NCBI RefSeq assembly: GCF_003751265.1
Contig: NZ_RJKN01000001.1
Coordinates: 62,001 to 126,000, forward strand
Length of the DNA stretch: 64,000 nt
DNA from: Pseudokineococcus lusitanus
Lineage (GTDB): Bacteria; Actinomycetota; Actinomycetes; Actinomycetales; Quadrisphaeraceae
Direction: 5' to 3'
The position numbers and the translations under genes were made by a program. Of this stretch, positions 1 to 64,000 are shown in pieces; the stretch's first letter is position 1, and each line of letters opens with the position of its first letter. The notes below the pieces were generated by a model. That model saw nothing but the letters and a program-made list of their open reading frames with translations, ran no database searches and had not been told where the DNA came from.

Positions 1-23
1 CGGCGCGTCGAGGAGGAGGACCC

Positions 24-374
24 GTGGCAGGAGGCAACGCCATCCGCGGCAGCCGTGTCGGCGCCGGCCCGATGGGCGAGGCGGAGCGGGGCGACAGCGC
101 CCCCCGTGTCGTCGTGCAGTACTGGTGCGCCAACGGCCACGAGACCCGCCCGAGCTTCGCGCAGGACTCCGGCAGCCCCGTCCCCGAGACCTGGGACTGC
201 CCGCGCTGCGGCTTCCCGGCCGGCCAGGACCAGGCGAACCCGCCGCAGCCGCTGCGCAACGAGCCCTACAAGACGCACCTCGCGTACGTGAAGGAGCGTC
301 GCAACGACGCCGACGGCGCCGTCATCCTCGAGGAGGCGCTCGCCTCCCTGCGCGCCCGGCGGCTCGTGCCCTGA
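24..374 (+). CDS. rbpA: RNA polymerase-binding protein RbpA
   Basis: RbpA binds RNA polymerase and group 1/2 sigma factors and stabilises the open promoter complex; it is confined to Actinobacteria. The 116-residue length is usual for the family. A zinc-ribbon-like core is visible, with Cys35, His39, Cys59 and Cys62 (a C-x3-H and a C-x2-C pair). The C-terminal part, from about residue 80, is the charged helical sigma-interaction region. The GTG start at 24 follows a strong purine-rich ribosome binding site at 11-20. It converges on pgl and shares the hairpin at 403-437 as a terminator. Identification is firm; only the exact N-terminus could shift. Confidence 0.96.
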   Translation: MAGGNAIRGSRVGAGPMGEAERGDSAPRVVVQYWCANGHETRPSFAQDSGSPVPETWDCPRCGFPAGQDQANPPQPLRNEPYKTHLAYVKERRNDADGAVILEEALASLRARRLVP

Positions 375-402
375 GGCCCCGCCGGGAGCCCCGGCAGACG
401 CC

Positions 403-437
403 ACGGGCCGGCAGCGACGTCGTCGCTGCCGGCCCGT
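403..437. terminator. Bidirectional hairpin between rbpA and pgl
   Basis: A perfect 16-bp inverted repeat (403-418 and 422-437) with a 3-nt loop lies between the convergent stops of rbpA and pgl. There is no U-run, as is common in very GC-rich actinobacteria. It is suited to terminate both transcripts. Confidence 0.75.
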
Positions 438-452
438 CGTCGTCCGTGGTGG

Positions 453-1304
453 TCAGCCCTCGGCGGAGGCCCCCGTGAGCCGTGACGCCGCGGCCCGGTC
501 GACCAGCCACGTCGTCGCCAGGCGACCGCGCGCCAGCACCGCCGGGGTCCGGGCGGCGTCCTCGGCGGGGTCGAGACCGCGGGCCACGGCCTGCGCCTTG
601 TCGTCGCCGGCCACGACGAGCCAGACCCGGGCCGCGGCGCGGACGGCGTCCACGCCGAGGCTCAGCCGCAGCGGCGGCGGCTTGGGCGCGTCCGTCTCGA
701 CGACGACCGGCACGCCCCGCTCGCCGAGCGTGCTGCTGCCGGGGAAGAGCGACGCGACGTGGCCGTCGGGGCCCACGCCGAGCATCAGGACGTCGAAGGC
801 GGGCACGCCCGCCGTGCCGGTCGTCCCGCCCTCGCCCAGGTCGTCCGCCGCCGCGGAGAGGTCGGCGGCGTAGCGGGCGGCGGCCTGCCCGGCCTGGTCG
901 GCCGGGCTCCCCGCCCCGTCCACGGGCGCCGGGAAGCGGTGCCACCGGGCGCCGTGCAGCGCCGGCGCCGTGAGGAGTGCGCCCTCGGCGAGGACGTCGT
1001 TGCGCTCGTCGTCGCCGCTCGGGAGGAAGCGCTCGTCGCCGAACCAGAGGTGCACGCGCCCCCAGTCGAGGCCCGCCGCCTCGCCGTCGGCGGCGGCGGC
1101 CGCGACGGCCTCGAGCGTCTTCCCGCCGACGCGGCCGCCCGTCAGCACGACGTGCACCGGCGCCGGGGCCGGCCGCTCGTCGAGCGACGCGGCCACCTGC
1201 GCCAGGAGGAGCCCGGCGACGTGCCCGGCCAGGGCGTCGGCGTCGTCGAGGACGACGACCTCCGGCTCCGGCCGGCCCGTCGCGTCGTCCGCGGCCGTGC
1301 TCAC
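453..1304 (-). CDS. pgl: 6-phosphogluconolactonase
   Basis: Hydrolyses 6-phosphoglucono-delta-lactone to 6-phosphogluconate, the second step of the oxidative pentose phosphate pathway, in the cytosol. The 283-residue product has the family blocks WFGDERF in its first half and GVGPDGHVASLFPG in its second half, which form the sugar-phosphate pocket. The GTG start at 1304 overlaps the opcA stop by 4 bases (GTGA), so translation is probably coupled. It is the last gene of the tal-pgi-zwf-opcA-pgl chain and ends at the terminator at 403-437. A longer in-frame extension upstream exists but lies entirely inside opcA and is a shadow. Confidence 0.93.
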   Translation of the reverse strand: MSTAADDATGRPEPEVVVLDDADALAGHVAGLLLAQVAASLDERPAPAPVHVVLTGGRVGGKTLEAVAAAAADGEAAGLDWGRVHLWFGDERFLPSGDDERNDVLAEGALLTAPALHGARWHRFPAPVDGAGSPADQAGQAAARYAADLSAAADDLGEGGTTGTAGVPAFDVLMLGVGPDGHVASLFPGSSTLGERGVPVVVETDAPKPPPLRLSLGVDAVRAAARVWLVVAGDDKAQAVARGLDPAEDAARTPAVLARGRLATTWLVDRAAASRLTGASAEG

Positions 1305-2458
1305 GGCGTCACCCCGCCCTCGGTGGTACCGGTCGGGGTGCCGGCGGCGGGCAGCCGCGGCCCGTCGGTGACGACCTCGGAGTCGTCGGTCGGCTCGTGG
1401 ACCGGGGGCGCGTCGGCCGGGGCGGCGCCCCGGTCGGGGGCGGGCGCCGTCGGGGACGGTGCCGCGTCGGCCGCGGCGGCGCGCGCGGCCGTCGCCCCGA
1501 CACCGCCGGCGTCGGCCCGCGCCTCGGAGACCCGGCGGGAGCGGCCGAGCCGGGGGAGGCCCTGCGTCAGCACCTCCCCGTAGACCTCGTCGGGGTCGAG
1601 CCGGCGCATCTCCTCGGCCAGGCACTCCCGCACGCTGCGGCGGGGGAGGGCCACGCGGCGCTCCGGCTGCCCCGGGGCGGTGAGGACCGCCGTCGAGGCG
1701 CCGTCGGGCCGCACGAGCTCGACGTCGCCGCCGGGGCGGACGAGCCGCACCCCGACGACGCCCGTGCCGTCGTCCGTGCGGACGCGGGTGACGGGGCAGT
1801 CGAGCGCGGTGCCGAGCCACGCCGCGAGGAGGTCGGTGCTGGGGGAGTCCCCCGCCCCGGTGACGACCGCCTCGGTGACGCTCTCGAAGGGCGGCTGGTC
1901 GAGCGCCGCGGCGAGCAGCCCCCGCCACAGCGTGAGACGGCTCCACGAGAGGTCGGTGTCACCGCCGGCGTGGCCGGCGGCGAGGGCCTGCAGCGTCCGC
2001 GCGGGACGCCGGGCCGCGCCCGCGTCGGTGATGCGGCGCTGGGCCATCGCGCCGATGGCGTCCTGCGAGGGCACCGTCGGGGGCTCGCCCGGCCACCACG
2101 CCACGACGGGGGCGTCGGGGAGCAGGAGGGGCACGACGACCGCGTCGCCGTGGCGCGCCAGCTCGCCGTAGAGGCGGGCGACGACGACCTCGCTCGCGCC
2201 GGCGTCGCCGCCCACGCGGATCTGGCCGTCGAGGCGGCTGACGCCCCGGCGGGTCCCGGTGACGACGACGAGGACGCGGCACGGGTGCTCGCGGCTCGCG
2301 TCGTTGGCGGCCGCGATCGCCGCCTCCGCCTCCTCCTCGCCCGTGCAGATGACGAGCGTGAGGACGCGACCCAGGGCCACGGCCCCACCGGTCTCGCGGA
2401 GGTCGACGAGGCGCCGGTTGAGGGCGCTCGTCGACGTCGAGGGCAGGTCGATGATCAC
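1301..2458 (-). CDS. opcA: Glucose-6-phosphate dehydrogenase assembly protein OpcA
   Basis: OpcA is a partner needed for assembly or activity of glucose-6-phosphate dehydrogenase in cyanobacteria and actinobacteria. The 385-residue product begins with a short beta-rich segment and holds the family block PVVAWWPGEPP near residue 120. The last about 80 residues are Ala/Pro/Thr-rich and probably disordered. Start GTG at 2458 overlaps the zwf stop by 4 bases, and its own stop overlaps the pgl start by 4 bases. The position directly behind zwf matches the conserved actinobacterial order. Confidence in identity is high; the disordered tail is longer than I would expect. Confidence 0.93.
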   Translation of the reverse strand: MIIDLPSTSTSALNRRLVDLRETGGAVALGRVLTLVICTGEEEAEAAIAAANDASREHPCRVLVVVTGTRRGVSRLDGQIRVGGDAGASEVVVARLYGELARHGDAVVVPLLLPDAPVVAWWPGEPPTVPSQDAIGAMAQRRITDAGAARRPARTLQALAAGHAGGDTDLSWSRLTLWRGLLAAALDQPPFESVTEAVVTGAGDSPSTDLLAAWLGTALDCPVTRVRTDDGTGVVGVRLVRPGGDVELVRPDGASTAVLTAPGQPERRVALPRRSVRECLAEEMRRLDPDEVYGEVLTQGLPRLGRSRRVSEARADAGGVGATAARAAAADAAPSPTAPAPDRGAAPADAPPVHEPTDDSEVVTDGPRLPAAGTPTGTTEGGVTP

Positions 2459-4038
2459 GGGCGCCTCCACTCCCGGCCGTCGCGGGCCATCATGGCGAAG
2501 GCGCTGGGCGGGCCCCAGCTGCCCGAGGGGTACGTCTCCGGCGGTCCCTGCGTCGCCCAGTGCTCGATGACGGGGTCGAGGATCTGCCAGGACAGGTCGA
2601 CCTCCTCGTGCCGCGGGAAGAGCGGCGGGTCGCCCAGCAGGACGTCGAGGATGAGCCGCTCGTAGGCCTCCGGGCTGGACTCGGTGAAGGCGTGGCCGTA
2701 GCCGAAGTCCATCGTGACGTCGCGGACCTGCATGACCGTGCCCGGCACCTTGGAGCCGAAGCGGAGGGTGACCCCCTCGTCGGGCTGCACGCGGATGACG
2801 AGCGCGTTCTTGCCGAGCTCCTCGGTCGCCGTCTGCTCGAAGGGCAGGTGCGGCGCCCGCCGGAAGACGACGGCGATCTCGGTGACGCGGCGCCCGAGCC
2901 GCTTGCCGGCGCGCAGGTAGAACGGCACGCCCGCCCAGCGGCGGGTGTCGATCTCCAGCGCGACGGCGGCGAAGGTCTCCGTCGTGGAGTCCGGCGAGAT
3001 GCCCTCCTCCTCGGCGTAGCCCTTGACCTCGCGGCCGCCCTGCCAGCCGGCGGCGTAGCGCCCCCGGGCCGTCGAGGCGTCGAGGCCGGCGGCCGGGTGG
3101 CGCACCGCGGACAGCACCTTCTCCTTCTCCGCGCGCAGGTCCGCGGCGTCGAAGGAGACGGGCTCCTCCATGGCCGTGAGCGCGAGGAGCTGCAGGAGGT
3201 GGTTCTGGATGACGTCGCGAGCCGCGCCGATGCCGTCGTAGTAGCCCGCGCGCCCGCCGATGCCGATGTCCTCGGCCATGGTGATCTGCACGTGGTCGAC
3301 GTGCTGGGCGTTCCAGATCGGCTCGAACATCTCGTTGGCGAAGCGCAGCGCCAGGAGGTTCTGGACCGTCTCCTTGCCGAGGTAGTGGTCGATCCGGAAG
3401 ACGGCGTCCGAGGGGAAGACCCGCTCGACGACGCCGTTGAGCTCGCGCGCCGAGGCCAGGTCGTGCCCGAAGGGCTTCTCGATGACGACGCGGCGCCACG
3501 AGCCGTCCTGCGCCCGGGCCAGGCCCGAGCGGTCGAGCTGCTCGCAGACGACGGGGAAGCTCGACGGCGGGACGGACAGGTAGAAGGCGACGTTGCCGCC
3601 GGTCCCGCGGCTCTCGTCGAGGTCGGCGACGGTGCGCGCGAGGGCGTCGAACGCCTCGTCGTCGTCGAAGGACCCGGTGACGAAGCGCAGGCCCTCGGCC
3701 AGCTGGCGCCAGACCTCCTCGCGGAAGGGCGTCCGGGCGTGCTCGCGCACGGCGTCGTGGACGACCTTGGCGAAGTCCTGGTCCTCCCAGTCGCGCCGGG
3801 CGAAGCCGACGAGCGAGAAGCCCGGCGGCAGCAGGCCGCGGTTGGCGAGGTCGTAGACCGCGGGCATGAGCTTCTTGCGCGCGAGGTCGCCGGTGACGCC
3901 GAACATCACGAGGCACGAGGGCCCCGCGATGCGCGACAGCCGCTTGTCGCGGGGGTCGCGCAGGGGGTTGACGGGGCCGGCGGCGCCCGCAGGACCGCCG
4001 ACGGCGGTCCTGCGGGCCCCGGCGCGGGCCGCCGTCAC
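2455..4038 (-). CDS. zwf: Glucose-6-phosphate 1-dehydrogenase
   Basis: Oxidises glucose-6-phosphate to the 6-phosphogluconolactone with NADP+ as acceptor. Visible motifs are the nucleotide-binding GVTGDLARKKL near residue 45 and the catalytic block RIDHYLGKE around residue 214 (His and Lys are the active-site residues). I place the start at GTG 4038, giving 527 residues: it overlaps the pgi stop as GTGA, and the usual family opening NPLRDPRDKRL follows about 23 residues in. No valid start codon lies closer to that block. The 23-residue extension is Ala/Gly-rich and probably a dispensable leader. Confidence 0.95.
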   Translation of the reverse strand: MTAARAGARRTAVGGPAGAAGPVNPLRDPRDKRLSRIAGPSCLVMFGVTGDLARKKLMPAVYDLANRGLLPPGFSLVGFARRDWEDQDFAKVVHDAVREHARTPFREEVWRQLAEGLRFVTGSFDDDEAFDALARTVADLDESRGTGGNVAFYLSVPPSSFPVVCEQLDRSGLARAQDGSWRRVVIEKPFGHDLASARELNGVVERVFPSDAVFRIDHYLGKETVQNLLALRFANEMFEPIWNAQHVDHVQITMAEDIGIGGRAGYYDGIGAARDVIQNHLLQLLALTAMEEPVSFDAADLRAEKEKVLSAVRHPAAGLDASTARGRYAAGWQGGREVKGYAEEEGISPDSTTETFAAVALEIDTRRWAGVPFYLRAGKRLGRRVTEIAVVFRRAPHLPFEQTATEELGKNALVIRVQPDEGVTLRFGSKVPGTVMQVRDVTMDFGYGHAFTESSPEAYERLILDVLLGDPPLFPRHEEVDLSWQILDPVIEHWATQGPPETYPSGSWGPPSAFAMMARDGREWRRP

Positions 4039-5705
4039 GCCGTGCGGCGCGAGAGGACCTCGCGCACACGGGCCAGCGCCGCGCGGTCGGCCAGGTGCAC
4101 GCGCAGGACCGGTCGGCCCTTCTCCGCGAGCACGGAGGCGTCGCCGGCCGCCTGCGCCCGCTGGAGGAACCCGAACGAGAAGGGGCGGTCGGGGATGTCG
4201 AGGTCCTCGCCCGCCGGCTCGCCGGTCACCTGGAGGTAGACCCCGGTCGCCGGCCCGCCCTTGTGGTACTGCCCCGTCGAGTGGAGGAAGCGGGGGCCCC
4301 ACCCGAAGGTGGTCGGACGCCCGGTGCGGGCGGCGAGGTCCTCGCGGACCGCCTCGAGGTCGGCGTCCGCCTCGCGGTCGAGGTAGGCCATGACGGCGAG
4401 GTACGAGCGGTCCGCGACCTCGGGGTCGCCGAGGTGCGCGAGCAGCGCGTCCACGGCCGCGTCGAGCGTCGTCACGCCGTCGAGCAGGCCCGGCGTGCCG
4501 CGGAGCTCGACGTCGCCGTCGACGACGTCGGCGGGCTCGGCCTCCGGCCGGTCGTCGAGGAGGGCGCGGGTGGCCTGCTTGGCGCTCTCGACGTCGGGCT
4601 GGTCGAAGGGGTCGATGCCCAGCAGGCGCCCGGCGACGGCCACAGCCGTCTCCCAGAGCACCATCTGGCCGCCGAGGGAGCCGCTGACGCGCACCTCGGA
4701 GCCGCCGCCCGCGGGTGCGTCCTCCTCGGCGCCGCCCGTGAGGCGGACGACGAGGACGTCGCGCGCCGGGCCGGTGACCTCGGGCGAGCCCGGGCCGGCG
4801 ACGACGACGGGCAGGAGGCCCTTGCCGCTCTTGCCGGTGGACTCGGCGACGAGCTGCTCGGCCCAGGCGCCGAGGCCGTGCACGGGCGTGCCGTCCTCGA
4901 CGAGGACGACCTTGTCGCGCAGCGGGTCGGTGCCCCCGAGGGCGGCGGCGAGCTGCAGCGCGGGGTTGCCGTCGTCGTCCGCGGCGAGGAGCTCGAGCGC
5001 CTCGGCGCCCTCCTCCAGCAGCGCGCGCACGTCGGCACCGGCGAGGCCCGCCGGCACGAGGCCGAAGGCCGTCAGCGCCGAGTAGCGGCCGCCGACGTCC
5101 GGGTCGGCCTCGAAGAGGGCGCGGCAGCCCTCCTCCTGCGCCGTCCGCGACAGGGGCGAGCCCGGGTCGGTGACGACGACGAGCCGCTGCGCGGGGTCGA
5201 CGCCCGCGGCGCGGAACGCCTCGACGAAGGCGCGGCGCTGGGAGTCGGTCTCCACCGTCCCGCCGGACTTGCTCGAGACGACGACGACCGTGCGGCCCAG
5301 GTGGTCGGCCAGCGCCCGGCGCACCTGCGCCGGGTCCGTGCCGTCGAGGACGACGAGCTCCACGCCCGCCGTCGCCGTGATGACCTCCGGCGCGAGCGAG
5401 GAGCCGCCCATGCCGCAGAGGACGACGCGGTCGACGCCCTCGTCGGCGAGCTCGGCGCGCAGCGCCTCCACCCGCGCGGGGACGTCGGCCGAGCGACGGG
5501 CCACGTCGACCCAGCCGAGCCGCCGCGAGGCCTCGTCGGCGGCGTCGGGGCCCCACAGGTCGGGCTCCTGCGCGGCCACCCGGCTCGCGACCCGGTCGGC
5601 CACGAGCGTCGGCACCGCGGCGGCGACGGCGCGGGCCGCGTCGCCCGTGGCGGCGACGGACAGGCCGCCCGCCGCCTCGGGGCCGGGGAGGGACCCGCCC
5701 GTCAC
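4035..5705 (-). CDS. pgi: Glucose-6-phosphate isomerase
   Basis: Interconverts glucose-6-phosphate and fructose-6-phosphate. The 556-residue product carries the SIS-domain motifs [22 protein letters not shown] and, further on, [12 protein letters not shown]. It is the divergent isomerase type that in some bacteria is fused behind transaldolase; here the two genes are separate but locked by a GTGA overlap with the tal stop. The 3' end overlaps zwf. Together with tal and zwf it lets carbon cycle between glycolysis and both arms of the pentose phosphate pathway. The weaker conservation of the C-terminal third leaves its exact subfamily open. Confidence 0.92.
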
Positions 5706-6859
5706 TTCTGCGCCTCGGCGTCGTCGTCGGACGCCGACAGGCGCGCCATCTCGTCGGAGACCGTCTGCAGCAGCTCGGTCCAGCTGTCGGAGAACTTCTT
5801 GAGGCCCTCGGTCTCGAGCCCCTCGACGACCTCCGTGTAGGAGACGCCGAGCCGCTCGAGGTCGTCGAGGACCGCGGACGACGCGGCGGCCGTGCCGGTG
5901 ACGGTGTCGCCGTGCACGACGCCGTGGTCGTACGTCTTGTCCATCGTGGCGCCCGGCATCGTGTTGACGGTGCCAGGGGCGACGAGCTCGGTGACGTAGA
6001 GGGTGTCGGGGTAGTCGGGGTTCTTCACGCCGGTCGACGCCCAGAGCGGGCGCTGCGGGCGGGCGCCGGCGTCGGCGAGGACCTGCCAGCGCGGCGTCGA
6101 GAAGACCTCCTCGTACGCGGCGTAGGCGAGACGGGCGTTGGCCAGGCCGGCCTTGCCGCGCAGCGCCAAGGCCTCGTCCGTGCCGATGGCCTCGAGCCGC
6201 GGGTCGATGTCGGTGTCGACCCGGCTGACGAAGAAGGACGCCACCGAGGCGATCTGCGAGAGGTCGCGGCCGGCCTCGCGGGCCTGCTCCAGCCCGGTGA
6301 GGTAGGCGTTCATGACGGCGCGGTAGCGGTCGAGGCTGAAGATCAGCGTGACGTTGACGCTGATGCCCTCGGAGATCGCCGTCGTGATGGCCGGCAGGCC
6401 CTCGACCGTCGCGGGGATCTTGACCATGAGGTTGGGGCGGTCGACGGCGGCCCAGATGGCGCGCGCCGCGGAGACGGTGCCCTCGGTGTCGTGCGCGAGG
6501 CCCGGCTCGACCTCGAGCGAGACGCGGCCGTCGAGGTGGCCCGTGCGCTCGTAGACGGGGGCGAAGAGGTCGCAGGCGCGGCGGACGTCCTCGGTCGTCA
6601 GCTGGAAGACGACCTCGTCGACGGAGGTGCCGGCGGCCGCGAGCTCGCGGGTCTGGTCGGCGTAGGCGTCGCCCTTGGCGAGCGCGCTGGCGAAGATCGT
6701 CGGGTTGCTCGTGACGCCGACGACGCCGCGGTCCTCGACCAGCCGCTGGAGCTCGCCGGAGCCGAGGAGCTCGCGGGACAGGTCGTCGAGCCAGACGGAG
6801 ACGCCCTCGTCGCCGAGCTGGGCGAGGGGGTGGGTGGCGCTGCTGCTGGGGGTGGTCAT
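5702..6859 (-). CDS. tal: Transaldolase
   Basis: Transfers a dihydroxyacetone unit between sugar phosphates in the non-oxidative pentose phosphate pathway through a Schiff base. The likely Schiff-base lysine sits in NLMVKIPAT near residue 146. Other family blocks are GVTSNPTIF near the N-terminus and [11 protein letters not shown] use ATG 6859 (385 residues) because a clear GGGAGGA ribosome binding site lies just upstream; an in-frame start 11 codons earlier lacks one. It is separated from tkt by about 190 bases that contain the tkt terminator, so tal may have its own promoter there. Confidence 0.95.
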
Positions 6860-7011
6860 GGTGGGTCCTCCCGTGCGGTGGGTGCGCCGCACGAGGCGGC
6901 GCGGTCTGCGGCCGTGGTCTGGGTGCCGTGCGTCGACCGGCCGGGCTGCGGCTGCTCAGGGCAGCGCCCTCCGACCGGTGCAACCCGCGCGAGGCGCGGG
7001 GTCATCCCGGG

Positions 7012-7047
7012 GGCGCGGGCCCGGGGAGAGGTCCCCGGGCCCGCGCC
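7012..7047 (-). terminator. Hairpin terminator behind tkt
   Basis: A perfect 16-bp inverted repeat (7012-7027 and 7032-7047) with a GAGG loop lies 7 bases past the tkt stop. It has no U-tract. It implies that much tkt transcription ends before tal. Confidence 0.75.
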
Positions 7048-7053
7048 GACGGG

Positions 7054-9240
7054 TCAGCGGTCGCCTGTGCCGCCCTCGCTGGGCGAGGTGCCGCGGCCGC
7101 CGGGGGTGTCGCCGCCGCGCGCGGCGGCGATCGAGTCGCGGGCCGCCTGCGCGACGGCGTCGGCCGTGATGCCGAACTCGCGGTAGAGCCGCTCGTAGTC
7201 GGCGGACGCCCCGAAGTGCTCGAGGGAGACGGTGCGGCCGGCGTCGCCGACGACGTCGCGCCAGCCCATGGCCACGGCCGCCTCGACGGAGACGCGGGCC
7301 CGGACGGACGGCGGCAGGACCTCGTCGCGGTAGGCGTCGTCCTGCTCGTCGAACCACTCGCGGCACGGCATGGAGACGACGCGGGCGCGCACGCCCTCGG
7401 CCGCCAGCGCCTCTCGCGCCTCGACGGCCAGCTGGACCTCGGAGCCCGTGCCGACGAGGACGACGTCGGGCTGCTCGCCCTCGCCGAGGCCGTCGGCCTC
7501 CGCGAGGACGTAGGCGCCGCGCGCCGTCCCCGCCGCCGACGCGAAGGTCGCGCCCGAGGCCGCGCCCTCGCCGCGCTCGAAGGTGGGGACCTTCTGGCGC
7601 GTGAGGACGATGCCGGCCGGGTTCTTCGTGTTCTCGATGATCGTGCGCCACGCCCACGAGGTCTCGTTGGCGTCGGCCGGGCGGACGACGTCGAGGCCCG
7701 GGATGGCCCGCAGCGCGGCGAGGTGCTCGACCGGCTGGTGGGTGGGGCCGTCCTCGCCGAGGCCGATGGAGTCGTGCGTCCAGACGTAGATGGTCGGGAC
7801 GGACATGACGGCGGCGAGCCGGACGGCACCGCGCATGTAGTCGGAGAAGACGAGGAAGGTGCCGCCGTAGGCGCGGGTGCCGCCGTGCAGCGTGATGCCG
7901 TTGAGGATCGACCCCATGGCGTGCTCGCGGATGCCGAAGTGCAGCGTGCGGCCGCCCTCGTCGCCCGGGAACTTCTTCGTGCCGCGGCTCGCGGGCACGA
8001 AGGAGCGCTCGCCGTCCATCGTCGTGTTGTTGGAGCCGGCCAGGTCGGCCGAGCCGCCCCACAGCTCGGGGAGGACCGGGGCGAGCGCGGACAGCACCGA
8101 GCCGGACGCCTCGCGGGTGGCGACGGCCTTGCCGGCCGGGAAGGCGGGCAGCGCGTCGGTCCAGCCCTCGGGCAGGCGGCGCTCGGAGATGCGGTCGAGG
8201 AGCTCGGCCCGCTCGGGGGCGGCCGTGCGCCACGCCTCGTAGCGCTCGTCCCAGGCCGCACGGACCTCGCGCGAGCGCTCGGAGAGGGTGCGGGTGACGC
8301 CGAGGACCTCGTCGTCGACCTGGAAGGTCCGGTCCGGGTCGAAGCCGAGGATCTCCTTGGTGGCGCGGATCTCCTCGTCGCCGAGGGCCGAGCCGTGCGA
8401 GCCGCCGGTGCCCTGCTTGGTGGGGGCGGGCCACGCGATGATCGTCGTCAGCTTGATGATGGAGGGGCGGCCCGTCTCGGCGCGCGCGGCGGTGATCGCG
8501 GCGTGCAGCGCCTCGACGTCCTCGGTGTACTCGCCCGAGGCGGTCCAGTCGACGTGCTGGGTGTGCCAGCCGTACGCCTCGTACCTCCCGAGCACGTCCT
8601 CGCTGAAGGCGATGTCCGTGTCGTCCTCGATGGAGATCTTGTTGTCGTCGTAGATGACGACGAGGTTGCCGAGCTCCTGGTGGCCGGCGAGCGACGACGC
8701 CTCGGCCGTCACGCCCTCCTGCACGTCGCCGTCGGAGGCGATGACGTAGACCGTGTGGTCGAAGGGGCTCTCGCCGGGCGCCGCGTCGGGGTCGAGCAGG
8801 TGGCGCTCGCGGCGGGCGGCCATGGCCATGCCGACCGAGCTGGCGAGGCCCTGGCCGAGCGGGCCCGTCGTGATCTCGACGCCGTCGGTGTGGCGGAACT
8901 CGGGGTGCCCCGGGGTCTTCGAGCCCCAGGTGCGCAGCTGCTGCAGGTCCTCGAGCGAGACGTCGTAGCCCGCGAGGAAGAGCTGGATGTAGAGGGTCAG
9001 GCTCGAGTGGCCGGCGGACAGCACGAAGCGGTCGCGGCCGTGCCAGTGCGAGTCCGACGGGTCGTGGCGCATGACCTTCTGGAAGAGGAGGTACGCCGCC
9101 GGGGCGAGGCTCATCGCCGTCCCGGGGTGGCCGTTGCCGACCTTCTGCACCGCGTCCGCGGCCAGCACGCGGACGGTGTCGACCGCCCTGCGGTCCGCGT
9201 CGGTCCAGGTGAACGCCTGCGGCGTCGTCTCGATGTCCAT
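7054..9240 (-). CDS. tkt: Transketolase
   Basis: A thiamine diphosphate enzyme that transfers two-carbon ketol units in the non-oxidative pentose phosphate pathway. The 728-residue length is normal. The thiamine diphosphate/Mg site is visible as GDGDVQEG followed about 28 residues later by DDNKISI. The second (Pyr) domain has the GIREHAMG block with the catalytic Glu. Start ATG 9240 is preceded by a purine-rich stretch. It is divergent from ctaB, an arrangement conserved in Actinobacteria. Confidence 0.97.
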   Translation of the reverse strand: MDIETTPQAFTWTDADRRAVDTVRVLAADAVQKVGNGHPGTAMSLAPAAYLLFQKVMRHDPSDSHWHGRDRFVLSAGHSSLTLYIQLFLAGYDVSLEDLQQLRTWGSKTPGHPEFRHTDGVEITTGPLGQGLASSVGMAMAARRERHLLDPDAAPGESPFDHTVYVIASDGDVQEGVTAEASSLAGHQELGNLVVIYDDNKISIEDDTDIAFSEDVLGRYEAYGWHTQHVDWTASGEYTEDVEALHAAITAARAETGRPSIIKLTTIIAWPAPTKQGTGGSHGSALGDEEIRATKEILGFDPDRTFQVDDEVLGVTRTLSERSREVRAAWDERYEAWRTAAPERAELLDRISERRLPEGWTDALPAFPAGKAVATREASGSVLSALAPVLPELWGGSADLAGSNNTTMDGERSFVPASRGTKKFPGDEGGRTLHFGIREHAMGSILNGITLHGGTRAYGGTFLVFSDYMRGAVRLAAVMSVPTIYVWTHDSIGLGEDGPTHQPVEHLAALRAIPGLDVVRPADANETSWAWRTIIENTKNPAGIVLTRQKVPTFERGEGAASGATFASAAGTARGAYVLAEADGLGEGEQPDVVLVGTGSEVQLAVEAREALAAEGVRARVVSMPCREWFDEQDDAYRDEVLPPSVRARVSVEAAVAMGWRDVVGDAGRTVSLEHFGASADYERLYREFGITADAVAQAARDSIAAARGGDTPGGRGTSPSEGGTGDR

Positions 9241-9589
9241 ACGGGGGGACCCCTCGCGTCGCGGCCGCGCGCGGGCCCGGCCCGCCGACGGCCTGTTCTG
9301 GCGCGCGACCGCGGCGGCCGCGCGCGTCGGGACTTCTGCACGACCGGTCGCGCCGCCCGCCCTGCGGCGGTCCGCGGCTCGCGCCGGTCCCAGGACCGGA
9401 CCCTAGTGGTCCAGGCCACATCGCGCCCCGCCTGCGGCCTCCCGGCGGGCCGCGCGTCGCGGCGCGTACGATCGGGACCGAACAGCCGACCGGCCGGCCC
9501 TCCCGAGGAGCCGCCGGGCCGCGGGCCCGCCCCGCGGGCCGCGCCGGCGCACCGCACCTGCACCCGCGACGAACGGACGAGAAGCCGCC
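9241..9589. promoter_or_regulatory. tkt/ctaB divergent intergenic region
   Basis: About 350 bases without a gene between divergent tkt and ctaB. On the plus strand TACGAT (9467-9472) is a reasonable -10 hexamer for ctaB, giving a leader of about 110 nt. On the minus strand TAGGGT (9405 to 9400) is a candidate -10 for tkt. I see no convincing -35 elements or riboswitch-like fold. Confidence 0.4.
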
Positions 9590-10585
9590 GTGACTGCCCC
9601 CGAGCCGGTGCGCACCACCGCCGCCGCGGACCCGCGAGGCGGCCGGCCCAGCGGCCCGCTGCACCCCTCGGCCGACGGGGCGCCGCGTCGCTCGCGCGCC
9701 ATGGCGTTCGTCGCGCTGACGAAGCCGCGCATCATCGAGCTCCTGCTCATCACGACCGTGCCGACGATGTTCCTCGCCGCGGGGGGCTTCCCGCCGCTCG
9801 CGCTCGTCCTCGCCACGCTCGTGGGAGGGGCCCTGGCGGCCGGCAGCGCCAACACGCTCAACTGCTACGTCGACCGCGACATCGACGCCAAGATGGACCG
9901 CACCCGCGAGCGCCCGCTGGTGACCGGCGAGGTGACCCCCCGCGAGGCCCTCGTCTTCGGCGTCGGCCTGGGCGTCGTCGCCACCGCCTGGCTCGCGCTG
10001 CTCGTCAACGTGCTCTCGGCCGTCCTCGCCCTCGCGGCGATCGCCTTCTACCTCTTCGTCTACACCCTCGGGCTCAAGCGCCGGACGTCGCAGAACATCG
10101 TCTGGGGCGGCGCCGCCGGCTGCATGCCTGTCCTCATCGGCTGGTCGGCCGTGACCGGCTCGCTGGGGTGGACGCCGCTCGTCCTCTTCGGCGTCATCTT
10201 CCTCTGGACGCCCCCGCACTACTGGCCGCTGTCGATGCGGTACGCCCGCGACTACAGCTCCGTCGACGTGCCGATGCTCGGCGCCGTCGAGCGCCCGGGC
10301 CTCGTCGCCCGGCGGATCACCGCCTACTCGTGGGCGATGGTGGCCTGCTCGCTCCTGCTCGTGCCCGTGGCCGGCACGGGCCCCGTCTACACGCTCGGGG
10401 CCGTCGTGCTCGGCGCCTGGTTCCTCGTCGAGGTCCACGGCCTGCGCCGCCGTGCCGCCCGCGCGGACTCCTCGTCGGAGCCGGTCGCCACGGCGGGGGC
10501 GATGCGCGTGTTCCACGTCTCGATCTCCTACCTCACCCTCCTCTTCGTCGCCGTCGGCGTGGACCCCTTCGTCCCCTGGTGGTGA
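9590..10585 (+). CDS. ctaB: Protoheme IX farnesyltransferase (haem O synthase)
   Basis: Attaches a farnesyl group to haem b to make haem O, on the way to the haem A of aa3-type cytochrome oxidase. It belongs to the UbiA prenyltransferase superfamily. The 331-residue product has the first Asp-rich motif in [16 protein letters not shown] and a second in YARDYSSVD, with about eight or nine membrane segments between residues 40 and 330. The GTG start at 9590 gives a 35-residue cytosolic N-terminus; a later ATG just before FVALTKPRI is possible but would leave very little ahead of the first helix. ctaA, the next enzyme of the pathway, lies 1 kb away on the other strand. Confidence 0.95.
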
Positions 10586-10618
10586 CGTGACGCCCGGCCC
10601 CGGCCGGCCGCCGACGTG

Positions 10619-10657
10619 ACGACGCCGCCGCACCCCCTCGGGGTGCGGCGGCGTCGT
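10619..10657. terminator. Bidirectional hairpin behind ctaB
   Basis: A perfect 18-bp inverted repeat (10619-10636 and 10640-10657) with a CTC loop sits between the convergent ends of ctaB and the lipoprotein gene. Confidence 0.8.
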
Positions 10658-10679
10658 CGTGCCGGGTGGTGCGGGGCCG

Positions 10680-11444
10680 TCAGCCGTAGAGGTCGACGAC
10701 GACCCGGGGCGGGTCGCTGAGGCGGCTCACCGTGTACGGGACCTCCTCGGACAGGCCCACGACGACCTGCGCCTGGCCCTCGAAGACCCCGCCGACGTAG
10801 ACCTCCTCGACGAAGGACGTCCCGGAGCCGGGGGTCGAGCCGACGAGCTCCTCGACGCCGGTGTCGAAGGGGTAGCCGAGGCCGCGCACGAAGAGGTCGA
10901 GGTAGACCTCGCCGTCGACGTCGAGCGGCTCCAGCGACGTCTCCTGGACGGCCTCGTCGGTGTACCGGGAGAACCAGCCCGGCGCGGCGTCCGCGGGGGC
11001 GTCGGGCCCGGCGGCGAGCTCGACGACGACACGGTCGAAGCCCTCGTGGCGCGCGGTGCGGACCTCCACGACGGACAGCGCCCCCCCGGTGCCGGAGGAC
11101 TCCTGCTGCTCCGTCGTGGCCTCCTGCGGCACCTCGCCGCCGCCGCCGGGGGCGGGCGTCTCGTCCGCGGGGCCGTCCGTCGCGGACGGCTCCGGCTCCG
11201 GCTCCGTCGACGGCTCCGGGGAGGGCGACGGGGCGGAGGGGGACGGCGCCGGGCTCGGCGACGCCGAGGGGGACGGCGCGTCGGACGGGGTGACGACGGA
11301 GGGGGAGGAGGCGGGGCCGGCCGTGACCTCGTCGCCGCATCCGGCGACGAGGAGCAGGGCGGCGGCCGCGAGACCGGCGGCGGCGGCCCGGGCGGCGCGG
11401 CTCCCGGCGCGGCGCGCCGGTGCGGGGGAGGAGTTCTCGACCAT
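10680..11444 (-). CDS. AMIN-like domain lipoprotein
   Basis: A secreted lipoprotein of 254 residues. The N-terminus has an Ala/Leu-rich signal peptide ending in the lipobox LVAGC, so the mature protein should be anchored to the outer face of the membrane. A Pro/Ser/Glu-rich linker (about residues 35-105) follows, then a C-terminal beta-rich domain with blocks HEGFDRVVVEL and PRVVVDLYG typical of AMIN-like domains of actinobacterial envelope proteins. The ATG start at 11444 is chosen because it places a positive n-region directly ahead of the hydrophobic stretch; an in-frame start 22 codons upstream is less likely. The function is unknown; cell-wall binding is inferred from the domain class. 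Confidence 0.75.
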   Translation of the reverse strand: MVENSSPAPARRAGSRAARAAAAGLAAAALLLVAGCGDEVTAGPASSPSVVTPSDAPSPSASPSPAPSPSAPSPSPEPSTEPEPEPSATDGPADETPAPGGGGEVPQEATTEQQESSGTGGALSVVEVRTARHEGFDRVVVELAAGPDAPADAAPGWFSRYTDEAVQETSLEPLDVDGEVYLDLFVRGLGYPFDTGVEELVGSTPGSGTSFVEEVYVGGVFEGQAQVVVGLSEEVPYTVSRLSDPPRVVVDLYG

Positions 11445-11535
11445 GCCCCGATCTTCGACGCCCGCGGGGGCGCGGGTGACCACCTCGCGGTCACGATCTG
11501 CGCACATCACGTCACGATGTGCTCACGGCGGCGGC

Positions 11536-12540
11536 TCAGCGCGCGTCGGCACCCACGGCCGCGGGCGGGAGCCCGGCGGCGGCGTCCTCCGGCAGCCGCT
11601 CGCGCAGCCCCAGGACGAACGCCGTCGTCGCGACGACGAGCAGGGCCGCGCCGAGCATGTGGAGGCCCACGAGGAGCTCGGGCAGGCCCGTCAGGTACTG
11701 GACCCAGCCGACGACCCCCTGGCCGAGCACGACGCCGAGGACGACGAGGCCGCGGCGGCGCGCCCGGGCGGGCGCCCCCGTGCGCGCCAGGACGACGAGC
11801 AGCGCCACGAGCACGAGCACGAGGACGACGACGGCGTCGCCGTGGACCCGCGAGACGACGGCGGTGTCGAAGCCGAGGCGGGCGGGGTGCTCGGCGTCGC
11901 CCGAGTGCGGCCCGGACCCGGTGACCACGGTGCCGAGCGCGAGGACGAGGGCGACGAGCCCCACGAGCACGCCGGCCAGGCGGCGGGCGGCGGGCGCGAC
12001 GAGGGGGCGCCGCGGGCCGTCGGCCCCCTCGCGCACGCGCAGCAGCAGGGCGGTGGAGGCGGCGACGAGCCCCATGGAGACGAGGAAGTGGACGGCCACG
12101 GTGGCCGGGTGGAGCTGCGTGAGCACCGTGACGCCGCCGATGGCCGCCTGCAGCACGACACCGACGAGCGGGGCGGCGCCGAGCGGCAGCAGCGTGGCCG
12201 GCCGCCGGTCGGTGAGCACGAGCCGGGCGACGACGACGAGGGCCGTCACGGCCGCCAGGCCGACGACGAAGGTGAGCAGCCGGTTGGCGAACTCGATGTC
12301 GTCGTGGAGGCCCATCTCCGGGTTGTAGACCGGCGTGTAGGAGCCGGCGACGCAGTGCGGCCAGGTGGGGCAGCCCAGCCCCGAGCCCGTCAGCCGGACG
12401 GCGCCGCCGGTGACGACGATGCCCACCTGGGCGACGAGGTTCACCACGAGCGGGACGACGACCCAGCGCGGGGCGGCCGACCGGGCCGGGCCGGTGCCGG
12501 CGGGGCGACCCGCCGTCGCGAGCGGGGGAGAGCTGGTCAC
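11536..12540 (-). CDS. ctaA: Haem A synthase (COX15/CtaA family)
   Basis: Oxidises haem O to haem A for cytochrome oxidase. The 334-residue product has eight predicted membrane helices and the family block GCPTWPHC with its cysteine pair in the first loop. Candidate haem-ligand histidines occur in the helices (for example in LHPATVAVHF, in VHGDAVV and near the C-terminus in GLHMLG). The start at GTG 12540 is supported by a TACCCT hexamer exactly 6 nt upstream, so the transcript is probably leaderless. It is tail-to-tail with nothing and lies in front of the exporter genes, as in the mycobacterial order. Confidence 0.93.
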   Translation of the reverse strand: MTSSPPLATAGRPAGTGPARSAAPRWVVVPLVVNLVAQVGIVVTGGAVRLTGSGLGCPTWPHCVAGSYTPVYNPEMGLHDDIEFANRLLTFVVGLAAVTALVVVARLVLTDRRPATLLPLGAAPLVGVVLQAAIGGVTVLTQLHPATVAVHFLVSMGLVAASTALLLRVREGADGPRRPLVAPAARRLAGVLVGLVALVLALGTVVTGSGPHSGDAEHPARLGFDTAVVSRVHGDAVVVLVLVLVALLVVLARTGAPARARRRGLVVLGVVLGQGVVGWVQYLTGLPELLVGLHMLGAALLVVATTAFVLGLRERLPEDAAAGLPPAAVGADAR

Positions 12541-12546
12541 CCGCCC

Positions 12547-12552
12547 AGGGTA
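12547..12552 (-). promoter_or_regulatory. -10 hexamer of ctaA (leaderless)
   Basis: TACCCT on the minus strand, 6 nt from the GTG start of ctaA. Transcription would begin at or next to the start codon. No clear -35 element. Confidence 0.5.
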
Positions 12553-12619
12553 CGGCGGCGTCCCCGGCGCCCCGGCCGCCCCCACGACGTCCGCCCGCGG
12601 GCCCGCCGCCGCCGGCGGG

Positions 12620-13396
12620 TCAGTCCCAGCGGAACCAGCGGCGCGCCGCCAGCGTGGCGACGACCGCCCAGGCGAGCAGGACGCCGAGGGCCGCCAGGTC
12701 CAGCGACCCGTCGAGGGACGCCTGCCGCAGGCCCTCGCCGAGGGCCCCCGACGGCAGCACGTGGACGAGCACGCCCCACGCGCCGGGGAGGACGTCGGCG
12801 GGCACGACGACGCCCCCGCCGACGAGGAGCGCGGCCCACACGAGGTTGGCCACGGCGAGGACCGCCTCCGCGCGCAGCGTGCCGGCCAGGAGCAGCGCCA
12901 GCGCCGTCAGCGCGGCCGTGGCCACGAGGACGAGCAGCGCGCCCGGCAGCAGGCCGACCGGGTCGGGGCGCCAGCCGACCGCCAGCGCCACGCCGCCGAG
13001 GAGGACCACCTGGACCGCCTCGACGGCGAGGACCCCGAGCACGCGCCCGGCCAGCAGGCCGCCGCGGCCGAGCGGCGTCGTCGCCAGCAGCCGCAGCACG
13101 CCGCTGCGGCGGTCGAAGCCCGTGGCGATGGCCTGGCCCGTGAAGGCCGTCGAGAGGACGGCCAGGGCGAGGACGCCGGGGGCGACGACGTCGACCGGGC
13201 GCTCGCCGGGGGCCAGGCCCAGGTCGACGATCTCGGTGCGCGACAGGCCGACGAGGACCAGCGCGGGCAGGACGAGCGTCAGCAGGACCTGCTCGGCGTT
13301 GCGGAGCATCGTCCCCGCCTCCCAGCGGGCCTGCGCGAGCACCCGGGCGACCGGCGGGGCCGGGGCGGGCGCGGGCGCCGGGGCGGGGGCGGTCAT
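12620..13396 (-). CDS. ABC-2 type exporter permease
   Basis: Membrane component of an ABC-2 family exporter, 258 residues. An 18-residue Pro/Ala-rich N-terminal tail is followed by about six membrane helices, with the family-typical cytosolic block [19 protein letters not shown] between the second and third. The ATG start overlaps the stop of the ATPase gene (ATGA), so the two are translated as a pair. Homologues sit at the same place beside ctaA in mycobacteria (Rv1457c/Rv1458c region). The substrate is unknown; a link to haem or cytochrome maturation has been suggested only by neighbourhood. Confidence 0.88.
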
Positions 13397-14352
13397 CGCA
13401 GGCTCCGTCCGGTGAGGTCGAGGAATACCTCCTCGAGGCTGGGGCGCCCGACGACGAGCGCGTCCGGCATCACCCCCCGGGCGGCGCACCACGAGGTCAC
13501 GCCCGCCACGACCTGCGGGTCGACGACCCCCGAGACGACGTAGCTGCCGGGCGTCGGCTCGCTGACGACGACGTCCTCCGACAGCGCCCGGCGCAGCGGG
13601 TCGAGGTCCATGCCCGCCCCGGCGGTGAAGCGCAGGGACGCCGCGGACCGGGCGACGAGGACCTGCGGCGGTCCCGCGGCGAGGGCCCTGCCCCCGTCGA
13701 CGATGACGACGGACGTGGCGAGGCGCTCGGCCTCGTCGAGGTCGTGGGTCGTCAGCAGCACGCCGGTGCCCCCGGCGACGACCTCGCGGACGAGGTCCTG
13801 GACGACGAGGCGCGCCGCCGGGTCCATGCCCGCGGTCGGCTCGTCGAGGAAGAGGAGCCGGGGCCGGCCGACGAGGGCCGCCGCCAGCGCGAGGCGCTGC
13901 CGCTGCCCGCCGGACAGCCGCCGGACGGGCGTGCGGGCGGCGGCGTGGAGCCCGAGCCGGTCGGCGAGCTCGTCGACGTCCCGCGGGGCGGCGTGCAGCC
14001 GTGCGAGGTGGCGCAGCAGCCGCAGCGGCCGGGCGGAGGTGGGCAGGCCGCCGTCCTGCAGCATCGCCCCGACGGCGGCGCGGTGCTGCGGGTCCTCCCC
14101 GGCGCCGGGCATCTCCCGGCCGAGGACCTCGACGCGACCGGCGTCCGGGCGGCGCAGCCCGAGGCAGCACTCGACGGTCGTCGTCTTGCCGGCGCCGTTG
14201 GGACCGAGGAGCGCGGTGATGCCGCCCGGCTCCACGTCGAGGTCGAGGCCGTCCACGGCGAGGGCACGGCTGCCGCCGGCGTAGCGCTTGACGAGCCCGC
14301 GCACGCGCAGCGCGGCCCCGGCGGACGGGGAGCCGTCCGGAGGACCACCCAC
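13393..14352 (-). CDS. ABC exporter ATP-binding protein
   Basis: Drives the permease encoded by the next gene. The 319-residue product has Walker [11 protein letters not shown], signature [12 protein letters not shown], Walker [13 protein letters not shown] and the switch histidine in LTTHDLDEA. After the ATPase core a 70-residue C-terminal extension follows, as in the DrrA-like group. Start GTG 14352 is chosen because it puts about 20 residues ahead of the domain and a TAGGCT hexamer lies 8 nt upstream. It is divergent from sufR. Substrate unknown. Confidence 0.88.
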
Positions 14353-14444
14353 GGCGCCGGAGCCTACGTCGGCCGCGGCCCCCCGCCCGCCGCCGGGGCG
14401 GGGGACCCCCGGACGGGGACGACCCGCGGGAGGGCGGCCAGGCA

Positions 14445-14492
14445 AGGGCAGCCTCACTGGACGCGCCCCGAGATTTCGTCACACTGGCGTCA
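14445..14492 (+). promoter_or_regulatory. sufR-suf operon control region
   Basis: CACACT (14480-14485) lies 6 nt before the sufR ATG and could be the -10 of a leaderless transcript. ACACT at 14481-14485 followed after 5 nt by CATGA partly resembles the ACACT-N5-TGTGA site reported for mycobacterial SufR; it would cover the start codon. Upstream, AGGGCAGCCTCAC (14445-14457) matches 10 of 13 positions of the core of a DtxR/IdeR iron box. All three are weak single-site matches. Confidence 0.35.
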
Positions 14493-15310
14493 TGAAACCC
14501 GCCGGGAGCACGCGCGCCACGGCGCCGTCCCCCGGTCGGGCCGACGGCGCCGTCCCCACCCGCGAGCGGGTCCTCGCCGTCGTCGTCGAGCACGGCCCCG
14601 TCACCGTGGGCCGTGTCGCCGAGGTCCTCGGCCTCACGCCCGCCGGCGTCCGGCGCCACCTGGAGGCGATGGCCCTCGAGGGCCTCGTCGCCGACCGGCG
14701 CGACCGCGGCGCCGCCCCCGGCGCCCCCGGCCGGCCCGGACGCCCGGCCCGCGCGTGGACGGCCACGCCGCCCGCGCCCGCCGCCGCCCCGGGCACGGGG
14801 GACGGCCACGGGGCCCTGGCCGTCGACCTCCTCGACCACCTGGCCGAGACCGACGGCCCCGAGGGCGTCCGCGCCTACGCCCGGCGCCGCGCGCAGCAGC
14901 TGCGGGAGCGGTACGCGCCCGCCGTGGCGGCCGCCGGACCGACCGTCCGCGAGCGGGCGGAGGCCCTGGCCGGCGCCCTGCGAGCCGACGGGTACGCCGG
15001 CAGCACCCGGCCCGTGGACACGGGAACAGGGGTCGCCGCCGTCCAGTTGTGCCAGGGGCGGTGCCCGCTGCACGCCGCCGCGACCGCCCACCCCGAGCTG
15101 TGCTCGGCCGAGGCGGAGGCGTTCTCCGACCTCCTGGGGGTCGGGACCCACCGCCTGGCCACCATCGGCGGCGGGGCCCACGCCTGCACCACGCACGTCC
15201 CGCTGGCAGCTCCGGCCCCCCGGCCGGCCGCCAGGGGAGCCCGGGTCCCCACCCGTCCCGGCACCCAGACCCGTACGACCTCGAGCAGTCCGGAGGGACA
15301 CCGCCGATGA
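14492..15310 (+). CDS. sufR: Fe-S cluster-sensing repressor SufR
   Basis: A winged-helix ArsR-like regulator that holds an Fe-S cluster and represses the suf operon when clusters are sufficient. The 272-residue product has an N-terminal helix-turn-helix (about residues 25-75, block [22 protein letters not shown]) and a C-terminal Cys cluster with three cysteines in [10 protein letters not shown]...PELC, matching the cluster-ligand region of the family. ATG 14492 is chosen because the domain begins about 20 residues later and a possible promoter sits just ahead. The stop overlaps the sufB start by 4 bases (ATGA). Last 40 residues are low complexity. Confidence 0.92.
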
Positions 15311-16728
15311 GCACCGACGTCGAAGCACTCAACCCCGAGCTGAAGGGCATCGGCACCTACTCCTACGGGTGGTCCGACTCCGACACCGCCGGCGCGACCG
15401 CCCGCCGCGGCGTCGACGCGGACGTCGTCGCCAACATCTCCGGGCTCAAGAACGAGCCCGAGTGGATGCTGCGCACCCGCCAGAAGGCGCTCAAGATGTT
15501 CGCCCGCAAGCCCATGCCGTCCTGGGGCAGCGACCTCGACGGCATCGACTTCGACAACATCAAGTACTTCGTGCGCTCCACGGAGAAGCAGGCCACGTCG
15601 TGGGAGGACCTGCCGGAGGACATCCGCAGCACCTACGACCGCCTCGGCATCCCCGAGGCCGAGAAGCAGCGCCTCGTCTCCGGCGTCGCCGCCCAGTACG
15701 AGTCGGAGGTCGTCTACCACCAGATCCGCGAGGACCTGGAGGAGAAGGGTGTCATCTTCGTCGACACCGACACGGGCCTGCGCGAGCACGAGGAGCTCTT
15801 CAAGGAGTACTTCGGCTCCGTCATCCCGCCCGGCGACAACAAGTTCGCCGCGCTCAACACCGCGGTGTGGTCCGGCGGCTCCTTCATCTACGTGCCCCCG
15901 GGCGTCCACGTCGACATCCCGCTCCAGGCCTACTTCCGGATCAACACCGAGAACATGGGCCAGTTCGAGCGGACGCTGATCATCGCCGACGAGGGCTCGT
16001 ACGTGCACTACGTCGAGGGCTGCACGGCCCCCATCTACAAGAGCGACTCGCTGCACTCGGCCGTCGTGGAGATCGTCGTGAAGAAGGACGCCCGCGTCCG
16101 CTACACGACCATCCAGAACTGGTCGAACAACGTCTACAACCTTGTCACCAAGCGGGCCACCGCCGCCGAGGGCGCCACCATGGAGTGGGTCGACGGCAAC
16201 ATCGGCTCCAAGGTGACGATGAAGTACCCGGCGATCTTCCTCATGGGGGAGGGCGCCAAGGGCGAGACGCTGTCCATCGCCTTCGCCGGCGAGGGCCAGC
16301 ACCAGGACGCCGGCGCCAAGATGGTGCACGCGGCCCCGCGCACGTCGTCGTCGATCATCAGCAAGTCCGTGGCCCGCGGCGGCGGCCGCACGTCCTACCG
16401 GGGCCTCGTGCAGGTCCTCGAGGGCGCGCACCACTCCGCCTCGACGGTCCGCTGCGACGCGCTGCTCGTCGACCAGATCAGCCGCTCGGACACCTACCCC
16501 TACGTCGACGTCCGCGAGGACGACGTGCAGATGGGGCACGAGGCCACGGTCTCCAAGGTGAGCGAGGACCAGCTCTTCTACCTCATGTCCCGCGGCATGG
16601 CCGAGGACGAGGCCATGGCGATGATCGTGCGCGGCTTCGTCGAGCCGATCGCCCGCGAGCTGCCCATGGAGTACGCCCTCGAGCTCAACCGGCTCATCGA
16701 GTTGCAGATGGAGGGCGCGGTCGGCTGA
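15307..16728 (+). CDS. sufB: Fe-S cluster assembly protein SufB
   Basis: Scaffold subunit of the SufBC2D complex on which new Fe-S clusters are built, in the cytosol. The 473-residue length and the family blocks [34 protein letters not shown] and [16 protein letters not shown] are all present. Cys and Glu residues in the beta-helix core ([18 protein letters not shown]) include the likely cluster and sulfur-acceptor positions. The start overlaps the sufR stop, so repressor and scaffold are translated together. No oddity seen. Confidence 0.97.
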
Positions 16729-16868
16729 CGCCGCCCCCTCCCGCGGCGCCAGCCGCACGCCCCGTGCGGGGCACCGCGCCCGGACCGGGCGGGTGCCCCG
16801 CACGGGCGCGGCACCACCTGATCGACCAGCACGCCCGTCAACCCCGCCCACCCCGCGAGGAGCACGCC

Positions 16869-18260
16869 ATCAGCACCGCCGACACCCGCGACCACGCGAC
16901 CACGACGAGCCCGTCCGCGACGTCCGAGCAGGGCGCCGCGCAGGTCGCCGACGCGGTCGACGCCCGGCAGGAGCACGCCGTCGACCACGCGGCCGACGCG
17001 CCCGCCGCCGTGACGCTGGACTCCTCCCGGACGCCGGGCCCCGGCTACGACGCGAGCGCCGCCGCGGTCGCCGCGGCCGGCGAGGCCGTCCTCGAGCCGA
17101 CCCGCGGCGAGCGGCGCCGCTCCTTCGACGCCGCCGACTTCGCCGTCCCCACGGGCCGCGAGGAGGTGTGGCGCTTCACGCCGCTCGACCGGCTGCAGGG
17201 CCTCCTCGACGGCCTCGACGCGACGGACGACGCCCGCGAGGTGACCGTCGACGCCCCCGAGGGCGTCCACGTCGGCACGCTCGCCCGCGGCGAGGCCCCG
17301 CGCGGCACGGCCCTGGTCCCCGAGGACCGCGCGGCCGCGCTGGCCGACGAGGCCGCGACGGAGGCCACCCACGTGCGGGTGCCGAAGGAGCTCGAGCTCG
17401 ACGTGCCCGTCCACGTCCGCGTCGTGGGCCGCCCCGGCAGCCGCGGCGCCGGCCACCTCGTCGTCGAGGCGGAGCGCCACTCGCGCGCCGTCGTCGTCGT
17501 CGAGCACACCGGCGGCGGCCTGCAGGCCGACGCCGTCGAGGTCGTCCTCGGCGAGGGCGCCCAGCTCACCGTCGTGAGCCTGCAGCTGTGGGACGACGAG
17601 GCCGTCCACGTCGCCCAGCAGGAGGCCCTGCTCGGCAAGGACGCCCGATACCGCCACATCGCGGTCACGCTCGGCGGCTCCCTCGTACGGCTGTCCTCGA
17701 CCTCGCGGTACGCCGGCCCCGGCGGCGAGGCCGAGATGCTCGGCGTCTACTTCGCGGACGCCGGCCAGCACCTCGAGCACCGCTCCTTCGTCGACCACGC
17801 GCAGCCCCGCTGCACGAGCGACGTCCGCTACAAGGGCGCGCTGCAGGGCGAGACCGCCCGCACCGTCTGGGTCGGCGACGTCCTCATCCGCGCCGCGGCG
17901 CAGGGCACCGACTCCTACGAGCTCAACCGCAACCTCGTCCTCACCGACGGCGCCCGCGCCGACTCGGTCCCCAACCTCGAGATCGAGACGGGCGACATCG
18001 AGGGCGCCGGGCACGCCAGCGCGACCGGCCGCTTCGACGACGAGCAGCTCTTCTACCTGCAGTCGCGCGGCCTCCCCGAGGACGTCGCCCGCCGCCTCGT
18101 CGTCCGCGGCTTCTTCGCCGACGTCGTCCAGCGCATCGGTGTCGCCGAGGTGTCCGACACGGTCATGGAGCTCATCGACGCCGAGCTGGACCTCGCCGTC
18201 GGCCCGGCCGCGGTCGCGCCGGAGGCGCTCGCCGTCGCCGCCACGGGGACGGGCGCGTGA
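16869..18260 (+). CDS. sufD: Fe-S cluster assembly protein SufD, apparent ATC start
   Basis: Partner of SufB in the SufBC2D scaffold. The conserved region starts at DFAVPTGREEVWRFTPL and ends with the SufB/D-type block QLFYLQSRGLPEDVARRLVVRGF. No ATG, GTG or TTG in this frame lies in the gap after sufB. GAGGAG at 16857-16862 is spaced 6 nt from ATC at 16869, and all 48 codons from there to the first GTG (17010) end in G or C, while the codons just before ATC do not. I therefore annotate an ATC start (463 residues). A start at GTG 17010 (416 residues) would keep the whole conserved domain but has no ribosome binding site. Confidence 0.85.
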   Translation: MSTADTRDHATTTSPSATSEQGAAQVADAVDARQEHAVDHAADAPAAVTLDSSRTPGPGYDASAAAVAAAGEAVLEPTRGERRRSFDAADFAVPTGREEVWRFTPLDRLQGLLDGLDATDDAREVTVDAPEGVHVGTLARGEAPRGTALVPEDRAAALADEAATEATHVRVPKELELDVPVHVRVVGRPGSRGAGHLVVEAERHSRAVVVVEHTGGGLQADAVEVVLGEGAQLTVVSLQLWDDEAVHVAQQEALLGKDARYRHIAVTLGGSLVRLSSTSRYAGPGGEAEMLGVYFADAGQHLEHRSFVDHAQPRCTSDVRYKGALQGETARTVWVGDVLIRAAAQGTDSYELNRNLVLTDGARADSVPNLEIETGDIEGAGHASATGRFDDEQLFYLQSRGLPEDVARRLVVRGFFADVVQRIGVAEVSDTVMELIDAELDLAVGPAAVAPEALAVAATGTGA

Positions 18261-18616
18261 GCCTCGTCCGCGTGCTCGCCGAGCACGACCTCGAGCCCGG
18301 CTCCCTGCGGGCCGTCGAGGTCCGCGGCGAGGACGGCACGCTGCTGCCCGTCGTCGTCGTCCGCGCCGAGGACGGCGGCTACCACGCCCTCGGCGACGAG
18401 TGCTCGCACCAGAGCGTCCTGCTCTCCGAGGGCGACGACGACGCCGTCGAGGGCTGCAGCGTCGAGTGCTGGCTGCACGGCTCGCGCTTCGACCTGCGGA
18501 CCGGGCGCCCGTCGGGCCCGCCGGCCGTCTCGCCCGTGCCCGTCTACCGCTGCGAGGTGAGCGACGGGGACGTCCTCGTCGACGTCGACCAGCGGCAGCA
18601 GGCCGGCGCGGCCTGA
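18257..18616 (+). CDS. Rieske-type [2Fe-2S] ferredoxin of the suf operon
   Basis: A small cytosolic Rieske protein of 119 residues, of the non-haem iron oxygenase ferredoxin family. The two cluster-binding pairs are visible as CSH (in GDECSHQSV) and C-x2-H (in VECWLHGSRFD). A gene of this family is inserted between sufD and sufC in many actinobacteria; an electron-supply role in cluster assembly is inferred only from this position. The GTG start overlaps the sufD stop by 4 bases. The N-terminus has no signal peptide. Confidence 0.92.
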   Translation: MSLVRVLAEHDLEPGSLRAVEVRGEDGTLLPVVVVRAEDGGYHALGDECSHQSVLLSEGDDDAVEGCSVECWLHGSRFDLRTGRPSGPPAVSPVPVYRCEVSDGDVLVDVDQRQQAGAA

Positions 18617-18715
18617 GCCGCCCGCACCACGCAGCGCACCACCCAGCACCACCCCACCGAGACCACCCGGGCGCCCTGCCGGCGCCCCCACAGCCCCCGA
18701 GGGCGAGGAGATGGC

Positions 18716-19480
18716 ATGGCCACCCTGGAGATCCGCGACCTGCACGTCCGCGTCGAGACCGACGGCGAGCCCACCGAGATCCTCAAGGGCGTCGACCTGA
18801 CCGTGGAGTCGGGCCAGACGCACGCGATCATGGGCCCCAACGGCTCCGGCAAGTCCACCCTGGCGTACTCCATCGCCGGGCACCCCAAGTACACGATCAC
18901 CGGCGGCACGGTGACGCTCGACGGCGAGGACGTCCTCGCGATGAGCGTCGACGAGCGCGCCCGCGCCGGCCTCTTCCTCGCCATGCAGTACCCGGTCGAG
19001 GTGCCCGGCGTCACCGTCTCCAACTTCCTCCGCACGGCCAAGACCGCGATCGACGGCGAGGCGCCCGCGCTCCGCCACTGGGTCAAGGACGTCAAGCGGG
19101 CCATGGCCGACCTCAAGATGGACCCGGCCTTCGCGGAGCGGAACGTCAACGAGGGCTTCTCCGGCGGCGAGAAGAAGCGCCACGAGATCCTCCAGATGGA
19201 GCTCCTCAAGCCGAAGTTCGCCGTCCTCGACGAGACCGACTCCGGCCTCGACGTCGACGCGCTGAAGGTCGTCTCCGACGGCGTCAACCGCGTCCGCGAG
19301 GGCGGCGAGGTGGGCGTCCTGCTCATCACCCACTACACGCGGATCCTGCGCTACGTCCGCCCGGACGTCGTCCACGTCTTCGTCGCCGGCCGCGTCGCCG
19401 AGACCGGTGGCCCCGAGCTGGCCGACGAGCTCGAGGAGAACGGCTACGACCGCTTCGTCCAGGCCGTCACCCCGGCCTGA
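18716..19480 (+). CDS. sufC: Fe-S cluster assembly ATPase SufC
   Basis: ABC-type ATPase that drives conformational change in the SufBCD scaffold. The 254-residue product has Walker A GPNGSGKSTLAY, the SufC-type signature FSGGEKKRHEILQ, Walker B FAVLDETDSGLD and the late block LLITHYTRIL. ATG 18716 is spaced 5 nt from a GAGGAG ribosome binding site. An ATG 5 bases earlier is in another frame. The gene is 100 bases downstream of the ferredoxin and 52 bases ahead of sufT; sufS and sufU, which normally follow sufC here, are missing. Confidence 0.97.
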   Translation: MATLEIRDLHVRVETDGEPTEILKGVDLTVESGQTHAIMGPNGSGKSTLAYSIAGHPKYTITGGTVTLDGEDVLAMSVDERARAGLFLAMQYPVEVPGVTVSNFLRTAKTAIDGEAPALRHWVKDVKRAMADLKMDPAFAERNVNEGFSGGEKKRHEILQMELLKPKFAVLDETDSGLDVDALKVVSDGVNRVREGGEVGVLLITHYTRILRYVRPDVVHVFVAGRVAETGGPELADELEENGYDRFVQAVTPA

Positions 19481-19532
19481 CCGTCCGGCAGCACCGCACC
19501 GCCCGCCCGCACCGCAGGTCCAGGAGGACACC

Positions 19533-19895
19533 GTGAGCGACACCGTCAGCGAGAGCGCGCCGTCCGGCGCCGCGACCGCCCCCAGCCCGGCCGAGGTGGT
19601 CGAGGTCGAGGAGGCGCTGCGCGACGTCGTCGACCCCGAGCTCGGGGTCAACATCGTCGACCTCGGCCTCGTCTACGGCCTGACCGTCGACGAGGCCAAC
19701 CACGCCGTCGTCGACATGACGCTGACGTCGGCGGCCTGCCCGCTGACCGACGTCATCGAGGACCAGATGTCGACCGCGCTGGCGGACGTCGTCGCGGGCC
19801 ACAGCGTCAACTGGGTCTGGATGCCGCCGTGGGGCCCGGAGAAGATCACCGACGACGGGCGCGAGCAGCTGCGGGCGCTCGGCTTCAACATCTGA
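19533..19895 (+). CDS. sufT: SufT / MIP18-family Fe-S maturation protein
   Basis: A DUF59/MIP18 family protein of 120 residues that helps deliver Fe-S clusters to target enzymes. The hallmark DPELGVNIVDLGLVY is near residue 37, the reactive Cys sits in TSAACPLTD, and the C-terminus has WMPPWGPEKITDDGR. GTG 19533 follows an AGGAGG ribosome binding site. It is directly behind sufC. The stop is overlapped by the proposed CTG start of the next gene (CTGA). Confidence 0.94.
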   Translation: MSDTVSESAPSGAATAPSPAEVVEVEEALRDVVDPELGVNIVDLGLVYGLTVDEANHAVVDMTLTSAACPLTDVIEDQMSTALADVVAGHSVNWVWMPPWGPEKITDDGREQLRALGFNI

Positions 19896-20674
19896 GCACC
19901 CCGCCGCCGTCGCGCACGGCGCTCGTGCCGCCCGCCCGGCTGGGCGGCTGGCTCGAGCGTCTGGCGCGCGGCCACGGCGGCGCCCCGCGCGGCGTCGCCG
20001 CGGCCGGGGGCGTCCTGCTCCTCGCGCCCGACGGCGCCACGGCCCACCTCACGGCGCCCGGCCTCGACCTCGCGGCCGGGACCGCCGAGGGCGGTGCCGT
20101 CGACGTGTCGGCCCTGCCGTCCACCGCCGGCGTGCCCCGCACCGCGGCCGTCCTGCTGCTGCGGCGCGGGGGAGCGGTCGTCGCCGTCGTGGACGTGGAC
20201 GCCACCGGCTCCACGGTGCGGGCCTCCCGGGTCCGCACGGCGCACGTGCAGGCGCGGACCGCCGCCGGCGGGTGGTCGCAGCAGCGCTTCGCCCGCCGCC
20301 GGGCCGGCCAGGCGGCGGGCCTGGTGCGGGACGTGGCCGCCGCGACCGCCGACGTGTGGGGGCCGCACGCCGCGGACCTGCGCGGGGCCCGGGCCCTGCT
20401 CGTCACGGGCGGGGACGCCGAGCTCGTGGCGGCCGCGCTGGCCGACCTCCCGGCCGCCCTGCGCGACGTCGCCGGGCTGCCGCACCAGCACCTCGCCCTG
20501 CCGGCCGACCCGCGCCGCCGGGTCCTCGACGCCGTCGCCGGCGACGTGGGCGCCGTGCGGGCCGACGTCGTCGACGCGCCGCGGGACGACCGCACGACCC
20601 TCGCCCCACCGACGACGAGCCAGCACCCGTCGCCCCCCGAGACCCCGCACCCCCCGAAGAGGACCGCCCCGTGA
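19892..20674 (+). CDS. acVLRF1-family peptidyl-tRNA hydrolase
   Basis: Actinobacterial member of the Vms1-like release factor 1 family, related to eukaryotic Vms1/Ankzf1, which cuts nascent chains off tRNA on stalled ribosomes. The catalytic-loop motif GWSQQRFARRR is intact near residue 128. The proposed start is CTG 19892, which overlaps the sufT stop as CTGA; every following codon up to the first GTG (19925) ends in G or C. GTG 19925 would begin immediately at the domain edge. An ATG at 19829 is in frame but lies deep inside sufT. The C-terminal 25 residues are Pro/Thr-rich. The stop overlaps the ABC-F start (GTGA). Confidence 0.82.
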   Translation: MSTPPPSRTALVPPARLGGWLERLARGHGGAPRGVAAAGGVLLLAPDGATAHLTAPGLDLAAGTAEGGAVDVSALPSTAGVPRTAAVLLLRRGGAVVAVVDVDATGSTVRASRVRTAHVQARTAAGGWSQQRFARRRAGQAAGLVRDVAAATADVWGPHAADLRGARALLVTGGDAELVAAALADLPAALRDVAGLPHQHLALPADPRRRVLDAVAGDVGAVRADVVDAPRDDRTTLAPPTTSQHPSPPETPHPPKRTAP

Positions 20675-22272
20675 TCACTGCCACCGACGTCGAGCTGCGC
20701 GCCGGCGCCCGGCTGCTCCTGGGCGGCGCCAGCTTCCGGGTCGCCCCCGGCGACCGCGTGGGCCTCGTCGGCCGCAACGGCGCCGGCAAGACGACGCTGA
20801 CCCGCACGCTCGCGGGGGAGACCCAGCCCGCGGCGGGCAGCATCACGCGCAGCGCCCCCGTCGGCTACCTGCCGCAGGACCCCCGGGTCGGCGACCCCGA
20901 GGTCCTCGCGCGGGACCGGATCCTCGCCGTCCGCGGCCTGGACCGCATCGTCGCCGGCCTCCGCACCGCGGAGACGGGCATGGCGAGCGAGGACGACGCC
21001 GTCCGCGAGAAGGCGATGGCCCGCTGGGCCCGCCTCGACGCCGACTTCACGGCCCAGGGCGGCTACACCGCCGAGAGCGAGGCCGCCTCCATCGCGGCCA
21101 ACCTGGCCCTGCCCCCGCGCGTCCTCGACCAGCCGTTGAGGACGCTGTCCGGCGGCCAGCGGCGCCGCGTCGAGCTGGCCCGCGTCCTCTTCTCCGGGGC
21201 CGAGACGCTGCTCCTCGACGAGCCGACGAACCACCTCGACGCCGACTCCATCTCCTGGCTGCGCGAGCACCTCGCCCGGCACTCCGGCGGCCTCGTCGTC
21301 ATCAGCCACGACGTCGACCTCCTCGAGGCCGTCGTGACGAAGGTCTTCCACCTCGACGCCAACCGCTCGGTCGTCGACGTCTACAACGTCGGCTGGAAGG
21401 CCTACCTCGCCGCCCGCGCGACGGACGAGAAGCGCCGCCAGCGCGAGCGCGCCAACGCCGAGAAGAAGGCGTCGACGCTCATGGCGCAGGCGGACAAGAT
21501 GCGGGCCAAGGCCACGAAGGCCGTCGCCGCCCAGAACATGGCCAAGCGGGCCGAGCGCCTCGTCAGCGGCCTCGAGGACGTGCGCGCGCAGGACAAGGTG
21601 GCCAAGCTGCGCTTCCCCGAGCCGGCCCCGTGCGGCCGCACGCCCGTGACGGCCGAGAACCTCAGCAAGACCTACGGCTCGCTCGAGGTCTTCACCGGGG
21701 TCGACCTCGCCATCGACAAGGGCAGCCGCGTCGTCGTCCTCGGCCTCAACGGCGCGGGCAAGACGACGCTGCTGCGCATGCTCGCCGGGGTCGAGGAGAG
21801 CGACGGCGACGGCCGCGTCGTCCCGGGCCACGGCCTGCGCCTCGGCTACTACGCGCAGGAGCACGAGACGCTCGACCCCGACCGCACCGTGCTGGAGAAC
21901 ATGCGCACGGCCGCCCCCGACCTCGGGGACACCGAGGTCCGCAGCGTCCTCGGCTCCTTCCTCTTCCAGGGCGACGACACCGACAAGCCGGTGCACGTCC
22001 TGTCCGGCGGGGAGAAGACGCGCCTCGCGCTCGCGACCCTCGTCGTCTCCGCCGCCAACGTGCTGCTCCTCGACGAGCCGACGAACAACCTCGACCCGGC
22101 CTCGCGCGCCGAGGTGCTCTCCGCCCTGCACCGCTACGCGGGCGCCGTCGTCCTCGTCACGCACGACGAGGGCGCCGTGGAGGCGCTGGAGCCCGAGCGC
22201 GTCGTCGTCCTGCCCGACGGCACCGAGGACCTCTGGAACCCCTCGTACGCCGAGCTGGTCCAGCTGGCCTGA
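20671..22272 (+). CDS. ABC-F family ATP-binding protein
   Basis: Soluble ABC-F protein with two ATPase domains and no membrane part, a class that acts on ribosomes. Walker A motifs GRNGAGKTTLT (N-terminal) and GLNGAGKTTLL (C-terminal), signatures LSGGQRRRVELA and LSGGEKTRLALA, and Walker B LLLDEPTNHLD and LLLDEPTNNLD are all present. The inter-domain linker (about residues 245-300) is a charged helical arm that would reach the peptidyl-tRNA site. The 533-residue length fits the actinobacterial housekeeping group (compare Rv1473). The GTG start overlaps the acVLRF1 stop, tying the two products to one ribosome-related job. An antibiotic-resistance role is possible but not indicated. Confidence 0.9.
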   Translation: MITATDVELRAGARLLLGGASFRVAPGDRVGLVGRNGAGKTTLTRTLAGETQPAAGSITRSAPVGYLPQDPRVGDPEVLARDRILAVRGLDRIVAGLRTAETGMASEDDAVREKAMARWARLDADFTAQGGYTAESEAASIAANLALPPRVLDQPLRTLSGGQRRRVELARVLFSGAETLLLDEPTNHLDADSISWLREHLARHSGGLVVISHDVDLLEAVVTKVFHLDANRSVVDVYNVGWKAYLAARATDEKRRQRERANAEKKASTLMAQADKMRAKATKAVAAQNMAKRAERLVSGLEDVRAQDKVAKLRFPEPAPCGRTPVTAENLSKTYGSLEVFTGVDLAIDKGSRVVVLGLNGAGKTTLLRMLAGVEESDGDGRVVPGHGLRLGYYAQEHETLDPDRTVLENMRTAAPDLGDTEVRSVLGSFLFQGDDTDKPVHVLSGGEKTRLALATLVVSAANVLLLDEPTNNLDPASRAEVLSALHRYAGAVVLVTHDEGAVEALEPERVVVLPDGTEDLWNPSYAELVQLA

Positions 22273-22297
22273 GGCCCCCCGCCCCGTCACCCGGCTC

Positions 22298-22314
22298 CGC
22301 GTCCCCCGGACGCG
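22298..22314 (+). terminator. Hairpin behind the ABC-F gene
   Basis: CGCGTCC and GGACGCG form a 7-bp stem with a CCC loop, flanked by further imperfect GC pairing, about 25 bases past the stop. Confidence 0.45.
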
Positions 22315-22432
22315 CGGCCCCGGGTCGGCGGGGTGATGATCGTCGGCGGGCACCCGCCCGGCCGCCCCGGCCGGACGACGCCCGCCGTCCCGCAGCACCC
22401 GAGCAGCACCCGACCGTCCGAGGAGGACCGCC

Positions 22433-22696
22433 GTGGCCACGACGCCCCCGACGCAGACGCCGCAGACCGCAGGGTCCGCCCCCGGCCCCGACGCCGGGAC
22501 GCGCCGTCGGCTCGACCCCGCGCAGCGCAAGGAGCTCGAGCAGCGCCTCGGCGCCCGCTACGCCGAGGGCGCGAGCATCCGCGCCATCGCCGAGGAGGAG
22601 GGCTGCTCGTACGGCTTCGTGCACCGCCTCCTCACCGACGGCGGCACGGCCCTGCGCGGCCGCGGCGGCAGCACCCGCCGCCCGGACGCGTCCTGA
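22433..22696 (+). CDS. Small helix-turn-helix protein
   Basis: A basic 87-residue protein. Residues 26-70 form a helix-turn-helix with a resolvase/HTH_38-like pattern (LEQRLGARYAEGASIRAIA followed by CSYGFVHRLLTDGG). N- and C-terminal tails are Pro/Thr and Arg/Gly-rich. GTG 22433 follows a GGAGGA ribosome binding site. A gene of this type follows the ABC-F gene in mycobacteria too (Rv1473A), so the pair is ancient. It probably binds DNA; the target is unknown. Confidence 0.85.
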   Translation: MATTPPTQTPQTAGSAPGPDAGTRRRLDPAQRKELEQRLGARYAEGASIRAIAEEEGCSYGFVHRLLTDGGTALRGRGGSTRRPDAS

Positions 22697-22787
22697 CGGG
22701 CCGCGCCACGACCTCCGCGCCCGGACGTGCCGGGCACCCCACCGCTCCCACCGGCCCCCTCGCCGCCGCCGTCGTGCGGGGACCGCG

Positions 22788-24713
22788 ATGAGCAGCCACG
22801 GCGCCGGCTCGTGGACGGCGCTCCGCAGCCTCTCGCGCGACCCGTCGCTGCGCTCCGCGTCCGTCTCCCGCGACACCTGGCGCCGCATCGGCGTCCTCGC
22901 GCGGCCGCACCGCCGCCGGATAGCGCTCTTCCTCGTGCTCGTCGTGCTGGGCTCGGCGGCGGCCGTGGCGACGCCCCTGCTGCTCGGCGCGATCATCGAC
23001 CGCGGCGTCGTCGCGGGGGACCGCCGGGCCGTCGTCCTCCTCTCGCTGTGCGTGGCCGCCCTCGCGCTCGTCGAGGGCGTCCTCACCCTCGTCCAGCGCT
23101 GGTTCTCCGCCCAGCTCGGCGAGGGGCTCATCTACGACCTGCGCACCGCGGTCTTCGCGCACGTGCAGCGCCAGCCCGTCTCCTTCTTCACCCGCACCCA
23201 GACCGGCGCCCTCGTGTCCCGGCTCAACAGCGACGTCGCGGGCGCCCAGCAGGCCTTCACGTCGACGCTGCAGCAGGTCGTCGGCAACGTCGTCCTCCTC
23301 CTGCTGGCGGGCGGCGTCGTGCTGAGCCAGGCGCCCCTGCTCCTCCTCGCCGTCCTCGCGCTGCTGCCGCTCTTCTGGGTACCGGCGCGGCGGGTCGGGC
23401 AGCGCCTCTCGGGCCTGACCCGGCGGCAGATGGAGCTCAACGCCGACCTCGGCACGCGGATGACCGAACGGTTCAACGTCGCCGGCGCGCTCCTCGTGAC
23501 GCTCTTCGGGCGCCCCGAGGAGGAGGACGCCCAGTTCCGCGAGCGGGCCGACGGCGTCCGGCGCATCGGCATCTCCATCGCCATGGCCAACCGGGTCTTC
23601 TTCACGGCGCTCACGACGGTCACGGCGCTGGCCACCGCCCTCGTCTACGGCGTCGGCGGCCTCCTCGCCGTCGAGGGATCGCTGCAGGTCGGCACCGTCG
23701 TGGCGCTCGCGGCGCTCATGGGCCGGCTGTACGGGCCGATCACCTCGCTCGCCAACGTCCGGGTCGACGTCATGAGCGCGCTCGTCAGCTTCGAACGCGT
23801 CTTCGAGGTGCTCGACCTCCCCACGGCGCTCGCCGACGCCCCCGACGCGGTCGACCTGCCCGCGGGGCCGCTCGACGTCCGCCTCGAGGGGGTCGGCTAC
23901 ACCTACCCGCGCGCCGGGGACGGGCTGGCCTCGCTCGAGGGCGCGGCGGTCGGCGCGGCCCGCGACGACGCCCTGCCGGCCCGCGCGGACGACGCCGTCG
24001 ACGGCCCGGCCGTCGAGGGCGTCGACCTCGTCGTCGGCCCGGGGCAGGTGCTCGCCCTCGTCGGCCGCAGCGGTGCCGGCAAGACGACGATCACCGCGCT
24101 CGTCGCGCGGCTCATGGACCCGACGGCGGGCGCCGTCCGCGTCGGCGGGCTGGACCTGCGGGACGTGCGGCTCGCGTCGCTGCACGACCGGGTGGGCGTC
24201 GTCACGCAGGACGCGCACATGTTCCACGACACCGTCCGGGCCAACCTGCTCTACGCCCGCCCGGGCGCGAGCGACGCCGAGCTCGTCGCGGCCCTCGAGG
24301 ACGCCCAGGTCCTCGACGTCGTCCGTGACCTGCCGGAGGGGCTGTCGACCGTGGTGGGCGACCGCGGGCACCGGCTGTCCGGCGGGGAGAAGCAGCGCCT
24401 CGCCCTCGCGCGGCTCCTGCTCAAGGCGCCGGACGTCGTCGTGCTCGACGAGGCGACCGCGCACCTCGACTCGCGCTCCGAGGCTGCCGTCCAGGCGGCC
24501 CTGGCCCGCACGATGGCCGGGCGCACGAGCATCGTCGTGGCCCACCGGCTCTCGACGGTGCGGCGGGCCGACGTCATCGCCGTCGTGGACCGCGGGCGCG
24601 TCGTCGAGACCGGCACCCACGACGAGCTGCTCGAGCGCGGCGGCGCGTACGCCCGGCTGCACGCCGTGCAGGCGGGCACGGCGGCCGAGCGCGACGACCT
24701 GCTCGCGGGCTGA
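22788..24713 (+). CDS. ABC exporter, fused membrane and ATPase domains
   Basis: Half-size multidrug/lipid-type ABC exporter of 641 residues. Residues about 35-335 are six membrane helices of the type 1 exporter fold; the C-terminal half is the ATPase with Walker A GRSGAGKTTI, signature LSGGEKQRLALA, Walker B VVVLDEATAHLD and the H-loop VAHRLST. A 35-residue acidic insertion (roughly residues 375-410) separates the first beta strands from Walker A, which is unusual. Start ATG 22788 has a weak purine-rich site upstream. It works as a homodimer unless a partner is encoded elsewhere. Substrate unknown. Confidence 0.9.
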   Translation: MSSHGAGSWTALRSLSRDPSLRSASVSRDTWRRIGVLARPHRRRIALFLVLVVLGSAAAVATPLLLGAIIDRGVVAGDRRAVVLLSLCVAALALVEGVLTLVQRWFSAQLGEGLIYDLRTAVFAHVQRQPVSFFTRTQTGALVSRLNSDVAGAQQAFTSTLQQVVGNVVLLLLAGGVVLSQAPLLLLAVLALLPLFWVPARRVGQRLSGLTRRQMELNADLGTRMTERFNVAGALLVTLFGRPEEEDAQFRERADGVRRIGISIAMANRVFFTALTTVTALATALVYGVGGLLAVEGSLQVGTVVALAALMGRLYGPITSLANVRVDVMSALVSFERVFEVLDLPTALADAPDAVDLPAGPLDVRLEGVGYTYPRAGDGLASLEGAAVGAARDDALPARADDAVDGPAVEGVDLVVGPGQVLALVGRSGAGKTTITALVARLMDPTAGAVRVGGLDLRDVRLASLHDRVGVVTQDAHMFHDTVRANLLYARPGASDAELVAALEDAQVLDVVRDLPEGLSTVVGDRGHRLSGGEKQRLALARLLLKAPDVVVLDEATAHLDSRSEAAVQAALARTMAGRTSIVVAHRLSTVRRADVIAVVDRGRVVETGTHDELLERGGAYARLHAVQAGTAAERDDLLAG

Positions 24714-24743
24714 GGTCCGGCCCGCCGGTCGTCGCGCACGGGG

Positions 24744-25622
24744 TCAGGAGCGGCGCCGCTCCGCCGCGTCGACGAGCGCGTCCTCCTCGTCCTCGGCGGT
24801 GGGGCGGCGGCGGCGCGGCGGGGGCGGCGGCGGCACGCCCGCGGCCTCGTCGGCGTCGGCGCGCAGGTCGGCCGCGTGCCGCCGGGCGACGACGCCGTAG
24901 CCCACGAAGCCGCCGGCGGCGAAGACCCACCACTGGAACGCGTACGACAGGTGCGGCCCCTCGTCCACCGGCGGGGCCGGCAGCAGCCGCGGCGCCTCGG
25001 GGACCGAGGGCTCCTCCTGCGCGAGGACGCCGTAGGCCCCCTCGACGAGCGCCGTCCCGGTCGGTGCGAGCGCGTCGTCCACGGTCGGCGTCCCGGCGAG
25101 GGCCGGAAGGTCGATGCTGCGGGTCTGCCCCTCCGGCGCGTCGCCGTAGGCGGGCTCCGGCGGGCGCAGGTGCGCGACGACGTCGACCTCGCCGGCGGGC
25201 GGCGCGGGCACCTCGGGGCGGGCGGCGTCGTCGCCGAAGGGCACGAAGCCGCGGTCGACGAGGAGGGCGCGACCGGCGCCCGGTGTCCCGTCCGCCGCGT
25301 CGAGGACGAGCGGCACGAGGACGTGCACGCCGTTGGTGCCGTCGAGCGGGCGCTGCCGCAGGAGGACGGTCCCCTCGGGCGCGTACCGCCCGCTCAGCGC
25401 GACGGGACGCCACTCCTCGTCGCCGGGGAGCACGTCCCCGTCCGCCGGGAGGGCGTCGGCCCCCGCGGCGGGACGGTCGTAATTGGTCGTGATGACGACG
25501 TTGGCCGCGTGCCGGGCCGTGCGCCGGTCCCACTGCCAGAGGCCGAGCCCCACGCACACGACGGCGAAGGCCACGGCGAGGGCGAGCCCGCCCAGCCAGC
25601 GCCGCGTGAGGAGGAAGCGCAC
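24744..25622 (-). CDS. SURF1-family cytochrome oxidase assembly protein
   Basis: SURF1 (Shy1) proteins help insert haem a into cytochrome c oxidase subunit I. The 292-residue product has one membrane helix near the N-terminus (LALAVAFAVVCVGLGLWQW), a large extracytoplasmic domain with the family block LVDRGFVP, and a second helix (YAFQWWVFAAGG) near residue 240, with a Pro/Arg-rich tail. I choose GTG 25622, three bases after the stop of the upstream gene. It converges on the ABC exporter gene with 30 bases between. It fits with ctaA and ctaB earlier in the window. Confidence 0.9.
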   Translation of the reverse strand: MRFLLTRRWLGGLALAVAFAVVCVGLGLWQWDRRTARHAANVVITTNYDRPAAGADALPADGDVLPGDEEWRPVALSGRYAPEGTVLLRQRPLDGTNGVHVLVPLVLDAADGTPGAGRALLVDRGFVPFGDDAARPEVPAPPAGEVDVVAHLRPPEPAYGDAPEGQTRSIDLPALAGTPTVDDALAPTGTALVEGAYGVLAQEEPSVPEAPRLLPAPPVDEGPHLSYAFQWWVFAAGGFVGYGVVARRHAADLRADADEAAGVPPPPPPRRRRPTAEDEEDALVDAAERRRS

Positions 25623-25624
25623 GC

Positions 25625-25864
25625 TCAGGACCGTCCGCCCGTGAGCTCGGCGGCGGGGACGACGTCGCGCAGGAAGCCCCGCACCTGGAGGTGGGTGGAC
25701 AGGCGCTCGCGGTGCTCGTCGCAGGCCAGCCACGTCTTGCGCCGCTCGGCGTCGTGGAGGCGGGGGTTGTTCCACAGCAGGCCCCACGTCGCGGGGCGGC
25801 GGCAGCCGCGGCCGCTGCACACGAGGCCGGCGGGGCCGTCGCCGGGGGCGGGGGGAGGGAGCAC
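25625..25864 (-). CDS. Conserved small actinobacterial protein with Cys pairs
   Basis: A 79-residue protein of no known function, in frame with and just ahead of SURF1. It contains a short C-x4-C pair (CSGRGC), then WGLLWNNPRLH and a C-x2-H pair (ACDEHRE), which could bind a metal. This protein type commonly accompanies SURF1 in actinobacteria. GTG 25864 is chosen; a GTG at 25912 would add 16 residues of little character. The pattern of conserved Trp, Asn and His suggests a real protein and not a shadow. Confidence 0.7.
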   Translation of the reverse strand: MLPPPAPGDGPAGLVCSGRGCRRPATWGLLWNNPRLHDAERRKTWLACDEHRERLSTHLQVRGFLRDVVPAAELTGGRS

Positions 25865-26088
25865 GCCCCCATCATCCTCCGCGTCGGGGCGGGGGCGGCA
25901 GGCGGTCCGCACGTCACCGGGGAGCGGCACCGGCCGGGGACGCGGAAGGGCGCCGGGCGACGACGGGGGGACGCCGCCCGGCGCCCGGTGGCGCCGCCCG
26001 ACGGGGGGACGTGCGGCGCCGTCGTCGAGTATGGCACGGCAGACCCCTGGTCCGCGGGTCGACGCGACGACGCGCCGAGGACCACCCG

Positions 26089-26643
26089 TCAGGGCCGCGA
26101 GGCCGCCCGCCGGGGGGAGGGGTCGTCGTCGAGCGGGCCGACGTCGGGCCCGCCGTGGTCGTCGTCGTCCCCGTCGGGCGGAGGGCCCTGCGACGGGTCG
26201 GTCACGGTGCCGACGAGCGGCTCGTCGGCGACGACGGGGCCCGTGGCGGCGGGGATCTGCACCGGCGTCGGCGGGACGTACGCCGTCGTCGTGGGCTTCA
26301 CCGTCTCGCGGCCCGCGTTGGCGGCCAGGACGGCGACGTAGGGGAGGACGACGGCGCCGGCGAGCAGCAGCCACACGAGGACGAGGGCGACGGTGCGCGA
26401 GGTGCCCTCACCGCCGCGGACCCCCAGCTGCCACGCCAGGAGCGCCCCGATGAAGCAGCCGGTGCGGACGGCCATCGAGACGAGGTAGCGCCCGATCTGC
26501 TGCTGCTGGTGCTTCCGCTGCCCGACGGGCGCGGTGGTGATGCGGGGCACCTCGGGGCGGCGTGCCCGACCGGGGAGGGAGCGGTGCGCCGGGCCGCCCG
26601 GCCCGGGCGTCCGCGGTGCGCCTGCGGCGCGGCTGGATACCAC
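26089..26643 (-). CDS. DUF3099-like membrane protein
   Basis: A 184-residue membrane protein. Two helices are visible at about residues 52-74 (block RYLVSMAVRTGCFIGALL) and 84-105 (VALVLVWLLLAGAVVLPYVAV), separated by a short loop, as in DUF3099 proteins. The last 60 residues are very acidic and Pro-rich. Start GTG 26643 is supported by a TACCGT hexamer 6 nt upstream. Function unknown. It sits between the SURF1 group and fabG, as in related genomes. Confidence 0.8.
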   Translation of the reverse strand: MVSSRAAGAPRTPGPGGPAHRSLPGRARRPEVPRITTAPVGQRKHQQQQIGRYLVSMAVRTGCFIGALLAWQLGVRGGEGTSRTVALVLVWLLLAGAVVLPYVAVLAANAGRETVKPTTTAYVPPTPVQIPAATGPVVADEPLVGTVTDPSQGPPPDGDDDDHGGPDVGPLDDDPSPRRAASRP

Positions 26644-26649
26644 ACCCCC

Positions 26650-26655
26650 ACGGTA
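26650..26655 (-). promoter_or_regulatory. -10 hexamer of the DUF3099-like gene (leaderless)
   Basis: TACCGT on the minus strand lies 6 nt ahead of GTG 26643. Confidence 0.45.
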
Positions 26656-26710
26656 GGTCGGGGTCCCCGGACCCGGCGCGCCGGGTGCCCCCCGCGCGGG
26701 CCACGTCCAG

Positions 26711-26716
26711 TAGCGT
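26711..26716 (+). promoter_or_regulatory. Candidate -10 for fabG-fabI
   Basis: TAGCGT on the plus strand, about 110 nt ahead of the fabG start. It resembles the other -10 hexamers in this window but would give a leadered transcript. Confidence 0.3.
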
Positions 26717-26830
26717 CCGCCCGCGAGGTCGCCGTGCGCGCCGCCCGGTCACGCCCGCCGCGGACCGCCGCGGGCGACCGGGCCGGGCCCGCCACCGCAG
26801 TTCCCGCAGCACAGCCACCGGAGGTACCGC

Positions 26831-27541
26831 GTGCCCGAGCCCCGCAGCGTCCTGGTCACGGGAGGCAACCGCGGCATCGGCCGCGCCGTCGCCGAGGCCT
26901 TCCTCGCGGCCGGGGACAAGGTCGCCGTGACGACCCGCACGGGCGAGGCGCCCGAGGGCGCGCTCGGCGTGCCGTGCGACGTCCGCGACGCCGCCTCCGT
27001 CGACGCCGCCTTCACGCAGGTCGAGGCCGAGCACGGCCCCGTCGAGGTCCTCGTCGCCAACGCCGGCATCACGCGCGACCAGCTGCTCCTGCGCCTCGGC
27101 GAGGAGGAGCTCGTCGAGGTGCTCGACACCAACCTCACCGGCGCCGTCCGCTGCGTCCGTCGCGCGACGAAGGGGATGGTCCGGCTGCGCCGCGGCCGCG
27201 TCGTCCTCATGTCGAGCGTCGTCGGCCTCTACGGCTCCGCGGGCCAGGTCGGCTACGCCGCCAGCAAGGCCGGCCTCGTCGGCGTCGCCCGCTCCGTCAC
27301 CCGCGAGCTCGGCGGCCGCGGCATCACGGCCAACGTCGTCGCCCCGGGCTTCGTCGAGACGGACATGACCGCCGCGCTGGACGAGAAGACCCGCGCCGGC
27401 TACCTCGCCGCCATCCCCGCCGGCCGCCTCGCCCGACCCGACGAGGTCGCGTCCGTGTGCGTCTTCCTCGCCTCGGACGCCGCCGCCTACGTCTCGGGCG
27501 CCGTCGTGCCCGTCGACGGCGGCCTCGGCATGGGCCACTGA
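26831..27541 (+). CDS. fabG: 3-oxoacyl-ACP reductase FabG
   Basis: Reduces 3-oxoacyl-ACP to 3-hydroxyacyl-ACP with NADPH in fatty acid synthesis. Short-chain dehydrogenase fold, 236 residues: cofactor motif TGGNRGIGRAV at the N-terminus, NAGIT at about residue 77, catalytic Ser in LMSSVVGLYG, and catalytic Tyr/Lys in GYAASKAG. The C-terminal SGAVVPVDGGLGMGH is typical. GTG 26831 follows a GGAGGT ribosome binding site. It precedes fabI by 67 bases, the same pairing as fabG1-inhA in mycobacteria. Confidence 0.96.
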   Translation: MPEPRSVLVTGGNRGIGRAVAEAFLAAGDKVAVTTRTGEAPEGALGVPCDVRDAASVDAAFTQVEAEHGPVEVLVANAGITRDQLLLRLGEEELVEVLDTNLTGAVRCVRRATKGMVRLRRGRVVLMSSVVGLYGSAGQVGYAASKAGLVGVARSVTRELGGRGITANVVAPGFVETDMTAALDEKTRAGYLAAIPAGRLARPDEVASVCVFLASDAAAYVSGAVVPVDGGLGMGH

Positions 27542-27608
27542 CCGCACCGACGCCACGGCACCCGCACCACCCGACCGCACCCACCGCACAGACCGAGGAG
27601 ACGTCCGC

Positions 27609-28370
27609 ATGGGCATCCTGGACGGCAAGCGCCTGCTCATCACCGGTGTCCTCACGGACGCCTCCATCGCCTTCCGCGTCGCGCAGGTGGCCCAGCAGGA
27701 GGGCGCCACCGTCGTGCTCACCTCCTTCGGCCGGCAGATGCGCATCACGCAGGCCATCGCCCGCCGCCTGCCGCAGCCGGCGCCCGTCGTCGAGCTCGAC
27801 GTCAGCAAGCAGGAGGACCTCGACGCCCTCGAGGGCCGCGTCCGCGAGCACGTCGACGGCCTCGACGGCGTCCTGCACTCCATCGGCTTCGCCCCCCAGG
27901 GCGCGTTCGACTTCATGAACGCCTCGTGGGAGGACGTCTCCACGGCGCTGCAGATCTCCTCGTACAGCCTCAAGTCGCTGGCCGTCGCCAGCCGCCCGCT
28001 GCTGTCGGAGCGCTCCAGCGTCGTCGGCCTCACCTTCGACGCGAGCTTCGCCTGGCCCGTCTACGACTGGATGGGCGTCGCCAAGGCGGCCTTCGAGTCG
28101 GTCTCGCGCTACCTCGCCCGCGACCTCGGCCCCGCCGGCACCCGCGTGAACCTCGTCTCCGCGGGGCCGCTGCGCACGATGGCCGCCAAGTCGATCCCCG
28201 GCTTCGCCGCCTTCGAGGACAGCTGGCCCAAGCGCGCCCCGCTCGGCTGGGACCTCACCGACACCGAGCCCGCCGCCCGCGCCTGCGTCGCCCTGCTGTC
28301 GGACTGGTTCCCCGCCACGACGGGCGAGATCGTCCACGTCGACGGCGGCGTCCACGCCATGGGGAGCTGA
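27609..28370 (+). CDS. fabI: Enoyl-ACP reductase FabI (InhA type)
   Basis: Catalyses the last, NADH-dependent step of each fatty acid elongation round and is the target of triclosan and isoniazid-type inhibitors. The 253-residue product has GVLTDASIAFRVA for NADH binding, HSIGFAP, and the catalytic Tyr-x6-Lys in YDWMGVAKAAF. The C-terminal block TGEIVHVDGGVHAMG is conserved. ATG 27609 follows a GAGGAG ribosome binding site. The next gene starts two bases after its stop. Confidence 0.96.
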   Translation: MGILDGKRLLITGVLTDASIAFRVAQVAQQEGATVVLTSFGRQMRITQAIARRLPQPAPVVELDVSKQEDLDALEGRVREHVDGLDGVLHSIGFAPQGAFDFMNASWEDVSTALQISSYSLKSLAVASRPLLSERSSVVGLTFDASFAWPVYDWMGVAKAAFESVSRYLARDLGPAGTRVNLVSAGPLRTMAAKSIPGFAAFEDSWPKRAPLGWDLTDTEPAARACVALLSDWFPATTGEIVHVDGGVHAMGS

Positions 28371-28371
28371 C

Positions 28372-28887
28372 CTGGCCGTCCTCGTCGTCCTGCGTCACGG
28401 CGCCGCCGCCCCCGTGGGGCCGGGCGGCACCGACCACGCCCGCGCCCTCACGGCCGCGGGCGAGGACGAGGCGACCGCCGCGGGCGCGCTGCTGCGCGCC
28501 CGCGGCCTGGTCCCCGACCTCGTCGTCACCTCGGACGCCCTCCGCGCCCTCCGGACGACGGCCCTGCTCGTCGGCGACGACGGCTGGCCCGTCCGCGTCG
28601 AGCCCGACGTGTACGAGGCCAGCCCGCAGCGCCTCGGCGCCGTCCTCGGGCGCCTGCCCGCCGACGTCGCCACCGCCGTCCTCGTCTGCCACGAGCCGGG
28701 CGCCTCGGGCCTGTCCGTCGCCCTGGCCGGCCCGTCCGCCGACCCCGCCGCCGGCGCCCTGCGTGGTCGCCTGATGGCCGGCCTGCGGACGGCGGAGGCC
28801 GCCGTCCTGCGCTGGGACGGCGGCTGGGACGACCTCGTCGCCGCGACCGCCGAGCTCGTCGAGGTGCTGGGGCCGGACGGGGCCTGA
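28372..28887 (+). CDS. SixA-type histidine phosphatase, apparent CTG start
   Basis: A phosphohistidine phosphatase of the SixA/histidine phosphatase group. The catalytic RHG triplet is at residues 8-10, Arg in the SDALRALRTT block and the second catalytic His in VCHEPG. The only standard start codon in the frame (GTG 28414) lies after RHG and would remove the active site. The frame is closed by a stop at 28147-28149 and has no ATG, GTG or TTG between. CTG 28372 has a GGGGAG ribosome binding site 5 nt upstream, one base after the fabI stop, and gives 171 residues. I therefore annotate a CTG start. Confidence 0.85.
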   Translation: MAVLVVLRHGAAAPVGPGGTDHARALTAAGEDEATAAGALLRARGLVPDLVVTSDALRALRTTALLVGDDGWPVRVEPDVYEASPQRLGAVLGRLPADVATAVLVCHEPGASGLSVALAGPSADPAAGALRGRLMAGLRTAEAAVLRWDGGWDDLVAATAELVEVLGPDGA

Positions 28888-28890
28888 GGG

Positions 28891-28924
28891 CCTGCGTCGT
28901 CCGGTCGCCTGCGTCGTCCGGTCG
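28891..28924 (+). repeat. 17-base tandem duplication
   Basis: Two exact adjacent copies of a 17-base unit (28891-28907 and 28908-28924), just past the stop of the phosphatase gene. A simple slippage duplication is the plainest explanation. Confidence 0.85.
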
Positions 28925-29080
28925 CCTCGCCGTGGTCGGGTCCGCGGGCGGCACCGGGGGCGCTCCGGGCACTGCCTCGGCGCGCGGTGGTCAGGTGCCG
29001 TGGGGGTCGGGGCGCCGGCCTGACGTGCCGCTCCGCGCCCCCGCCGCCACCCGCTCGTCCGGTCCCTCACCCGTACCGCC

Positions 29081-29244
29081 GGCACGTCGGCGGCGAACTG
29101 CCGACAAAGTGCGCCGGAGTAGGCACTTCGGCGACGAACTGCCGACAGAGTGCGCCCGAGAGGGCACTTCGGCGACCAACTGCCGACTGATTGCGTCTCA
29201 GAGGGCACGTCGGCGGCAAAGTGCCGACAAGGCGCAGAGGCCCG
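29081..29244 (+). repeat. 41-base tandem array A, four units
   Basis: Units at 29081-29121, 29122-29162, 29163-29203 and 29204-29244. Each begins GGCAC, then TCGGC, an 8-base spacer and GCCGA, so each can form a 5-bp stem with an 8-nt loop; GCAC and GTGC further out add pairing in the first two units. Sequence between units varies, but the stem bases are identical in all four. The family recurs in array B at 43483-43729 in the same orientation. The period is not a multiple of 3, which argues against coding. Confidence 0.9.
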
Positions 29245-29268
29245 GGGGCGCGCCGGCCGCGGGGCCGG

Positions 29269-30162
29269 TCAGGGGACGAGCGGGGCGCCGACGAGGTGGA
29301 CGACCGCCGTGAGGTCGCGGCGGGTGAGGACGACGTCGGCCGCCGCGGCGAGGACCGGCTTCGCGCAGAAGGCGACGCCCGTGCCGGCGGCCCGGACCAT
29401 GTCGAGGTCGTTGGCGCCGTCGCCGACGGCCACCGTCCCGGCGAGGGGGACGTCGTGCCGCGCGGCGAGGGCGCGCAGGAAGCGCTCCTTCGCGGCGGCG
29501 TCGACGACGTCGCCCCGCACCCGGCCGGTGAGGTGGCCGCCCGAGACCTCGAGACGGTTGGCCTCCGCGTGCGGGACGCCGAGCGACGCCGCGAGCGGCT
29601 CGACCACCTCGGCGAAGCCGCCGGAGACGACGCCGACGGGGACGCCGGCCGCGGCCAGCGACCGCGCCATCGTCGCGGCGCCGGGGGAGGGGACCACCTC
29701 GGCGAGGACGTCGTCGAGCACGGTCGCCGGCAGCCCCTCGAGCAGCGCCACGCGACGGTGGAGGCTGCCGGCGAAGTCGACCTCGCCGCGCATCGCGGCC
29801 TCGGTGACCCGGGCCACCTCCCCCTCGACCCCGGCGCGGGCGGCGAGCATCTCGACCACCTCGCCGGTGATGAGCGTCGAGTCGACGTCGAGGACGACGA
29901 GCCGACGGCCCTCGCGCGCGGCGGCCGGCACGACGGCGACGTCGACCTCCTGCCCCGCGGGCAGGGTGGACGCCGCGTCGGCGAGGGCTCGGCGGACGGC
30001 GTCGCGCCCGCCGCGCACCCGCAGCTCCGCGACGCCGTCGCCGTCGTCCCGGACGTCGACGACGGCGGCCCCGGCGGCCACGAGGGCCGCCGGGGCACGT
30101 CCCGCGAGCCCGGCGGCGCCGGGACCGGTGAGGACGACGAGCAGGTCGGGCGCCTGGCTCAG
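29269..30162 (-). CDS. serB: Phosphoserine phosphatase SerB, apparent CTG start
   Basis: Releases serine from phosphoserine, the last step of serine synthesis. HAD-fold motifs are clear: DVDSTLI (nucleophile Asp), SGGFAEV and [10 protein letters not shown]. An N-terminal ACT-like regulatory part starts with [10 protein letters not shown]. The first standard start (GTG 30081) would cut away that part. CTG 30162 overlaps the glgC stop as CTGA, is in frame, and gives 297 residues with the usual family N-terminus. Upstream of it there is no ATG, GTG or TTG in the short open stretch. I annotate the CTG start; it is inferred, not proven. Confidence 0.85.
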
Positions 30163-31409
30163 CGGTCCACCCGGGCGTTCTTGCCGGCGACCGTGATGCC
30201 CGACGGCGTCACGGTGAAGCCGCGGGCACGGTCGGCCTCGGCGTCCACCCCGACGCTCGCGCCGTCGGGGACGACGACGTTCTTGTCGAGGATCGCGCGG
30301 CGGACGGTGGCGCCGCGGCCCACGTGGACGCCGTCCAGGAGCACCGAGCCGCTCACCGTGCTGCCCGTCTCGGCGCGGACGCCGGGGGACAGCACGGACT
30401 TGCTGACGGTCGCGCCGGAGAGCACGACACCCGGGGCGACGATCGAGTCGACGGCGGAGCCGGGGCTGCCGTCGTCGCCGTGCACGAACTTGGCCGGGGG
30501 CAGCGGCTGCTGCTGGGACAGGATCGGCCAGCGGCCGTTGTAGAGGTTGAAGACGGGCAGCGGCGAGATGAGGTCCATGTGGGCCTCGTAGTAGCTGTCG
30601 AGCGTCCCGACGTCCCGCCAGTACGCGCGGTCGCGGTCGGTCGTCCCCGGCACGTCGTTGCGCTGGAAGTCGTAGACGGCCGCGTCCCCGCGGGACACGA
30701 AGTCGGGGACGATGTCACCGCCCATGTCGTGCTTGGAGTCGGTGGCGGCGTCGCGCGTCACGGCGTCGACGAGGGCCGCGGCGTCGAAGACGTAGTTGCC
30801 CATCGACGCGAGGACCTCGCCGGGCGAGCCGGGGATGGTCGTCGGGTCGGACGGCTTCTCGCGGAAGGCGGTGATCCGGGGCGTGCCCGCCATGTCGACG
30901 TCGGAGCCGACCTCGATGACGCCGAACTGGTCGGCGAGCGAGACGGGCTGGCGGATCGCCGCGACCGAGCAGCCCGCGCCGGAGGCGACGTGCGCGTCGA
31001 CCATCTGCGAGAAGTCCATCCGGTACACGTGGTCGGCGCCGACCACGACGACGATGTCCGGGCGGGCGTCGTCGATGAGGTTGAGCGACTGGTAGATCGC
31101 GTCGGCGCTGCCGAGGTACCAGTTCTTGCCCACGCGCTGCTGCGCGGGGACGGGGGTCACGTAGTTGCCCAGCATCGTCGACATCCGCCACGTCATGGAG
31201 ATGTGCTTGTCGAGGCTGTGGGACTTGTACTGCGTGAGGACGACGACCTGCAGGTAGCCGGCGTTGGCCACGTTGGACAGGGCGAAGTCGATGAGGCGGT
31301 AGCTGCCGCCGAAGGGGACGGCCGGCTTGGCGCGGTCGGCGGTCAGCGGCATGAGGCGCTTGCCCTCGCCGCCGGCGAGCACGATCGCGAGGACCCGGGG
31401 GCTCGACAT
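30159..31409 (-). CDS. glgC: Glucose-1-phosphate adenylyltransferase
   Basis: Makes ADP-glucose from glucose-1-phosphate and ATP, the committed step of glycogen synthesis. The 416-residue product has [11 protein letters not shown] for nucleotide binding, the YQSLNLI region, and the FREKPSDP substrate site, with a C-terminal left-handed beta-helix domain from about residue 290. Start ATG 31409 has TAGGGT 6 nt upstream and is probably leaderless. It is divergent from glgA and coupled to serB at its 3' end. Confidence 0.96.
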
Positions 31410-31415
31410 GGGCCG

Positions 31416-31538
31416 ACCCTAGGGGTCACCGCCGCTGCGGCAAGGGGTGAGCCGCGGCGAGCCGCCGGGCGGACGGCGGGACGGCCGCCGCGCCGTGCGG
31501 GCGGGCCCGGGTGCGTGCGGTCCCCGGCCCGCTACGGT
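31416..31538. promoter_or_regulatory. Divergent leaderless promoters of glgC and glgA
   Basis: Minus strand TAGGGT (31421 to 31416) is 6 nt from the glgC ATG. Plus strand TACGGT (31533-31538) is 7 nt from the glgA ATG. Only about 110 bases separate the two -10 elements, so a regulator bound between them could act on both genes. No clear palindrome seen. Confidence 0.55.
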
Positions 31539-31545
31539 CCCCGCC

Positions 31546-32769
31546 ATGGCCGACGACGCCCCTGCCAGCGCCCTGCGCGTGGACCTCCTCACCCGTGAGT
31601 ACCCGCCGGAGGTCTACGGGGGCGCGGGCGTCCACGTCGCCGAGCTCGCGCGGGCCCTCCGGCCGCTCGCCGACGTCCGGGTGCAGTGCTTCGGCGCCCC
31701 GCGCGACGAGCCGGGCGTCACGGCCCACCCGGAACCGGCGACGCTCGAGGGCGCCAACGCCGCCCTGCGCACGCTGGGCGTCGACCTGTCGATGGCGGCC
31801 GCGACGGCCGGCACCGACCTCGTCCACAGCCACACCTGGTACGCCAACGTGGCCGGCGTCCTCGCGGCCCGGCTGCACGGCGTGCCGCACGTCGTCACCG
31901 CCCACAGCCTCGAGCCGCTGCGGCCCTGGAAGGCCGAGCAGCTGGGCGGCGGGTACGCCGTCTCCTCGTGGGCCGAGCACCAGGCCATGACGACGGCGGA
32001 CGCCGTCGTGGCCGTCAGCGCCGGCATGCGCGCCGACATCCTCCGCAGCTACCCCGAGGTCGACCCCGCGCGGGTCCACGTCGTGCACAACGGGATCGAC
32101 GCGGCGGACTGGCGACGGGACGACTCCGACGCCGCCCGCGAGCACGTCCGCACCCTCGGCATGGACCCGGACCGGCCGAGCGTCGTCTTCGTCGGCCGCA
32201 TCACCCGCCAGAAGGGCCTGCCGCACCTGCTCCGGGCCGCCGCGGCGCTGCCCCCCGAGGTCCAGCTCGTCCTCTGCGCGGGCGCCCCGGACACGCCGGA
32301 GATCGCCGCCGAGGTGGACGGGCTCACGGCCGAGCTCGCGCAGCAGCGCGACGGCGTCGTGCGGATCGACCGCATGCTGCCGCGGGCCGAGCTCTGCCAG
32401 GTGCTGTCGCTCGCGACCGTCTTCGTGTGCCCGTCGGTCTACGAGCCGCTCGGCATCGTCAACCTCGAGGCGATGGCCTGCGGCACGGCGGTCGTCGGCA
32501 CGGCGACCGGTGGCATCCCCGAGGTCGTCGACGACGGCCGCACCGGCTGGCTCGTGCCGATCGAGCAGGTCGACGACGGCACGGGGGCGCCCGTGGACCC
32601 CGAGCGCTTCGCCGCGGACCTCGCCGCCGTCCTCACCGAGGCGACCTCCGACCCGGCCGAGGCGCGCCGCCGCGGCGAGGCCGGCCGCGAGCGGGCCGTC
32701 GCCGAGTTCAGCTGGGACGCCATCGGCGAGCGGACGCTCGAGGTCTACCGGTCGGTGCTCGGGGGCTGA
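31546..32769 (+). CDS. glgA: Glycogen synthase GlgA/GlgM, GT4 family
   Basis: Actinobacterial GT4 glycosyltransferase that uses ADP-glucose, either to lengthen glycogen or, as shown for mycobacterial GlgM, to make maltose-1-phosphate. The 407-residue product has REYPPEVYGGAGVHV at the N-terminus, HSHTWYAN near residue 88, the phosphate-binding VGRITRQKGLPHLL, and the C-terminal E-x7-E motif in CPSVYEPLGIVNLEAMACG. ATG 31546 lies 7 nt behind TACGGT. Which of the two reactions it performs cannot be read from sequence. Confidence 0.93.
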   Translation: MADDAPASALRVDLLTREYPPEVYGGAGVHVAELARALRPLADVRVQCFGAPRDEPGVTAHPEPATLEGANAALRTLGVDLSMAAATAGTDLVHSHTWYANVAGVLAARLHGVPHVVTAHSLEPLRPWKAEQLGGGYAVSSWAEHQAMTTADAVVAVSAGMRADILRSYPEVDPARVHVVHNGIDAADWRRDDSDAAREHVRTLGMDPDRPSVVFVGRITRQKGLPHLLRAAAALPPEVQLVLCAGAPDTPEIAAEVDGLTAELAQQRDGVVRIDRMLPRAELCQVLSLATVFVCPSVYEPLGIVNLEAMACGTAVVGTATGGIPEVVDDGRTGWLVPIEQVDDGTGAPVDPERFAADLAAVLTEATSDPAEARRRGEAGRERAVAEFSWDAIGERTLEVYRSVLGG

Positions 32770-32776
32770 GCGCCCG

Positions 32777-32798
32777 GGTCCGCCCTCAGGGGCGGACC
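32777..32798. terminator. Bidirectional hairpin behind glgA
   Basis: A perfect 9-bp stem (32777-32785 and 32790-32798) with a TCAG loop lies between glgA and the convergent gene and covers the stop codon of the latter. Confidence 0.65.
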
Positions 32799-33565
32799 GG
32801 CTCCAGCACCGCGTTGACGGCGGCGACGACGGCGTGCCGCGCCACGACCTCGACGTCGCGCAGCGCCCCGGTCCGGGCGCGGGCCTCGTGGCCGGTGACG
32901 ACGGCGCCGTCATCCTCGGTGGCCAGCGCCACGACGCCGCGCAGGCGCACGGCCGTGGCGAGCACCTGCTGCGCGCGGGGCGGGGTCGACGCGGGGACGG
33001 CGTCGCGGGGGAGCGCGCCGCTGCGGACGGCCGCGATCCGGTCGGCCGCGTCCTCGCGCCAGCGGGCGACGTCGAGGCGCTGCAGCTCGGCCAGCGCGCG
33101 GGACAGCGCCGTCTGCAGCTGCCGCTCGGCGTCCCGCAGCGTCGTCGACGGCGGCGCGGCCGGGCGGCGGACCGGGGTCGCGTGCCAGGTGACGAGCGCG
33201 CCGGGCTCGAGGGCCGAGCCGAACTCGGTGACCTCCGGCCACGCGCCCCAGCGCGCGCCGGCGGCGTCCTCGTCGTCGGTCGTCACGGCCTCGCCGACGT
33301 CGAGCGCCTCGACGTTGAAGGCGGCCGGGCCGGGCAGGCCGGAGACGTCGCCCGGGACGGGCAGGACGAGCCGGAGACCGCGGTGCCCGGCGGTGCGCCA
33401 GCCCGCGAGGAGCTCGACGAGGTCCGTGGCGGGCGCGTCGCCGGCCACCTCGTGCGGCTCGTCGTCGCGCTGGACGGCCCGGGCGGCGACGGCCACGGGC
33501 ACCTCGCCGCGCAGGGCCGCCGTCCCCCAGGCGGCGAGGCGGGCGGAGCGGGGCAGGTCGATCAC
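32786..33565 (-). CDS. Conserved actinobacterial protein of unknown function
   Basis: A 259-residue cytosolic protein. The opening IDLPRSARLAAWGTAALRG is typical of a conserved actinobacterial family that has no assigned role. No catalytic motif, membrane helix or signal peptide is visible; the C-terminal half is helical and rich in Arg and Ala. GTG 33565 is supported by TAGGCT 7 nt upstream on the minus strand. It is divergent from the ABC ATPase gene, sharing an 86-base promoter region. Confidence 0.78.
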   Translation of the reverse strand: MIDLPRSARLAAWGTAALRGEVPVAVAARAVQRDDEPHEVAGDAPATDLVELLAGWRTAGHRGLRLVLPVPGDVSGLPGPAAFNVEALDVGEAVTTDDEDAAGARWGAWPEVTEFGSALEPGALVTWHATPVRRPAAPPSTTLRDAERQLQTALSRALAELQRLDVARWREDAADRIAAVRSGALPRDAVPASTPPRAQQVLATAVRLRGVVALATEDDGAVVTGHEARARTGALRDVEVVARHAVVAAVNAVLEPVRP

Positions 33566-33572
33566 GCGGCCG

Positions 33573-33644
33573 AGCCTACGAGCCCGGCCGGCGGCTCCCC
33601 GCGGCTCCCGGCGGCTCGGGCGGAGCGGGCCCGGCCAGTAGGGT
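33573..33644. promoter_or_regulatory. Divergent leaderless promoters
   Basis: Minus strand TAGGCT (33578 to 33573) is 7 nt from GTG 33565; plus strand TAGGGT (33639-33644) is 7 nt from ATG 33652. The spacing pattern is the same as at glgC/glgA. Confidence 0.5.
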
Positions 33645-33651
33645 CGCGGCC

Positions 33652-34518
33652 ATGAGCGAGGCCAGCCGTCCGACGCCCGCACGCCCGGCGGCAGGCCCCC
33701 GCGGCGACGCCCTCCCGACGACGAAGGGCACGCCCGACGAGCCCGTCCTCGACCTCGACGGCGTCACGGTCGTCCGCGACGGCCGGGCCCTGCTCGAGGA
33801 CGTCTCCTGGGCCGTCGGCGCCGACGAGCGATGGGTCGTCCTCGGCCCGAACGGCGCGGGCAAGACGACGCTCCTCCAGATCGCCGGCGCCCGGCTCTTC
33901 CCCACCCGCGGCCGCGCCGAGGTGCTGGGCGAGGAGCTGGGCGCCGTCGACGTCTTCGAGCTCCGCCCGCGCATCGGCCTGTCGAGCGCCGCTCTCGCGG
34001 AGCGGGTCCCGCCCGCCGAGAAGGTCGTCGACGTCGTCCTCACCGCCGCCTACGGCATGGTCGGCCGCTGGCGCGAGGAGTACGAGGGGCCCGACCACGC
34101 CCGCGCGCTGGAGCTCCTCGACGCCCTCGGCGTGGGCGGCCTCGACCGCCGCACCTACGGCACGCTCTCCGAGGGGGAGCGCAAGCGCGTCCAGCTGGCC
34201 CGCGCGCTCATGGCGGACCCCGAGCTGGTCCTCCTCGACGAGCCCGCCGCGGGCATGGACCTCGGCGGCCGCGAGGACCTCGTCCGCCGCCTGTCCGGCC
34301 TCGTCGCCGACCCGGCCGCGCCCGCCGTCGTCCTCGTCACGCACCACGTCGAGGAGGTGCCGCCCGGCATCACCCACGGGCTCCTGCTGCGCGAGGGGCG
34401 GGTCGTGGCCCAGGGCCCGCTCGAGGACGTCCTCACCCCCGCGGCGCTCGGCGCGACCTTCGGCCTGGCCCTGCGCGTCGAGCGGTCCGGCGGCCGCTGG
34501 GCGGCGCGGGCCGCGTGA
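33652..34518 (+). CDS. ABC transporter ATP-binding protein
   Basis: A 288-residue stand-alone ABC ATPase. Walker [13 protein letters not shown], signature LSEGERKRVQLARAL (a ModF/YfbT-like variant with Glu in place of the second Gly), Walker B LVLLDEPAAGMD and H-loop VTHHVEE are present. The closest recognisable type is the molybdate-type/iron-type ATPase without a linked permease. The first 30 residues are Pro/Arg-rich. It is coupled to a TSUP permease gene by a GTGA overlap, but TSUP carriers do not normally use an ATPase, so a functional pair is doubtful. Confidence 0.85.
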   Translation: MSEASRPTPARPAAGPRGDALPTTKGTPDEPVLDLDGVTVVRDGRALLEDVSWAVGADERWVVLGPNGAGKTTLLQIAGARLFPTRGRAEVLGEELGAVDVFELRPRIGLSSAALAERVPPAEKVVDVVLTAAYGMVGRWREEYEGPDHARALELLDALGVGGLDRRTYGTLSEGERKRVQLARALMADPELVLLDEPAAGMDLGGREDLVRRLSGLVADPAAPAVVLVTHHVEEVPPGITHGLLLREGRVVAQGPLEDVLTPAALGATFGLALRVERSGGRWAARAA

Positions 34519-35366
34519 ACGAGGCCCTGCTCGGCGACCTCACCGGCTGGCAGGTCGTCCTCCTCGCGCTGGCCGCGCTGTGGGCGGGCGCCGTCAACGC
34601 CGTGGTCGGCTCGGGGACCCTCATCACCTTCCCCACGCTCGTGGCGATGGGCGTGCCGCCCGTCTCCGCGACGATGTCCAACGCCGTCGGCCTCGTCGCG
34701 GGCGGCGTGTCGGGGACGTGGGGGTACCGCCGCGAGCTGCGCGGCCAGGGCGCCCGTGCCGCCCGGCTCATCCCGATGTCGGTGCTCGGCGCCCTCCTGG
34801 GGTCCTTCCTCCTGCTGCACCTGCCGGCCAGCGCGTTCGAGACGGTCGTGCCGGTCCTCGTGGTCCTGGCCATCGTCCTCGTCCTCCTCCAGCCGCGGCT
34901 CCAGGCGGCCACCCGCCGTCGCCTCGAACGGAAGGTCGCGGCCGGCGCCACCCCGGGCGCGCCCGGGACGTTGGACAGCCCCTCCGCCCCGCCGGCGGGC
35001 GGTCGCGGGGCGCAGGTCCTGCTGCTCGTCCTCACCTTCGTCATCGGCGTCTACGGCGGGTACTTCACGGCGGCGCAGGGCGTCCTGCTCGTCGGCGCCT
35101 TCGGGGCGGTCCTCGTCGAGAGCCTGCAGCGCATCAACGCGATGAAGAACCTGCTGTCCCTCGTCGTCAACGTCGTCGCGGCGGTCTCCTACACGCTCGT
35201 CGGCTTCGACCGCGTCCTGTGGGAGGCGGTGCTCGTCATCGCCGTCGGCTCGCTGCTCGGCGGCCTCCTCGGTGCGGCGGTCGGACGGCGGCTGCCGCCG
35301 GTCGTGCTGCGGGCGACGATCGTCGTCCTCGGCCTCGTGGCCCTCGTGTTCCTGGTGCTGCCGTGA
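34515..35366 (+). CDS. TSUP family (TauE/SafE) transporter
   Basis: A membrane carrier of 283 residues with about eight helices arranged as two repeats: GAVNAVVGSGTLITFPTLVAMG in the first half, and VYGGYFTAAQGVLLVGAFG in the second, the paired TSUP motifs. Family members move sulfite, sulfoacetate or other small organosulfur anions. A charged, Pro-rich loop of about 40 residues separates the halves. GTG 34515 overlaps the ATPase stop and its own stop overlaps the methylase start. Substrate unknown. Confidence 0.88.
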   Translation: MNEALLGDLTGWQVVLLALAALWAGAVNAVVGSGTLITFPTLVAMGVPPVSATMSNAVGLVAGGVSGTWGYRRELRGQGARAARLIPMSVLGALLGSFLLLHLPASAFETVVPVLVVLAIVLVLLQPRLQAATRRRLERKVAAGATPGAPGTLDSPSAPPAGGRGAQVLLLVLTFVIGVYGGYFTAAQGVLLVGAFGAVLVESLQRINAMKNLLSLVVNVVAAVSYTLVGFDRVLWEAVLVIAVGSLLGGLLGAAVGRRLPPVVLRATIVVLGLVALVFLVLP

Positions 35367-36232
35367 GCGCCTCCGGGGCCGACGTCGCCGTGCCCGACGG
35401 CCTCGTCGTCGACCACGTCGAGGACCCGGCCGACCCCCGCCTCGGCGACTACACCGACCTCACCGACGTGGCTCTGCGCCGTCGTCGGGAACCCGCCGAG
35501 GGCCTGTACATGGCGGAGTCGAGCACCGTCCTCGAGCGGGCGCTGCGGGTCGGGCACCGGCCGCGCTCGGTCCTCCTCGCCCCGCGCTGGCTGCCCGAGG
35601 TGCTGCCGCTGCTCGCCGCGCACGACGTCGGCCGCCGTCCCGGCGAGGCGCCCGTCCCCGTCCACGTGGCCGAGGAGCCGGCGCTGCGCGCCATCACGGG
35701 CTTCCACCTCCACCGCGGGGCGCTCGCGGCCATGCAGCGCCCGGTGCTGCCGCCGCTCGCGGAGGTGCTCGAGGGCGCCCGCCGCGTCGCGGTGCTCGAG
35801 GACGTCGTGGACCACACCAACGTCGGCGCCGTCTTCCGCTCCGCGGCGGCCCTCGGCGTCGACGCGGTCCTCGTGACGCCACGCTGCGCCGACCCGCTGT
35901 ACCGGCGCTCCGTGCGGGTGTCCATGGGCACGGTCTTCCAGGTGCCGTGGACGCGGCTGGACCCGTGGCCCGGGGGGCTCGACCTGCTGCGCGACCTCGG
36001 CTTCACGGTGGCGGCCCTCGCGCTGAGCGACGACAGCGTCTCCCTCGACGACCTCGCGGCCGACCCGCCGGAGCGCCTGGCCCTCGTCCTGGGGACCGAG
36101 GGGGACGGGCTGTCGCGCGCGGCCGTCGCGGGCAGCGACGTCGTCGTCCGCATCCCCATGGCCGGCGGGGTGGACTCGCTCAACGTCGCCGCGGCGGGCG
36201 CCGTGGCCTTCTGGGCCCTGCGCGCCCGCTGA
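35363..36232 (+). CDS. SpoU/TrmH-family RNA 2'-O-methyltransferase
   Basis: A SPOUT methyltransferase of 289 residues acting on rRNA or tRNA with S-adenosylmethionine. An N-terminal substrate-binding domain (residues 1-115) is followed by the knotted catalytic domain: motif 1 in DHTNVGAVFRSAAALG, motif 2 in LALVLGTEGDGLS and motif 3 in VRIPMAGGVDSLNVAAA. The target nucleotide is not predictable. The GTG start overlaps the TSUP stop. It ends 3 bases from the convergent ybaK-like gene. Confidence 0.92.
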   Translation: MSASGADVAVPDGLVVDHVEDPADPRLGDYTDLTDVALRRRREPAEGLYMAESSTVLERALRVGHRPRSVLLAPRWLPEVLPLLAAHDVGRRPGEAPVPVHVAEEPALRAITGFHLHRGALAAMQRPVLPPLAEVLEGARRVAVLEDVVDHTNVGAVFRSAAALGVDAVLVTPRCADPLYRRSVRVSMGTVFQVPWTRLDPWPGGLDLLRDLGFTVAALALSDDSVSLDDLAADPPERLALVLGTEGDGLSRAAVAGSDVVVRIPMAGGVDSLNVAAAGAVAFWALRAR

Positions 36233-36235
36233 GGC

Positions 36236-36781
36236 TCAGGCCGCGGGGCGCCCGAGCCCCTCGTGCACCTCGGCGCCCGGCAGGCGCGCGAGGAGCGCGC
36301 CCGGCAGCGCCAGCTTCGAGCGGCGGACGCCGCTGCCGACCACCGCGCGGGGGAGGGCCGCGACGGCGCCGTCGACGAGCACGCGCCAGCCGGCCGGCAG
36401 CCCGACCGGCGTGATGCCGCCGAACTCCATGGCCGAGACCTCGACGGCCTCCTCGCGGGGGAGGAACGACGCCTTGCGGACGTCGAGGGCCCGCTTGACG
36501 AGGCCGTTGACGTCGGCGCGGTCGCTGCCGCGGACGAGGGCGGCGGCCACGCGCTGCTCGCCGTCCCGCCTCCCCGCGACGAGGACGCAGTTGGCGCTCT
36601 CCTCGAGCGTGACGTCGCTGGTCGCGACGAGCGCTGCGGTGTCCGCGACGTCGGGGTCGACCTCGGCGACGAGCACCTGCGCGGCGTCGTCGGCCGGCAG
36701 CGCGCGCAGCGCGGCGAGCACGGGGTCGGCGAGGAGGTCGGGGCGGTCGAGGGCGGGCACCCACACGAGCGTCGTCGTCAC
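36236..36781 (-). CDS. YbaK-type aminoacyl-tRNA deacylase
   Basis: A 181-residue member of the YbaK/ProX family, which clears mischarged tRNAs (for example Cys- or Ala-tRNA-Pro). Blocks ESANCVLVAGRRDGE, a conserved Lys in VRKASFL and the closing GGITPVGLP are in the expected order. GTG 36781 has TAGCCT 6 nt upstream on the minus strand, so it is probably leaderless. It converges with the methylase gene. Which tRNA it edits is unknown. Confidence 0.88.
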   Translation of the reverse strand: MTTTLVWVPALDRPDLLADPVLAALRALPADDAAQVLVAEVDPDVADTAALVATSDVTLEESANCVLVAGRRDGEQRVAAALVRGSDRADVNGLVKRALDVRKASFLPREEAVEVSAMEFGGITPVGLPAGWRVLVDGAVAALPRAVVGSGVRRSKLALPGALLARLPGAEVHEGLGRPAA

Positions 36782-36787
36782 GCCCCG

Positions 36788-36793
36788 AGGCTA
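36788..36793 (-). promoter_or_regulatory. -10 hexamer of the ybaK-like gene (leaderless)
   Basis: TAGCCT on the minus strand, 6 nt from GTG 36781. It lies 60 bases beyond the ppc terminator. Confidence 0.45.
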
Positions 36794-36853
36794 GGAGACG
36801 GCCTGCCCGGCGGACGCCACCGCCACCTCGCCTCGCTCCGGGGCCCCTCCACC

Positions 36854-36918
36854 CCGGTCTTCGTGGCCATGCACCGCCTGAGGAGCCCGGGCAGGCGGTG
36901 CATGGCGACGAAGACCCG
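36854..36918 (-). terminator. Long near-perfect hairpin behind ppc
   Basis: Arms 36854-36880 and 36892-36918 pair over about 26 bases with a single mismatch and one bulged base; loop of 11 nt. It begins 22 bases past the ppc stop. This is much longer than the other hairpins here and less GC-monotonous, so it may be more than a terminator. Confidence 0.65.
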
Positions 36919-36939
36919 GTGCGACGACCCGGGAGAGGG

Positions 36940-39822
36940 TCAGCCGGTGTTGCGCATCCCCGCCGCGATGCCGTTGATCGTCAGCAGCAGCGCGCGGCGC
37001 AGGACCGGGTCGACGTCGTCGCCCGCCGCCCGCGAGCGGCGCAGCAGCTCGACCTGGAGGGCGTGGAGCGGGGCGAGGTAGGAGTCGCGCAGCTCCAGCG
37101 TGCGCCGCAGGACCGGCGAGCTCTCGAGCAGCTGCTCCTGCCCCGTCACGGCGAGGACCTCGGCGACGGTGCGGTCGTGCTCCTCGCGCAGCACCTCGAG
37201 CAGGGACGCCGTCCCGTCGGGGCACAGGCCCTCGACGTAGCGGGCGGCGATGGACAGGTCCGTCTTGGCCAGCGTCATCTGGACGTTGCCGAGGAAGCTG
37301 CGGAAGAACGGCCACTCCTCGACCATCCGGCGCATCCGCTCGGTGTGGCCCGCCTCGCGGGCCGCGGCCAGGCCGCTGCCGACGCCGAACCAGCCCGGCA
37401 CGTTGATCCGCGTCTGCGTCCACCCGAAGACCCACGGGATGGCGCGCAGGTCCTCGAGGCCGCCGGTGCCGCCGGGGCGACGGGCCGGGCGGGAGCCGAT
37501 GTTGAGGTGGCCGAGCTCCTCGACCGGCGTGGCGGAGAGGAAGAAGGGCACGAGGCGCTCGTCCTCGACGAGGGCCCGGTAGCGGTCGCGGCCGGCCGCG
37601 GCGACGACGTCCATCGTCGCGTCCCAGCCGTCGAGGACGGGGCGCGCGACGACGGGCTCGCTGCGCAGCGTCGACGCCTCGAGGACGGCCGACAGCGCGA
37701 CGTCGAGGTTGTGCACCGCGAGGCCGTGGAGCAGGTACTTGTCGGAGATGACCTCGCCCTGCTCGGTGACCTTCATGGCGCCGTCGAGGCTGCCGGCGGG
37801 CTGGGCGAGGATCGCCTCGCCAGTGGGGCCGCCGCCGCGCCCGACCGACCCGCCGCGGCCGTGGAAGAGCCGCAGCTGGACGCCGTGGGCGCGCGCGACG
37901 TCGCGGAGCGCCCGCTGGGCCCGGTGGATCTGCCAGCGCGAGGCGGCGATGCCGCCGTCCTTGGAGCTGTCGGAGTAGCCGAGCATGATCTCCTGCACGT
38001 CCCCGCGGGCCGCGACGACGCGACGGTAGGACGGGTCGGAGAGCAGCTCGTCGAGCAGCGGGCCAGCGGCCTCGAGCTCGGTGATGGTCTCGAAGAGCGG
38101 CGCGACGCCGACCCGCGCCGTCGCGGGCAGCGACGGGTCGACGGGCAGGTCGACGAGGCCGACCTCGCGGGCGAGGACGACGACGGCGAGGAGGTCGTCG
38201 ACGCCCTTGGTCATCGACACGACGTAGGTCTCGACGGCGTCGTCGCCGAAGCGGTCGAGCGCCGTGCGGACCGTGCGGACGAGCTCCACGACCTCGCCGG
38301 CCGTGCCGTCGAGCGCGTCGAGGGTCGCGGCGCCGGCCAGCGGGCGGCCGCCGCGGAGCTCGGCGGAGAGGAAGGCCGTCCGGTCGGCGCGGTCGAGCTC
38401 GGCGTACGGCCGGTCCGACGCCTGCGCGCGGTCGACGAGCGCGGCCAGCGCGGCGTGGTGACGCTCGGAGTGCTCGCGGATGTCGAGGGTGGCCAGCCCG
38501 AGGCCGGTGGCGGCGACGGTCCGCAGCGCGCGGGCGACGACGCCCTCGGCGACGAGGGCGCAGCCGTTGCCCGCGAGGGAGCGCTGCACGAGCTCGAGCT
38601 CGTCGAGGAGGCCGCCGACGTCGGCGTAGTCCTGGCCGGGCACGTGCGCGCCGCCCGTCGCCAGCCGACGCTGCGTGCCCTCGAGCCGGGCGCGGACGTA
38701 GCTGAGCTTGAGGCGGTACGGCTCCTCCGCGTTGAGCCGGTGCCGCAGCTCCCACACGGCCGGGAGCTGCTCGCGGTCGCGGTCGAGCGAGGCCCGCAGC
38801 TCCCCGGAGACGGTGACCACCTGGGTGGAGGAGGCGAGCTCGACGACGAGCTCGTCGACCGTGCGCAGGAGGACGCCGAGGCCGGTCTCGTGCTGCTGCG
38901 CGAGCACCTCGAGCGTGACGGCGGGCGTGACGTTGGGGTTGCCGTCGCGGTCGCCGCCTACCCAGCTGCCGAAGCGGAGCGGTCGGGCGCGCGGCGCCAC
39001 CTCGACGCCGAGGGGCGCCAGGCGGTGGGACAGCTCCTCGAGCAGGTCGGGGAGCACGCCGGTGGCGAGCGACGAGAGGTAGTAGAGCGCCGAGCGGGCC
39101 TCGTCGGCCGGCGCGGGACGCTCGACGCGCAGCTCGTCGGTCTGCCACAGCAGGTCGACGAGCTCGACGACGCGGCGCTCGTCGGCGTCCGCGTCGGAGG
39201 CGCGGCGGCGCGGGTCGCCCGCCCGGTCGAGGGCGCCGGCGACGCGCGAGAGCAGGTCGAGGACCGAGCGACGGCTGGACTCCGTCGGGTGCGCGGTGAA
39301 GACGGGCCGCAGCTCCATCCGGTCGACGACCCGCTGCAGCTCCTCGCGGGTCAGCGAGCCCTCGTCGAGGGCGGCGGCGATGCGCGGGACGCTGTGCGCG
39401 AGACCGGCTCCCGGCCGCGAGGCGAGCTCGCGCGAGCGGTGCAGCTGCTCGGTGACGTTGGCCAGCTGGAAGTACGCGGTGAAGGCGCGGGCGAGGACGA
39501 CCGCGGTGCCGTCCCCGACGCCGGACAGGACCCGGCTCAGCTCGGCGCCCTCGTCGGGGCGGCGCGCCAGGTGGCGCACCCGCTCGACGAGGTCGAGCAG
39601 GCCCCGGCCCTCGTGGCGCTCGAGCGCCTCGCCGAGCAGCGCCGCGAGCCGCCGCACCGTCGCGCGCAGCTGGGTGTGCGCCTCGTCGGAGGAGACGCCG
39701 TCGCCCAGCGGGGGGACGAGCCGCCCGCCCGCCACGGGGAGGGGGCCGGTGGCCGGGTCGCCACCGCCGCTGCCGGGGCCGTCGGCCGGGTCGGTGACGT
39801 CCGCTGCCGGGCTGGTGCTCAT
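36940..39822 (-). CDS. ppc: Phosphoenolpyruvate carboxylase
   Basis: Adds bicarbonate to phosphoenolpyruvate to give oxaloacetate and refills the citric acid cycle. The 960-residue product has the catalytic His in FTAHPTESSRRS, the Arg/Gly loop GGDRDGNP, the second signature GYSDSSKDGG, and the glycine-rich HGRGGSVGRGGGP. The C-terminus MRNTG is the standard end of the enzyme. ATG 39822 is spaced 5 nt from a GAGGAG ribosome binding site. The first 35 residues are low complexity. Confidence 0.97.
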   Translation of the reverse strand: MSTSPAADVTDPADGPGSGGGDPATGPLPVAGGRLVPPLGDGVSSDEAHTQLRATVRRLAALLGEALERHEGRGLLDLVERVRHLARRPDEGAELSRVLSGVGDGTAVVLARAFTAYFQLANVTEQLHRSRELASRPGAGLAHSVPRIAAALDEGSLTREELQRVVDRMELRPVFTAHPTESSRRSVLDLLSRVAGALDRAGDPRRRASDADADERRVVELVDLLWQTDELRVERPAPADEARSALYYLSSLATGVLPDLLEELSHRLAPLGVEVAPRARPLRFGSWVGGDRDGNPNVTPAVTLEVLAQQHETGLGVLLRTVDELVVELASSTQVVTVSGELRASLDRDREQLPAVWELRHRLNAEEPYRLKLSYVRARLEGTQRRLATGGAHVPGQDYADVGGLLDELELVQRSLAGNGCALVAEGVVARALRTVAATGLGLATLDIREHSERHHAALAALVDRAQASDRPYAELDRADRTAFLSAELRGGRPLAGAATLDALDGTAGEVVELVRTVRTALDRFGDDAVETYVVSMTKGVDDLLAVVVLAREVGLVDLPVDPSLPATARVGVAPLFETITELEAAGPLLDELLSDPSYRRVVAARGDVQEIMLGYSDSSKDGGIAASRWQIHRAQRALRDVARAHGVQLRLFHGRGGSVGRGGGPTGEAILAQPAGSLDGAMKVTEQGEVISDKYLLHGLAVHNLDVALSAVLEASTLRSEPVVARPVLDGWDATMDVVAAAGRDRYRALVEDERLVPFFLSATPVEELGHLNIGSRPARRPGGTGGLEDLRAIPWVFGWTQTRINVPGWFGVGSGLAAAREAGHTERMRRMVEEWPFFRSFLGNVQMTLAKTDLSIAARYVEGLCPDGTASLLEVLREEHDRTVAEVLAVTGQEQLLESSPVLRRTLELRDSYLAPLHALQVELLRRSRAAGDDVDPVLRRALLLTINGIAAGMRNTG

Positions 39823-39999
39823 GGCGCTCCTCGCGGGAAGGGGCGGCCGGCCCGCCGCGGCGGTCCGGACGGCCGGTCCGGGTGTGACGGCGGCCAGTGT
39901 GCTGCAGACCACACCGCGGCGGGCCAGGGCGTCCGGCAGCCGGGCGGGCGGGGCCGCGCGGGGCGGGGCCGACGACGGCCCCCGGGGACGGGGGCCACG

Positions 40000-40041
40000 A
40001 CGACGAAGGGCCGCTCCCCACGGGGAGCGGCCCTTCGTCGT
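40000..40041 (-). terminator. Hairpin terminator behind tRNA-Leu
   Basis: A perfect 20-base inverted repeat (40000-40019 and 40022-40041; inner pairs open to form the loop) ends 2 bases from the tRNA 3' CCA. It would end tRNA transcription before ppc. Confidence 0.8.
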
Positions 40042-40043
40042 GC

Positions 40044-40131
40044 TGGTGTCCGGAGGGGGACTTGAACCCCCACGCCCGATAAAGGGCACTAGCACCTCAA
40101 GCTAGCGCGTCTGCCATTCCGCCACCCGGAC
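40044..40131 (-). tRNA. tRNA-Leu (anticodon GAG)
   Basis: Read on the minus strand, a class II tRNA with 7-bp acceptor stem GTCCGGG/TCCGGAC (one G-T pair), anticodon loop TTGAGGT (anticodon GAG, reading CTC and CTT), an extended variable arm, the T-loop TTCAAGT, discriminator A and an encoded CCA at 40044-40046. CTC is a heavily used Leu codon in this genome, so this is a major tRNA. Confidence 0.95.
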
Positions 40132-40244
40132 AGGTGCCGTGCGGCGCCGGGGCGCCGCGACGGGGAGAAAATTAGCACGCCCGGCGGGGTCGTCCGCCCG
40201 CCGCCCGCGACGGCGCCGCCCCGGGCGGCGGGCGACGGCGTCGC

Positions 40245-40250
40245 TACCGT
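40245..40250 (+). promoter_or_regulatory. -10 hexamer of the M20 peptidase gene (leaderless)
   Basis: TACCGT, 6 nt ahead of ATG 40257. Confidence 0.5.
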
Positions 40251-40256
40251 CGGACC

Positions 40257-41612
40257 ATGGCCGACACCGCAGCACCCTCGTCCGCCCAGCCGTCCGACCG
40301 GCCCTCCGCCCGCGGCCCCGTCGCCGCCGACGAGGTGGTGGACATCGCCGCCGACCTCATCCGCATCGACAGCTCGAACTACGGCGACGGCAGCGGGCCG
40401 GGGGAGCGGGCGGCGGCCGAGCACGTCGTCGGGCTGCTCGAGGAGGTCGGCCTGGCGGCCGAGCTGCTCGAGAGCGACCCCGGTCGCGCCAACGTCGTGC
40501 TGCGCCTGCCGGGCGAGGACCGCTCGCGGGACGCGCTCGTGCTGCACGGGCACCTCGACGTCGTGCCCGCCCGCGCGGCCGACTGGAGCGTCGACCCCTT
40601 CGGCGGCGAGGTGCGCGACGGCTGCCTGTGGGGCCGCGGCGCCGTCGACATGAAGGGGATGGACGCGATGATCCTCTCCGTCGTCCGCCAGATGACCCGC
40701 GAGGGCCGTCGCCCGGCCCGCGACGTCGTCGTCGCCTTCACGGCCGACGAGGAGGCCGGGAGCGTCAAGGGCGCGGGCTTCCTCGTCGAGACCCGTCCGG
40801 ACCTCTTCGAGGGCGCCACCGAGGCGGTGAGCGAGGTCGGCGGCTTCTCCCTCGACGTCGCCGGGCAGCGCTGCTACCTCGTCCAGACGGCGGAGAAGGG
40901 CATCGCCTGGGTCCGGCTCGTGGCCCACGGCCGCGCCGGGCACGGCAGCCAGGTCAACGACGACAACGCCGTGACCCGCCTCGCCGGTGCGGTGGCCCGG
41001 ATCGGGGCGCACCGGTGGCCGCTGGAGATCCGGCCGACGGTGCGCGCCTTCCTCGAGGGCGTCGAGGACATCACGGGTGAGCCCCTCGACCCGGAGGACT
41101 TCGACGCGCTGACCCGCGTCCTCGGGACGACGGCCAACTGGGTCGGCGCGACCCTGCGCAACACGTCCAACCCCACCCAGCTCGAGGCGGGCTACAAGCA
41201 CAACGTCATCCCGGGCACGGCGACGGCCCTCGTCGACTGCCGCACCCTCCCGGGCCAGGGCGAGCACGTGCTCGACGTGGTGCGCGAGCTGGCCGGGCCG
41301 GGCGTCGACGTCGAGGTCGTCCACCAGGACACCGCGCTCGAGACCGACCTCACGGGCTCGCTGCCCGACGCCATGGTCGCGGCGCTGCTGGCGGAGGACC
41401 CGGGCGCGCGCGTCCTGCCGTACTGCCTGTCCGGCGGCACGGACAACAAGGCCCTCGCCCGGCTCGGCATCCGCGGCTTCGGCTTCGCGCCGCTGCAGCT
41501 GCCGGCGGACCTCGACTTCGCGGGCATGTTCCACGGCGTCGACGAGCGCGTGCCCACCGAGGCGCTGCGCTTCGGCACCCGCGTGCTCGACCGGCTGCTC
41601 GCGACCTGCTGA
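40257..41612 (+). CDS. M20 family zinc peptidase/deacylase
   Basis: A 451-residue metallohydrolase of the M20/M25/M40 group (dipeptidase, carboxypeptidase or deacylase). Zinc ligands fall in HGHLDVVP and GAVDMKG; the catalytic and ligand Glu pair is in FTADEEAGS; a dimerisation domain occupies about residues 215-330 and the last His is in MFHGVDERVP. The protein is cytosolic. ATG 40257 lies 6 nt behind TACCGT. The natural substrate cannot be told. Confidence 0.92.
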   Translation: MADTAAPSSAQPSDRPSARGPVAADEVVDIAADLIRIDSSNYGDGSGPGERAAAEHVVGLLEEVGLAAELLESDPGRANVVLRLPGEDRSRDALVLHGHLDVVPARAADWSVDPFGGEVRDGCLWGRGAVDMKGMDAMILSVVRQMTREGRRPARDVVVAFTADEEAGSVKGAGFLVETRPDLFEGATEAVSEVGGFSLDVAGQRCYLVQTAEKGIAWVRLVAHGRAGHGSQVNDDNAVTRLAGAVARIGAHRWPLEIRPTVRAFLEGVEDITGEPLDPEDFDALTRVLGTTANWVGATLRNTSNPTQLEAGYKHNVIPGTATALVDCRTLPGQGEHVLDVVRELAGPGVDVEVVHQDTALETDLTGSLPDAMVAALLAEDPGARVLPYCLSGGTDNKALARLGIRGFGFAPLQLPADLDFAGMFHGVDERVPTEALRFGTRVLDRLLATC

Positions 41613-41669
41613 GCCGCCCCGGCGCCGGGGGCCGGCCGTCGGGGGGCCGCCCCGCGGCGGCCGGGGCCG

Positions 41670-41933
41670 TCAGGCGCTGCGCTGCATCCGGATGATGCGG
41701 CGGCGCAGGACGACCCGGCGCAGGCCGCCGACGTAGAGGCGCACGCCGGCGAGCTCCCAGCGGCCGTACTCGGCCTCCTCGGTGAGCTGCTCGCGGGCGG
41801 CGCCGCGCGACGTGCCGCGGGGCAGGGTGATCTCGCGGTACTCGAAGGCGGAGGCGCGGGGGGCGGCGGGGGGAGCGGTCCGACGGCCCTGGCCCGGGGT
41901 GTCCCGGCCGTCGGGGTGCACGGTGGCGTCCAT
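41670..41933 (-). CDS. DUF5703 family protein
   Basis: A basic 87-residue protein. After a 25-residue variable N-terminus the conserved core runs from FEYREITLPRGTSRGAAREQL through YGRWELAGVRLY to RRRIIRMQR. The family is restricted to Actinobacteria and has no known role. ATG 41933 is the only start that keeps the whole core with a short lead. It is divergent from the acidic protein gene at 42075 and convergent with the peptidase gene. Confidence 0.85.
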   Translation of the reverse strand: MDATVHPDGRDTPGQGRRTAPPAAPRASAFEYREITLPRGTSRGAAREQLTEEAEYGRWELAGVRLYVGGLRRVVLRRRIIRMQRSA

Positions 41934-42062
41934 CGTCGCCGATGGTGCCACGGGGCCCCGACGACGGGCCCCGCGACCGCCCGTCCGGGCCCGCCGACGA
42001 CGCCGTCGGGACGCCCGGTGCCGACGCCCCGTCACGCGTCGCCGCACCACGTCGCGCAGGGC

Positions 42063-42068
42063 TACGGT
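42063..42068 (+). promoter_or_regulatory. -10 hexamer of the acidic protein gene (leaderless)
   Basis: TACGGT, 6 nt ahead of ATG 42075. Confidence 0.5.
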
Positions 42069-42074
42069 CTGCCC

Positions 42075-42404
42075 ATGAGCAGCGAGCCCCGTGTCGCCCT
42101 GGCCCGCCTCGTCGGGGCGCTGGAGGCCCACCTCGACGCCGTCGAGCGGCGCCGCTCCGACACCGACCCCGTCGTGAAGGACGCCTACTCCTCCCTCGCC
42201 GACGCCTTCGAGGGCTACGACGAGGCCCTCTACGAGGCCCACGACGAGGTGACGCCCTTCGTGCTCTTCGACGAGGACGCCGAGGACGACGAGGACGACG
42301 ACGTGGAGGAGCTGGACGAGGACGACGACGACCTCGACGACGAGGACGACGACGAGCAGGACGACGACGGGGACGGGCCGGACGACCGGCACCCCCGCCT
42401 CTGA
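42075..42404 (+). CDS. Small acidic conserved protein
   Basis: A 109-residue protein. Residues 1-65 are helical with a conserved-looking core (ARLVGALEAHLDAVERRR, then DAYSSLADAFEGYDEALYE). The last 40 residues are almost all Asp and Glu. Homologues next to DUF5703 are sometimes labelled primosomal protein, which I would not adopt. The acidic tail may mimic DNA or keep the protein soluble; that is a guess. ATG start lies 6 nt behind TACGGT. Confidence 0.8.
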   Translation: MSSEPRVALARLVGALEAHLDAVERRRSDTDPVVKDAYSSLADAFEGYDEALYEAHDEVTPFVLFDEDAEDDEDDDVEELDEDDDDLDDEDDDEQDDDGDGPDDRHPRL

Positions 42405-42408
42405 GGCG

Positions 42409-42429
42409 GGCCGGCCCACGGGGCCGGCC
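42409..42429. terminator. Hairpin between convergent genes
   Basis: A perfect 9-bp stem with an ACG loop, between the acidic protein gene and the aldo/keto reductase gene. Confidence 0.6.
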
Positions 42430-42443
42430 GGTCGGGCCCCGGG

Positions 42444-43400
42444 TCAGACGGGGCGGCCGACGTCCCGGCGGGACGTCGAGACCTCGTCGAGCGCCGCGGT
42501 GATCTGCGCGGGCAGCCGCAGGTCGGCCGCGGTCAGCGCCAGCCGCAGCTGCGCCGCGGTCCGCGCGCCCGTCACGGCGGCGGCCACGCCCGGACGGTCG
42601 GCGGCCCACGCCAGCGCCACGGCCAGCGGGGCCCGCTCGAGCCCGTCGGCGGCCGTGCACACGGCCTCGACGACGCCCCGCGCCGACGGGTCGAGGTGCG
42701 GCTGGACGACGTGGACGAGGTGGGGCGACGCCGCCCGGGAGTCGGCCGGCAGCGCGTGCCGGTACTTGCCGGTCAGGACGCCCCCGCCGAGCGGGCTGCG
42801 CGCGAGCACCCCGACCCCGGAGGCCTCCGCGGCGTCGAGCAGGTCGCCGTCGGCCCACCGGGCGACGAGCGACAGCTCCGCCTGGGCCGCGACGAGCGGC
42901 GTGCCCGCCGGGGCGAGGGCCGCGGCGCGGGCCAGCTGCCACGCGCCGTGCTCGGCCACGCCGACGTAGCGCGCCCGTCCGGAGCGGACCGCCTCCTCGA
43001 GGGCGGACAGCTGCTCCTCCACGGGCGCGTCGCCGGACCCCTCGAGGAGGAGCAGGTCGACGTGGTCGGTCCGCAGCCGCGCGAGGGAGAGGTCGAGGTC
43101 GGCGAGGACGGTCCGTCGCGAGCCGTCGGGCCGACGGTCGCGGCCGGTGCCGCGGGCGCCGACGCGCAGCGCGAGGACGACGTCGCGCCGCGGCACCTCC
43201 TCGTGGAGCAGCGCCCCGAGCAGCTCCTCCGACTCGCCGGCCGGCGTCGCCGCCGTCTCGACGAGGGTCCCGCCCGCCCGCGCGAAGTCCCGCAGCAGCT
43301 CGGCGGCCTCGTGCTCGTCGGTGTCGCGCCCCCACGTGAGGGTGCCGAGGCCGAGCCGCGAGACGCGCAGCCCGGAGCGTCCGACGCGCCGGGTCTCCAT
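42444..43400 (-). CDS. Aldo/keto reductase
   Basis: A 318-residue (alpha/beta)8-barrel oxidoreductase of the YajO/Tas type, NADPH-dependent. The N-terminal METRRVGRSGLRVSRLGLGT is typical, and the barrel ends with the cofactor-binding VTGARTAAQL. The usual catalytic Asp is in a position occupied by ETAATPAGESEELLG, where the canonical DTA-x-Y reads ETAATPAG, so the Tyr of the DxxxxY pair is missing. Either catalysis differs or this is a structural or regulatory relative. ATG 43400 lies 7 nt behind TACCCT on the minus strand. Confidence 0.85.
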   Translation of the reverse strand: METRRVGRSGLRVSRLGLGTLTWGRDTDEHEAAELLRDFARAGGTLVETAATPAGESEELLGALLHEEVPRRDVVLALRVGARGTGRDRRPDGSRRTVLADLDLSLARLRTDHVDLLLLEGSGDAPVEEQLSALEEAVRSGRARYVGVAEHGAWQLARAAALAPAGTPLVAAQAELSLVARWADGDLLDAAEASGVGVLARSPLGGGVLTGKYRHALPADSRAASPHLVHVVQPHLDPSARGVVEAVCTAADGLERAPLAVALAWAADRPGVAAAVTGARTAAQLRLALTAADLRLPAQITAALDEVSTSRRDVGRPV

Positions 43401-43407
43401 GCCCGCG

Positions 43408-43413
43408 AGGGTA
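43408..43413 (-). promoter_or_regulatory. -10 hexamer of the aldo/keto reductase gene (leaderless)
   Basis: TACCCT on the minus strand, 7 nt ahead of ATG 43400. Confidence 0.5.
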
Positions 43414-43482
43414 TCCACGCGCCGTCGACGCCCCGGGACGTCACCGGGAGCGGCGGCCGCCGTCGGGAGGCCGACCGTCCAG

Positions 43483-43729
43483 CACCCATCGGCGGCCAAG
43501 TGCCGACAGGGTGCGCCCCGGGGCGGCACATCGGCGACGAACTGCCGACACAGTGCGCCCCGGACGGCACATCGGCACCCAACTGCCGACACAGTGCGGC
43601 ACTGACGGCACATCGGCGACGAAGTGCCGACAGGGTGCGCCCCGGGCGGCACATCGGCGGCCAACGGCCGACACGGTGCACGCAGGGCGGCACATCGGCG
43701 GCCAACTGCCGACACAGTGCGGCACGGCG
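43483..43729 (+). repeat. 41-base tandem array B, six units
   Basis: Units start at about 43483 (42 bases, one extra G), 43525, 43566, 43607, 43648 and 43689. Each has CATCGGC, an 8-base spacer and GCCGAC, forming a 5-bp stem with an 8-nt loop; in most units GCAC (units 2-6) and GTGC add outer pairs. The stem bases are identical in all six units while the 8-nt loop and the linker vary. Same family and orientation as array A at 29081-29244. Confidence 0.92.
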
Positions 43730-43801
43730 GACGACGGCGCGCGCACGGGTGAGCCGGGGGCGTCGTCGCCCGAGGTGGGGGCCGGCGGGCGCCGCGGTGG
43801 C

Positions 43802-43807
43802 TAGGGT
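43802..43807 (+). promoter_or_regulatory. Candidate -10 for the leader ORF and uppP
   Basis: TAGGGT like the other -10 hexamers in the window, but about 100 nt ahead of the leader reading frame, so this transcript would have a long 5' leader. Confidence 0.4.
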
Positions 43808-43910
43808 GCCGCCGACAGCGGCGGAGGGGCCGGCGGGCCGTCCGTCCGTCGGGACCCGCCCGCCCACGCACCGCCCGGGCGCGCCCGGGCCCGAGCGGGA
43901 GGCCTCCGCC

Positions 43911-43976
43911 GTGCCCCAGCCGCCCCAGCCCCGCCGCCCCCGGCCGACGCGCCGCCCGACGACGGCGGTCGCCTGA
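43911..43976 (+). CDS. Putative 21-residue leader peptide of uppP
   Basis: GTG followed by 20 codons and TGA. The product is Pro/Arg-rich (starts [16 protein letters not shown]). GGGAGG lies 9 nt ahead of the GTG, every codon ends in G or C, and the stop overlaps the uppP ATG by one base (TGATG), a classic translational-coupling junction. Proline runs slow ribosomes, so this could tune uppP expression. In a GC-rich genome such a frame can arise by chance, so it is only a candidate. Confidence 0.4.
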
Positions 43977-44848
43977 TGGGGTGGCTCGAGGCGCTCGTCC
44001 TCGGCCTCGTCCAGGGCCTCACGGAGTTCCTGCCGATCTCCTCCAGCGCCCACGTGAGCATCGTCGGCCAGCTGTTCTTCGAGGGCCGCGACCCGGGCGC
44101 CGCCTTCACGGCGATCATCCAGCTCGGCACCGAGGCCGCCGTCCTCGTGTACTTCTGGGGCGACGTCGTCCGGATCATCAAGCAGTGGTCGCTGTCGCTG
44201 GTCGGCCGTGTCCCGCGCGACGACCCCGACGCCCGGATGGGCTGGCTCGTCATCCTCGGCTCGATCCCCATCGGCGTCCTCGGCCTCGTCTTCCAGGACG
44301 CCATCGAGACCCAGCTCCGCAGCCTCTGGATCACCGCGGCCGCGCTCGCCGGCTTCGGCCTCCTGCTCGCCTTCGCCGACGCCACCGCCTCGCAGCGGAA
44401 GTCGCTCCGGGACCTCACCTGGCGGGACGGCGTCCTCTACGGCCTGGCGCAGGCGCTGGCCCTCATCCCCGGCGTCTCGCGCTCCGGCGGCACGATCACC
44501 ATGGGCCTGCTGCTGGGCTACCGCCGCGAGGACGCCGCCCGGTACGCCTTCCTCCTCGCCATCCCCGCCGTCGTCGCCTCCGGCGGCTACCAGCTCGTCT
44601 CGGAGCTCGGGGAGGGCGGCGCCGGCTCCGTCGACTGGGGCCCCACGATCCTCGCGACCGTCGTCTCCTTCGGCGTCGGGCTGGCCGTCATCGCGTGGCT
44701 GCTGCGCTACATCAGCACCCACACCTTCCGGCCGTTCGTCTACTACCGGCTGGGCCTCGCGCTCGTCCTCGTGCTGCTGCTCTCCTTCGGCGTCGTCGAC
44801 GCCACGCCGGTCGTCGACCCGCCGCTCGCGCCGACGACCGCTCCCTGA
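43976..44848 (+). CDS. uppP: Undecaprenyl-diphosphatase
   Basis: Membrane enzyme that recycles the cell-wall lipid carrier by hydrolysing undecaprenyl diphosphate; also confers bacitracin tolerance. The 290-residue product has about eight helices, the first signature [17 protein letters not shown] (catalytic Glu and His) and the second [17 protein letters not shown] (catalytic Arg). ATG 43976 is the standard family start. It has no ribosome binding site of its own, which fits translation by coupling to the leader frame. Confidence 0.95.
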
Positions 44849-44866
44849 CCCGCCCCCTCGGGCGGG
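44849..44866. terminator. Hairpin between uppP and corA
   Basis: CCCGCCC and GGGCGGG form a 7-bp stem with a CCTC loop between the convergent stops. Confidence 0.6.
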
Positions 44867-44871
44867 GCGGC

Positions 44872-45927
44872 TCAGAGCCAGCCGGAGCGCCGGAAGGCGC
44901 GGTGCAGCAGCAGGCAGGCGACGACCATGAGCAGCAGGGCGCCCGGGTACCCGTAGCGCCACTGGAGCTCGGGCATGTGGACGAAGTTCATGCCGTAGAC
45001 GCCCGCGACGAGCGTGGGGACGGCGAAGAGGGCCGCCCACGCCGAGATGCGCCGGGCGTCCTCGTTCTGCTGCAGCCCGACCTGGGCCAGGTGCGCGCTG
45101 TGGACGTCGCCGAGCTGGCGGTCGCTGCCGTCCGCGGACTCGGCGGCCTGGAGGACGTGGTCGGCGACGTCGCGGAGGAAGACCCGGGCGCCGTGCGGCA
45201 CCAGCTCGAGGTCGCCCTGCCACAGCCGTCGCGTCGGCTCGACGAGCGGGCGCACCGCCCGCCCGAGCTCGAGCACCTCCCGCTTGAGGGCGTAGATGTG
45301 CGCCGTCGTCCCGGCGCCGCGGTCGGTGCTGAAGACCCGCTCCTCGAGCCGTTGGACCTCGTCCTCGAGCGCCACCGCGACGGCGACCGCGTCGTCCGCG
45401 ACGACGTCGACGACCGCGTGCAGGACGGCGACCGGCCCCAGGTCCGGCCCCGGCCCACCCGCGGCCCGGCCCTCCTCGCCCAGCCGGGCCGCGGCGCGGG
45501 GCACGACGTCCGCGTCGTCGCCGCGGCTCACCGACAGCACCCACGCGTCGCCGACGACGACGAGCGCCTCGCCCGTCTCCACGGCGGCGTGCGGGCTCCC
45601 CGGCCGGTCGAGCGTGACGGGGCGCAGGCTGAGCACCAGCGACCCGCCGTGCTCGCCGAGGTAGCGCTCGAGCTTCGGCCGCTGGCGGCCGGCCGTGAGG
45701 TCCTCGACCGCGAGCGGGTGGACGCCGAGGGCGGCGTCGACGCCGGCGAGGTCGTCGGGGCCCGGGTCGTCGAGGTGGACCCACACGTAGCCGCCGTCCC
45801 GCCGGTGCGCCTCGACCGCGGCCGCCAGCGCCGAGCGGGCCGCCTCCGGACCCTCGGGGGGCCGGGCGTCGCGCGGGGGCGACAGCGTCGACCCGTCGCA
45901 CGTGCGGACCACGGCGGTGACGGCCAC
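44872..45927 (-). CDS. corA: CorA family magnesium/cobalt transporter
   Basis: Pentameric divalent-cation channel. The 351-residue product has a large cytosolic N-terminal domain, a long coiled helix (about residues 190-285) and two C-terminal membrane helices with the signature YGMNF at the end of the first. The extracellular loop after GMN (MPELQWRYGY) keeps acidic residues for cation selection. GTG 45927 is 6 nt from a GAGGAG ribosome binding site. Divergent from the phosphatase gene at 46021. Confidence 0.94.
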   Translation of the reverse strand: MAVTAVVRTCDGSTLSPPRDARPPEGPEAARSALAAAVEAHRRDGGYVWVHLDDPGPDDLAGVDAALGVHPLAVEDLTAGRQRPKLERYLGEHGGSLVLSLRPVTLDRPGSPHAAVETGEALVVVGDAWVLSVSRGDDADVVPRAAARLGEEGRAAGGPGPDLGPVAVLHAVVDVVADDAVAVAVALEDEVQRLEERVFSTDRGAGTTAHIYALKREVLELGRAVRPLVEPTRRLWQGDLELVPHGARVFLRDVADHVLQAAESADGSDRQLGDVHSAHLAQVGLQQNEDARRISAWAALFAVPTLVAGVYGMNFVHMPELQWRYGYPGALLLMVVACLLLHRAFRRSGWL

Positions 45928-46007
45928 GGCGTCTCCTCGCGACGGCGGTGCGGCGGCCCGTCCGGGACGGACGGCGGCCGCGCCCGGGGCGGTCGGCGAC
46001 GGCGCCC

Positions 46008-46013
46008 TATGGT
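46008..46013 (+). promoter_or_regulatory. -10 hexamer of the MSMEG_4193-type gene (leaderless)
   Basis: TATGGT, 7 nt ahead of GTG 46021. The embedded ATG at 46009 is in frame but lies inside the -10, so I do not use it as the start. Confidence 0.5.
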
Positions 46014-46020
46014 GACGGGC

Positions 46021-46734
46021 GTGCCGACGCTGCTGCTGGTCCGACACGGCCGGACGGCCGCCAACGCCACCGGGGTCCTCGCCGGCCGGAGCCCCGGGGT
46101 CGGCCTCGACGAGAGCGGGGCCGCCCAGGCCGCGGCCCTCGGACGCCGGCTCGCGGCCGTCCCCCTCGCCGCCTGCGTCGCCAGCCCGCTGGAGCGGACG
46201 GTCGCCACCGCGGAGGCTCTCCTCGCCGAGGGCGGCACGGCGCGCCGGCCGCGCCCCGCGCTCGTGCACGAGCCGCGCCTGCTCGAGTGCGACTACGGCG
46301 CGTGGACGGGGCGGAAGCTCGCCGACCTGGCCAAGGAGCCGCACTGGAAGGTCGTCCAGGGCCACCCCAGCGCCGCGCAGTTCCCGGGCGGGGAGTCGCT
46401 CCGCGACGTCCAGGCCCGCGCGCTGGCCGCCGTCCGCGAGCACGACGCCCGGGTGGCCGACGAGCACGGCGCGGACGCCGTGTGGGTGGCCGTCTCCCAC
46501 GGCGACGTCATCAAGGCCGTGCTGGCCGACGCCCTGGGGCTCCACCTCGACGCCTTCCAGCGCGTCGTGGTGGACCCGGCGTCGGTGTCCGTCGTCCGCT
46601 ACACCCCGCTGCGCCCCTTCGTCGTGCGCACCAACGACACCGGCGGCGACCTCTCCGGGCTCGCGCCGCCGCCCCGGCGCCGTCGGCGGGCGGCCTCCTC
46701 GGACGCGGCGGTCGGCGGCGGCGCCGGCGCCTGA
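46021..46734 (+). CDS. Histidine phosphatase, MSMEG_4193 family
   Basis: A phosphoglycerate mutase-like phosphatase of 237 residues. The catalytic LVRHGRTAAN is at the N-terminus, Arg in SPLERTVATAEAL, and the second His in VSHGDVIKAVLADALG. C-terminal 40 residues are Arg/Ala-rich and variable. This type is conserved next to DUF3090 and mshC in Actinobacteria (the Rv2135c position), but its substrate is unknown. Start GTG 46021 is chosen from the promoter spacing; an in-frame ATG 4 codons upstream is an alternative. Confidence 0.9.
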   Translation: MPTLLLVRHGRTAANATGVLAGRSPGVGLDESGAAQAAALGRRLAAVPLAACVASPLERTVATAEALLAEGGTARRPRPALVHEPRLLECDYGAWTGRKLADLAKEPHWKVVQGHPSAAQFPGGESLRDVQARALAAVREHDARVADEHGADAVWVAVSHGDVIKAVLADALGLHLDAFQRVVVDPASVSVVRYTPLRPFVVRTNDTGGDLSGLAPPPRRRRRAASSDAAVGGGAGA

Positions 46735-46802
46735 GCCCGCCCGTCCGTGCGCCCCGGCGGACCGGTCCCGCCGCGTCACGGGGCGGCCGCGCCGGGGCCG
46801 GT

Positions 46803-46808
46803 TAGTCT
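46803..46808 (+). promoter_or_regulatory. -10 hexamer of the DUF3090 gene (leaderless)
   Basis: TAGTCT, 7 nt ahead of ATG 46816. Confidence 0.5.
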
Positions 46809-46815
46809 CGGCGGC

Positions 46816-47385
46816 ATGGCGCAGGTCTTCGACTACGACCCGCCGGACCGCTTCGTCGCCGGCACCGTCGGCCCCGCCGGCTCCCGCACCTTCTTCCTCC
46901 AGGCGCGCGGGCGCGGCAGCGGCCCGGTCCCCGTCGTCGTCTCCGTCTCGTTGGAGAAGCAGCAGGTCGCCACGCTGGCCGAGAAGGTCGAGGAGCTCCT
47001 CGACGAGGTCGTGCGGCGCAGCGCCGGCGAGGCCCCCGTCCCGGCCGTGGCCCCGCTCGGCGCGGCGGACACCGACCCCCTCGACACCCCCATCGAGGAG
47101 GAGTTCCGGGTCGGCACGATGAGCCTGCAGTGGGACGGCGACCGCGGCGTCGTCATCATCGAGTGCTTCTCGGTCGAGGGAGAGGACGACGAGGTGGACC
47201 CCGTCGCCGACGAGCCCGGGGCCCGGAGCCTCCTGCGCGTCAGCCTCTCCGGCGCCGGCGCCCGGCACTTCGCCCGTCGCGCCCTCGCCCTCGTGGCCGC
47301 CGGCCGCCCGCCGTGCCCCTTCTGCTCGGGCCCGCTGGACCCCGAGGGCCACGTCTGCCCGCGCGCCAACGGCTACCGCCGCTGA
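46816..47385 (+). CDS. DUF3090 domain protein
   Basis: A 189-residue protein of a strictly actinobacterial family. The N-terminus VFDYDPPDRFVAGTVG and the centre SLQWDGDRGVVIIEC are diagnostic. The C-terminus has a small zinc-ribbon-like pattern, CPFCSGPLDPEGHVCPRANG. Function unknown. The stop is overlapped by the proposed CTG start of the SCO1664-family gene, which always accompanies it; the two products are likely to work together. Confidence 0.92.
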   Translation: MAQVFDYDPPDRFVAGTVGPAGSRTFFLQARGRGSGPVPVVVSVSLEKQQVATLAEKVEELLDEVVRRSAGEAPVPAVAPLGAADTDPLDTPIEEEFRVGTMSLQWDGDRGVVIIECFSVEGEDDEVDPVADEPGARSLLRVSLSGAGARHFARRALALVAAGRPPCPFCSGPLDPEGHVCPRANGYRR

Positions 47386-48353
47386 GCACCGCCGACGCCG
47401 CGCGGCCCCGCGCCCCGCGGCTGCCCCCCGACGGCGACGACCTCGCCGCGCTCCTCGCCCGCGGCGAGCTCGAGGTGCTCGGCCGCATCACGGGCTCCTC
47501 CAACGTCACGCTCCTCGCCGTGTGCCGCGCCGACGGGCTCGAGGTGCGCTGCGTCTACAAGCCCGTCCGCGGCGAGCGGCCGCTCCACGACTTCCCCGAC
47601 GGCACGCTCGCGGCGCGCGAGGTCGCGGCCCACCTCGTCTCCCGCGGCGGCGGCTGGGGCGTCGTCCCCACGACGGTCCTGCGCGACGGTCCGCTCGGCC
47701 CCGGCTCCGTCCAGCGCTGGGTGGAGCCGCCCCGCGGCGCCCCCCTGGACCCGGAGGCCGCCCGGGACGGCGTCCTCGAGGACGAGGACGAGGAGGACGA
47801 CGGGCTGCTCCTCGGCGAGCCGGGCGCCGGGCTGGTCGACGTCGTCCCGCTCCACGCGGTGCCCGACGGCTTCACCGGGGTCCTCGACGCCTGGGGCCGC
47901 GACGGCGAGCCGGTGACCCTCGTCCACGCCGCCGACCCGCGGCTGCTGTCCGTCGCCGTGCTCGACGTCGTCGCCAACAACGCCGACCGCAAGGCGGGGC
48001 ACCTGCTCCTGGGCCGGCCGGAGGCCGTCGACCCCGGCACCGAGGTGGAGCGGGGACGCGACGGCGGCGACCCGCCGGTCCACGGCATCGACCACGGCCT
48101 CGTGCTGCACGCCGAGGGCAAGCTGCGGACCGTCCTGTGGGGCTTCGCGGGGGAGCCGCTGCCCGACGACCAGCTCGCGGCGCTCGACCGGCTGGCCGGG
48201 GCCCTCCGCGGGTCGCTCGGCGAGGCGCTCGCGCCCCTGCTGACCGCGCGGGAGGTGCGGGCCCTGCGGACCCGGACCGACCGGCTGCTCCGCGGGGCCG
48301 TCATGCCGCAGCCGCCCCAGCACCGCAGCGCGGTGCCCTGGCCCGTCTTCTGA
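47382..48353 (+). CDS. SCO1664 family protein, apparent CTG start
   Basis: A 323-residue protein with distant resemblance to phosphatidylinositol 3/4-kinases. The nucleotide-site-like blocks are GSSNVTLLAV, the Lys in CVYKPVRGERPLHDFPDG, the catalytic-loop-like VVANNADRKAGHLL and HGIDHGLVLH. CTG 47382 overlaps the DUF3090 stop as CTGA, and all following codons end in G or C; no ATG, GTG or TTG precedes the conserved region, whose first GTG is already inside the GELEVLGRITG block. An acidic insertion lies near residue 130. True substrate unknown. Confidence 0.86.
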   Translation: MSTADAARPRAPRLPPDGDDLAALLARGELEVLGRITGSSNVTLLAVCRADGLEVRCVYKPVRGERPLHDFPDGTLAAREVAAHLVSRGGGWGVVPTTVLRDGPLGPGSVQRWVEPPRGAPLDPEAARDGVLEDEDEEDDGLLLGEPGAGLVDVVPLHAVPDGFTGVLDAWGRDGEPVTLVHAADPRLLSVAVLDVVANNADRKAGHLLLGRPEAVDPGTEVERGRDGGDPPVHGIDHGLVLHAEGKLRTVLWGFAGEPLPDDQLAALDRLAGALRGSLGEALAPLLTAREVRALRTRTDRLLRGAVMPQPPQHRSAVPWPVF

Positions 48354-48356
48354 CCG

Positions 48357-48374
48357 CCGGGCCCCGCGGCCCGG
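48357..48374 (+). terminator. Hairpin behind the SCO1664-family gene
   Basis: CCGGGCC and GGCCCGG form a 7-bp stem with a CCGC loop, 3 bases past the stop. Confidence 0.55.
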
Positions 48375-48415
48375 CCGGGCCGGCGAGCGGGTCGGCCGCC
48401 CCCTCCGGCGGCGGT

Positions 48416-48421
48416 TAGGGT
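48416..48421 (+). promoter_or_regulatory. -10 hexamer of mshC (leaderless)
   Basis: TAGGGT, 7 nt ahead of GTG 48429. Confidence 0.5.
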
Positions 48422-48428
48422 CGCGGAC

Positions 48429-49700
48429 GTGAAGTCCTGGTCGTCCCCGCACCTGCCACACCTCCCGGGACGGGGCGGCCCGGTCCGGCTCCACGACACG
48501 GCGAGCCGCGAGCTTCGCCCCGCGGGGCCCGGCGAGGACGAGGACGGCCGCGCCGCCGGGCTCTACGTCTGCGGCATCACGCCGTACGACGCCACGCACA
48601 TGGGCCACGCGTCGACGTACCTGGCCTTCGACCTGCTCGTCCGCGCCTGGCGCGACGCCGGGCACCGGGTGCAGTATGTGCAGAACGTCACCGACGTCGA
48701 CGAGCCGCTGCTCGAGCGCGCCGCGGCGACGGGCGAGGACTGGCGCGACCTCGCCGTCCGCGAGACGGACCTCTTCCGCGAGGACATGACGGCGCTCGGC
48801 GTCGTCCCGCCGGACGTGTACCTCGGTGCGGTGGAGACCGTCCCGCGCGCCGCGGAGGCCGTCCGCCGGCTCGTTGCCGCGGGCGCGGCCTACTCGCCCG
48901 AGGGCTCCGCCGACGTGTACTTCGACGTCGCCTCCGACCCCCGCTTCGGCGAGGTCTCCGGGTACGACGCCGCCACGATGGCGCGCCTGTTCGCCGAGCG
49001 AGGGGGAGACCCCGCCACGCCGGGCAAGCGCTCGCCGCTGGACCCCGTCCTCTGGCGCGCCGAGCGGGAGGGGGAGCCGTCGTGGGACGGCGGCGACCTC
49101 GGACCCGGCCGGCCCGGCTGGCACGTCGAGTGCGTGGCCATCGCCCTCGACCACCTCGGCGTCGGCTTCGACGTCCAGGGGGGCGGCTCGGACCTCGTCT
49201 TCCCCCACCACGAGATGGGCGCCTCCCACGGCCAGGTGCTGACCGGCGACGCCCCGTACGCCCGCCTGTACGCCCACGGCGGGATGGTCGCGCTCGACGG
49301 CGAGAAGATGAGCAAGTCGCGCGGCAACCTCGTGCTCGTCTCGACGCTGCGGCGGGCCGGCGAGGACCCGTCCGCGATCCGCCTCGCCGTGCTGGCGCAC
49401 CACTACCGCTCGGACTGGTCCTGGACCGACGAGGGGCTCGCCACCGCCCGCGAGCGGCTCGACCGCTGGCGAGCCGCCGTCGCCCTCCCGACCGGTCCCG
49501 ACGCCGGACGCGTGCTCGACGGCGTCCGCAGCCGCCTGGCCGCCGACCTCGACGCGCCGGGCGCGCTGGCCGTCGTCGACGCGTGGGCGGACGCGGCGCT
49601 CGCCGCGGACCCTGGGGCGGGCAGCGGCTCGGCCACGGCGCCCGGGCTCGTCGCCGACGTCGTCGACGCCCTCCTGGGCGTCCGCCTGCGCCGGGGCTGA
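48429..49700 (+). CDS. mshC: Cysteine:GlcN-Ins ligase MshC (mycothiol synthesis)
   Basis: Joins cysteine to glucosaminyl-inositol with ATP, the third dedicated step in mycothiol synthesis. It is a relative of cysteinyl-tRNA synthetase of 423 residues; the MKSW-SP start, the zinc Cys in YVCGITPYD, the HIGH-like THMGHAST and [10 protein letters not shown] are all present. It lacks the tRNA-binding C-terminal domain, and the first 45 residues are of the MshC type, which separates it from cysS. Start GTG 48429 lies 7 nt behind TAGGGT. Confidence 0.95.
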
Positions 49701-49727
49701 CCAGCCGCACCGCGCTCGCGAGCCGTC

Positions 49728-49913
49728 GCGAGCAGGCGCCCGTCCGCGCTCCAGGAACCGTCCCGGCCACGAACAGACGCCCGTTCGCGCTCCAGGAACC
49801 GTCCCGGCGACGAACAGGCGCCCGTTCGCGCTCCAGGAACCGTCCCGGCCACGAACAGACGCCCGTTCGCGCTCCAGGAACCGTCCCGGCCACGAGCAGG
49901 CGCCTGATCGCGA
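49728..49913 (+). repeat. 41-base tandem array C, four units plus a partial
   Basis: Units start at 49728, 49769, 49810 and 49851 with a degenerate fifth from 49892. The sequence is unrelated to arrays A and B, but the period is the same 41 bases, and the three central units contain CGAAC, 8 bases and GTTCG, again a 5-bp stem with an 8-nt loop. A constant block CGCGCTCCAGGAACCGTCCC follows in all four full units. Confidence 0.92.
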
Positions 49914-50018
49914 CCGCGGGGTACCCCTGACCGCGCGCGGGCGTCTCTGCTCGTGTCCCTGCGCGCGTCCCCGTCGGCCGTCCGCGCAGGCCTCCGTGTC
50001 ACCGGCCCTCACCGGCTG

Positions 50019-50059
50019 TTGACACGGAGCAGTTTCCACGTTGTATGTTCACGCTCACA
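50019..50059 (+). promoter_or_regulatory. Promoter and possible operator of the GH51 gene
   Basis: TTGACA (50019-50024) and TATGTT (50044-50049) are spaced 19 bases; TGTATG two bases earlier gives 17. Over the -10, read in reverse, TGTGAGCGTGAACA (50046-50059) matches 10 of 14 positions of the palindromic site at 54425-54438, so a common LacI-type repressor could bind both. Confidence 0.5.
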
Positions 50060-50221
50060 CCGGACAGATCCGACGGCGGTCCCACCACGTGCCGCCGCCG
50101 CGCCGGTGCCCTGGCCGCACCGCGGCGGCTCGGGCGACCGTTCCACGGCACCGCCGACCGTGCCCCTCGCCGCGCCCGCGCCACGCCGGCGCCCCGACCC
50201 GACCCCACCCCCGGAGGGACG

Positions 50222-52762
50222 ATGACGACCCCCACCCGTGCAGGCCTCGGCCTCGCCGCGAGCGCCGTGCTGGCGCTGACGCTGCTGCCCGGCTCCGCCG
50301 GTGCCGCGGCGCCCGCCGCGCCGCCGCTCGACTACACGATCACCGTCGAGGAGGGTGCCACGGGCCCCGCCATCGACGACACGATGTACGGCGTCTTCTA
50401 CGAGGACATCAACAACGCCGCCGACGGCGGGCTGCACGCCGAGCTCGTGCGCAACCGCTCCTTCGAGTTCAACGGCGCGGACCGGGCGGGCTGGACCGGG
50501 ACGACCGGCTGGGAGCTCGTCGACGGCGGGGGAGCGGCGCCGCCCGCGCTCGTCGTGGACGACGACACCCGCCTCAACGAGAGGAACCGCAACCACTTCC
50601 GGCTCGTCGCCGACGGCGCGGGCGACGGCGTCCGCAACACCGGGTCCGGCAGCGGTGTCGCGCTCAAGGCCGGTGCCACGTACGACTTCTCGGTGTGGGC
50701 CCGCACCTCGACCGCGCAGACGATGACGGTCGCCCTCCAGGGGCCGGGCGGCCGCGCCCTCGGCACCGCCGCGGTGGCCGTCGACGGCAGCGACGAGTGG
50801 AAGCAGTACCGGGCGACCCTCACCGCGAGCGGGACGACCGCCGCCGGCCGCCTCGTCCTGACGGCGGGCGCCGCGTCCGTGGTCGGCCTGGACATGGTCT
50901 CCCTCATGCCGACCGACCGGTGGGTGGGCAAGAACGGCGTCTCGCCCCTGCGCAAGGACCTCGCCCAGAAGATCGCCGACCTGGAGCCCGGCTTCGTGCG
51001 CTTCCCCGGCGGCTGCATCGTCAACGTGGGCAGCATGTACTCCTACGACGCGGAGAACGGCTACCCGCGGGCGCGCTCCTACCAGTGGAAGGACACCGTC
51101 GGGCCGGTCGAGGAGCGGCCGACGAACGCCAACTTCTGGGGCTACAACCAGAGCTACGGGATCGGCTACTACGAGTACTTCACCTTCGCCGAGGACATCG
51201 GGGCGATGCCGCTGCCCGTCGTCCCGGCCCTCGTGACCGGCTGCGGCCAGAACCGCGCCACCGACGACCCCGAGCTCCTGCAGCGCCACATCCAGGACAC
51301 GCTCGACCTCGTCGAGTTCGCCAACGGCGGCGTCGACACCGAGTGGGGCGGCCTGCGGGCGGAGATGGGGCACCCCGAGCCCTTCGGGCTCACCCACATC
51401 GGCGTCGGCAACGAGGAGAACCTGCCGCGGGAGTTCGGCCGGAACTTCCTGCAGTTCGAGGCGGCCATCAAGGCGAAGTACCCGGACATGGTCGTCATCA
51501 GCAACTCGGGCCCGGACGACGAGGGCGCCACCTTCGACGCGCACTGGGACTTCAACCGCGCCAACGACGTCGACATGGTCGACGAGCACTACTACAACAG
51601 CCCCGCCTGGTTCCTCCAGAACAACGACCGCTACGACAGCTACGACCGCGAGGGGCCGGAGGTCTTCCTCGGCGAGTACGCGTCGCTCGACAACCGGTGG
51701 CAGAACAGCCTCGCCGAGGCGGCGTACATGACGGGTCTCGAGCGCAACGCCGACGTCGTCAAGCTGGCCTCGTACGCGCCGCTGCTCGCCGACGTCGACT
51801 CCGCCCAGTGGCGGCCGGACATGATCTGGTTCGACGGGCAGCGCTCGTGGGGCAGCACGTCCTACGAGGTGCAGAAGCTCTTCATGACCAACGTCGGCGA
51901 CGAGGTGGTCCCGTCCGCGGCCACCGGGGCCGTCGTGGAGCCGAAGCCGATCACCGGGGGCGTCGGGCTGTCGACGTGGGCGACCACCGCCGCCTACGAC
52001 GACGTCCGCGTCACCACGCCGGGCGGCGGGACGCTCCTGGCGGACGACTTCTCCGACGGGGACGCCGCCGGCTGGGAGCGGCTCGCGGGCGGCACGTGGT
52101 CGGTCGAGGACGGCCGGTACGTCCAGAGCGACGTCCGCGCCGAGAACACGCTCGTGCGCAGCGGGGACATCACGGCCACGGACTACGACATCTCGCTGAC
52201 GGCGACGAAGACGGCCGGGGCCGAGGGCTTCCTCGTCGGCTTCGGCGTGCAGGGCAGCGGCGACTACTACTGGTGGAACATCGGCGGCTGGGGCAACACC
52301 CGCAGCGTCGTCGAGAAGGCCACGGGCGGCGCCAAGCAGATCGTCCACGAGGGCGCGCACCAGCGCGTCGAGGACGGCCGGACCTACGACGTCGAGGTCC
52401 AGGTGCGGGGCACCACGGTCACGCTCCTGCTCGACGGCCAGGAGTGGGGCAGCTTCACCGACGACGCGGTGAGCGAGCCCTTCGCCCACGTCGTCACGGA
52501 GGACGCCGCGACGGGCGACCTGCTCGTCAAGGTCGTCAACGCCCAGGACCGCGCCGCCCGCACGACGCTCGACCTCGGCGACGACCGACGCCTGGCCCGC
52601 CGCGCGCAGATGACCGTCCTCCAGGGCGACCCGCTGCAGCAGAACACCCGCTCGGCGCAGCCGATCAAGCCCGTCACCACGACGGTGAGCCGTATCTCGA
52701 GCACCTTCACGCGGACGTTCCCCGCGAACTCCGTCACCGTCCTCCGCATCCCGACGAGGTGA
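50222..52762 (+). CDS. Secreted GH51 alpha-L-arabinofuranosidase
   Basis: Removes terminal alpha-L-arabinofuranosyl units from arabinan and arabinoxylan outside the cell. A 29-residue Sec signal peptide ends at AGAAA. The order is: N-terminal catalytic barrel start (YGVFYEDIN), an inserted carbohydrate-binding-like jelly roll (about residues 75-230), the rest of the barrel with acid/base Glu398 in VGNEEN and nucleophile Glu485 in LGEYAS, then a C-terminal beta-sandwich interrupted by a LamG/DUF1080-like segment (about 595-755). Length 846. ATG 50222 follows GGAGGGAC. The next gene starts 8 bases behind or overlaps. Confidence 0.93.
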   Translation: MTTPTRAGLGLAASAVLALTLLPGSAGAAAPAAPPLDYTITVEEGATGPAIDDTMYGVFYEDINNAADGGLHAELVRNRSFEFNGADRAGWTGTTGWELVDGGGAAPPALVVDDDTRLNERNRNHFRLVADGAGDGVRNTGSGSGVALKAGATYDFSVWARTSTAQTMTVALQGPGGRALGTAAVAVDGSDEWKQYRATLTASGTTAAGRLVLTAGAASVVGLDMVSLMPTDRWVGKNGVSPLRKDLAQKIADLEPGFVRFPGGCIVNVGSMYSYDAENGYPRARSYQWKDTVGPVEERPTNANFWGYNQSYGIGYYEYFTFAEDIGAMPLPVVPALVTGCGQNRATDDPELLQRHIQDTLDLVEFANGGVDTEWGGLRAEMGHPEPFGLTHIGVGNEENLPREFGRNFLQFEAAIKAKYPDMVVISNSGPDDEGATFDAHWDFNRANDVDMVDEHYYNSPAWFLQNNDRYDSYDREGPEVFLGEYASLDNRWQNSLAEAAYMTGLERNADVVKLASYAPLLADVDSAQWRPDMIWFDGQRSWGSTSYEVQKLFMTNVGDEVVPSAATGAVVEPKPITGGVGLSTWATTAAYDDVRVTTPGGGTLLADDFSDGDAAGWERLAGGTWSVEDGRYVQSDVRAENTLVRSGDITATDYDISLTATKTAGAEGFLVGFGVQGSGDYYWWNIGGWGNTRSVVEKATGGAKQIVHEGAHQRVEDGRTYDVEVQVRGTTVTLLLDGQEWGSFTDDAVSEPFAHVVTEDAATGDLLVKVVNAQDRAARTTLDLGDDRRLARRAQMTVLQGDPLQQNTRSAQPIKPVTTTVSRISSTFTRTFPANSVTVLRIPTR

Positions 52763-52770
52763 GCCGCACC

Positions 52771-54270
52771 ATGGACACGACCACCACCACCGTCACCGAC
52801 GGCCCGGGCGGCCCGTCCCGCCGCAGCATGCTGATGGCCGGCCTCGGCCTCGGCGCCCTGGCCCCGCTCGGCCTCGCCGCGACGGCGGGCCCCGCCGCCG
52901 CGGCGGCCGCACCGCAGCCCGTCCTCACCGACGCGCAGGTCTACGGCGTCACCACGCGCGACCCGCTCGTGCTGAACCGCGCGGACCCCTTCGTCACCCC
53001 CCGCACCGACGGCACGTACTTCTTCACCGGCTCGGTGCCCGAGTACGACCGCCTCGTCGTCCGCGGCGCCCCCACCCTCGAGGGCCTCGCCGACGCCGAG
53101 GAGAGCGTCATCTGGCGGCGCCCGACGAGCGGCGTCACGGGCGGGTACGTCTGGGCCCCGGAGCTCCACCGCATCGACGGCCGCTGGTACGTCTACTTCG
53201 CCGCCGGCGACGCCGGGGCGCCCTTCGACATCCGGATGTACGTCGTCGAGTCGGCGTTGGCCGACCCGCGCGACCCCGCCGGCTGGTCGGCGCCGCGCGA
53301 GGTGACGACGCCGTGGGGGTCCTTCAAGCTCGACGCGACGACCTTCGCCCACCGCGGGCAGCGCTACTACGTCTGGGCCCAGGCCGAGCCGGAGATCGCG
53401 GTCAACACGAGCCTCTACATCGCCCGGATGTCCTCGCCCTCCGACATCGCGGACGAGCCCGTCCGCATCTCGACGCCGACGCTGGCGTGGGAGCGGCAGG
53501 GGTTCGCCGTCAACGAGGGGGCCGCGGTCCTCGTCCGGAACGGCCGGGTCTTCATGACCTACTCGGCGAGCGCCACGGACGCGCGGTACGCGATGGGCCT
53601 GCTGACGGCCGACGAGGACGCGGACCTGCTCGACCCGGCGTCCTGGTCGAAGTCGCCGGAGCCGGTCTTCCGCAGCCACGCGCCGACGTCGCGCTTCGGC
53701 CCCGGGCACAACTCCTTCACGACGACGCCCGAGGGCCTCGACGTCATGGTGTTCCACGCCCGGGACTACGAGCAGATCACCGGCGACCCGCTGTTCGACC
53801 CGAACCGGCACGCCCGCGTCCAGCGGCTGTACTGGGCGCACGACGGCACGCCCCTCTTCGGCGTCCCCCTCGGGGCGGGCGCGGCGCCGCCCGTGCGGCT
53901 GTCGCCGGTGGCGCGGCCGCAGTCCTTCGTCCGCCACCGCGGCGACGTCGTGTCGGTCGACCCGAACGTGCGCGAGCTGGGGCAGACCCAGTGGCGCCTC
54001 GTGCCCGGCCTCGACGGCGGGGCCACCGTGTCGGTCGAGTCCGCGGACACGCCCGGCTCGTACCTGCGCGTCGTCGACGGCACCGTCCGGCTCGAGGCGC
54101 TCGCGGCCGGCGCGGAGGGGGCGGCGCAGGCGTCCTTCCTGCGCACCACCGACGAGCGGGGGACGGCGCTGCAGCTGGTCGGCGACCCCCGGGGCGGATG
54201 GCTGCGGCACGGCTCCCGCACGCTGACGACGGGCCGCCAGGGCGCGCTCAGCTGGTTCGCCCTCTCCTAG
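52771..54270 (+). CDS. Secreted GH43 arabinosidase with AbfB-like C-terminal domain
   Basis: Predicted arabinan-active glycosidase of 499 residues. A twin-arginine signal is visible (PSRRSMLMAGLGL, then a hydrophobic run ending at AAAAA), so it is exported folded. The five-blade propeller shows the GH43 triad: Asp72 in RADPFV, Asp188 in KLDATTF and Glu249 in VNEGAAV. From about residue 375 a beta-trefoil-like domain (SFVRHRG, then SYLRVVDG) resembles arabinose-binding AbfB/CBM42. ATG 52771 has GAGGTG 9 nt upstream; an in-frame GTG at 52759 overlapping the GH51 stop (GTGA) is an equal alternative. Stop is TAG, rare in this window. Confidence 0.88.
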   Translation: MDTTTTTVTDGPGGPSRRSMLMAGLGLGALAPLGLAATAGPAAAAAAPQPVLTDAQVYGVTTRDPLVLNRADPFVTPRTDGTYFFTGSVPEYDRLVVRGAPTLEGLADAEESVIWRRPTSGVTGGYVWAPELHRIDGRWYVYFAAGDAGAPFDIRMYVVESALADPRDPAGWSAPREVTTPWGSFKLDATTFAHRGQRYYVWAQAEPEIAVNTSLYIARMSSPSDIADEPVRISTPTLAWERQGFAVNEGAAVLVRNGRVFMTYSASATDARYAMGLLTADEDADLLDPASWSKSPEPVFRSHAPTSRFGPGHNSFTTTPEGLDVMVFHARDYEQITGDPLFDPNRHARVQRLYWAHDGTPLFGVPLGAGAAPPVRLSPVARPQSFVRHRGDVVSVDPNVRELGQTQWRLVPGLDGGATVSVESADTPGSYLRVVDGTVRLEALAAGAEGAAQASFLRTTDERGTALQLVGDPRGGWLRHGSRTLTTGRQGALSWFALS

Positions 54271-54289
54271 AGCGGGCGCCGCAGCGGGT

Positions 54290-54329
54290 CACCGCGGACG
54301 GGACGGCGGACGCCGTCCCGCCCGCGGTG
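54290..54329 (+). terminator. Hairpin terminator behind the GH43 gene
   Basis: An 18-bp stem (54290-54307 and 54312-54329) with one mismatch and a GGAC loop begins 20 bases past the stop. Confidence 0.75.
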
Positions 54330-54410
54330 GTGCGCCCGCACGGCCGGCACCGGCGGACGCCGCCGTCAACACCGTTGCCGAAGCGCAACATGCGACATGT
54401 CCCGAAGTGC

Positions 54411-54438
54411 TTGACGACGACCGATGTGAACGTTCACT
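54411..54438 (+). promoter_or_regulatory. Promoter and LacI-type operator of the sugar importer operon
   Basis: TTGACG (54411-54416) and TTCACT (54433-54438) are spaced 16 bases. The perfect palindrome GTGAACGTTCAC (54426-54437) covers the spacer and -10, a classic repressor position. The leader to the binding-protein gene is about 100 nt. Confidence 0.65.
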
Positions 54439-54546
54439 CTTGCTCCTGCGACCGCAAGGGTGCGGCGCAGCAGGGGGTCCGCGAGGAGGCGGGCGCCCCT
54501 CCACCACCGGCTCCTCGAGGGAGCCCCCACCGTCTGGAGGACCACG

Positions 54547-55545
54547 GTGCTCACCACCACCACCCGCGCGGCCGCCGCCGCTGCCGCCGCCACGCTCGTC
54601 CTCGCCCTCTCGGCCTGCGGCTCGGGCGGCGACGCCCCGGCCGCCGGCGGGGGCGCGGGCGGCGACGACGACGCGATCGTCATGGGCTTCGCCCAGGTCG
54701 GCGCGGAGAGCGGCTGGCGCACCGCCAACACCGCCTCGATCCAGCAGGCCGCCGAGGAGGCCGGCGTCGAGCTGCAGTTCTCGGACGCGCAGCAGCGACA
54801 GGAGAACCAGATCCAGGCGATCCGCTCCTACATCCAGCAGCAGGTCGACGTCATCGCCTTCAGCCCCGTCGTCGAGACCGGCTGGGACACGGTGCTGCAG
54901 GAGGCCAAGCGGGCCCAGATCCCCGTCATCCTCACCGACCGCGCCGTCGACTCCCAGGACGACACCCTCTACGAGACCTTCCTCGGCTCGGACTTCGTCC
55001 TCGAGGGTGAGAAGGCCGGCGAGTGGCTCGTGGAGAACACGCAGGGCGAGGACCAGGTCAACGTCGTCGAGCTCCAGGGCACGACGGGCGCGGCCCCGGC
55101 CATCGACCGCAAGGAGGGCTTCGAGTCCGCCATCGCCGACGCGGGCAACATCGAGATCGTCGCCTCGCAGACCGGCGACTTCACCCGCTCCGGCGGCCGC
55201 GAGGTCATGGAGGCCTTCCTCCAGAGCCAGCCGGACATCGACGTCGTCTACGCCCACAACGACGACATGGGCCTCGGTGCCATCGAGGCCATCGAGGCGG
55301 CCGGCAAGGTGCCCGGCCAGGACATCCGGATCATCACCGTCGACGCCGTCAAGGACGGCATGACGGCGCTGTCCGAGGGCAAGATCAACTTCATCGTCGA
55401 GTGCAACCCGCTGCTCGGCGACCAGCTCATGGAGCTCGCCGAGCAGGTCGTCGCCGGCGAGGAGGTCGAGAAGCGCGTCCTCGTCGAGGAGAGCACCTTC
55501 ACGCAGGAGCAGGCCGCCGAGGTCCTCGCCGACCGCCAGTACTGA
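54547..55545 (+). CDS. ytfQ: Sugar ABC importer, substrate-binding lipoprotein (YtfQ type)
   Basis: Captures a furanose sugar outside the membrane. The 332-residue product has a signal peptide ending in the lipobox LSACG and a periplasmic-binding fold starting at IVMGFAQVGAESGWR, the YtfQ signature. Other family blocks: FSDAQQRQENQIQAIRSY, LTDRAV and AHNDDMGLGA. YtfQ of Escherichia coli binds galactofuranose; with GH51 and GH43 enzymes beside it, arabinofuranose or arabinose is the better guess here. GTG 54547 follows GGAGG at 6 nt. A large hairpin separates it from the ATPase gene. Confidence 0.9.
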   Translation: MLTTTTRAAAAAAAATLVLALSACGSGGDAPAAGGGAGGDDDAIVMGFAQVGAESGWRTANTASIQQAAEEAGVELQFSDAQQRQENQIQAIRSYIQQQVDVIAFSPVVETGWDTVLQEAKRAQIPVILTDRAVDSQDDTLYETFLGSDFVLEGEKAGEWLVENTQGEDQVNVVELQGTTGAAPAIDRKEGFESAIADAGNIEIVASQTGDFTRSGGREVMEAFLQSQPDIDVVYAHNDDMGLGAIEAIEAAGKVPGQDIRIITVDAVKDGMTALSEGKINFIVECNPLLGDQLMELAEQVVAGEEVEKRVLVEESTFTQEQAAEVLADRQY

Positions 55546-55577
55546 GCCCGCCCCGACCGCAGCACGCACCACGGGCG

Positions 55578-55635
55578 GCACCGCGCGCGGCGTCGCCCCC
55601 CGGACCACGGTCCCGGGGGCGGCGCCGCGCGGTGC
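55578..55635 (+). promoter_or_regulatory. Intercistronic hairpin between ytfQ and ytfR
   Basis: Arms 55578-55605 and 55610-55635 pair over about 25 bases with one mismatch and two bulged bases. Such structures after a binding-protein gene usually stabilise its mRNA or act as a partial terminator, so that the binding protein is made in excess. Confidence 0.6.
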
Positions 55636-55681
55636 GGGCCCGGGCACCCCACCGGACCGCCGGAAGGACGCGGAGACGGCC

Positions 55682-57319
55682 ATGAGCACACCAGCAGCAG
55701 CACCCGTCGTGGACGGGGCGCGCGCCCCCGGCAGCCCGGGCGCGGAGCCCGCGCCCGTCCTGCAGGCCCGGGGCCTGTCGATCGAGTTCCCCGGCGTGAA
55801 GGCCCTCCAGGAGGTCGACTTCCGCCTCCTGCCCGGCGAGGTCCACGCCCTCATGGGGGAGAACGGCGCCGGGAAGTCCACGCTCATCAAGTGCGTGACC
55901 GGCGTCTACACGCCCACGGCCGGCGAGGTCCTCCTCGACGGCCGTCCCGTCTCCTTCGCGGTGCCCGCCGCCGCCCAGCAGGCCGGCGTGAGCACCGTGT
56001 ACCAGGAGGTCAACCTCTGCACGAACCTCACCGTCGCGGAGAACATCCTCCTCGGCCGTGAGCCCCGGCGGCTCGGCATGGTCGACGGCCGCGGCATGCG
56101 CGCCCGGGCCGGGGAGGTGCTGGCCCGGATGGGGCTGGCGGTCGACCCCGCGTCGACGCTCGGCAGCCACCCCATCGCCGTGCAGCAGCTCGTCGCCATC
56201 GCCCGCGCCATCGCCGTCGACGCGCGCGTCCTCGTCCTCGACGAGCCGACGTCCAGCCTGGACGCCGACGAGGTGGCCGAGCTCTTCCGCGTCGTGCGGG
56301 ACCTGCGCGACCGGGGCGTCGCGATCCTCTTCGTCAGCCACTTCATCGAGCAGGTCTTCGAGATCTCCGACCGCATCACCGTCCTCCGCAACGGGCGGCT
56401 CGTGGGGGAGCACCACGTCTCGCAGACGTCGCGGCGCCAGCTCGTCGGCGAGATGCTCGGCCGCGAGCTCGCCGCCGTCGAGCAGGTCGGCCGCCGCGCC
56501 GAGGACGCCGCCACGCCCGACGCCGCCGAGCCGGTGCTGCGCGCGACCGGCCTCGGACGCCGCGGGGGCGTCGAGCCCTTCGACCTCGAGGTCCGCCCCG
56601 GCGAGGTCGTCGGCCTCGCCGGCCTCCTCGGCTCGGGACGCACCGAGCTCGTCCGGCTGCTCTTCGGCGCCGACCGGCCGGACAGCGGCGAGCTCCTCGT
56701 CGACGGCCGCCGCCTCGGCGCGGGCCCCCGCGCCGCCATCGACGCCGGCATCGCCTTCTGCTCCGAGGACCGCAAGGCCGAGGGCGTCGTCGGCGACCTG
56801 TCGGTGCGCGACAACCTCGTCCTCGCCCTGCAGGCGAGCCGCGGCTGGATGCGCCCGCTGCCGCAGCGGACGAAGGACGCCCTCGTCGACGAGTACATCG
56901 GCCGGCTGGACCTGCGGCCGGCGTCGCCGGACACGCTCGTGCGCAACCTGTCCGGCGGCAACCAGCAGAAGGTGCTGCTGGCGCGCTGGCTCGTGACGAA
57001 GCCCCGCCTCCTCATCCTCGACGAGCCCACGCGCGGCATCGACATCGGCGCCAAGACGCAGATCGCGCAGCTCGTCACCGAGCTCGCCGCGGCGGGCACC
57101 GCCGTCGTCTTCATCTCCGCTGAGCTCGAGGAGGTGCTGCGCCTGGCGAACCGGGTCGTCGTCATGAAGGACCGCCGCAAGATCGCCGAGCTGCCGGGCG
57201 GCGCCACCGTCGACGAGGTCATGGGCCTGGTCGCCCGGTCCGAGGACGAGGCCGCCGCGCCGCAGCCCCCCACCACCCCGCAGGCCGCCGACGGCCACGA
57301 CGTCCGGAGGGTCCCGTGA
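55682..57319 (+). CDS. ytfR: Sugar ABC importer, double ATPase subunit (YtfR type)
   Basis: Energises the importer. The 545-residue product contains two ABC domains: the first with GENGAGKSTLIK and Walker B LVLDEPTSSLD; the second with a degenerate Walker A (GLLGSGRTELVRLL) and an intact signature LSGGNQQKVLLARWL and Walker B LILDEPTRGID. This asymmetry is normal for the carbohydrate-uptake-2 (CUT2) class. ATG 55682 is preceded by GGAAGGACGCGGAG. Its stop overlaps the ytfT start (GTGA). Confidence 0.94.
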   Translation: MSTPAAAPVVDGARAPGSPGAEPAPVLQARGLSIEFPGVKALQEVDFRLLPGEVHALMGENGAGKSTLIKCVTGVYTPTAGEVLLDGRPVSFAVPAAAQQAGVSTVYQEVNLCTNLTVAENILLGREPRRLGMVDGRGMRARAGEVLARMGLAVDPASTLGSHPIAVQQLVAIARAIAVDARVLVLDEPTSSLDADEVAELFRVVRDLRDRGVAILFVSHFIEQVFEISDRITVLRNGRLVGEHHVSQTSRRQLVGEMLGRELAAVEQVGRRAEDAATPDAAEPVLRATGLGRRGGVEPFDLEVRPGEVVGLAGLLGSGRTELVRLLFGADRPDSGELLVDGRRLGAGPRAAIDAGIAFCSEDRKAEGVVGDLSVRDNLVLALQASRGWMRPLPQRTKDALVDEYIGRLDLRPASPDTLVRNLSGGNQQKVLLARWLVTKPRLLILDEPTRGIDIGAKTQIAQLVTELAAAGTAVVFISAELEEVLRLANRVVVMKDRRKIAELPGGATVDEVMGLVARSEDEAAAPQPPTTPQAADGHDVRRVP

Positions 57320-58485
57320 GCACCACCCCCACCAGCCCGGCGCCGGGGACCACCGGTCGGGCCGCCCGCGGGGACGGCCCGGGCCGCCTCCAGCGCGTCA
57401 CCGGCAGCCGCCTGCTGTGGCCCGTCCTCGCCCTGGTCGCCCTGCTCGCGCTCAACACCGCGGTCAACCCGGGCTTCCTGTCCGTCGAGCTCCGCGACGG
57501 CCGGCTCTTCGGCAGCCTCGTCGACATCCTCAAGAACGGCGCCCCGATCCTCCTCGTGGCGGTCGGCATGACCCTCGTCATCGCGACCCGGGGCATCGAC
57601 CTGTCGGTCGGCGCGGTCGTCGCCATCGCGGGGTCGGTGGCCTGCGTGATGATCGCCGCGTCGCCGGACCCCACCAGCCCGGCCGCCGCGCTCGTCGCCA
57701 TGACCACCGCCGTGGCCGTCTGCGTGCTGCTCGGGCTGTGGAACGGCTTCCTCGTCGCCGTGCTCGGCATCCAGCCGATCATCGCCACGCTCGTCCTCAT
57801 GACCGCCGGCCGGGGTGTCGCCCAGCTCATCACCGACGGCCAGATCGTCACGGTGAACAACGACACCTTCACCGCCGTGGGGGCCGGCTTCCTCGTCCTG
57901 CCTGTCCCGATCCTCATCAGCCTCGCCGTCCTCGTCGCCGTCGGGCTCGTCACCCGGCGCACCGCCCTCGGCCTCTTCGTCGAGTCGGTCGGCATCAACC
58001 CGGAGGCGAGCCGGCTCGCCGGGGTCCGCTCGCGGACGATCCTCTGGACCGTCTACGTCTTCTCCGGCCTGTGCGCCGGCGTCGCCGGGCTCATGGTCAG
58101 CGCCAACGTCAACGCGGCCGACGCCAACAACGCGGGCCTGTGGATCGAGCTGGACGCGATCCTCGCCGTCGTCATCGGGGGCACCTCCCTCGCCGGCGGC
58201 CGCTACTCGCTCACCGGGACGCTCGTCGGCGCCATGATCATCCAGACGCTCACGACGACCGTGTACTCCATCGGCGTCCCGCCCGAGGTGACGCTCGTCT
58301 TCAAGGCCGTCGTCGTCATCGCGCTGTTCCTGTCCCAGTCGCCGGCGGCGCGGGGCGCCCTGCGGCCCCGCCGACGCCGTCCCCGGCCCGCCCCGGCCGG
58401 CGGTCCCCCCGCGGGGGACCCCCCCGCCGCGGCCGGCAGCACCGGCGCCCCCGCACGCCCCGAGCAGAAGGTGGGTCAGCGATGA
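57316..58485 (+). CDS. ytfT: Sugar ABC importer permease 1 (YtfT type)
   Basis: One of two membrane subunits of the CUT2-class importer; 389 residues with about eight to ten helices. The family block LVAVGMTLVIATRGIDLSVGAV is at residues 75-97 and LDAILAVVIGGTSLAGGRYS near residue 280. C-terminal 45 residues are Pro/Ala-rich and unconserved. GTG 57316 and the ATGA junction to yjfF show strict coupling. Confidence 0.93.
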   Translation: MSTTPTSPAPGTTGRAARGDGPGRLQRVTGSRLLWPVLALVALLALNTAVNPGFLSVELRDGRLFGSLVDILKNGAPILLVAVGMTLVIATRGIDLSVGAVVAIAGSVACVMIAASPDPTSPAAALVAMTTAVAVCVLLGLWNGFLVAVLGIQPIIATLVLMTAGRGVAQLITDGQIVTVNNDTFTAVGAGFLVLPVPILISLAVLVAVGLVTRRTALGLFVESVGINPEASRLAGVRSRTILWTVYVFSGLCAGVAGLMVSANVNAADANNAGLWIELDAILAVVIGGTSLAGGRYSLTGTLVGAMIIQTLTTTVYSIGVPPEVTLVFKAVVVIALFLSQSPAARGALRPRRRRPRPAPAGGPPAGDPPAAAGSTGAPARPEQKVGQR

Positions 58486-59543
58486 GCAGCGACCTCCGTC
58501 ACCGCCCGACCGGCGCCCCCGGCGTCCCCGGCGGGGTCCCCGGGGGCACGGCCGCCCGCGACGCGAGGGGGCACGGCGTCCGCGGCTGGGTGGACGCGCG
58601 GTCGCGCTTCGTCCCCGTCGTGGCGACGCTCGTCCTGTTCCTCGTCATGTTCGCCACGGGCTCGGTGCGGCACGAGAACTTCGGCTCGCCGCAGGTCTTC
58701 GCCAACCTCTTCATCGACAACGCGCACCTCATCGTGCTGGCGGTGGGGATGACCTTCGTCATCCTCACGGGCGGGATCGACCTGTCGGTCGCCTCGGTGC
58801 TGGCCCTGTCGGCCATGGTCGCGGCCGCGGGCCTCGAGGCGGGCTGGTCCGCGCCACTCGTCGTCGTGCTCGTCCTCGTCATGGGGGCGACCTTCGGGCT
58901 GCTGCAGGGCCTGGTCATCCACTACCTCGACGTCCAGCCCTTCATCGTCACCCTCGCCGGCCTCTTCCTCGCCCGCGGGCTCTGCTACGTCATCTCGACC
59001 GACGCGATCTCCATCCAGGACGAGACGTTCCGCGCGGTGGCCGGGACGTACTACCCGCTGACGGACGCCGTGACCATCACGCCCAACGTCCTCGTGGCCC
59101 TCGTCGTCGTCGTGGTCGCCGTCGTCGTGCTGCACCTCACCCGCTTCGGCCGGACGATCTACGCCGTCGGCGGCGGGCAGGCGTCGGCCACGCTCATGGG
59201 CCTGCCCGTGGCCCGGGCCCGCGTGGGCGCCTACGCCATCAGCGGCCTCTGCGCGGCGATCTCCGGCCTGCTCTTCAGCATCTACTCGCTGTCCGGCTAC
59301 AGCCTCACGGCGCTGGGCCTCGAGCTCGACGCCATCGCGGCGGTCGTCATCGGCGGCACGCTGCTCTCCGGCGGCGTCGGCTTCGTGCTCGGCTCCGTGC
59401 TCGGCGTGCTCGTCCTCGGGGTGATCCAGACCCTCATCTCGTTCGAGGGCACCCTCAGCTCCTGGTGGACGCGGATCTTCGTCGGCGCGCTGCTGCTCGT
59501 CTTCGTCGTCCTCCAGCGCGTCGTCGTCCGCCGACGGCGGTGA
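58482..59543 (+). CDS. yjfF: Sugar ABC importer permease 2 (YjfF type)
   Basis: Second permease, so the channel is a heterodimer as in the Escherichia coli YtfQRT-YjfF galactofuranose system. 353 residues; blocks LAVGMTFVILTGGIDLSVASV, LDVQPFIVTLAGLFLARG and LDAIAAVVIGGTLLSGGVG are in the expected order. The presence of two different permease genes, and not one, is what points to the Ytf type among CUT2 importers. The stop overlaps the repressor start (GTGA). Confidence 0.93.
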   Translation: MSSDLRHRPTGAPGVPGGVPGGTAARDARGHGVRGWVDARSRFVPVVATLVLFLVMFATGSVRHENFGSPQVFANLFIDNAHLIVLAVGMTFVILTGGIDLSVASVLALSAMVAAAGLEAGWSAPLVVVLVLVMGATFGLLQGLVIHYLDVQPFIVTLAGLFLARGLCYVISTDAISIQDETFRAVAGTYYPLTDAVTITPNVLVALVVVVVAVVVLHLTRFGRTIYAVGGGQASATLMGLPVARARVGAYAISGLCAAISGLLFSIYSLSGYSLTALGLELDAIAAVVIGGTLLSGGVGFVLGSVLGVLVLGVIQTLISFEGTLSSWWTRIFVGALLLVFVVLQRVVVRRRR

Positions 59544-60571
59544 GCGCCGGGACCACCGCCGGCGGGCGCCGCCCCGTCATGCAGGACGTCGCCCGTCGGG
59601 CGGGGGTCTCCCACCAGACCGTCTCCCGGGTCCTCAACACGCCGGACGACGTCCGGCCGGCGACGCTGGAGCGGGTCCGCCGGGCCATCGGCGAGCTCGG
59701 CTACCGCCCGGACCCCGTGGCCCGCAGCCTCGTCACCCGCCGCACGCGGACGCTGGGGGTGCTCACCTTCGGCACCGAGCACCACGGCCCCGCGTCGACC
59801 CTGTGGGCGGTCGAGCGGGGCGCGCGGGCCGCCGGCTACGCCGTGACGACCGCGGGCGCCGTGTCGCCCGCGCCGGACGACGTCCACGCCTGCGCCGTGC
59901 GGCTCGTCGAGCAGGGGGTCGAGGGCGTCGTCGTCGTGGCCCCCCGCGACGGCGCGGCGGCCGCCGTGGCCGCGGTGCCGCCGGGCACCCCCGTCGTCCT
60001 CGCGGCCGGCATCCCGGTGGCGGGCGTCCCGTCCGCCGTCGTCGACCAGGACGCGACCGCCCGGCTGGCCGTCGAGCACCTGCTCGGGCTCGGCCACCGG
60101 ACCGTCCACCTCGTCGAGGGCCCGCCCGGCTGGGACGAGGCACGGGCGCGCACCCGCGGCTGGCGGACCGCGCTCGAGGCCGCCGGTGCGCCCGTGCCGA
60201 CGCCCCTGCCGGGGGACTGGGGCCCGGCCGCGGGCCACCGCGCGGGGCAGCGGCTGGACGAGAGGGCGACGGCGGTCCTCGCGGCCAACGACCACCTGGC
60301 GCTCGGGGTGCTGCGGGCGCTCGCCGGACACGGCCGGCGCGTGCCCGAGGACGTCAGCGTCGTCGGCGTCGACGACCTGCCGCAGGGCGCGTTCTTCTCG
60401 CCGCCGCTGACGACCGTCCGGCAGGACTTCGCGGCGGTGGGCCGCGCCGCCGTGGGCATCCTCCTCGCGCAGGTGGAGCGGGGGGAGCGACCGGCGGGGG
60501 TCGTGCTGGCGCCCGTCCTCGTCGAGCGCGCCAGCACCGCGCCGCCGCCGAGGGACGACGTCCGTCCTTGA
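59540..60571 (+). CDS. LacI-family transcriptional regulator
   Basis: A 343-residue repressor. The helix-turn-helix VMQDVARRAGVSHQTVSRVLN is at residues 13-33, followed by the hinge helix (PVARSLVTRRT) and a periplasmic-binding-like effector domain to residue 335. As the last gene of the importer operon it would control its own synthesis. Operator candidates are GTGAACGTTCAC at 54426 and GTTAGCGCTAAC at 60603. The effector is probably the imported sugar or a product of it. Confidence 0.94.
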   Translation: MSAGTTAGGRRPVMQDVARRAGVSHQTVSRVLNTPDDVRPATLERVRRAIGELGYRPDPVARSLVTRRTRTLGVLTFGTEHHGPASTLWAVERGARAAGYAVTTAGAVSPAPDDVHACAVRLVEQGVEGVVVVAPRDGAAAAVAAVPPGTPVVLAAGIPVAGVPSAVVDQDATARLAVEHLLGLGHRTVHLVEGPPGWDEARARTRGWRTALEAAGAPVPTPLPGDWGPAAGHRAGQRLDERATAVLAANDHLALGVLRALAGHGRRVPEDVSVVGVDDLPQGAFFSPPLTTVRQDFAAVGRAAVGILLAQVERGERPAGVVLAPVLVERASTAPPPRDDVRP

Positions 60572-60614
60572 CGATCGTCCGGTCTGTCCGCTTCACTCCG
60601 GTGTTAGCGCTAAC
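60568..60614 (+). promoter_or_regulatory. Promoter and operator of the large GH43 gene
   Basis: TTGACG (60568-60573) and TTCACT (60592-60597), 18 apart, repeat the hexamers seen at the importer promoter. A perfect 12-bp palindrome GTTAGCGCTAAC (60603-60614) lies at about the transcription start. Its centre differs from the 54426 palindrome. Confidence 0.6.
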
Positions 60615-60716
60615 TGGTCGGCGAGCCCGGGCGACGACGCCCGGACCGGTCCGCCCCGGCGCCCCTCCCAGCGCCGTCGTCCGACGGCGACGACGCCCGC
60701 GCAGACCGGAGCGACG

Positions 60717-63700
60717 ATGCCGTCACCCCGCCCCCTTCCCCCCGTCCCCGCCCGCCGCCGGGCACCGGCCACCGCCCTCGCGGGCGTGCTGGGGCTCGGC
60801 CTCGCCGCCGGCCTCCTGGCCCCGGTCGCCGTGGCCGCCCCCGCCCCACCGGCGCCCGCTGCCGCGGCGTCGTCGGGGGAGGTCGTCCGGTACGCCTTCG
60901 ACGCCGAGGGCGACGGGGGCACGCGGCTCACCGACACGAGCGGCCACGGCCGTGACGCCGTCGTGCGCGGCGGCACCTTCACTGGTGAGGGCTCCCTCCG
61001 TCTCGACGGCGACGGCGACCACGTCGACCTCCCCGACGACCTGCTCGCGGGGCTCACCGACATCACGGTCGAGGCCGAGGTGCTCGTCGACCCGGCGATG
61101 AGCGGGCAGTACATGCTCTGGGCCGTCGGCAACACCACCGGCGGCGTCGGCGACGGCTACCTCTTCGCCGACGGCGACCCCTACCGCACGGGACTGTCCC
61201 TCGGCGACTGGTCCGACGAGCAGGTGGTGCAGACCTCCTCGTCGCTGGCGCGCGGCGTCTGGACGCACCTGACCTACACGCTGTCCGACGGGACGGCGGT
61301 CCTCTACCGCGACGGCCTCGAGGTCGCGCGCACCGAGGGCGTCACCGCCGCACCCGGCGCGATCGGCGACGGGCGGACGACCGCCGCCTACCTCGGGCGG
61401 TCGGTGTACGACGCCGACCCGACCCTGCGCGGCGAGCTCCGGGAGTTCGCGGTGCACGACCGCGCGCTGTCCGCCGCCGAGGTGCTGCAGGCGTCCGGCG
61501 GCACCGCGGCCGTCGCGGACGTCACGGAGCCGTCGCTCAAGGTGCCCGCCGTCGTCGACACCGCCGCCGGCACCGTGCTGCTGCCCGTCCGGCCCGGCAC
61601 CGACCGCACCGCCATGGCGCCGGAGCTGGTGCTCGCCGACGGCGCCACGTCCGTCCCGCCCTCGGGCTCGCGGCAGGACCTCTCCGGGGACCCCGTGCCC
61701 TACGTGGTGACGGGGGCCGACGGCGCCACGCGCACGTGGCAGCTCCGCGCCGTGGAGATGCGCAGCCCCTCGCTGCCGGGCCTGCACGCCGACCCGACGA
61801 TCATGGCCGGCGACGACGGCCGCTTCTACCTCTACCCCACGGAGGACGGCTTCCCGGGCTGGGGGAGCACCACCTTCCACGCGTACTCGTCCACGGACCT
61901 CGTCGAGTGGACGGACCACGGCACGGTCCTCGACCTCGGGCCGGACGTGGCGTGGGCCGACGGCCGGGCGTGGGCGCCGGCGGCGGTGCAGAAGGACGGG
62001 AAGACCTACTTCTACTTCAGCGCGGACCAGAACATCGGTGTCGCCGTCGGCGACTCACCGGCCGGGCCCTTCACCGAGCCCCTGGGACGCCCGCTCGTCG
62101 ACAAGGCCGACCACGGCGGTGCCCAGCAGATCGACCCCGCCGTCTTCACGGACGTCGACGGGCAGTCGTACCTGTACTGGGGCAACGGCCGCGCCTACGT
62201 CGTGCCGCTGGCCGACGACATGGTCTCCTACGACCCCGCCCAGGTCCGCGAGATCCCGGGTCTCGACGGCTTCCGCGAAGGCCTGTGGATGCACGAGCGC
62301 CAGGGCACCTACCACCTGACCTGGTCCATCGACGACACGCGCAGCGAGGACTACCGCGTCGGCTACGCCACCGGGCCGTCGCCGACGGGGCCGTGGACGA
62401 ACCGCGGCGTCGTCCTCCGCAAGGACACCTCCCTCGGGCTGCTCGGCACCGGGCACCACTCGACCGTCCAGGTGCCGGGCACCGACGAGTGGCTCGTCGC
62501 CTACCACCGCTTCGCCGTGCCCGACGGCGACGGCACGAACCGCGAGGTGACGATCGACCACCTCGAGCACGGCGCCGACGGCCTGCTGCGCCCCGTGCGT
62601 CCGACGCTCGAGTCGGTGACCCTGGCCGAGGTCCTGGGGCCCGACCCGGAGCCGGAGCCGGGCGACGGGCCCGAGCCCGTCGTCGCGTACGACTTCCGGC
62701 TCGGGAGCGGGGAGGTCGTCACCGACGCCTCCGGCGGCGGGCGCGACGCCCGGGTCGTCGGCGGCGGCGCGCGGTCCGCCACCGACGGGCTCGTGCTGGA
62801 CGGCAGCACCTACGTCGACCTGCCGGACGACCTCCTGCGGGGGCTCGACGACGTCACGGTGAGCACCGAGGTGCTCGTCGACCCGTCGCAGCGCGGCAGC
62901 TACTTCCTCTGGGGGCTCGGCAACACGCGCGGCGGCGTCGGCGACGGCTACCTCTTCGCCACGGGCGACCCCTACCGCACCTCGATCACCCCGACGAACT
63001 GGTCCGGCGAGGAGACGGTCGCGGGCGAGGCGGGGCCCCTGCCCCGGGGCGTCTGGCGCACGCTCACGTACACCCTCGAGGACGGCACGGCCCGGCTCTA
63101 CCTCGACGGCGACCTCGTCGGCACCCGCACGGGCGTCGCCACCCGCCCCGGCGACCTCGGCGGCGGTCGGACGACCGCCAACTACGTCGGCCGCTCCCTC
63201 TACGACGCCGACGCCCGTCTGATCGGGAAGGTCCGCGACTTCCGCGTCTACGACGGCGCCCTGGACGCCGACGCGGTGGCCGAACTGGCCCCGGACCCGG
63301 CGGAGCGCGTGGCCGCCGACCTCGCGGCCCTCGACCTCGGCGACACGTCCGCCGTCACGGAGGACCTCGAGCTGCCGGCGTCCGGCCCCGCCGGCACGAC
63401 GATCACGTGGGCGAGCGACGCACCCACGGTCGTCGCCGCCGACGGGACGGTCACGCGTCCTGCCTTCGGGCAGCCGGACGCCGTCGTCACGCTGACCGCC
63501 ACGGCGACCGCCCGGGGGGTCTCGGCCGGCAGGACCTTCACCGTCACGGTGCCCGCGATGCCCGACGACGCGACGCTGGCCGCCGAGGCTGCCGCCGCGC
63601 TCGCCGTGCCGGACGCCGACCGGGTGCGCGGAAACGTCACGCTGCCGACGACGTCCCGCGGGGCGACGGTCGCGTGGGCGTCCTCGGACCCCGCCGTGGT

Positions 63701-64000
63701 CACCCCCACGGGCGAGGTGACGCGCGGCGACGGCGACGTCACGGTCACCCTCACGGCGACGGTGACGTACGGCGGGGCGACGACGACACGCGACCTCGAC
63801 CTCCACGTCGTGGCCGCCGTCGACGTCGAGCCCTTCGAGGGCTACGCCTTCGCGTACTTCACGGGCGACAGCCTGGCCGGCGAGAACATCTTCATGGCCG
63901 CCAGCCGCGGCAACGACGCGCTGCGGTGGGACGAGCTGGACGACGGGCAGCCGGTCCTGCGCTCGGAGCTCGGGACCCGTGGGCTGCGTGACCCCTTCGT
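60717..64000 (+). CDS. Large secreted modular GH43 enzyme (3' end outside window)
   Basis: Open from ATG 60717 to the right edge without a stop (at least 1094 residues). Order: Sec signal peptide (1-41); LamG-type domain (about 52-260); linker domain; GH43 propeller from HADPTIM (about 355) with IDPAVF and EGLWMH; a second LamG-type domain (about 660-855) that closely copies the first (both hold GVGDGYLF and DPYRT); two Ig-like domains (855-1030); then a new GH43-type start (EGYAFAYFTGDS, GLRDPF) at the edge. So it probably carries two catalytic domains for arabinan or arabinoxylan. The ribosome binding site is GGAG 5 nt upstream. Confidence 0.88.
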   Translation, partial: MPSPRPLPPVPARRRAPATALAGVLGLGLAAGLLAPVAVAAPAPPAPAAAASSGEVVRYAFDAEGDGGTRLTDTSGHGRDAVVRGGTFTGEGSLRLDGDGDHVDLPDDLLAGLTDITVEAEVLVDPAMSGQYMLWAVGNTTGGVGDGYLFADGDPYRTGLSLGDWSDEQVVQTSSSLARGVWTHLTYTLSDGTAVLYRDGLEVARTEGVTAAPGAIGDGRTTAAYLGRSVYDADPTLRGELREFAVHDRALSAAEVLQASGGTAAVADVTEPSLKVPAVVDTAAGTVLLPVRPGTDRTAMAPELVLADGATSVPPSGSRQDLSGDPVPYVVTGADGATRTWQLRAVEMRSPSLPGLHADPTIMAGDDGRFYLYPTEDGFPGWGSTTFHAYSSTDLVEWTDHGTVLDLGPDVAWADGRAWAPAAVQKDGKTYFYFSADQNIGVAVGDSPAGPFTEPLGRPLVDKADHGGAQQIDPAVFTDVDGQSYLYWGNGRAYVVPLADDMVSYDPAQVREIPGLDGFREGLWMHERQGTYHLTWSIDDTRSEDYRVGYATGPSPTGPWTNRGVVLRKDTSLGLLGTGHHSTVQVPGTDEWLVAYHRFAVPDGDGTNREVTIDHLEHGADGLLRPVRPTLESVTLAEVLGPDPEPEPGDGPEPVVAYDFRLGSGEVVTDASGGGRDARVVGGGARSATDGLVLDGSTYVDLPDDLLRGLDDVTVSTEVLVDPSQRGSYFLWGLGNTRGGVGDGYLFATGDPYRTSITPTNWSGEETVAGEAGPLPRGVWRTLTYTLEDGTARLYLDGDLVGTRTGVATRPGDLGGGRTTANYVGRSLYDADARLIGKVRDFRVYDGALDADAVAELAPDPAERVAADLAALDLGDTSAVTEDLELPASGPAGTTITWASDAPTVVAADGTVTRPAFGQPDAVVTLTATATARGVSAGRTFTVTVPAMPDDATLAAEAAAALAVPDADRVRGNVTLPTTSRGATVAWASSDPAVVTPTGEVTRGDGDVTVTLTATVTYGGATTTRDLDLHVVAAVDVEPFEGYAFAYFTGDSLAGENIFMAASRGNDALRWDELDDGQPVLRSELGTRGLRDPF

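Follow-up and report, generated by a model that had tools for sequence, protein, structure and literature searches.

Two intergenic arrays of a 41-bp repeat, A and B, lie in the window analysed here (the whole 64-kb stretch of Pseudokineococcus lusitanus DNA), and raise the question of what such repeats are and what, if anything, maintains their form. A first-pass annotation had proposed a single repeat family, under selection for pairing or as a protein site with two half-sites. The features concerned, with gene limits set by our own gene caller and cross-checked only with protein family matches, are these:

28414..28887, + strand: gene left of array A (gene caller), 3' end toward A
29081..29244, + strand: array A, four 41-bp units, core GGCAC-n-TCGGC-N8-GCCGAC
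29269..30081, - strand: serB, phosphoserine phosphatase (NCBIfam TIGR00338, 1.3e-63), 3' end toward array A
42444..43400, - strand: aldo/keto reductase gene (PF00248, 1.8e-47, on the longer open frame 42447-43871), 5' end toward array B
43483..43729, + strand: array B, six 41-bp units with one 42-bp step, unit family common with A
43976..44848, + strand: gene right of array B (gene caller), 5' end toward B
48429..49700, + strand: mshC, mycothiol ligase (NCBIfam TIGR03447, 2.2e-187), directly upstream of the third array
49729..49912, + strand: third array, 4.5 41-bp units with a different core (CGAACAGGCGCCTGTTCG type)

That A and B form one family is borne out: TCGGC-N8-GCCGA has ten + strand matches in the window, every one within A (starts at 29087, 29128, 29169 and 29210) or B (43489, 43531, 43572, 43613, 43654 and 43695) and one in each of the ten units, against a chance expectation of 0.9 on average and 4 at most in 100 first-order Markov sequences. 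The period of 41 is recovered by TRF in both arrays (A, 29081-29230, 3.7 copies; B, 43487-43721, 5.7 copies), but the opening step of B is 42 bp. The description of an invariant stem amid varying loop and linker also stands in part: the stem is intact in 10/10 units, but 18 of the 41 columns are invariant, the 10 of the stem and 8 others, 3 of these within the 8-base loop; and because the ten units are linked by duplication, the letters they have in common cannot be counted as ten separate observations. Gene calls confirm the stated context: convergent gene ends flank A, which is 24 bp away from the serB end, and divergent genes flank B. The annotation held that termination by itself could not account for both arrays; no intrinsic terminator (G+C-rich hairpin followed by a T run) is present at A or B on either strand, and the sole Rfam match above gathering score in the entire window is one tRNA. 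The third array, not mentioned in the annotation, starts 28 bp past the mshC stop codon.

The main point, also missed at that stage, is that the 41-bp register is common to arrays of different sequence. The genome, of which approximately 30% was read, holds at least 59 arrays, built on several palindromic cores with a unit mostly of 41 bp; they are intergenic and consist of 2 to about 8 short sites, palindromic to a varying degree, with one site in each 41 bp. Two cores, F2 and F3, were sought throughout the genome with patterns allowing up to 2 mismatches and with the reversed pattern as control; F3 was located at 65 places and F2 at 108 (65+43; reversed control 0-2). The 150 places listed of these 173 fall into 45 clusters, 41 with at least two cores and 4 singletons, and among them 100 of 105 neighbour distances are 40-42 bp: 41 (92), 40 (6) and 42 (2), the remainder being 78 (1) and 81-83 (4). 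Arrays with the same core have spacers unlike from one array to another, yet their unit stays at 41 bp, give or take at most 1. The 385 intergenic gaps of this genome (G000) contained no array with a period of 31-39 or of more than 43; an earlier scan had given one 33-bp and one 36-bp repeat, both beside stretch edges and classed as intergenic. Other arrays of this register do not preserve the stem singled out by the annotation. Mixing of cores within one register was rejected as a common feature: an F2 core adjoins an F3 core at exactly 41 bp in one clean case only, and a looser five-core scan gave mostly scattered distances. At 10.5 bp per turn 41 bp makes 3.9 turns, and F2 and F3 sites recur at this constant near-whole-turn distance. 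We tentatively regard A and B as members of a dispersed set of REP-like palindromes that may serve as helically phased sites for a putative dimeric DNA-binding protein.

The register reaches beyond this species. Two congeners carry 41-bp arrays whose unit sequences are other than those of G000, and in the 6-mer autocorrelation of intergenic DNA lag 41 ranks 1, 1 and 4 of 119 lags in G000, G002 and G003; in outgroups from five other groups it ranks 66, 27, 29, 101 and 100 of 119. A model of the A/B unit finds matches at E<=0.01 in 4 of 29 genomes, namely its own, G003 (33) and, with one weak match each, G008 and G028, and none in G001 or G002. The F2 doublet, in a search with this core only, is absent from 295 other genomes of the class, a sample without congeners. 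No 38-44-bp intergenic arrays occur in 260 kb from four genomes of a neighbouring genus (probably Kineococcus), whose best lag is 42 (z 5.2), nor in 100 kb of G006; G005, with no TRF array, gives z 5.5 at lag 41, though from just 4.1 kb of intergenic sequence. A general actinobacterial feature is rejected, the sampled outgroups having no such peak at 41, the small G005 sample apart; the lags of G005 and of the neighbouring genus blur the contrast, and kin outside the genus may share the register. Also rejected is an origin from phage or plasmid: array B has no match among phages and two weak ones among plasmids (38% coverage, one species), and the F2 doublet is in no viral contig. Among the matches listed in the open-access literature, titles and abstract openings describe no such arrays.

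Within the genus the presence of the arrays varies. Neither A nor B nor the third array (49729-49912) has a counterpart in the orthologous gaps of relatives, as far as these were readable, and one orthologous locus has 4 units in one species and 3 in another, two of the three inverted. These observations speak for a neutral satellite, in which recombination or some unknown mobile element spread one ancestral 41-bp array and local homogenisation altered its sequence while the period was simply inherited, the whole being functionless; so do the avoidance of divergent gaps (1 of 22 arrays in unselected samples from three species), the often weak palindromes and the lack of visible function. It is a possible explanation, if a doubtful one: 41 is kept in three species despite differing unit sequences, same-core arrays have seemingly unrelated spacers, as if separately amplified, and changes of length are depleted.

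This depletion emerged from 62 pairs of adjacent spacers, which showed 10 length differences and, in the 52 pairs of equal length, 352 substitutions. Orthologous intergenic DNA of two congeners, the control, showed 51 indels against 376 substitutions (odds ratio 4.8, p 7.5e-7), or, once every tandem repeat was masked, 27 against 275 (odds ratio 3.5, p 6e-4). Spacer length changes are thus 3.5- to 4.8-fold rarer per substitution than in the ordinary intergenic DNA of the genus, within-genome copies being set here against between-species alignments. Because the depletion fell from 4.8- to 3.5-fold on masking, we hold the phased-site reading a little less firmly than before, and the satellite a little less doubtful. 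Spacers of equal length differ from their neighbours at 27% of positions (352/1300), and since a CRISPR array combines identical repeats with unrelated spacers, a difference of only 27% led us to reject that candidate.

An equal period despite unlike spacers would also result if some fixed-length amplification, such as a nuclease or template switching at a palindrome, made 41-bp duplications; the period would then be the ruler of the mechanism, unselected. The arrangement of F2 cores has features of this kind. Most neighbours share an orientation; both orientations occur in 13 of the 45 clusters, and 12 of these 13 are ordered +...+ -...-, as though an inverted pair had been the starting point, an order also seen in 8/10 mixed F2 clusters of the looser scan and, as + then -, in 3/7 two-core F2 clusters. 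Terminal units differ from inner ones, with G-C at the third arm position in 12/35 against 4/53. Neighbours of opposite orientation stand 41 bp apart in 13 of 14 cases, possibly by an in-place flip of the centre, in which case they are uninformative on spacing. This mechanism nevertheless seems decidedly improbable: there is no candidate enzyme, RAYT (Y1_Tnp, PF01797) being found in 0/4 Pseudokineococcus genomes by a search that was positive in 5/14 known control genomes, and the length of adjacent spacers is kept even where they differ by 27%, which is not to be expected of a mechanism that only generates units. The absence of RAYT is also why RAYT-driven REPs in the strict sense were rejected.

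Position relative to genes is non-random. In G000, 17 of 45 arrays lie between convergent genes, whereas of the 385 intergenic gaps 47 are convergent (p 4.8e-5); the count is 16 of 41 when four doubtful arrays are set aside. Divergent arrays number 6 of 45, B included, a deficit not significant in this genome (p 0.096; 0.18 in a re-test). The arrays read, from part of the clusters, are intergenic or touch a gene end, and many begin no more than some tens of bases from a stop codon. The F2 subfamily alone is without clear excess at gene ends, its 17 arrays including 3 divergent and 3 or 4 convergent.

Such positions would suit strings of hairpins transcribed from flanking genes, ending transcription or blocking 3' exonucleases as proposed for REPs, and array B does fold more stably than shuffled sequence, at z -4.9 on one strand and -3.6 on the other. 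Any tandem repeat with an inverted part folds well, however, and single units reach z -0.9 to -3.9 (five strands); A and B have no U-tract terminator, and RNA structure offers no apparent reason for a 41-base register. Moreover, in co-oriented gene pairs the orientation of F2 is independent of gene direction, for which reason F2 cores were also rejected as unidirectional elements facing incoming polymerase.

Covariation is no kinder to an RNA element. Across 16 units (A, B and a contig 5 array of the A/B unit) no pair of the 5-bp stem has changed on both sides, and 3 of its 5 pairs never vary; the hairpin as originally drawn is rejected. Selection on pairing, the annotation's first suggestion, fares poorly, with the stem uncompensated and not preserved in other arrays of the register, and A and B missing from the readable gaps of relatives. 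A longer palindrome in A and B, GGCAnTTCG/CGAAnTGCC, was discarded in the same way, with 78% of cells paired and no compensatory change. F2 is the best-sampled core, and most of its letters are kept. Its 82 distinct versions covary only at -6/+6, with 63 Watson-Crick pairs against 43.6 expected (0/2000 shuffles as high); the intermediates are mostly T-C and G-A, with one G-T, and at -9/+9 C stands against C in 32/82. This pattern, almost without G-U intermediates and tolerant of C-C, suggests on sequence grounds a constraint acting on DNA rather than RNA, and we consider an RNA element unlikely. The 22 distinct F3 cores have no covarying pair, and one pair is A-C in 9 of them. Of the annotation's two suggestions the two-half-site protein site is the one favoured: the clean cores are dyads, F2 is mostly kept and one of its positions changes symmetrically.

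That every array is defined by its palindrome is not supported: array consensuses exceed shuffles at p<0.05 in 8 of 45 arrays from three species; those of A and B are weak palindromes (p 0.46 and 0.59). Half-way between F2 cores dyads score 0.44 at +21 and 0.42 at -21 (mean 0.29), below those at +/-6 within the core; for F3, -21 is the only half-way position among the twelve best dyads. The weak palindromes, including A and B, count against phased sites, as do the putative status of the binding protein and the lack of covariation in F3.

Comparison with known systems places the arrays near, but not within, the REPs. According to the portions of two reports drawn on here, REPs are short palindromes lying outside genes; they number tens to hundreds, form several, often species-specific families per genome, and are found chiefly where neighbouring genes are convergent or co-oriented (PMC3733652, PMC3116915); some in P. 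fluorescens SBW25 form evenly spaced tandem arrays (PMC3116915). F2 and F3, short extragenic palindromes at 108 and 65 places, resemble the REPs, REPINs and BIMEs that RAYT (TnpA-REP) mobilises, the A/B unit being only weakly palindromic. Unlike these, Pseudokineococcus has no Y1 transposase, few singletons (4 of 45 clusters, among the places listed) and a single 41-bp register over different cores and species; and, judged by the consensus of 80 F2 and 28 F3 units, there seems to be no constant tetranucleotide beside the core comparable to the REP tag (GTAG/CGTC). CGTC-tagged REPs, as far as the sections cited go, have stems of 8-9 bp and loops of 4-5 bp, lack a dedicated transposase, and occur mainly as head-to-head dimers, rarely in clusters, mostly in alphaproteobacteria; the word "Actinobacteria" is absent from the main text of the paper (PMC3733652). 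Our palindromes share with them the lack of a dedicated transposase, and differ in that theirs are mostly head-to-head dimers with clusters rare. ParA/ParB-type arrays, in the part of the source used, consist of palindromic or repeated sites at whole-turn spacing occupied by cooperative dimers (PMC8465637).

The arrays described here number dozens across the chromosome, with several cores. Phased operator or partition-site arrays and iterons are generally known as single loci on replicons. Bacterial VNTRs or minisatellites are likewise tandem intergenic repeats of variable copy number, and ordinary VNTR loci are not known to share a single period among unrelated unit sequences.

If the arrays are phased protein sites, each palindrome would be the DNA site of a dimeric sequence-specific protein, and the 41-bp register, about four helical turns, would set successive dimers on nearly one face of the helix and so allow cooperative assembly. 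The resulting nucleoprotein stacks, commoner between convergent genes, might act as boundaries to transcription or supercoiling, or as chromosome-organising sites, while the arrays would be gained and lost rapidly, as REPs are. Observed are arrays on several cores, their common register, their lack of counterparts in orthologous gaps, their enrichment between convergent genes and a shortage of length changes; protein, cooperativity, role and means of spread are what we infer. Several cores per genome, and different cores per species, would require several proteins, or one of loose or fast-changing specificity. A still bolder proposal, which we think unlikely in its full extent, is a genus-wide chromosomal system that conserves a fixed 41-bp helical register instead of the site sequence. 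Differing palindromes would be replaced from one species to the next yet remain in phase, so that a cooperative nucleoprotein array can form where genes meet; with a binding protein that co-evolves, this would be the bacterial equivalent of satellite DNA.

Sequence is what usually identifies REP-like repeats; here it varies between arrays and species, and spacing far less. Spacing steadier than sequence allows the idea that helical phasing is under selection in non-coding bacterial DNA to be put to the test. The genus is not known to be pathogenic. Should there be no protein, a period that is inherited or mechanically fixed would also be worth explaining; should one exist, the genus would offer dozens of natural phased arrays with different cores, and a system in which the rate of joint change of repeat and protein may be followed.

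The genome of Pseudokineococcus lusitanus carries a family of arrays that share a 41-bp register. Three of them lie in the window and are absent from the readable orthologous gaps of congeneric genomes:

29081-29244, array A: four units, behind serB, between convergent gene ends
43483-43729, array B: six units, between divergent genes
49729-49912, third 41-bp array: a core other than that of A and B, starting 28 bp past mshC

The first-pass annotation had placed arrays A and B correctly, and its reading of their gene context stands. The motif it had seen in all ten units, TCGGC-N8-GCCGA, has ten matches in the window, all within these two arrays, against 0.9 expected and a maximum of 4 in 100 first-order Markov sequences. 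The spacing is not uniformly 41 bases, as had been thought: the first step in array B is 42 bp. Nor is the stem alone kept while loop and linker vary, because 18 of the 41 columns are invariant in the ten units and eight of these lie outside the stem, three of them in the loop. A few bases past the stop codon of the gene to the left of A, at 28890-28927, a 17-bp sequence is perfectly repeated in tandem (2.2 copies).

A profile was built from 16 units, those of A and B together with those of another array, on contig 5. Applied to the P. lusitanus genome (G000; 3.84 Mb, 19 contigs), it returned, beneath strong matches, numerous weak ones in runs at 41-bp spacing. Across 29 genomes, its own and relatives, matches at E<=0.01 came from P. 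lusitanus, from one congener (G003, 33 matches) and from two further relatives, G008 and G028 (one weak match each); congeners G001 and G002 gave none at this threshold. TRF around the own-genome matches yielded 24 arrays of period 40-42, the window included, with differing unit sequences. Since these stretches had been preselected by the profile, we took a repeat-blind sample of 40 stretches of 20 kb, comprising 385 intergenic gaps, in which arrays of period 40, 41, 42 and 43 numbered 1, 7, 1 and 1 and none had a period of 31-39; ordinary G+C-rich repeats may account for at least two of these, L215:17152 and L259, and one array overlooked here (L212:12655-12809) was picked up by another scan. 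That other scan also classed as intergenic one 33-bp and one 36-bp repeat beside stretch edges. Contig 2 also holds 8.6 near-identical 29-bp units (98% matches; L203:14287-14535, G000:C2:164287-164535), unrelated to the 41-bp arrays and with no called genes there, and contig 5 a perfect 8-bp tandem repeat, CCGCACCA, in 5.8 copies (L005:18905-18950).

The clean array cores are palindromes, of types that we term F2 (ACTTCG-CTGC-CGAAGT), F3 (GAACAGGCGCCTGTTC), F4 (GTGAAGTCGACGTCGACTTCAC) and F5 (GGCGACATGGCCACACATCGCC); F1, the type of A and B, is looser. With up to two mismatches, F2 occurs at 108 places in the whole P. lusitanus genome and F3 at 65 (reversed patterns 0-1 and 2), and each at one to four places in the congeners. 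The 150 places listed of these 173 form 45 clusters, 41 with at least two cores, and their 105 neighbour distances are 41 bp in 92 cases, 40 in six, 42 in two, 78 in one and 81-83 in four. These 41 multi-core clusters and 18 arrays with other cores (16 from the stretches around profile matches, two from the repeat-blind sample) make at least 59 arrays; with about 30% of the genome read, more probably exist. F2 doublets are present in one of 296 genomes of the class, that of P. lusitanus; the congeners lie outside the 296.

Spacers of different F3-core arrays look unrelated, and the unit is still 41 bp. One array joins cores of two types, an F3 core lying exactly 41 bp, centre to centre, beyond the last of four F2 cores; a looser scan with five cores found no second mixed array as clean. 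That a fixed-length amplification mechanism underlies the register seems to us improbable. The asymmetric F2 centre appears in both orientations in 13 clusters, 12 of them ordered +...+ -...- (8 of 10 in a separate, looser scan of the collected arrays), an arrangement whose register would trivially survive if the centre were flipped in place; F2 orientation shows no correspondence with the direction of flanking genes. Terminal F2 units more often read ACGTCG...CGACGT and inner ones ACTTCG...CGAAGT (e.g. C2:89100-89362), the G-C pair being present in 12 of 35 terminal versus 4 of 53 inner units.

The register recurs in the congeners. In G003, 217 gaps yielded five arrays with periods in the range 38-44, every one of 41 bp; in G002, 211 gaps yielded four of 41 bp and three of 42; the unit sequences of these 41-bp arrays differ from those of P. 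lusitanus. Measured without a repeat finder, as the exact 6-base self-match rate of intergenic DNA at lags 12-130, lag 41 tops the ranking in P. lusitanus (z 16.0) and in G002 (z 12.8), and takes fourth place in G003 (z 10.1), behind 15, 18 and 30. It is second in the relative G005 (z 5.5, in just 4.1 kb of intergenic DNA), ranks 13 (z 2.7) in three named Pseudokineococcus loci, where lag 42 has z 9.1, and is not in the top twelve for the neighbouring genus, probably Kineococcus (four genomes, 260 kb; best lag 42, z 5.2), and in the relative G006; in five other actinobacterial groups it is unremarkable (ranks 66, 27, 29, 101 and 100 of 119). In Nocardioides sp. CFH 31398, a 39-bp repeat in 4.4 units (94% matches; L092:15047-15216) is perhaps a comparable element with a different period in another genus.

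Spacer length in the arrays appears conserved beyond sequence. Adjacent spacers are unequal in length in 10 of 62 pairs, and the 52 equal-length pairs show 352 differences over 1300 positions. The control, orthologous intergenic DNA of two congeners, has 51 indels for 376 substitutions, an odds ratio of 4.8 (p 7.5e-7); masking tandem repeats leaves 27 for 275, an odds ratio of 3.5 (p 6e-4). We grade this difference as suggestive, not final, because within-genome copies are compared with between-species alignments and the core search omits spacings above 60 bp. A neutral satellite that has inherited its period is a possible account of the register, in our view only slightly less likely than cooperative protein binding.

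The arms of the 82 distinct F2 cores are near-invariant at most positions. Pair -6/+6 is T-A 47 times and G-C 16 times, so that 63 are Watson-Crick against 43.6 expected, a value reached in none of 2000 shuffles; the intermediates shown are T-C (10), G-A (3), T-T (2), C-C (2) and G-T (1). At -9/+9, C stands against C in 32 of the 82. This pattern is what would be expected for the half-sites of a symmetric protein site, less so for an RNA stem, although copies within an array are related and mutational correction of imperfect palindromes can likewise yield symmetric changes. The 22 distinct F3 cores contain no covarying pair, and the selection on pairing formerly proposed for the 5-bp stem of A and B was not borne out: in 16 units no pair is changed on both sides, and likewise none in a longer alternative palindrome. 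Weak F2 dyads near +/-20 to 21 (0.44 and 0.42, mean 0.29) are lower than the +/-6 dyads within the core, and eight of 45 array consensuses are significantly palindromic (p<0.05), A and B not among them. We consider it unlikely that the arrays are an RNA element.

Surroundings were read for 45 P. lusitanus arrays, four of them doubtful members and many obtained via the A/B profile, hence non-random: 17 are convergent, 22 co-oriented and 6 divergent, against 47, 242 and 96 of the 385 gaps (convergent excess p 4.8e-5, divergent deficit p 0.096). Without the doubtful four the counts are 16, 19 and 6 (p 4.8e-5 and 0.18), and unselected samples from three species give 7, 14 and 1 of 22 (p 0.015 and 0.038); F2 arrays taken alone show no clear excess. 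REP elements, short extragenic palindromes, are similarly placed (PMC3733652). The 41-bp arrays are a REP-like system, but one with no gene for RAYT, the REP transposase, in the four genomes of the genus set, P. lusitanus included, and with the spacing rule as an added feature.

Individual loci differ among the genomes. No array occupies the gap behind serB in G001, G002 or G003, the gap orthologous to that of B in G001 or G002 (the G003 gap is not clearly orthologous), or the gap behind mshC in G002 or G003 (the G001 contig ends there). Near serB, a 30-bp tandem repeat has 7.7 copies in G001 (L182:4596-4825) and 2.7 in G002 (L178:8238-8318). Read by eye, an F5 array near the PEP carboxylase gene is common to P. 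marinus (three units, two of them inverted) and an uncultured Pseudokineococcus (four units), the two copies being at L074:232-389 and L075:2675-2757. The P. lusitanus carboxylase gene itself has its closest counterparts among named genomes in Pseudokineococcus, at 85-87% identity, with Kineococcus and every other genus at 68% or below, which places the window in Pseudokineococcus. Phage sequences gave no match to array B, and no viral contig an F2 doublet. Our preferred, still tentative, interpretation is that the register may reflect cooperative binding along the arrays by a putative dimeric protein.
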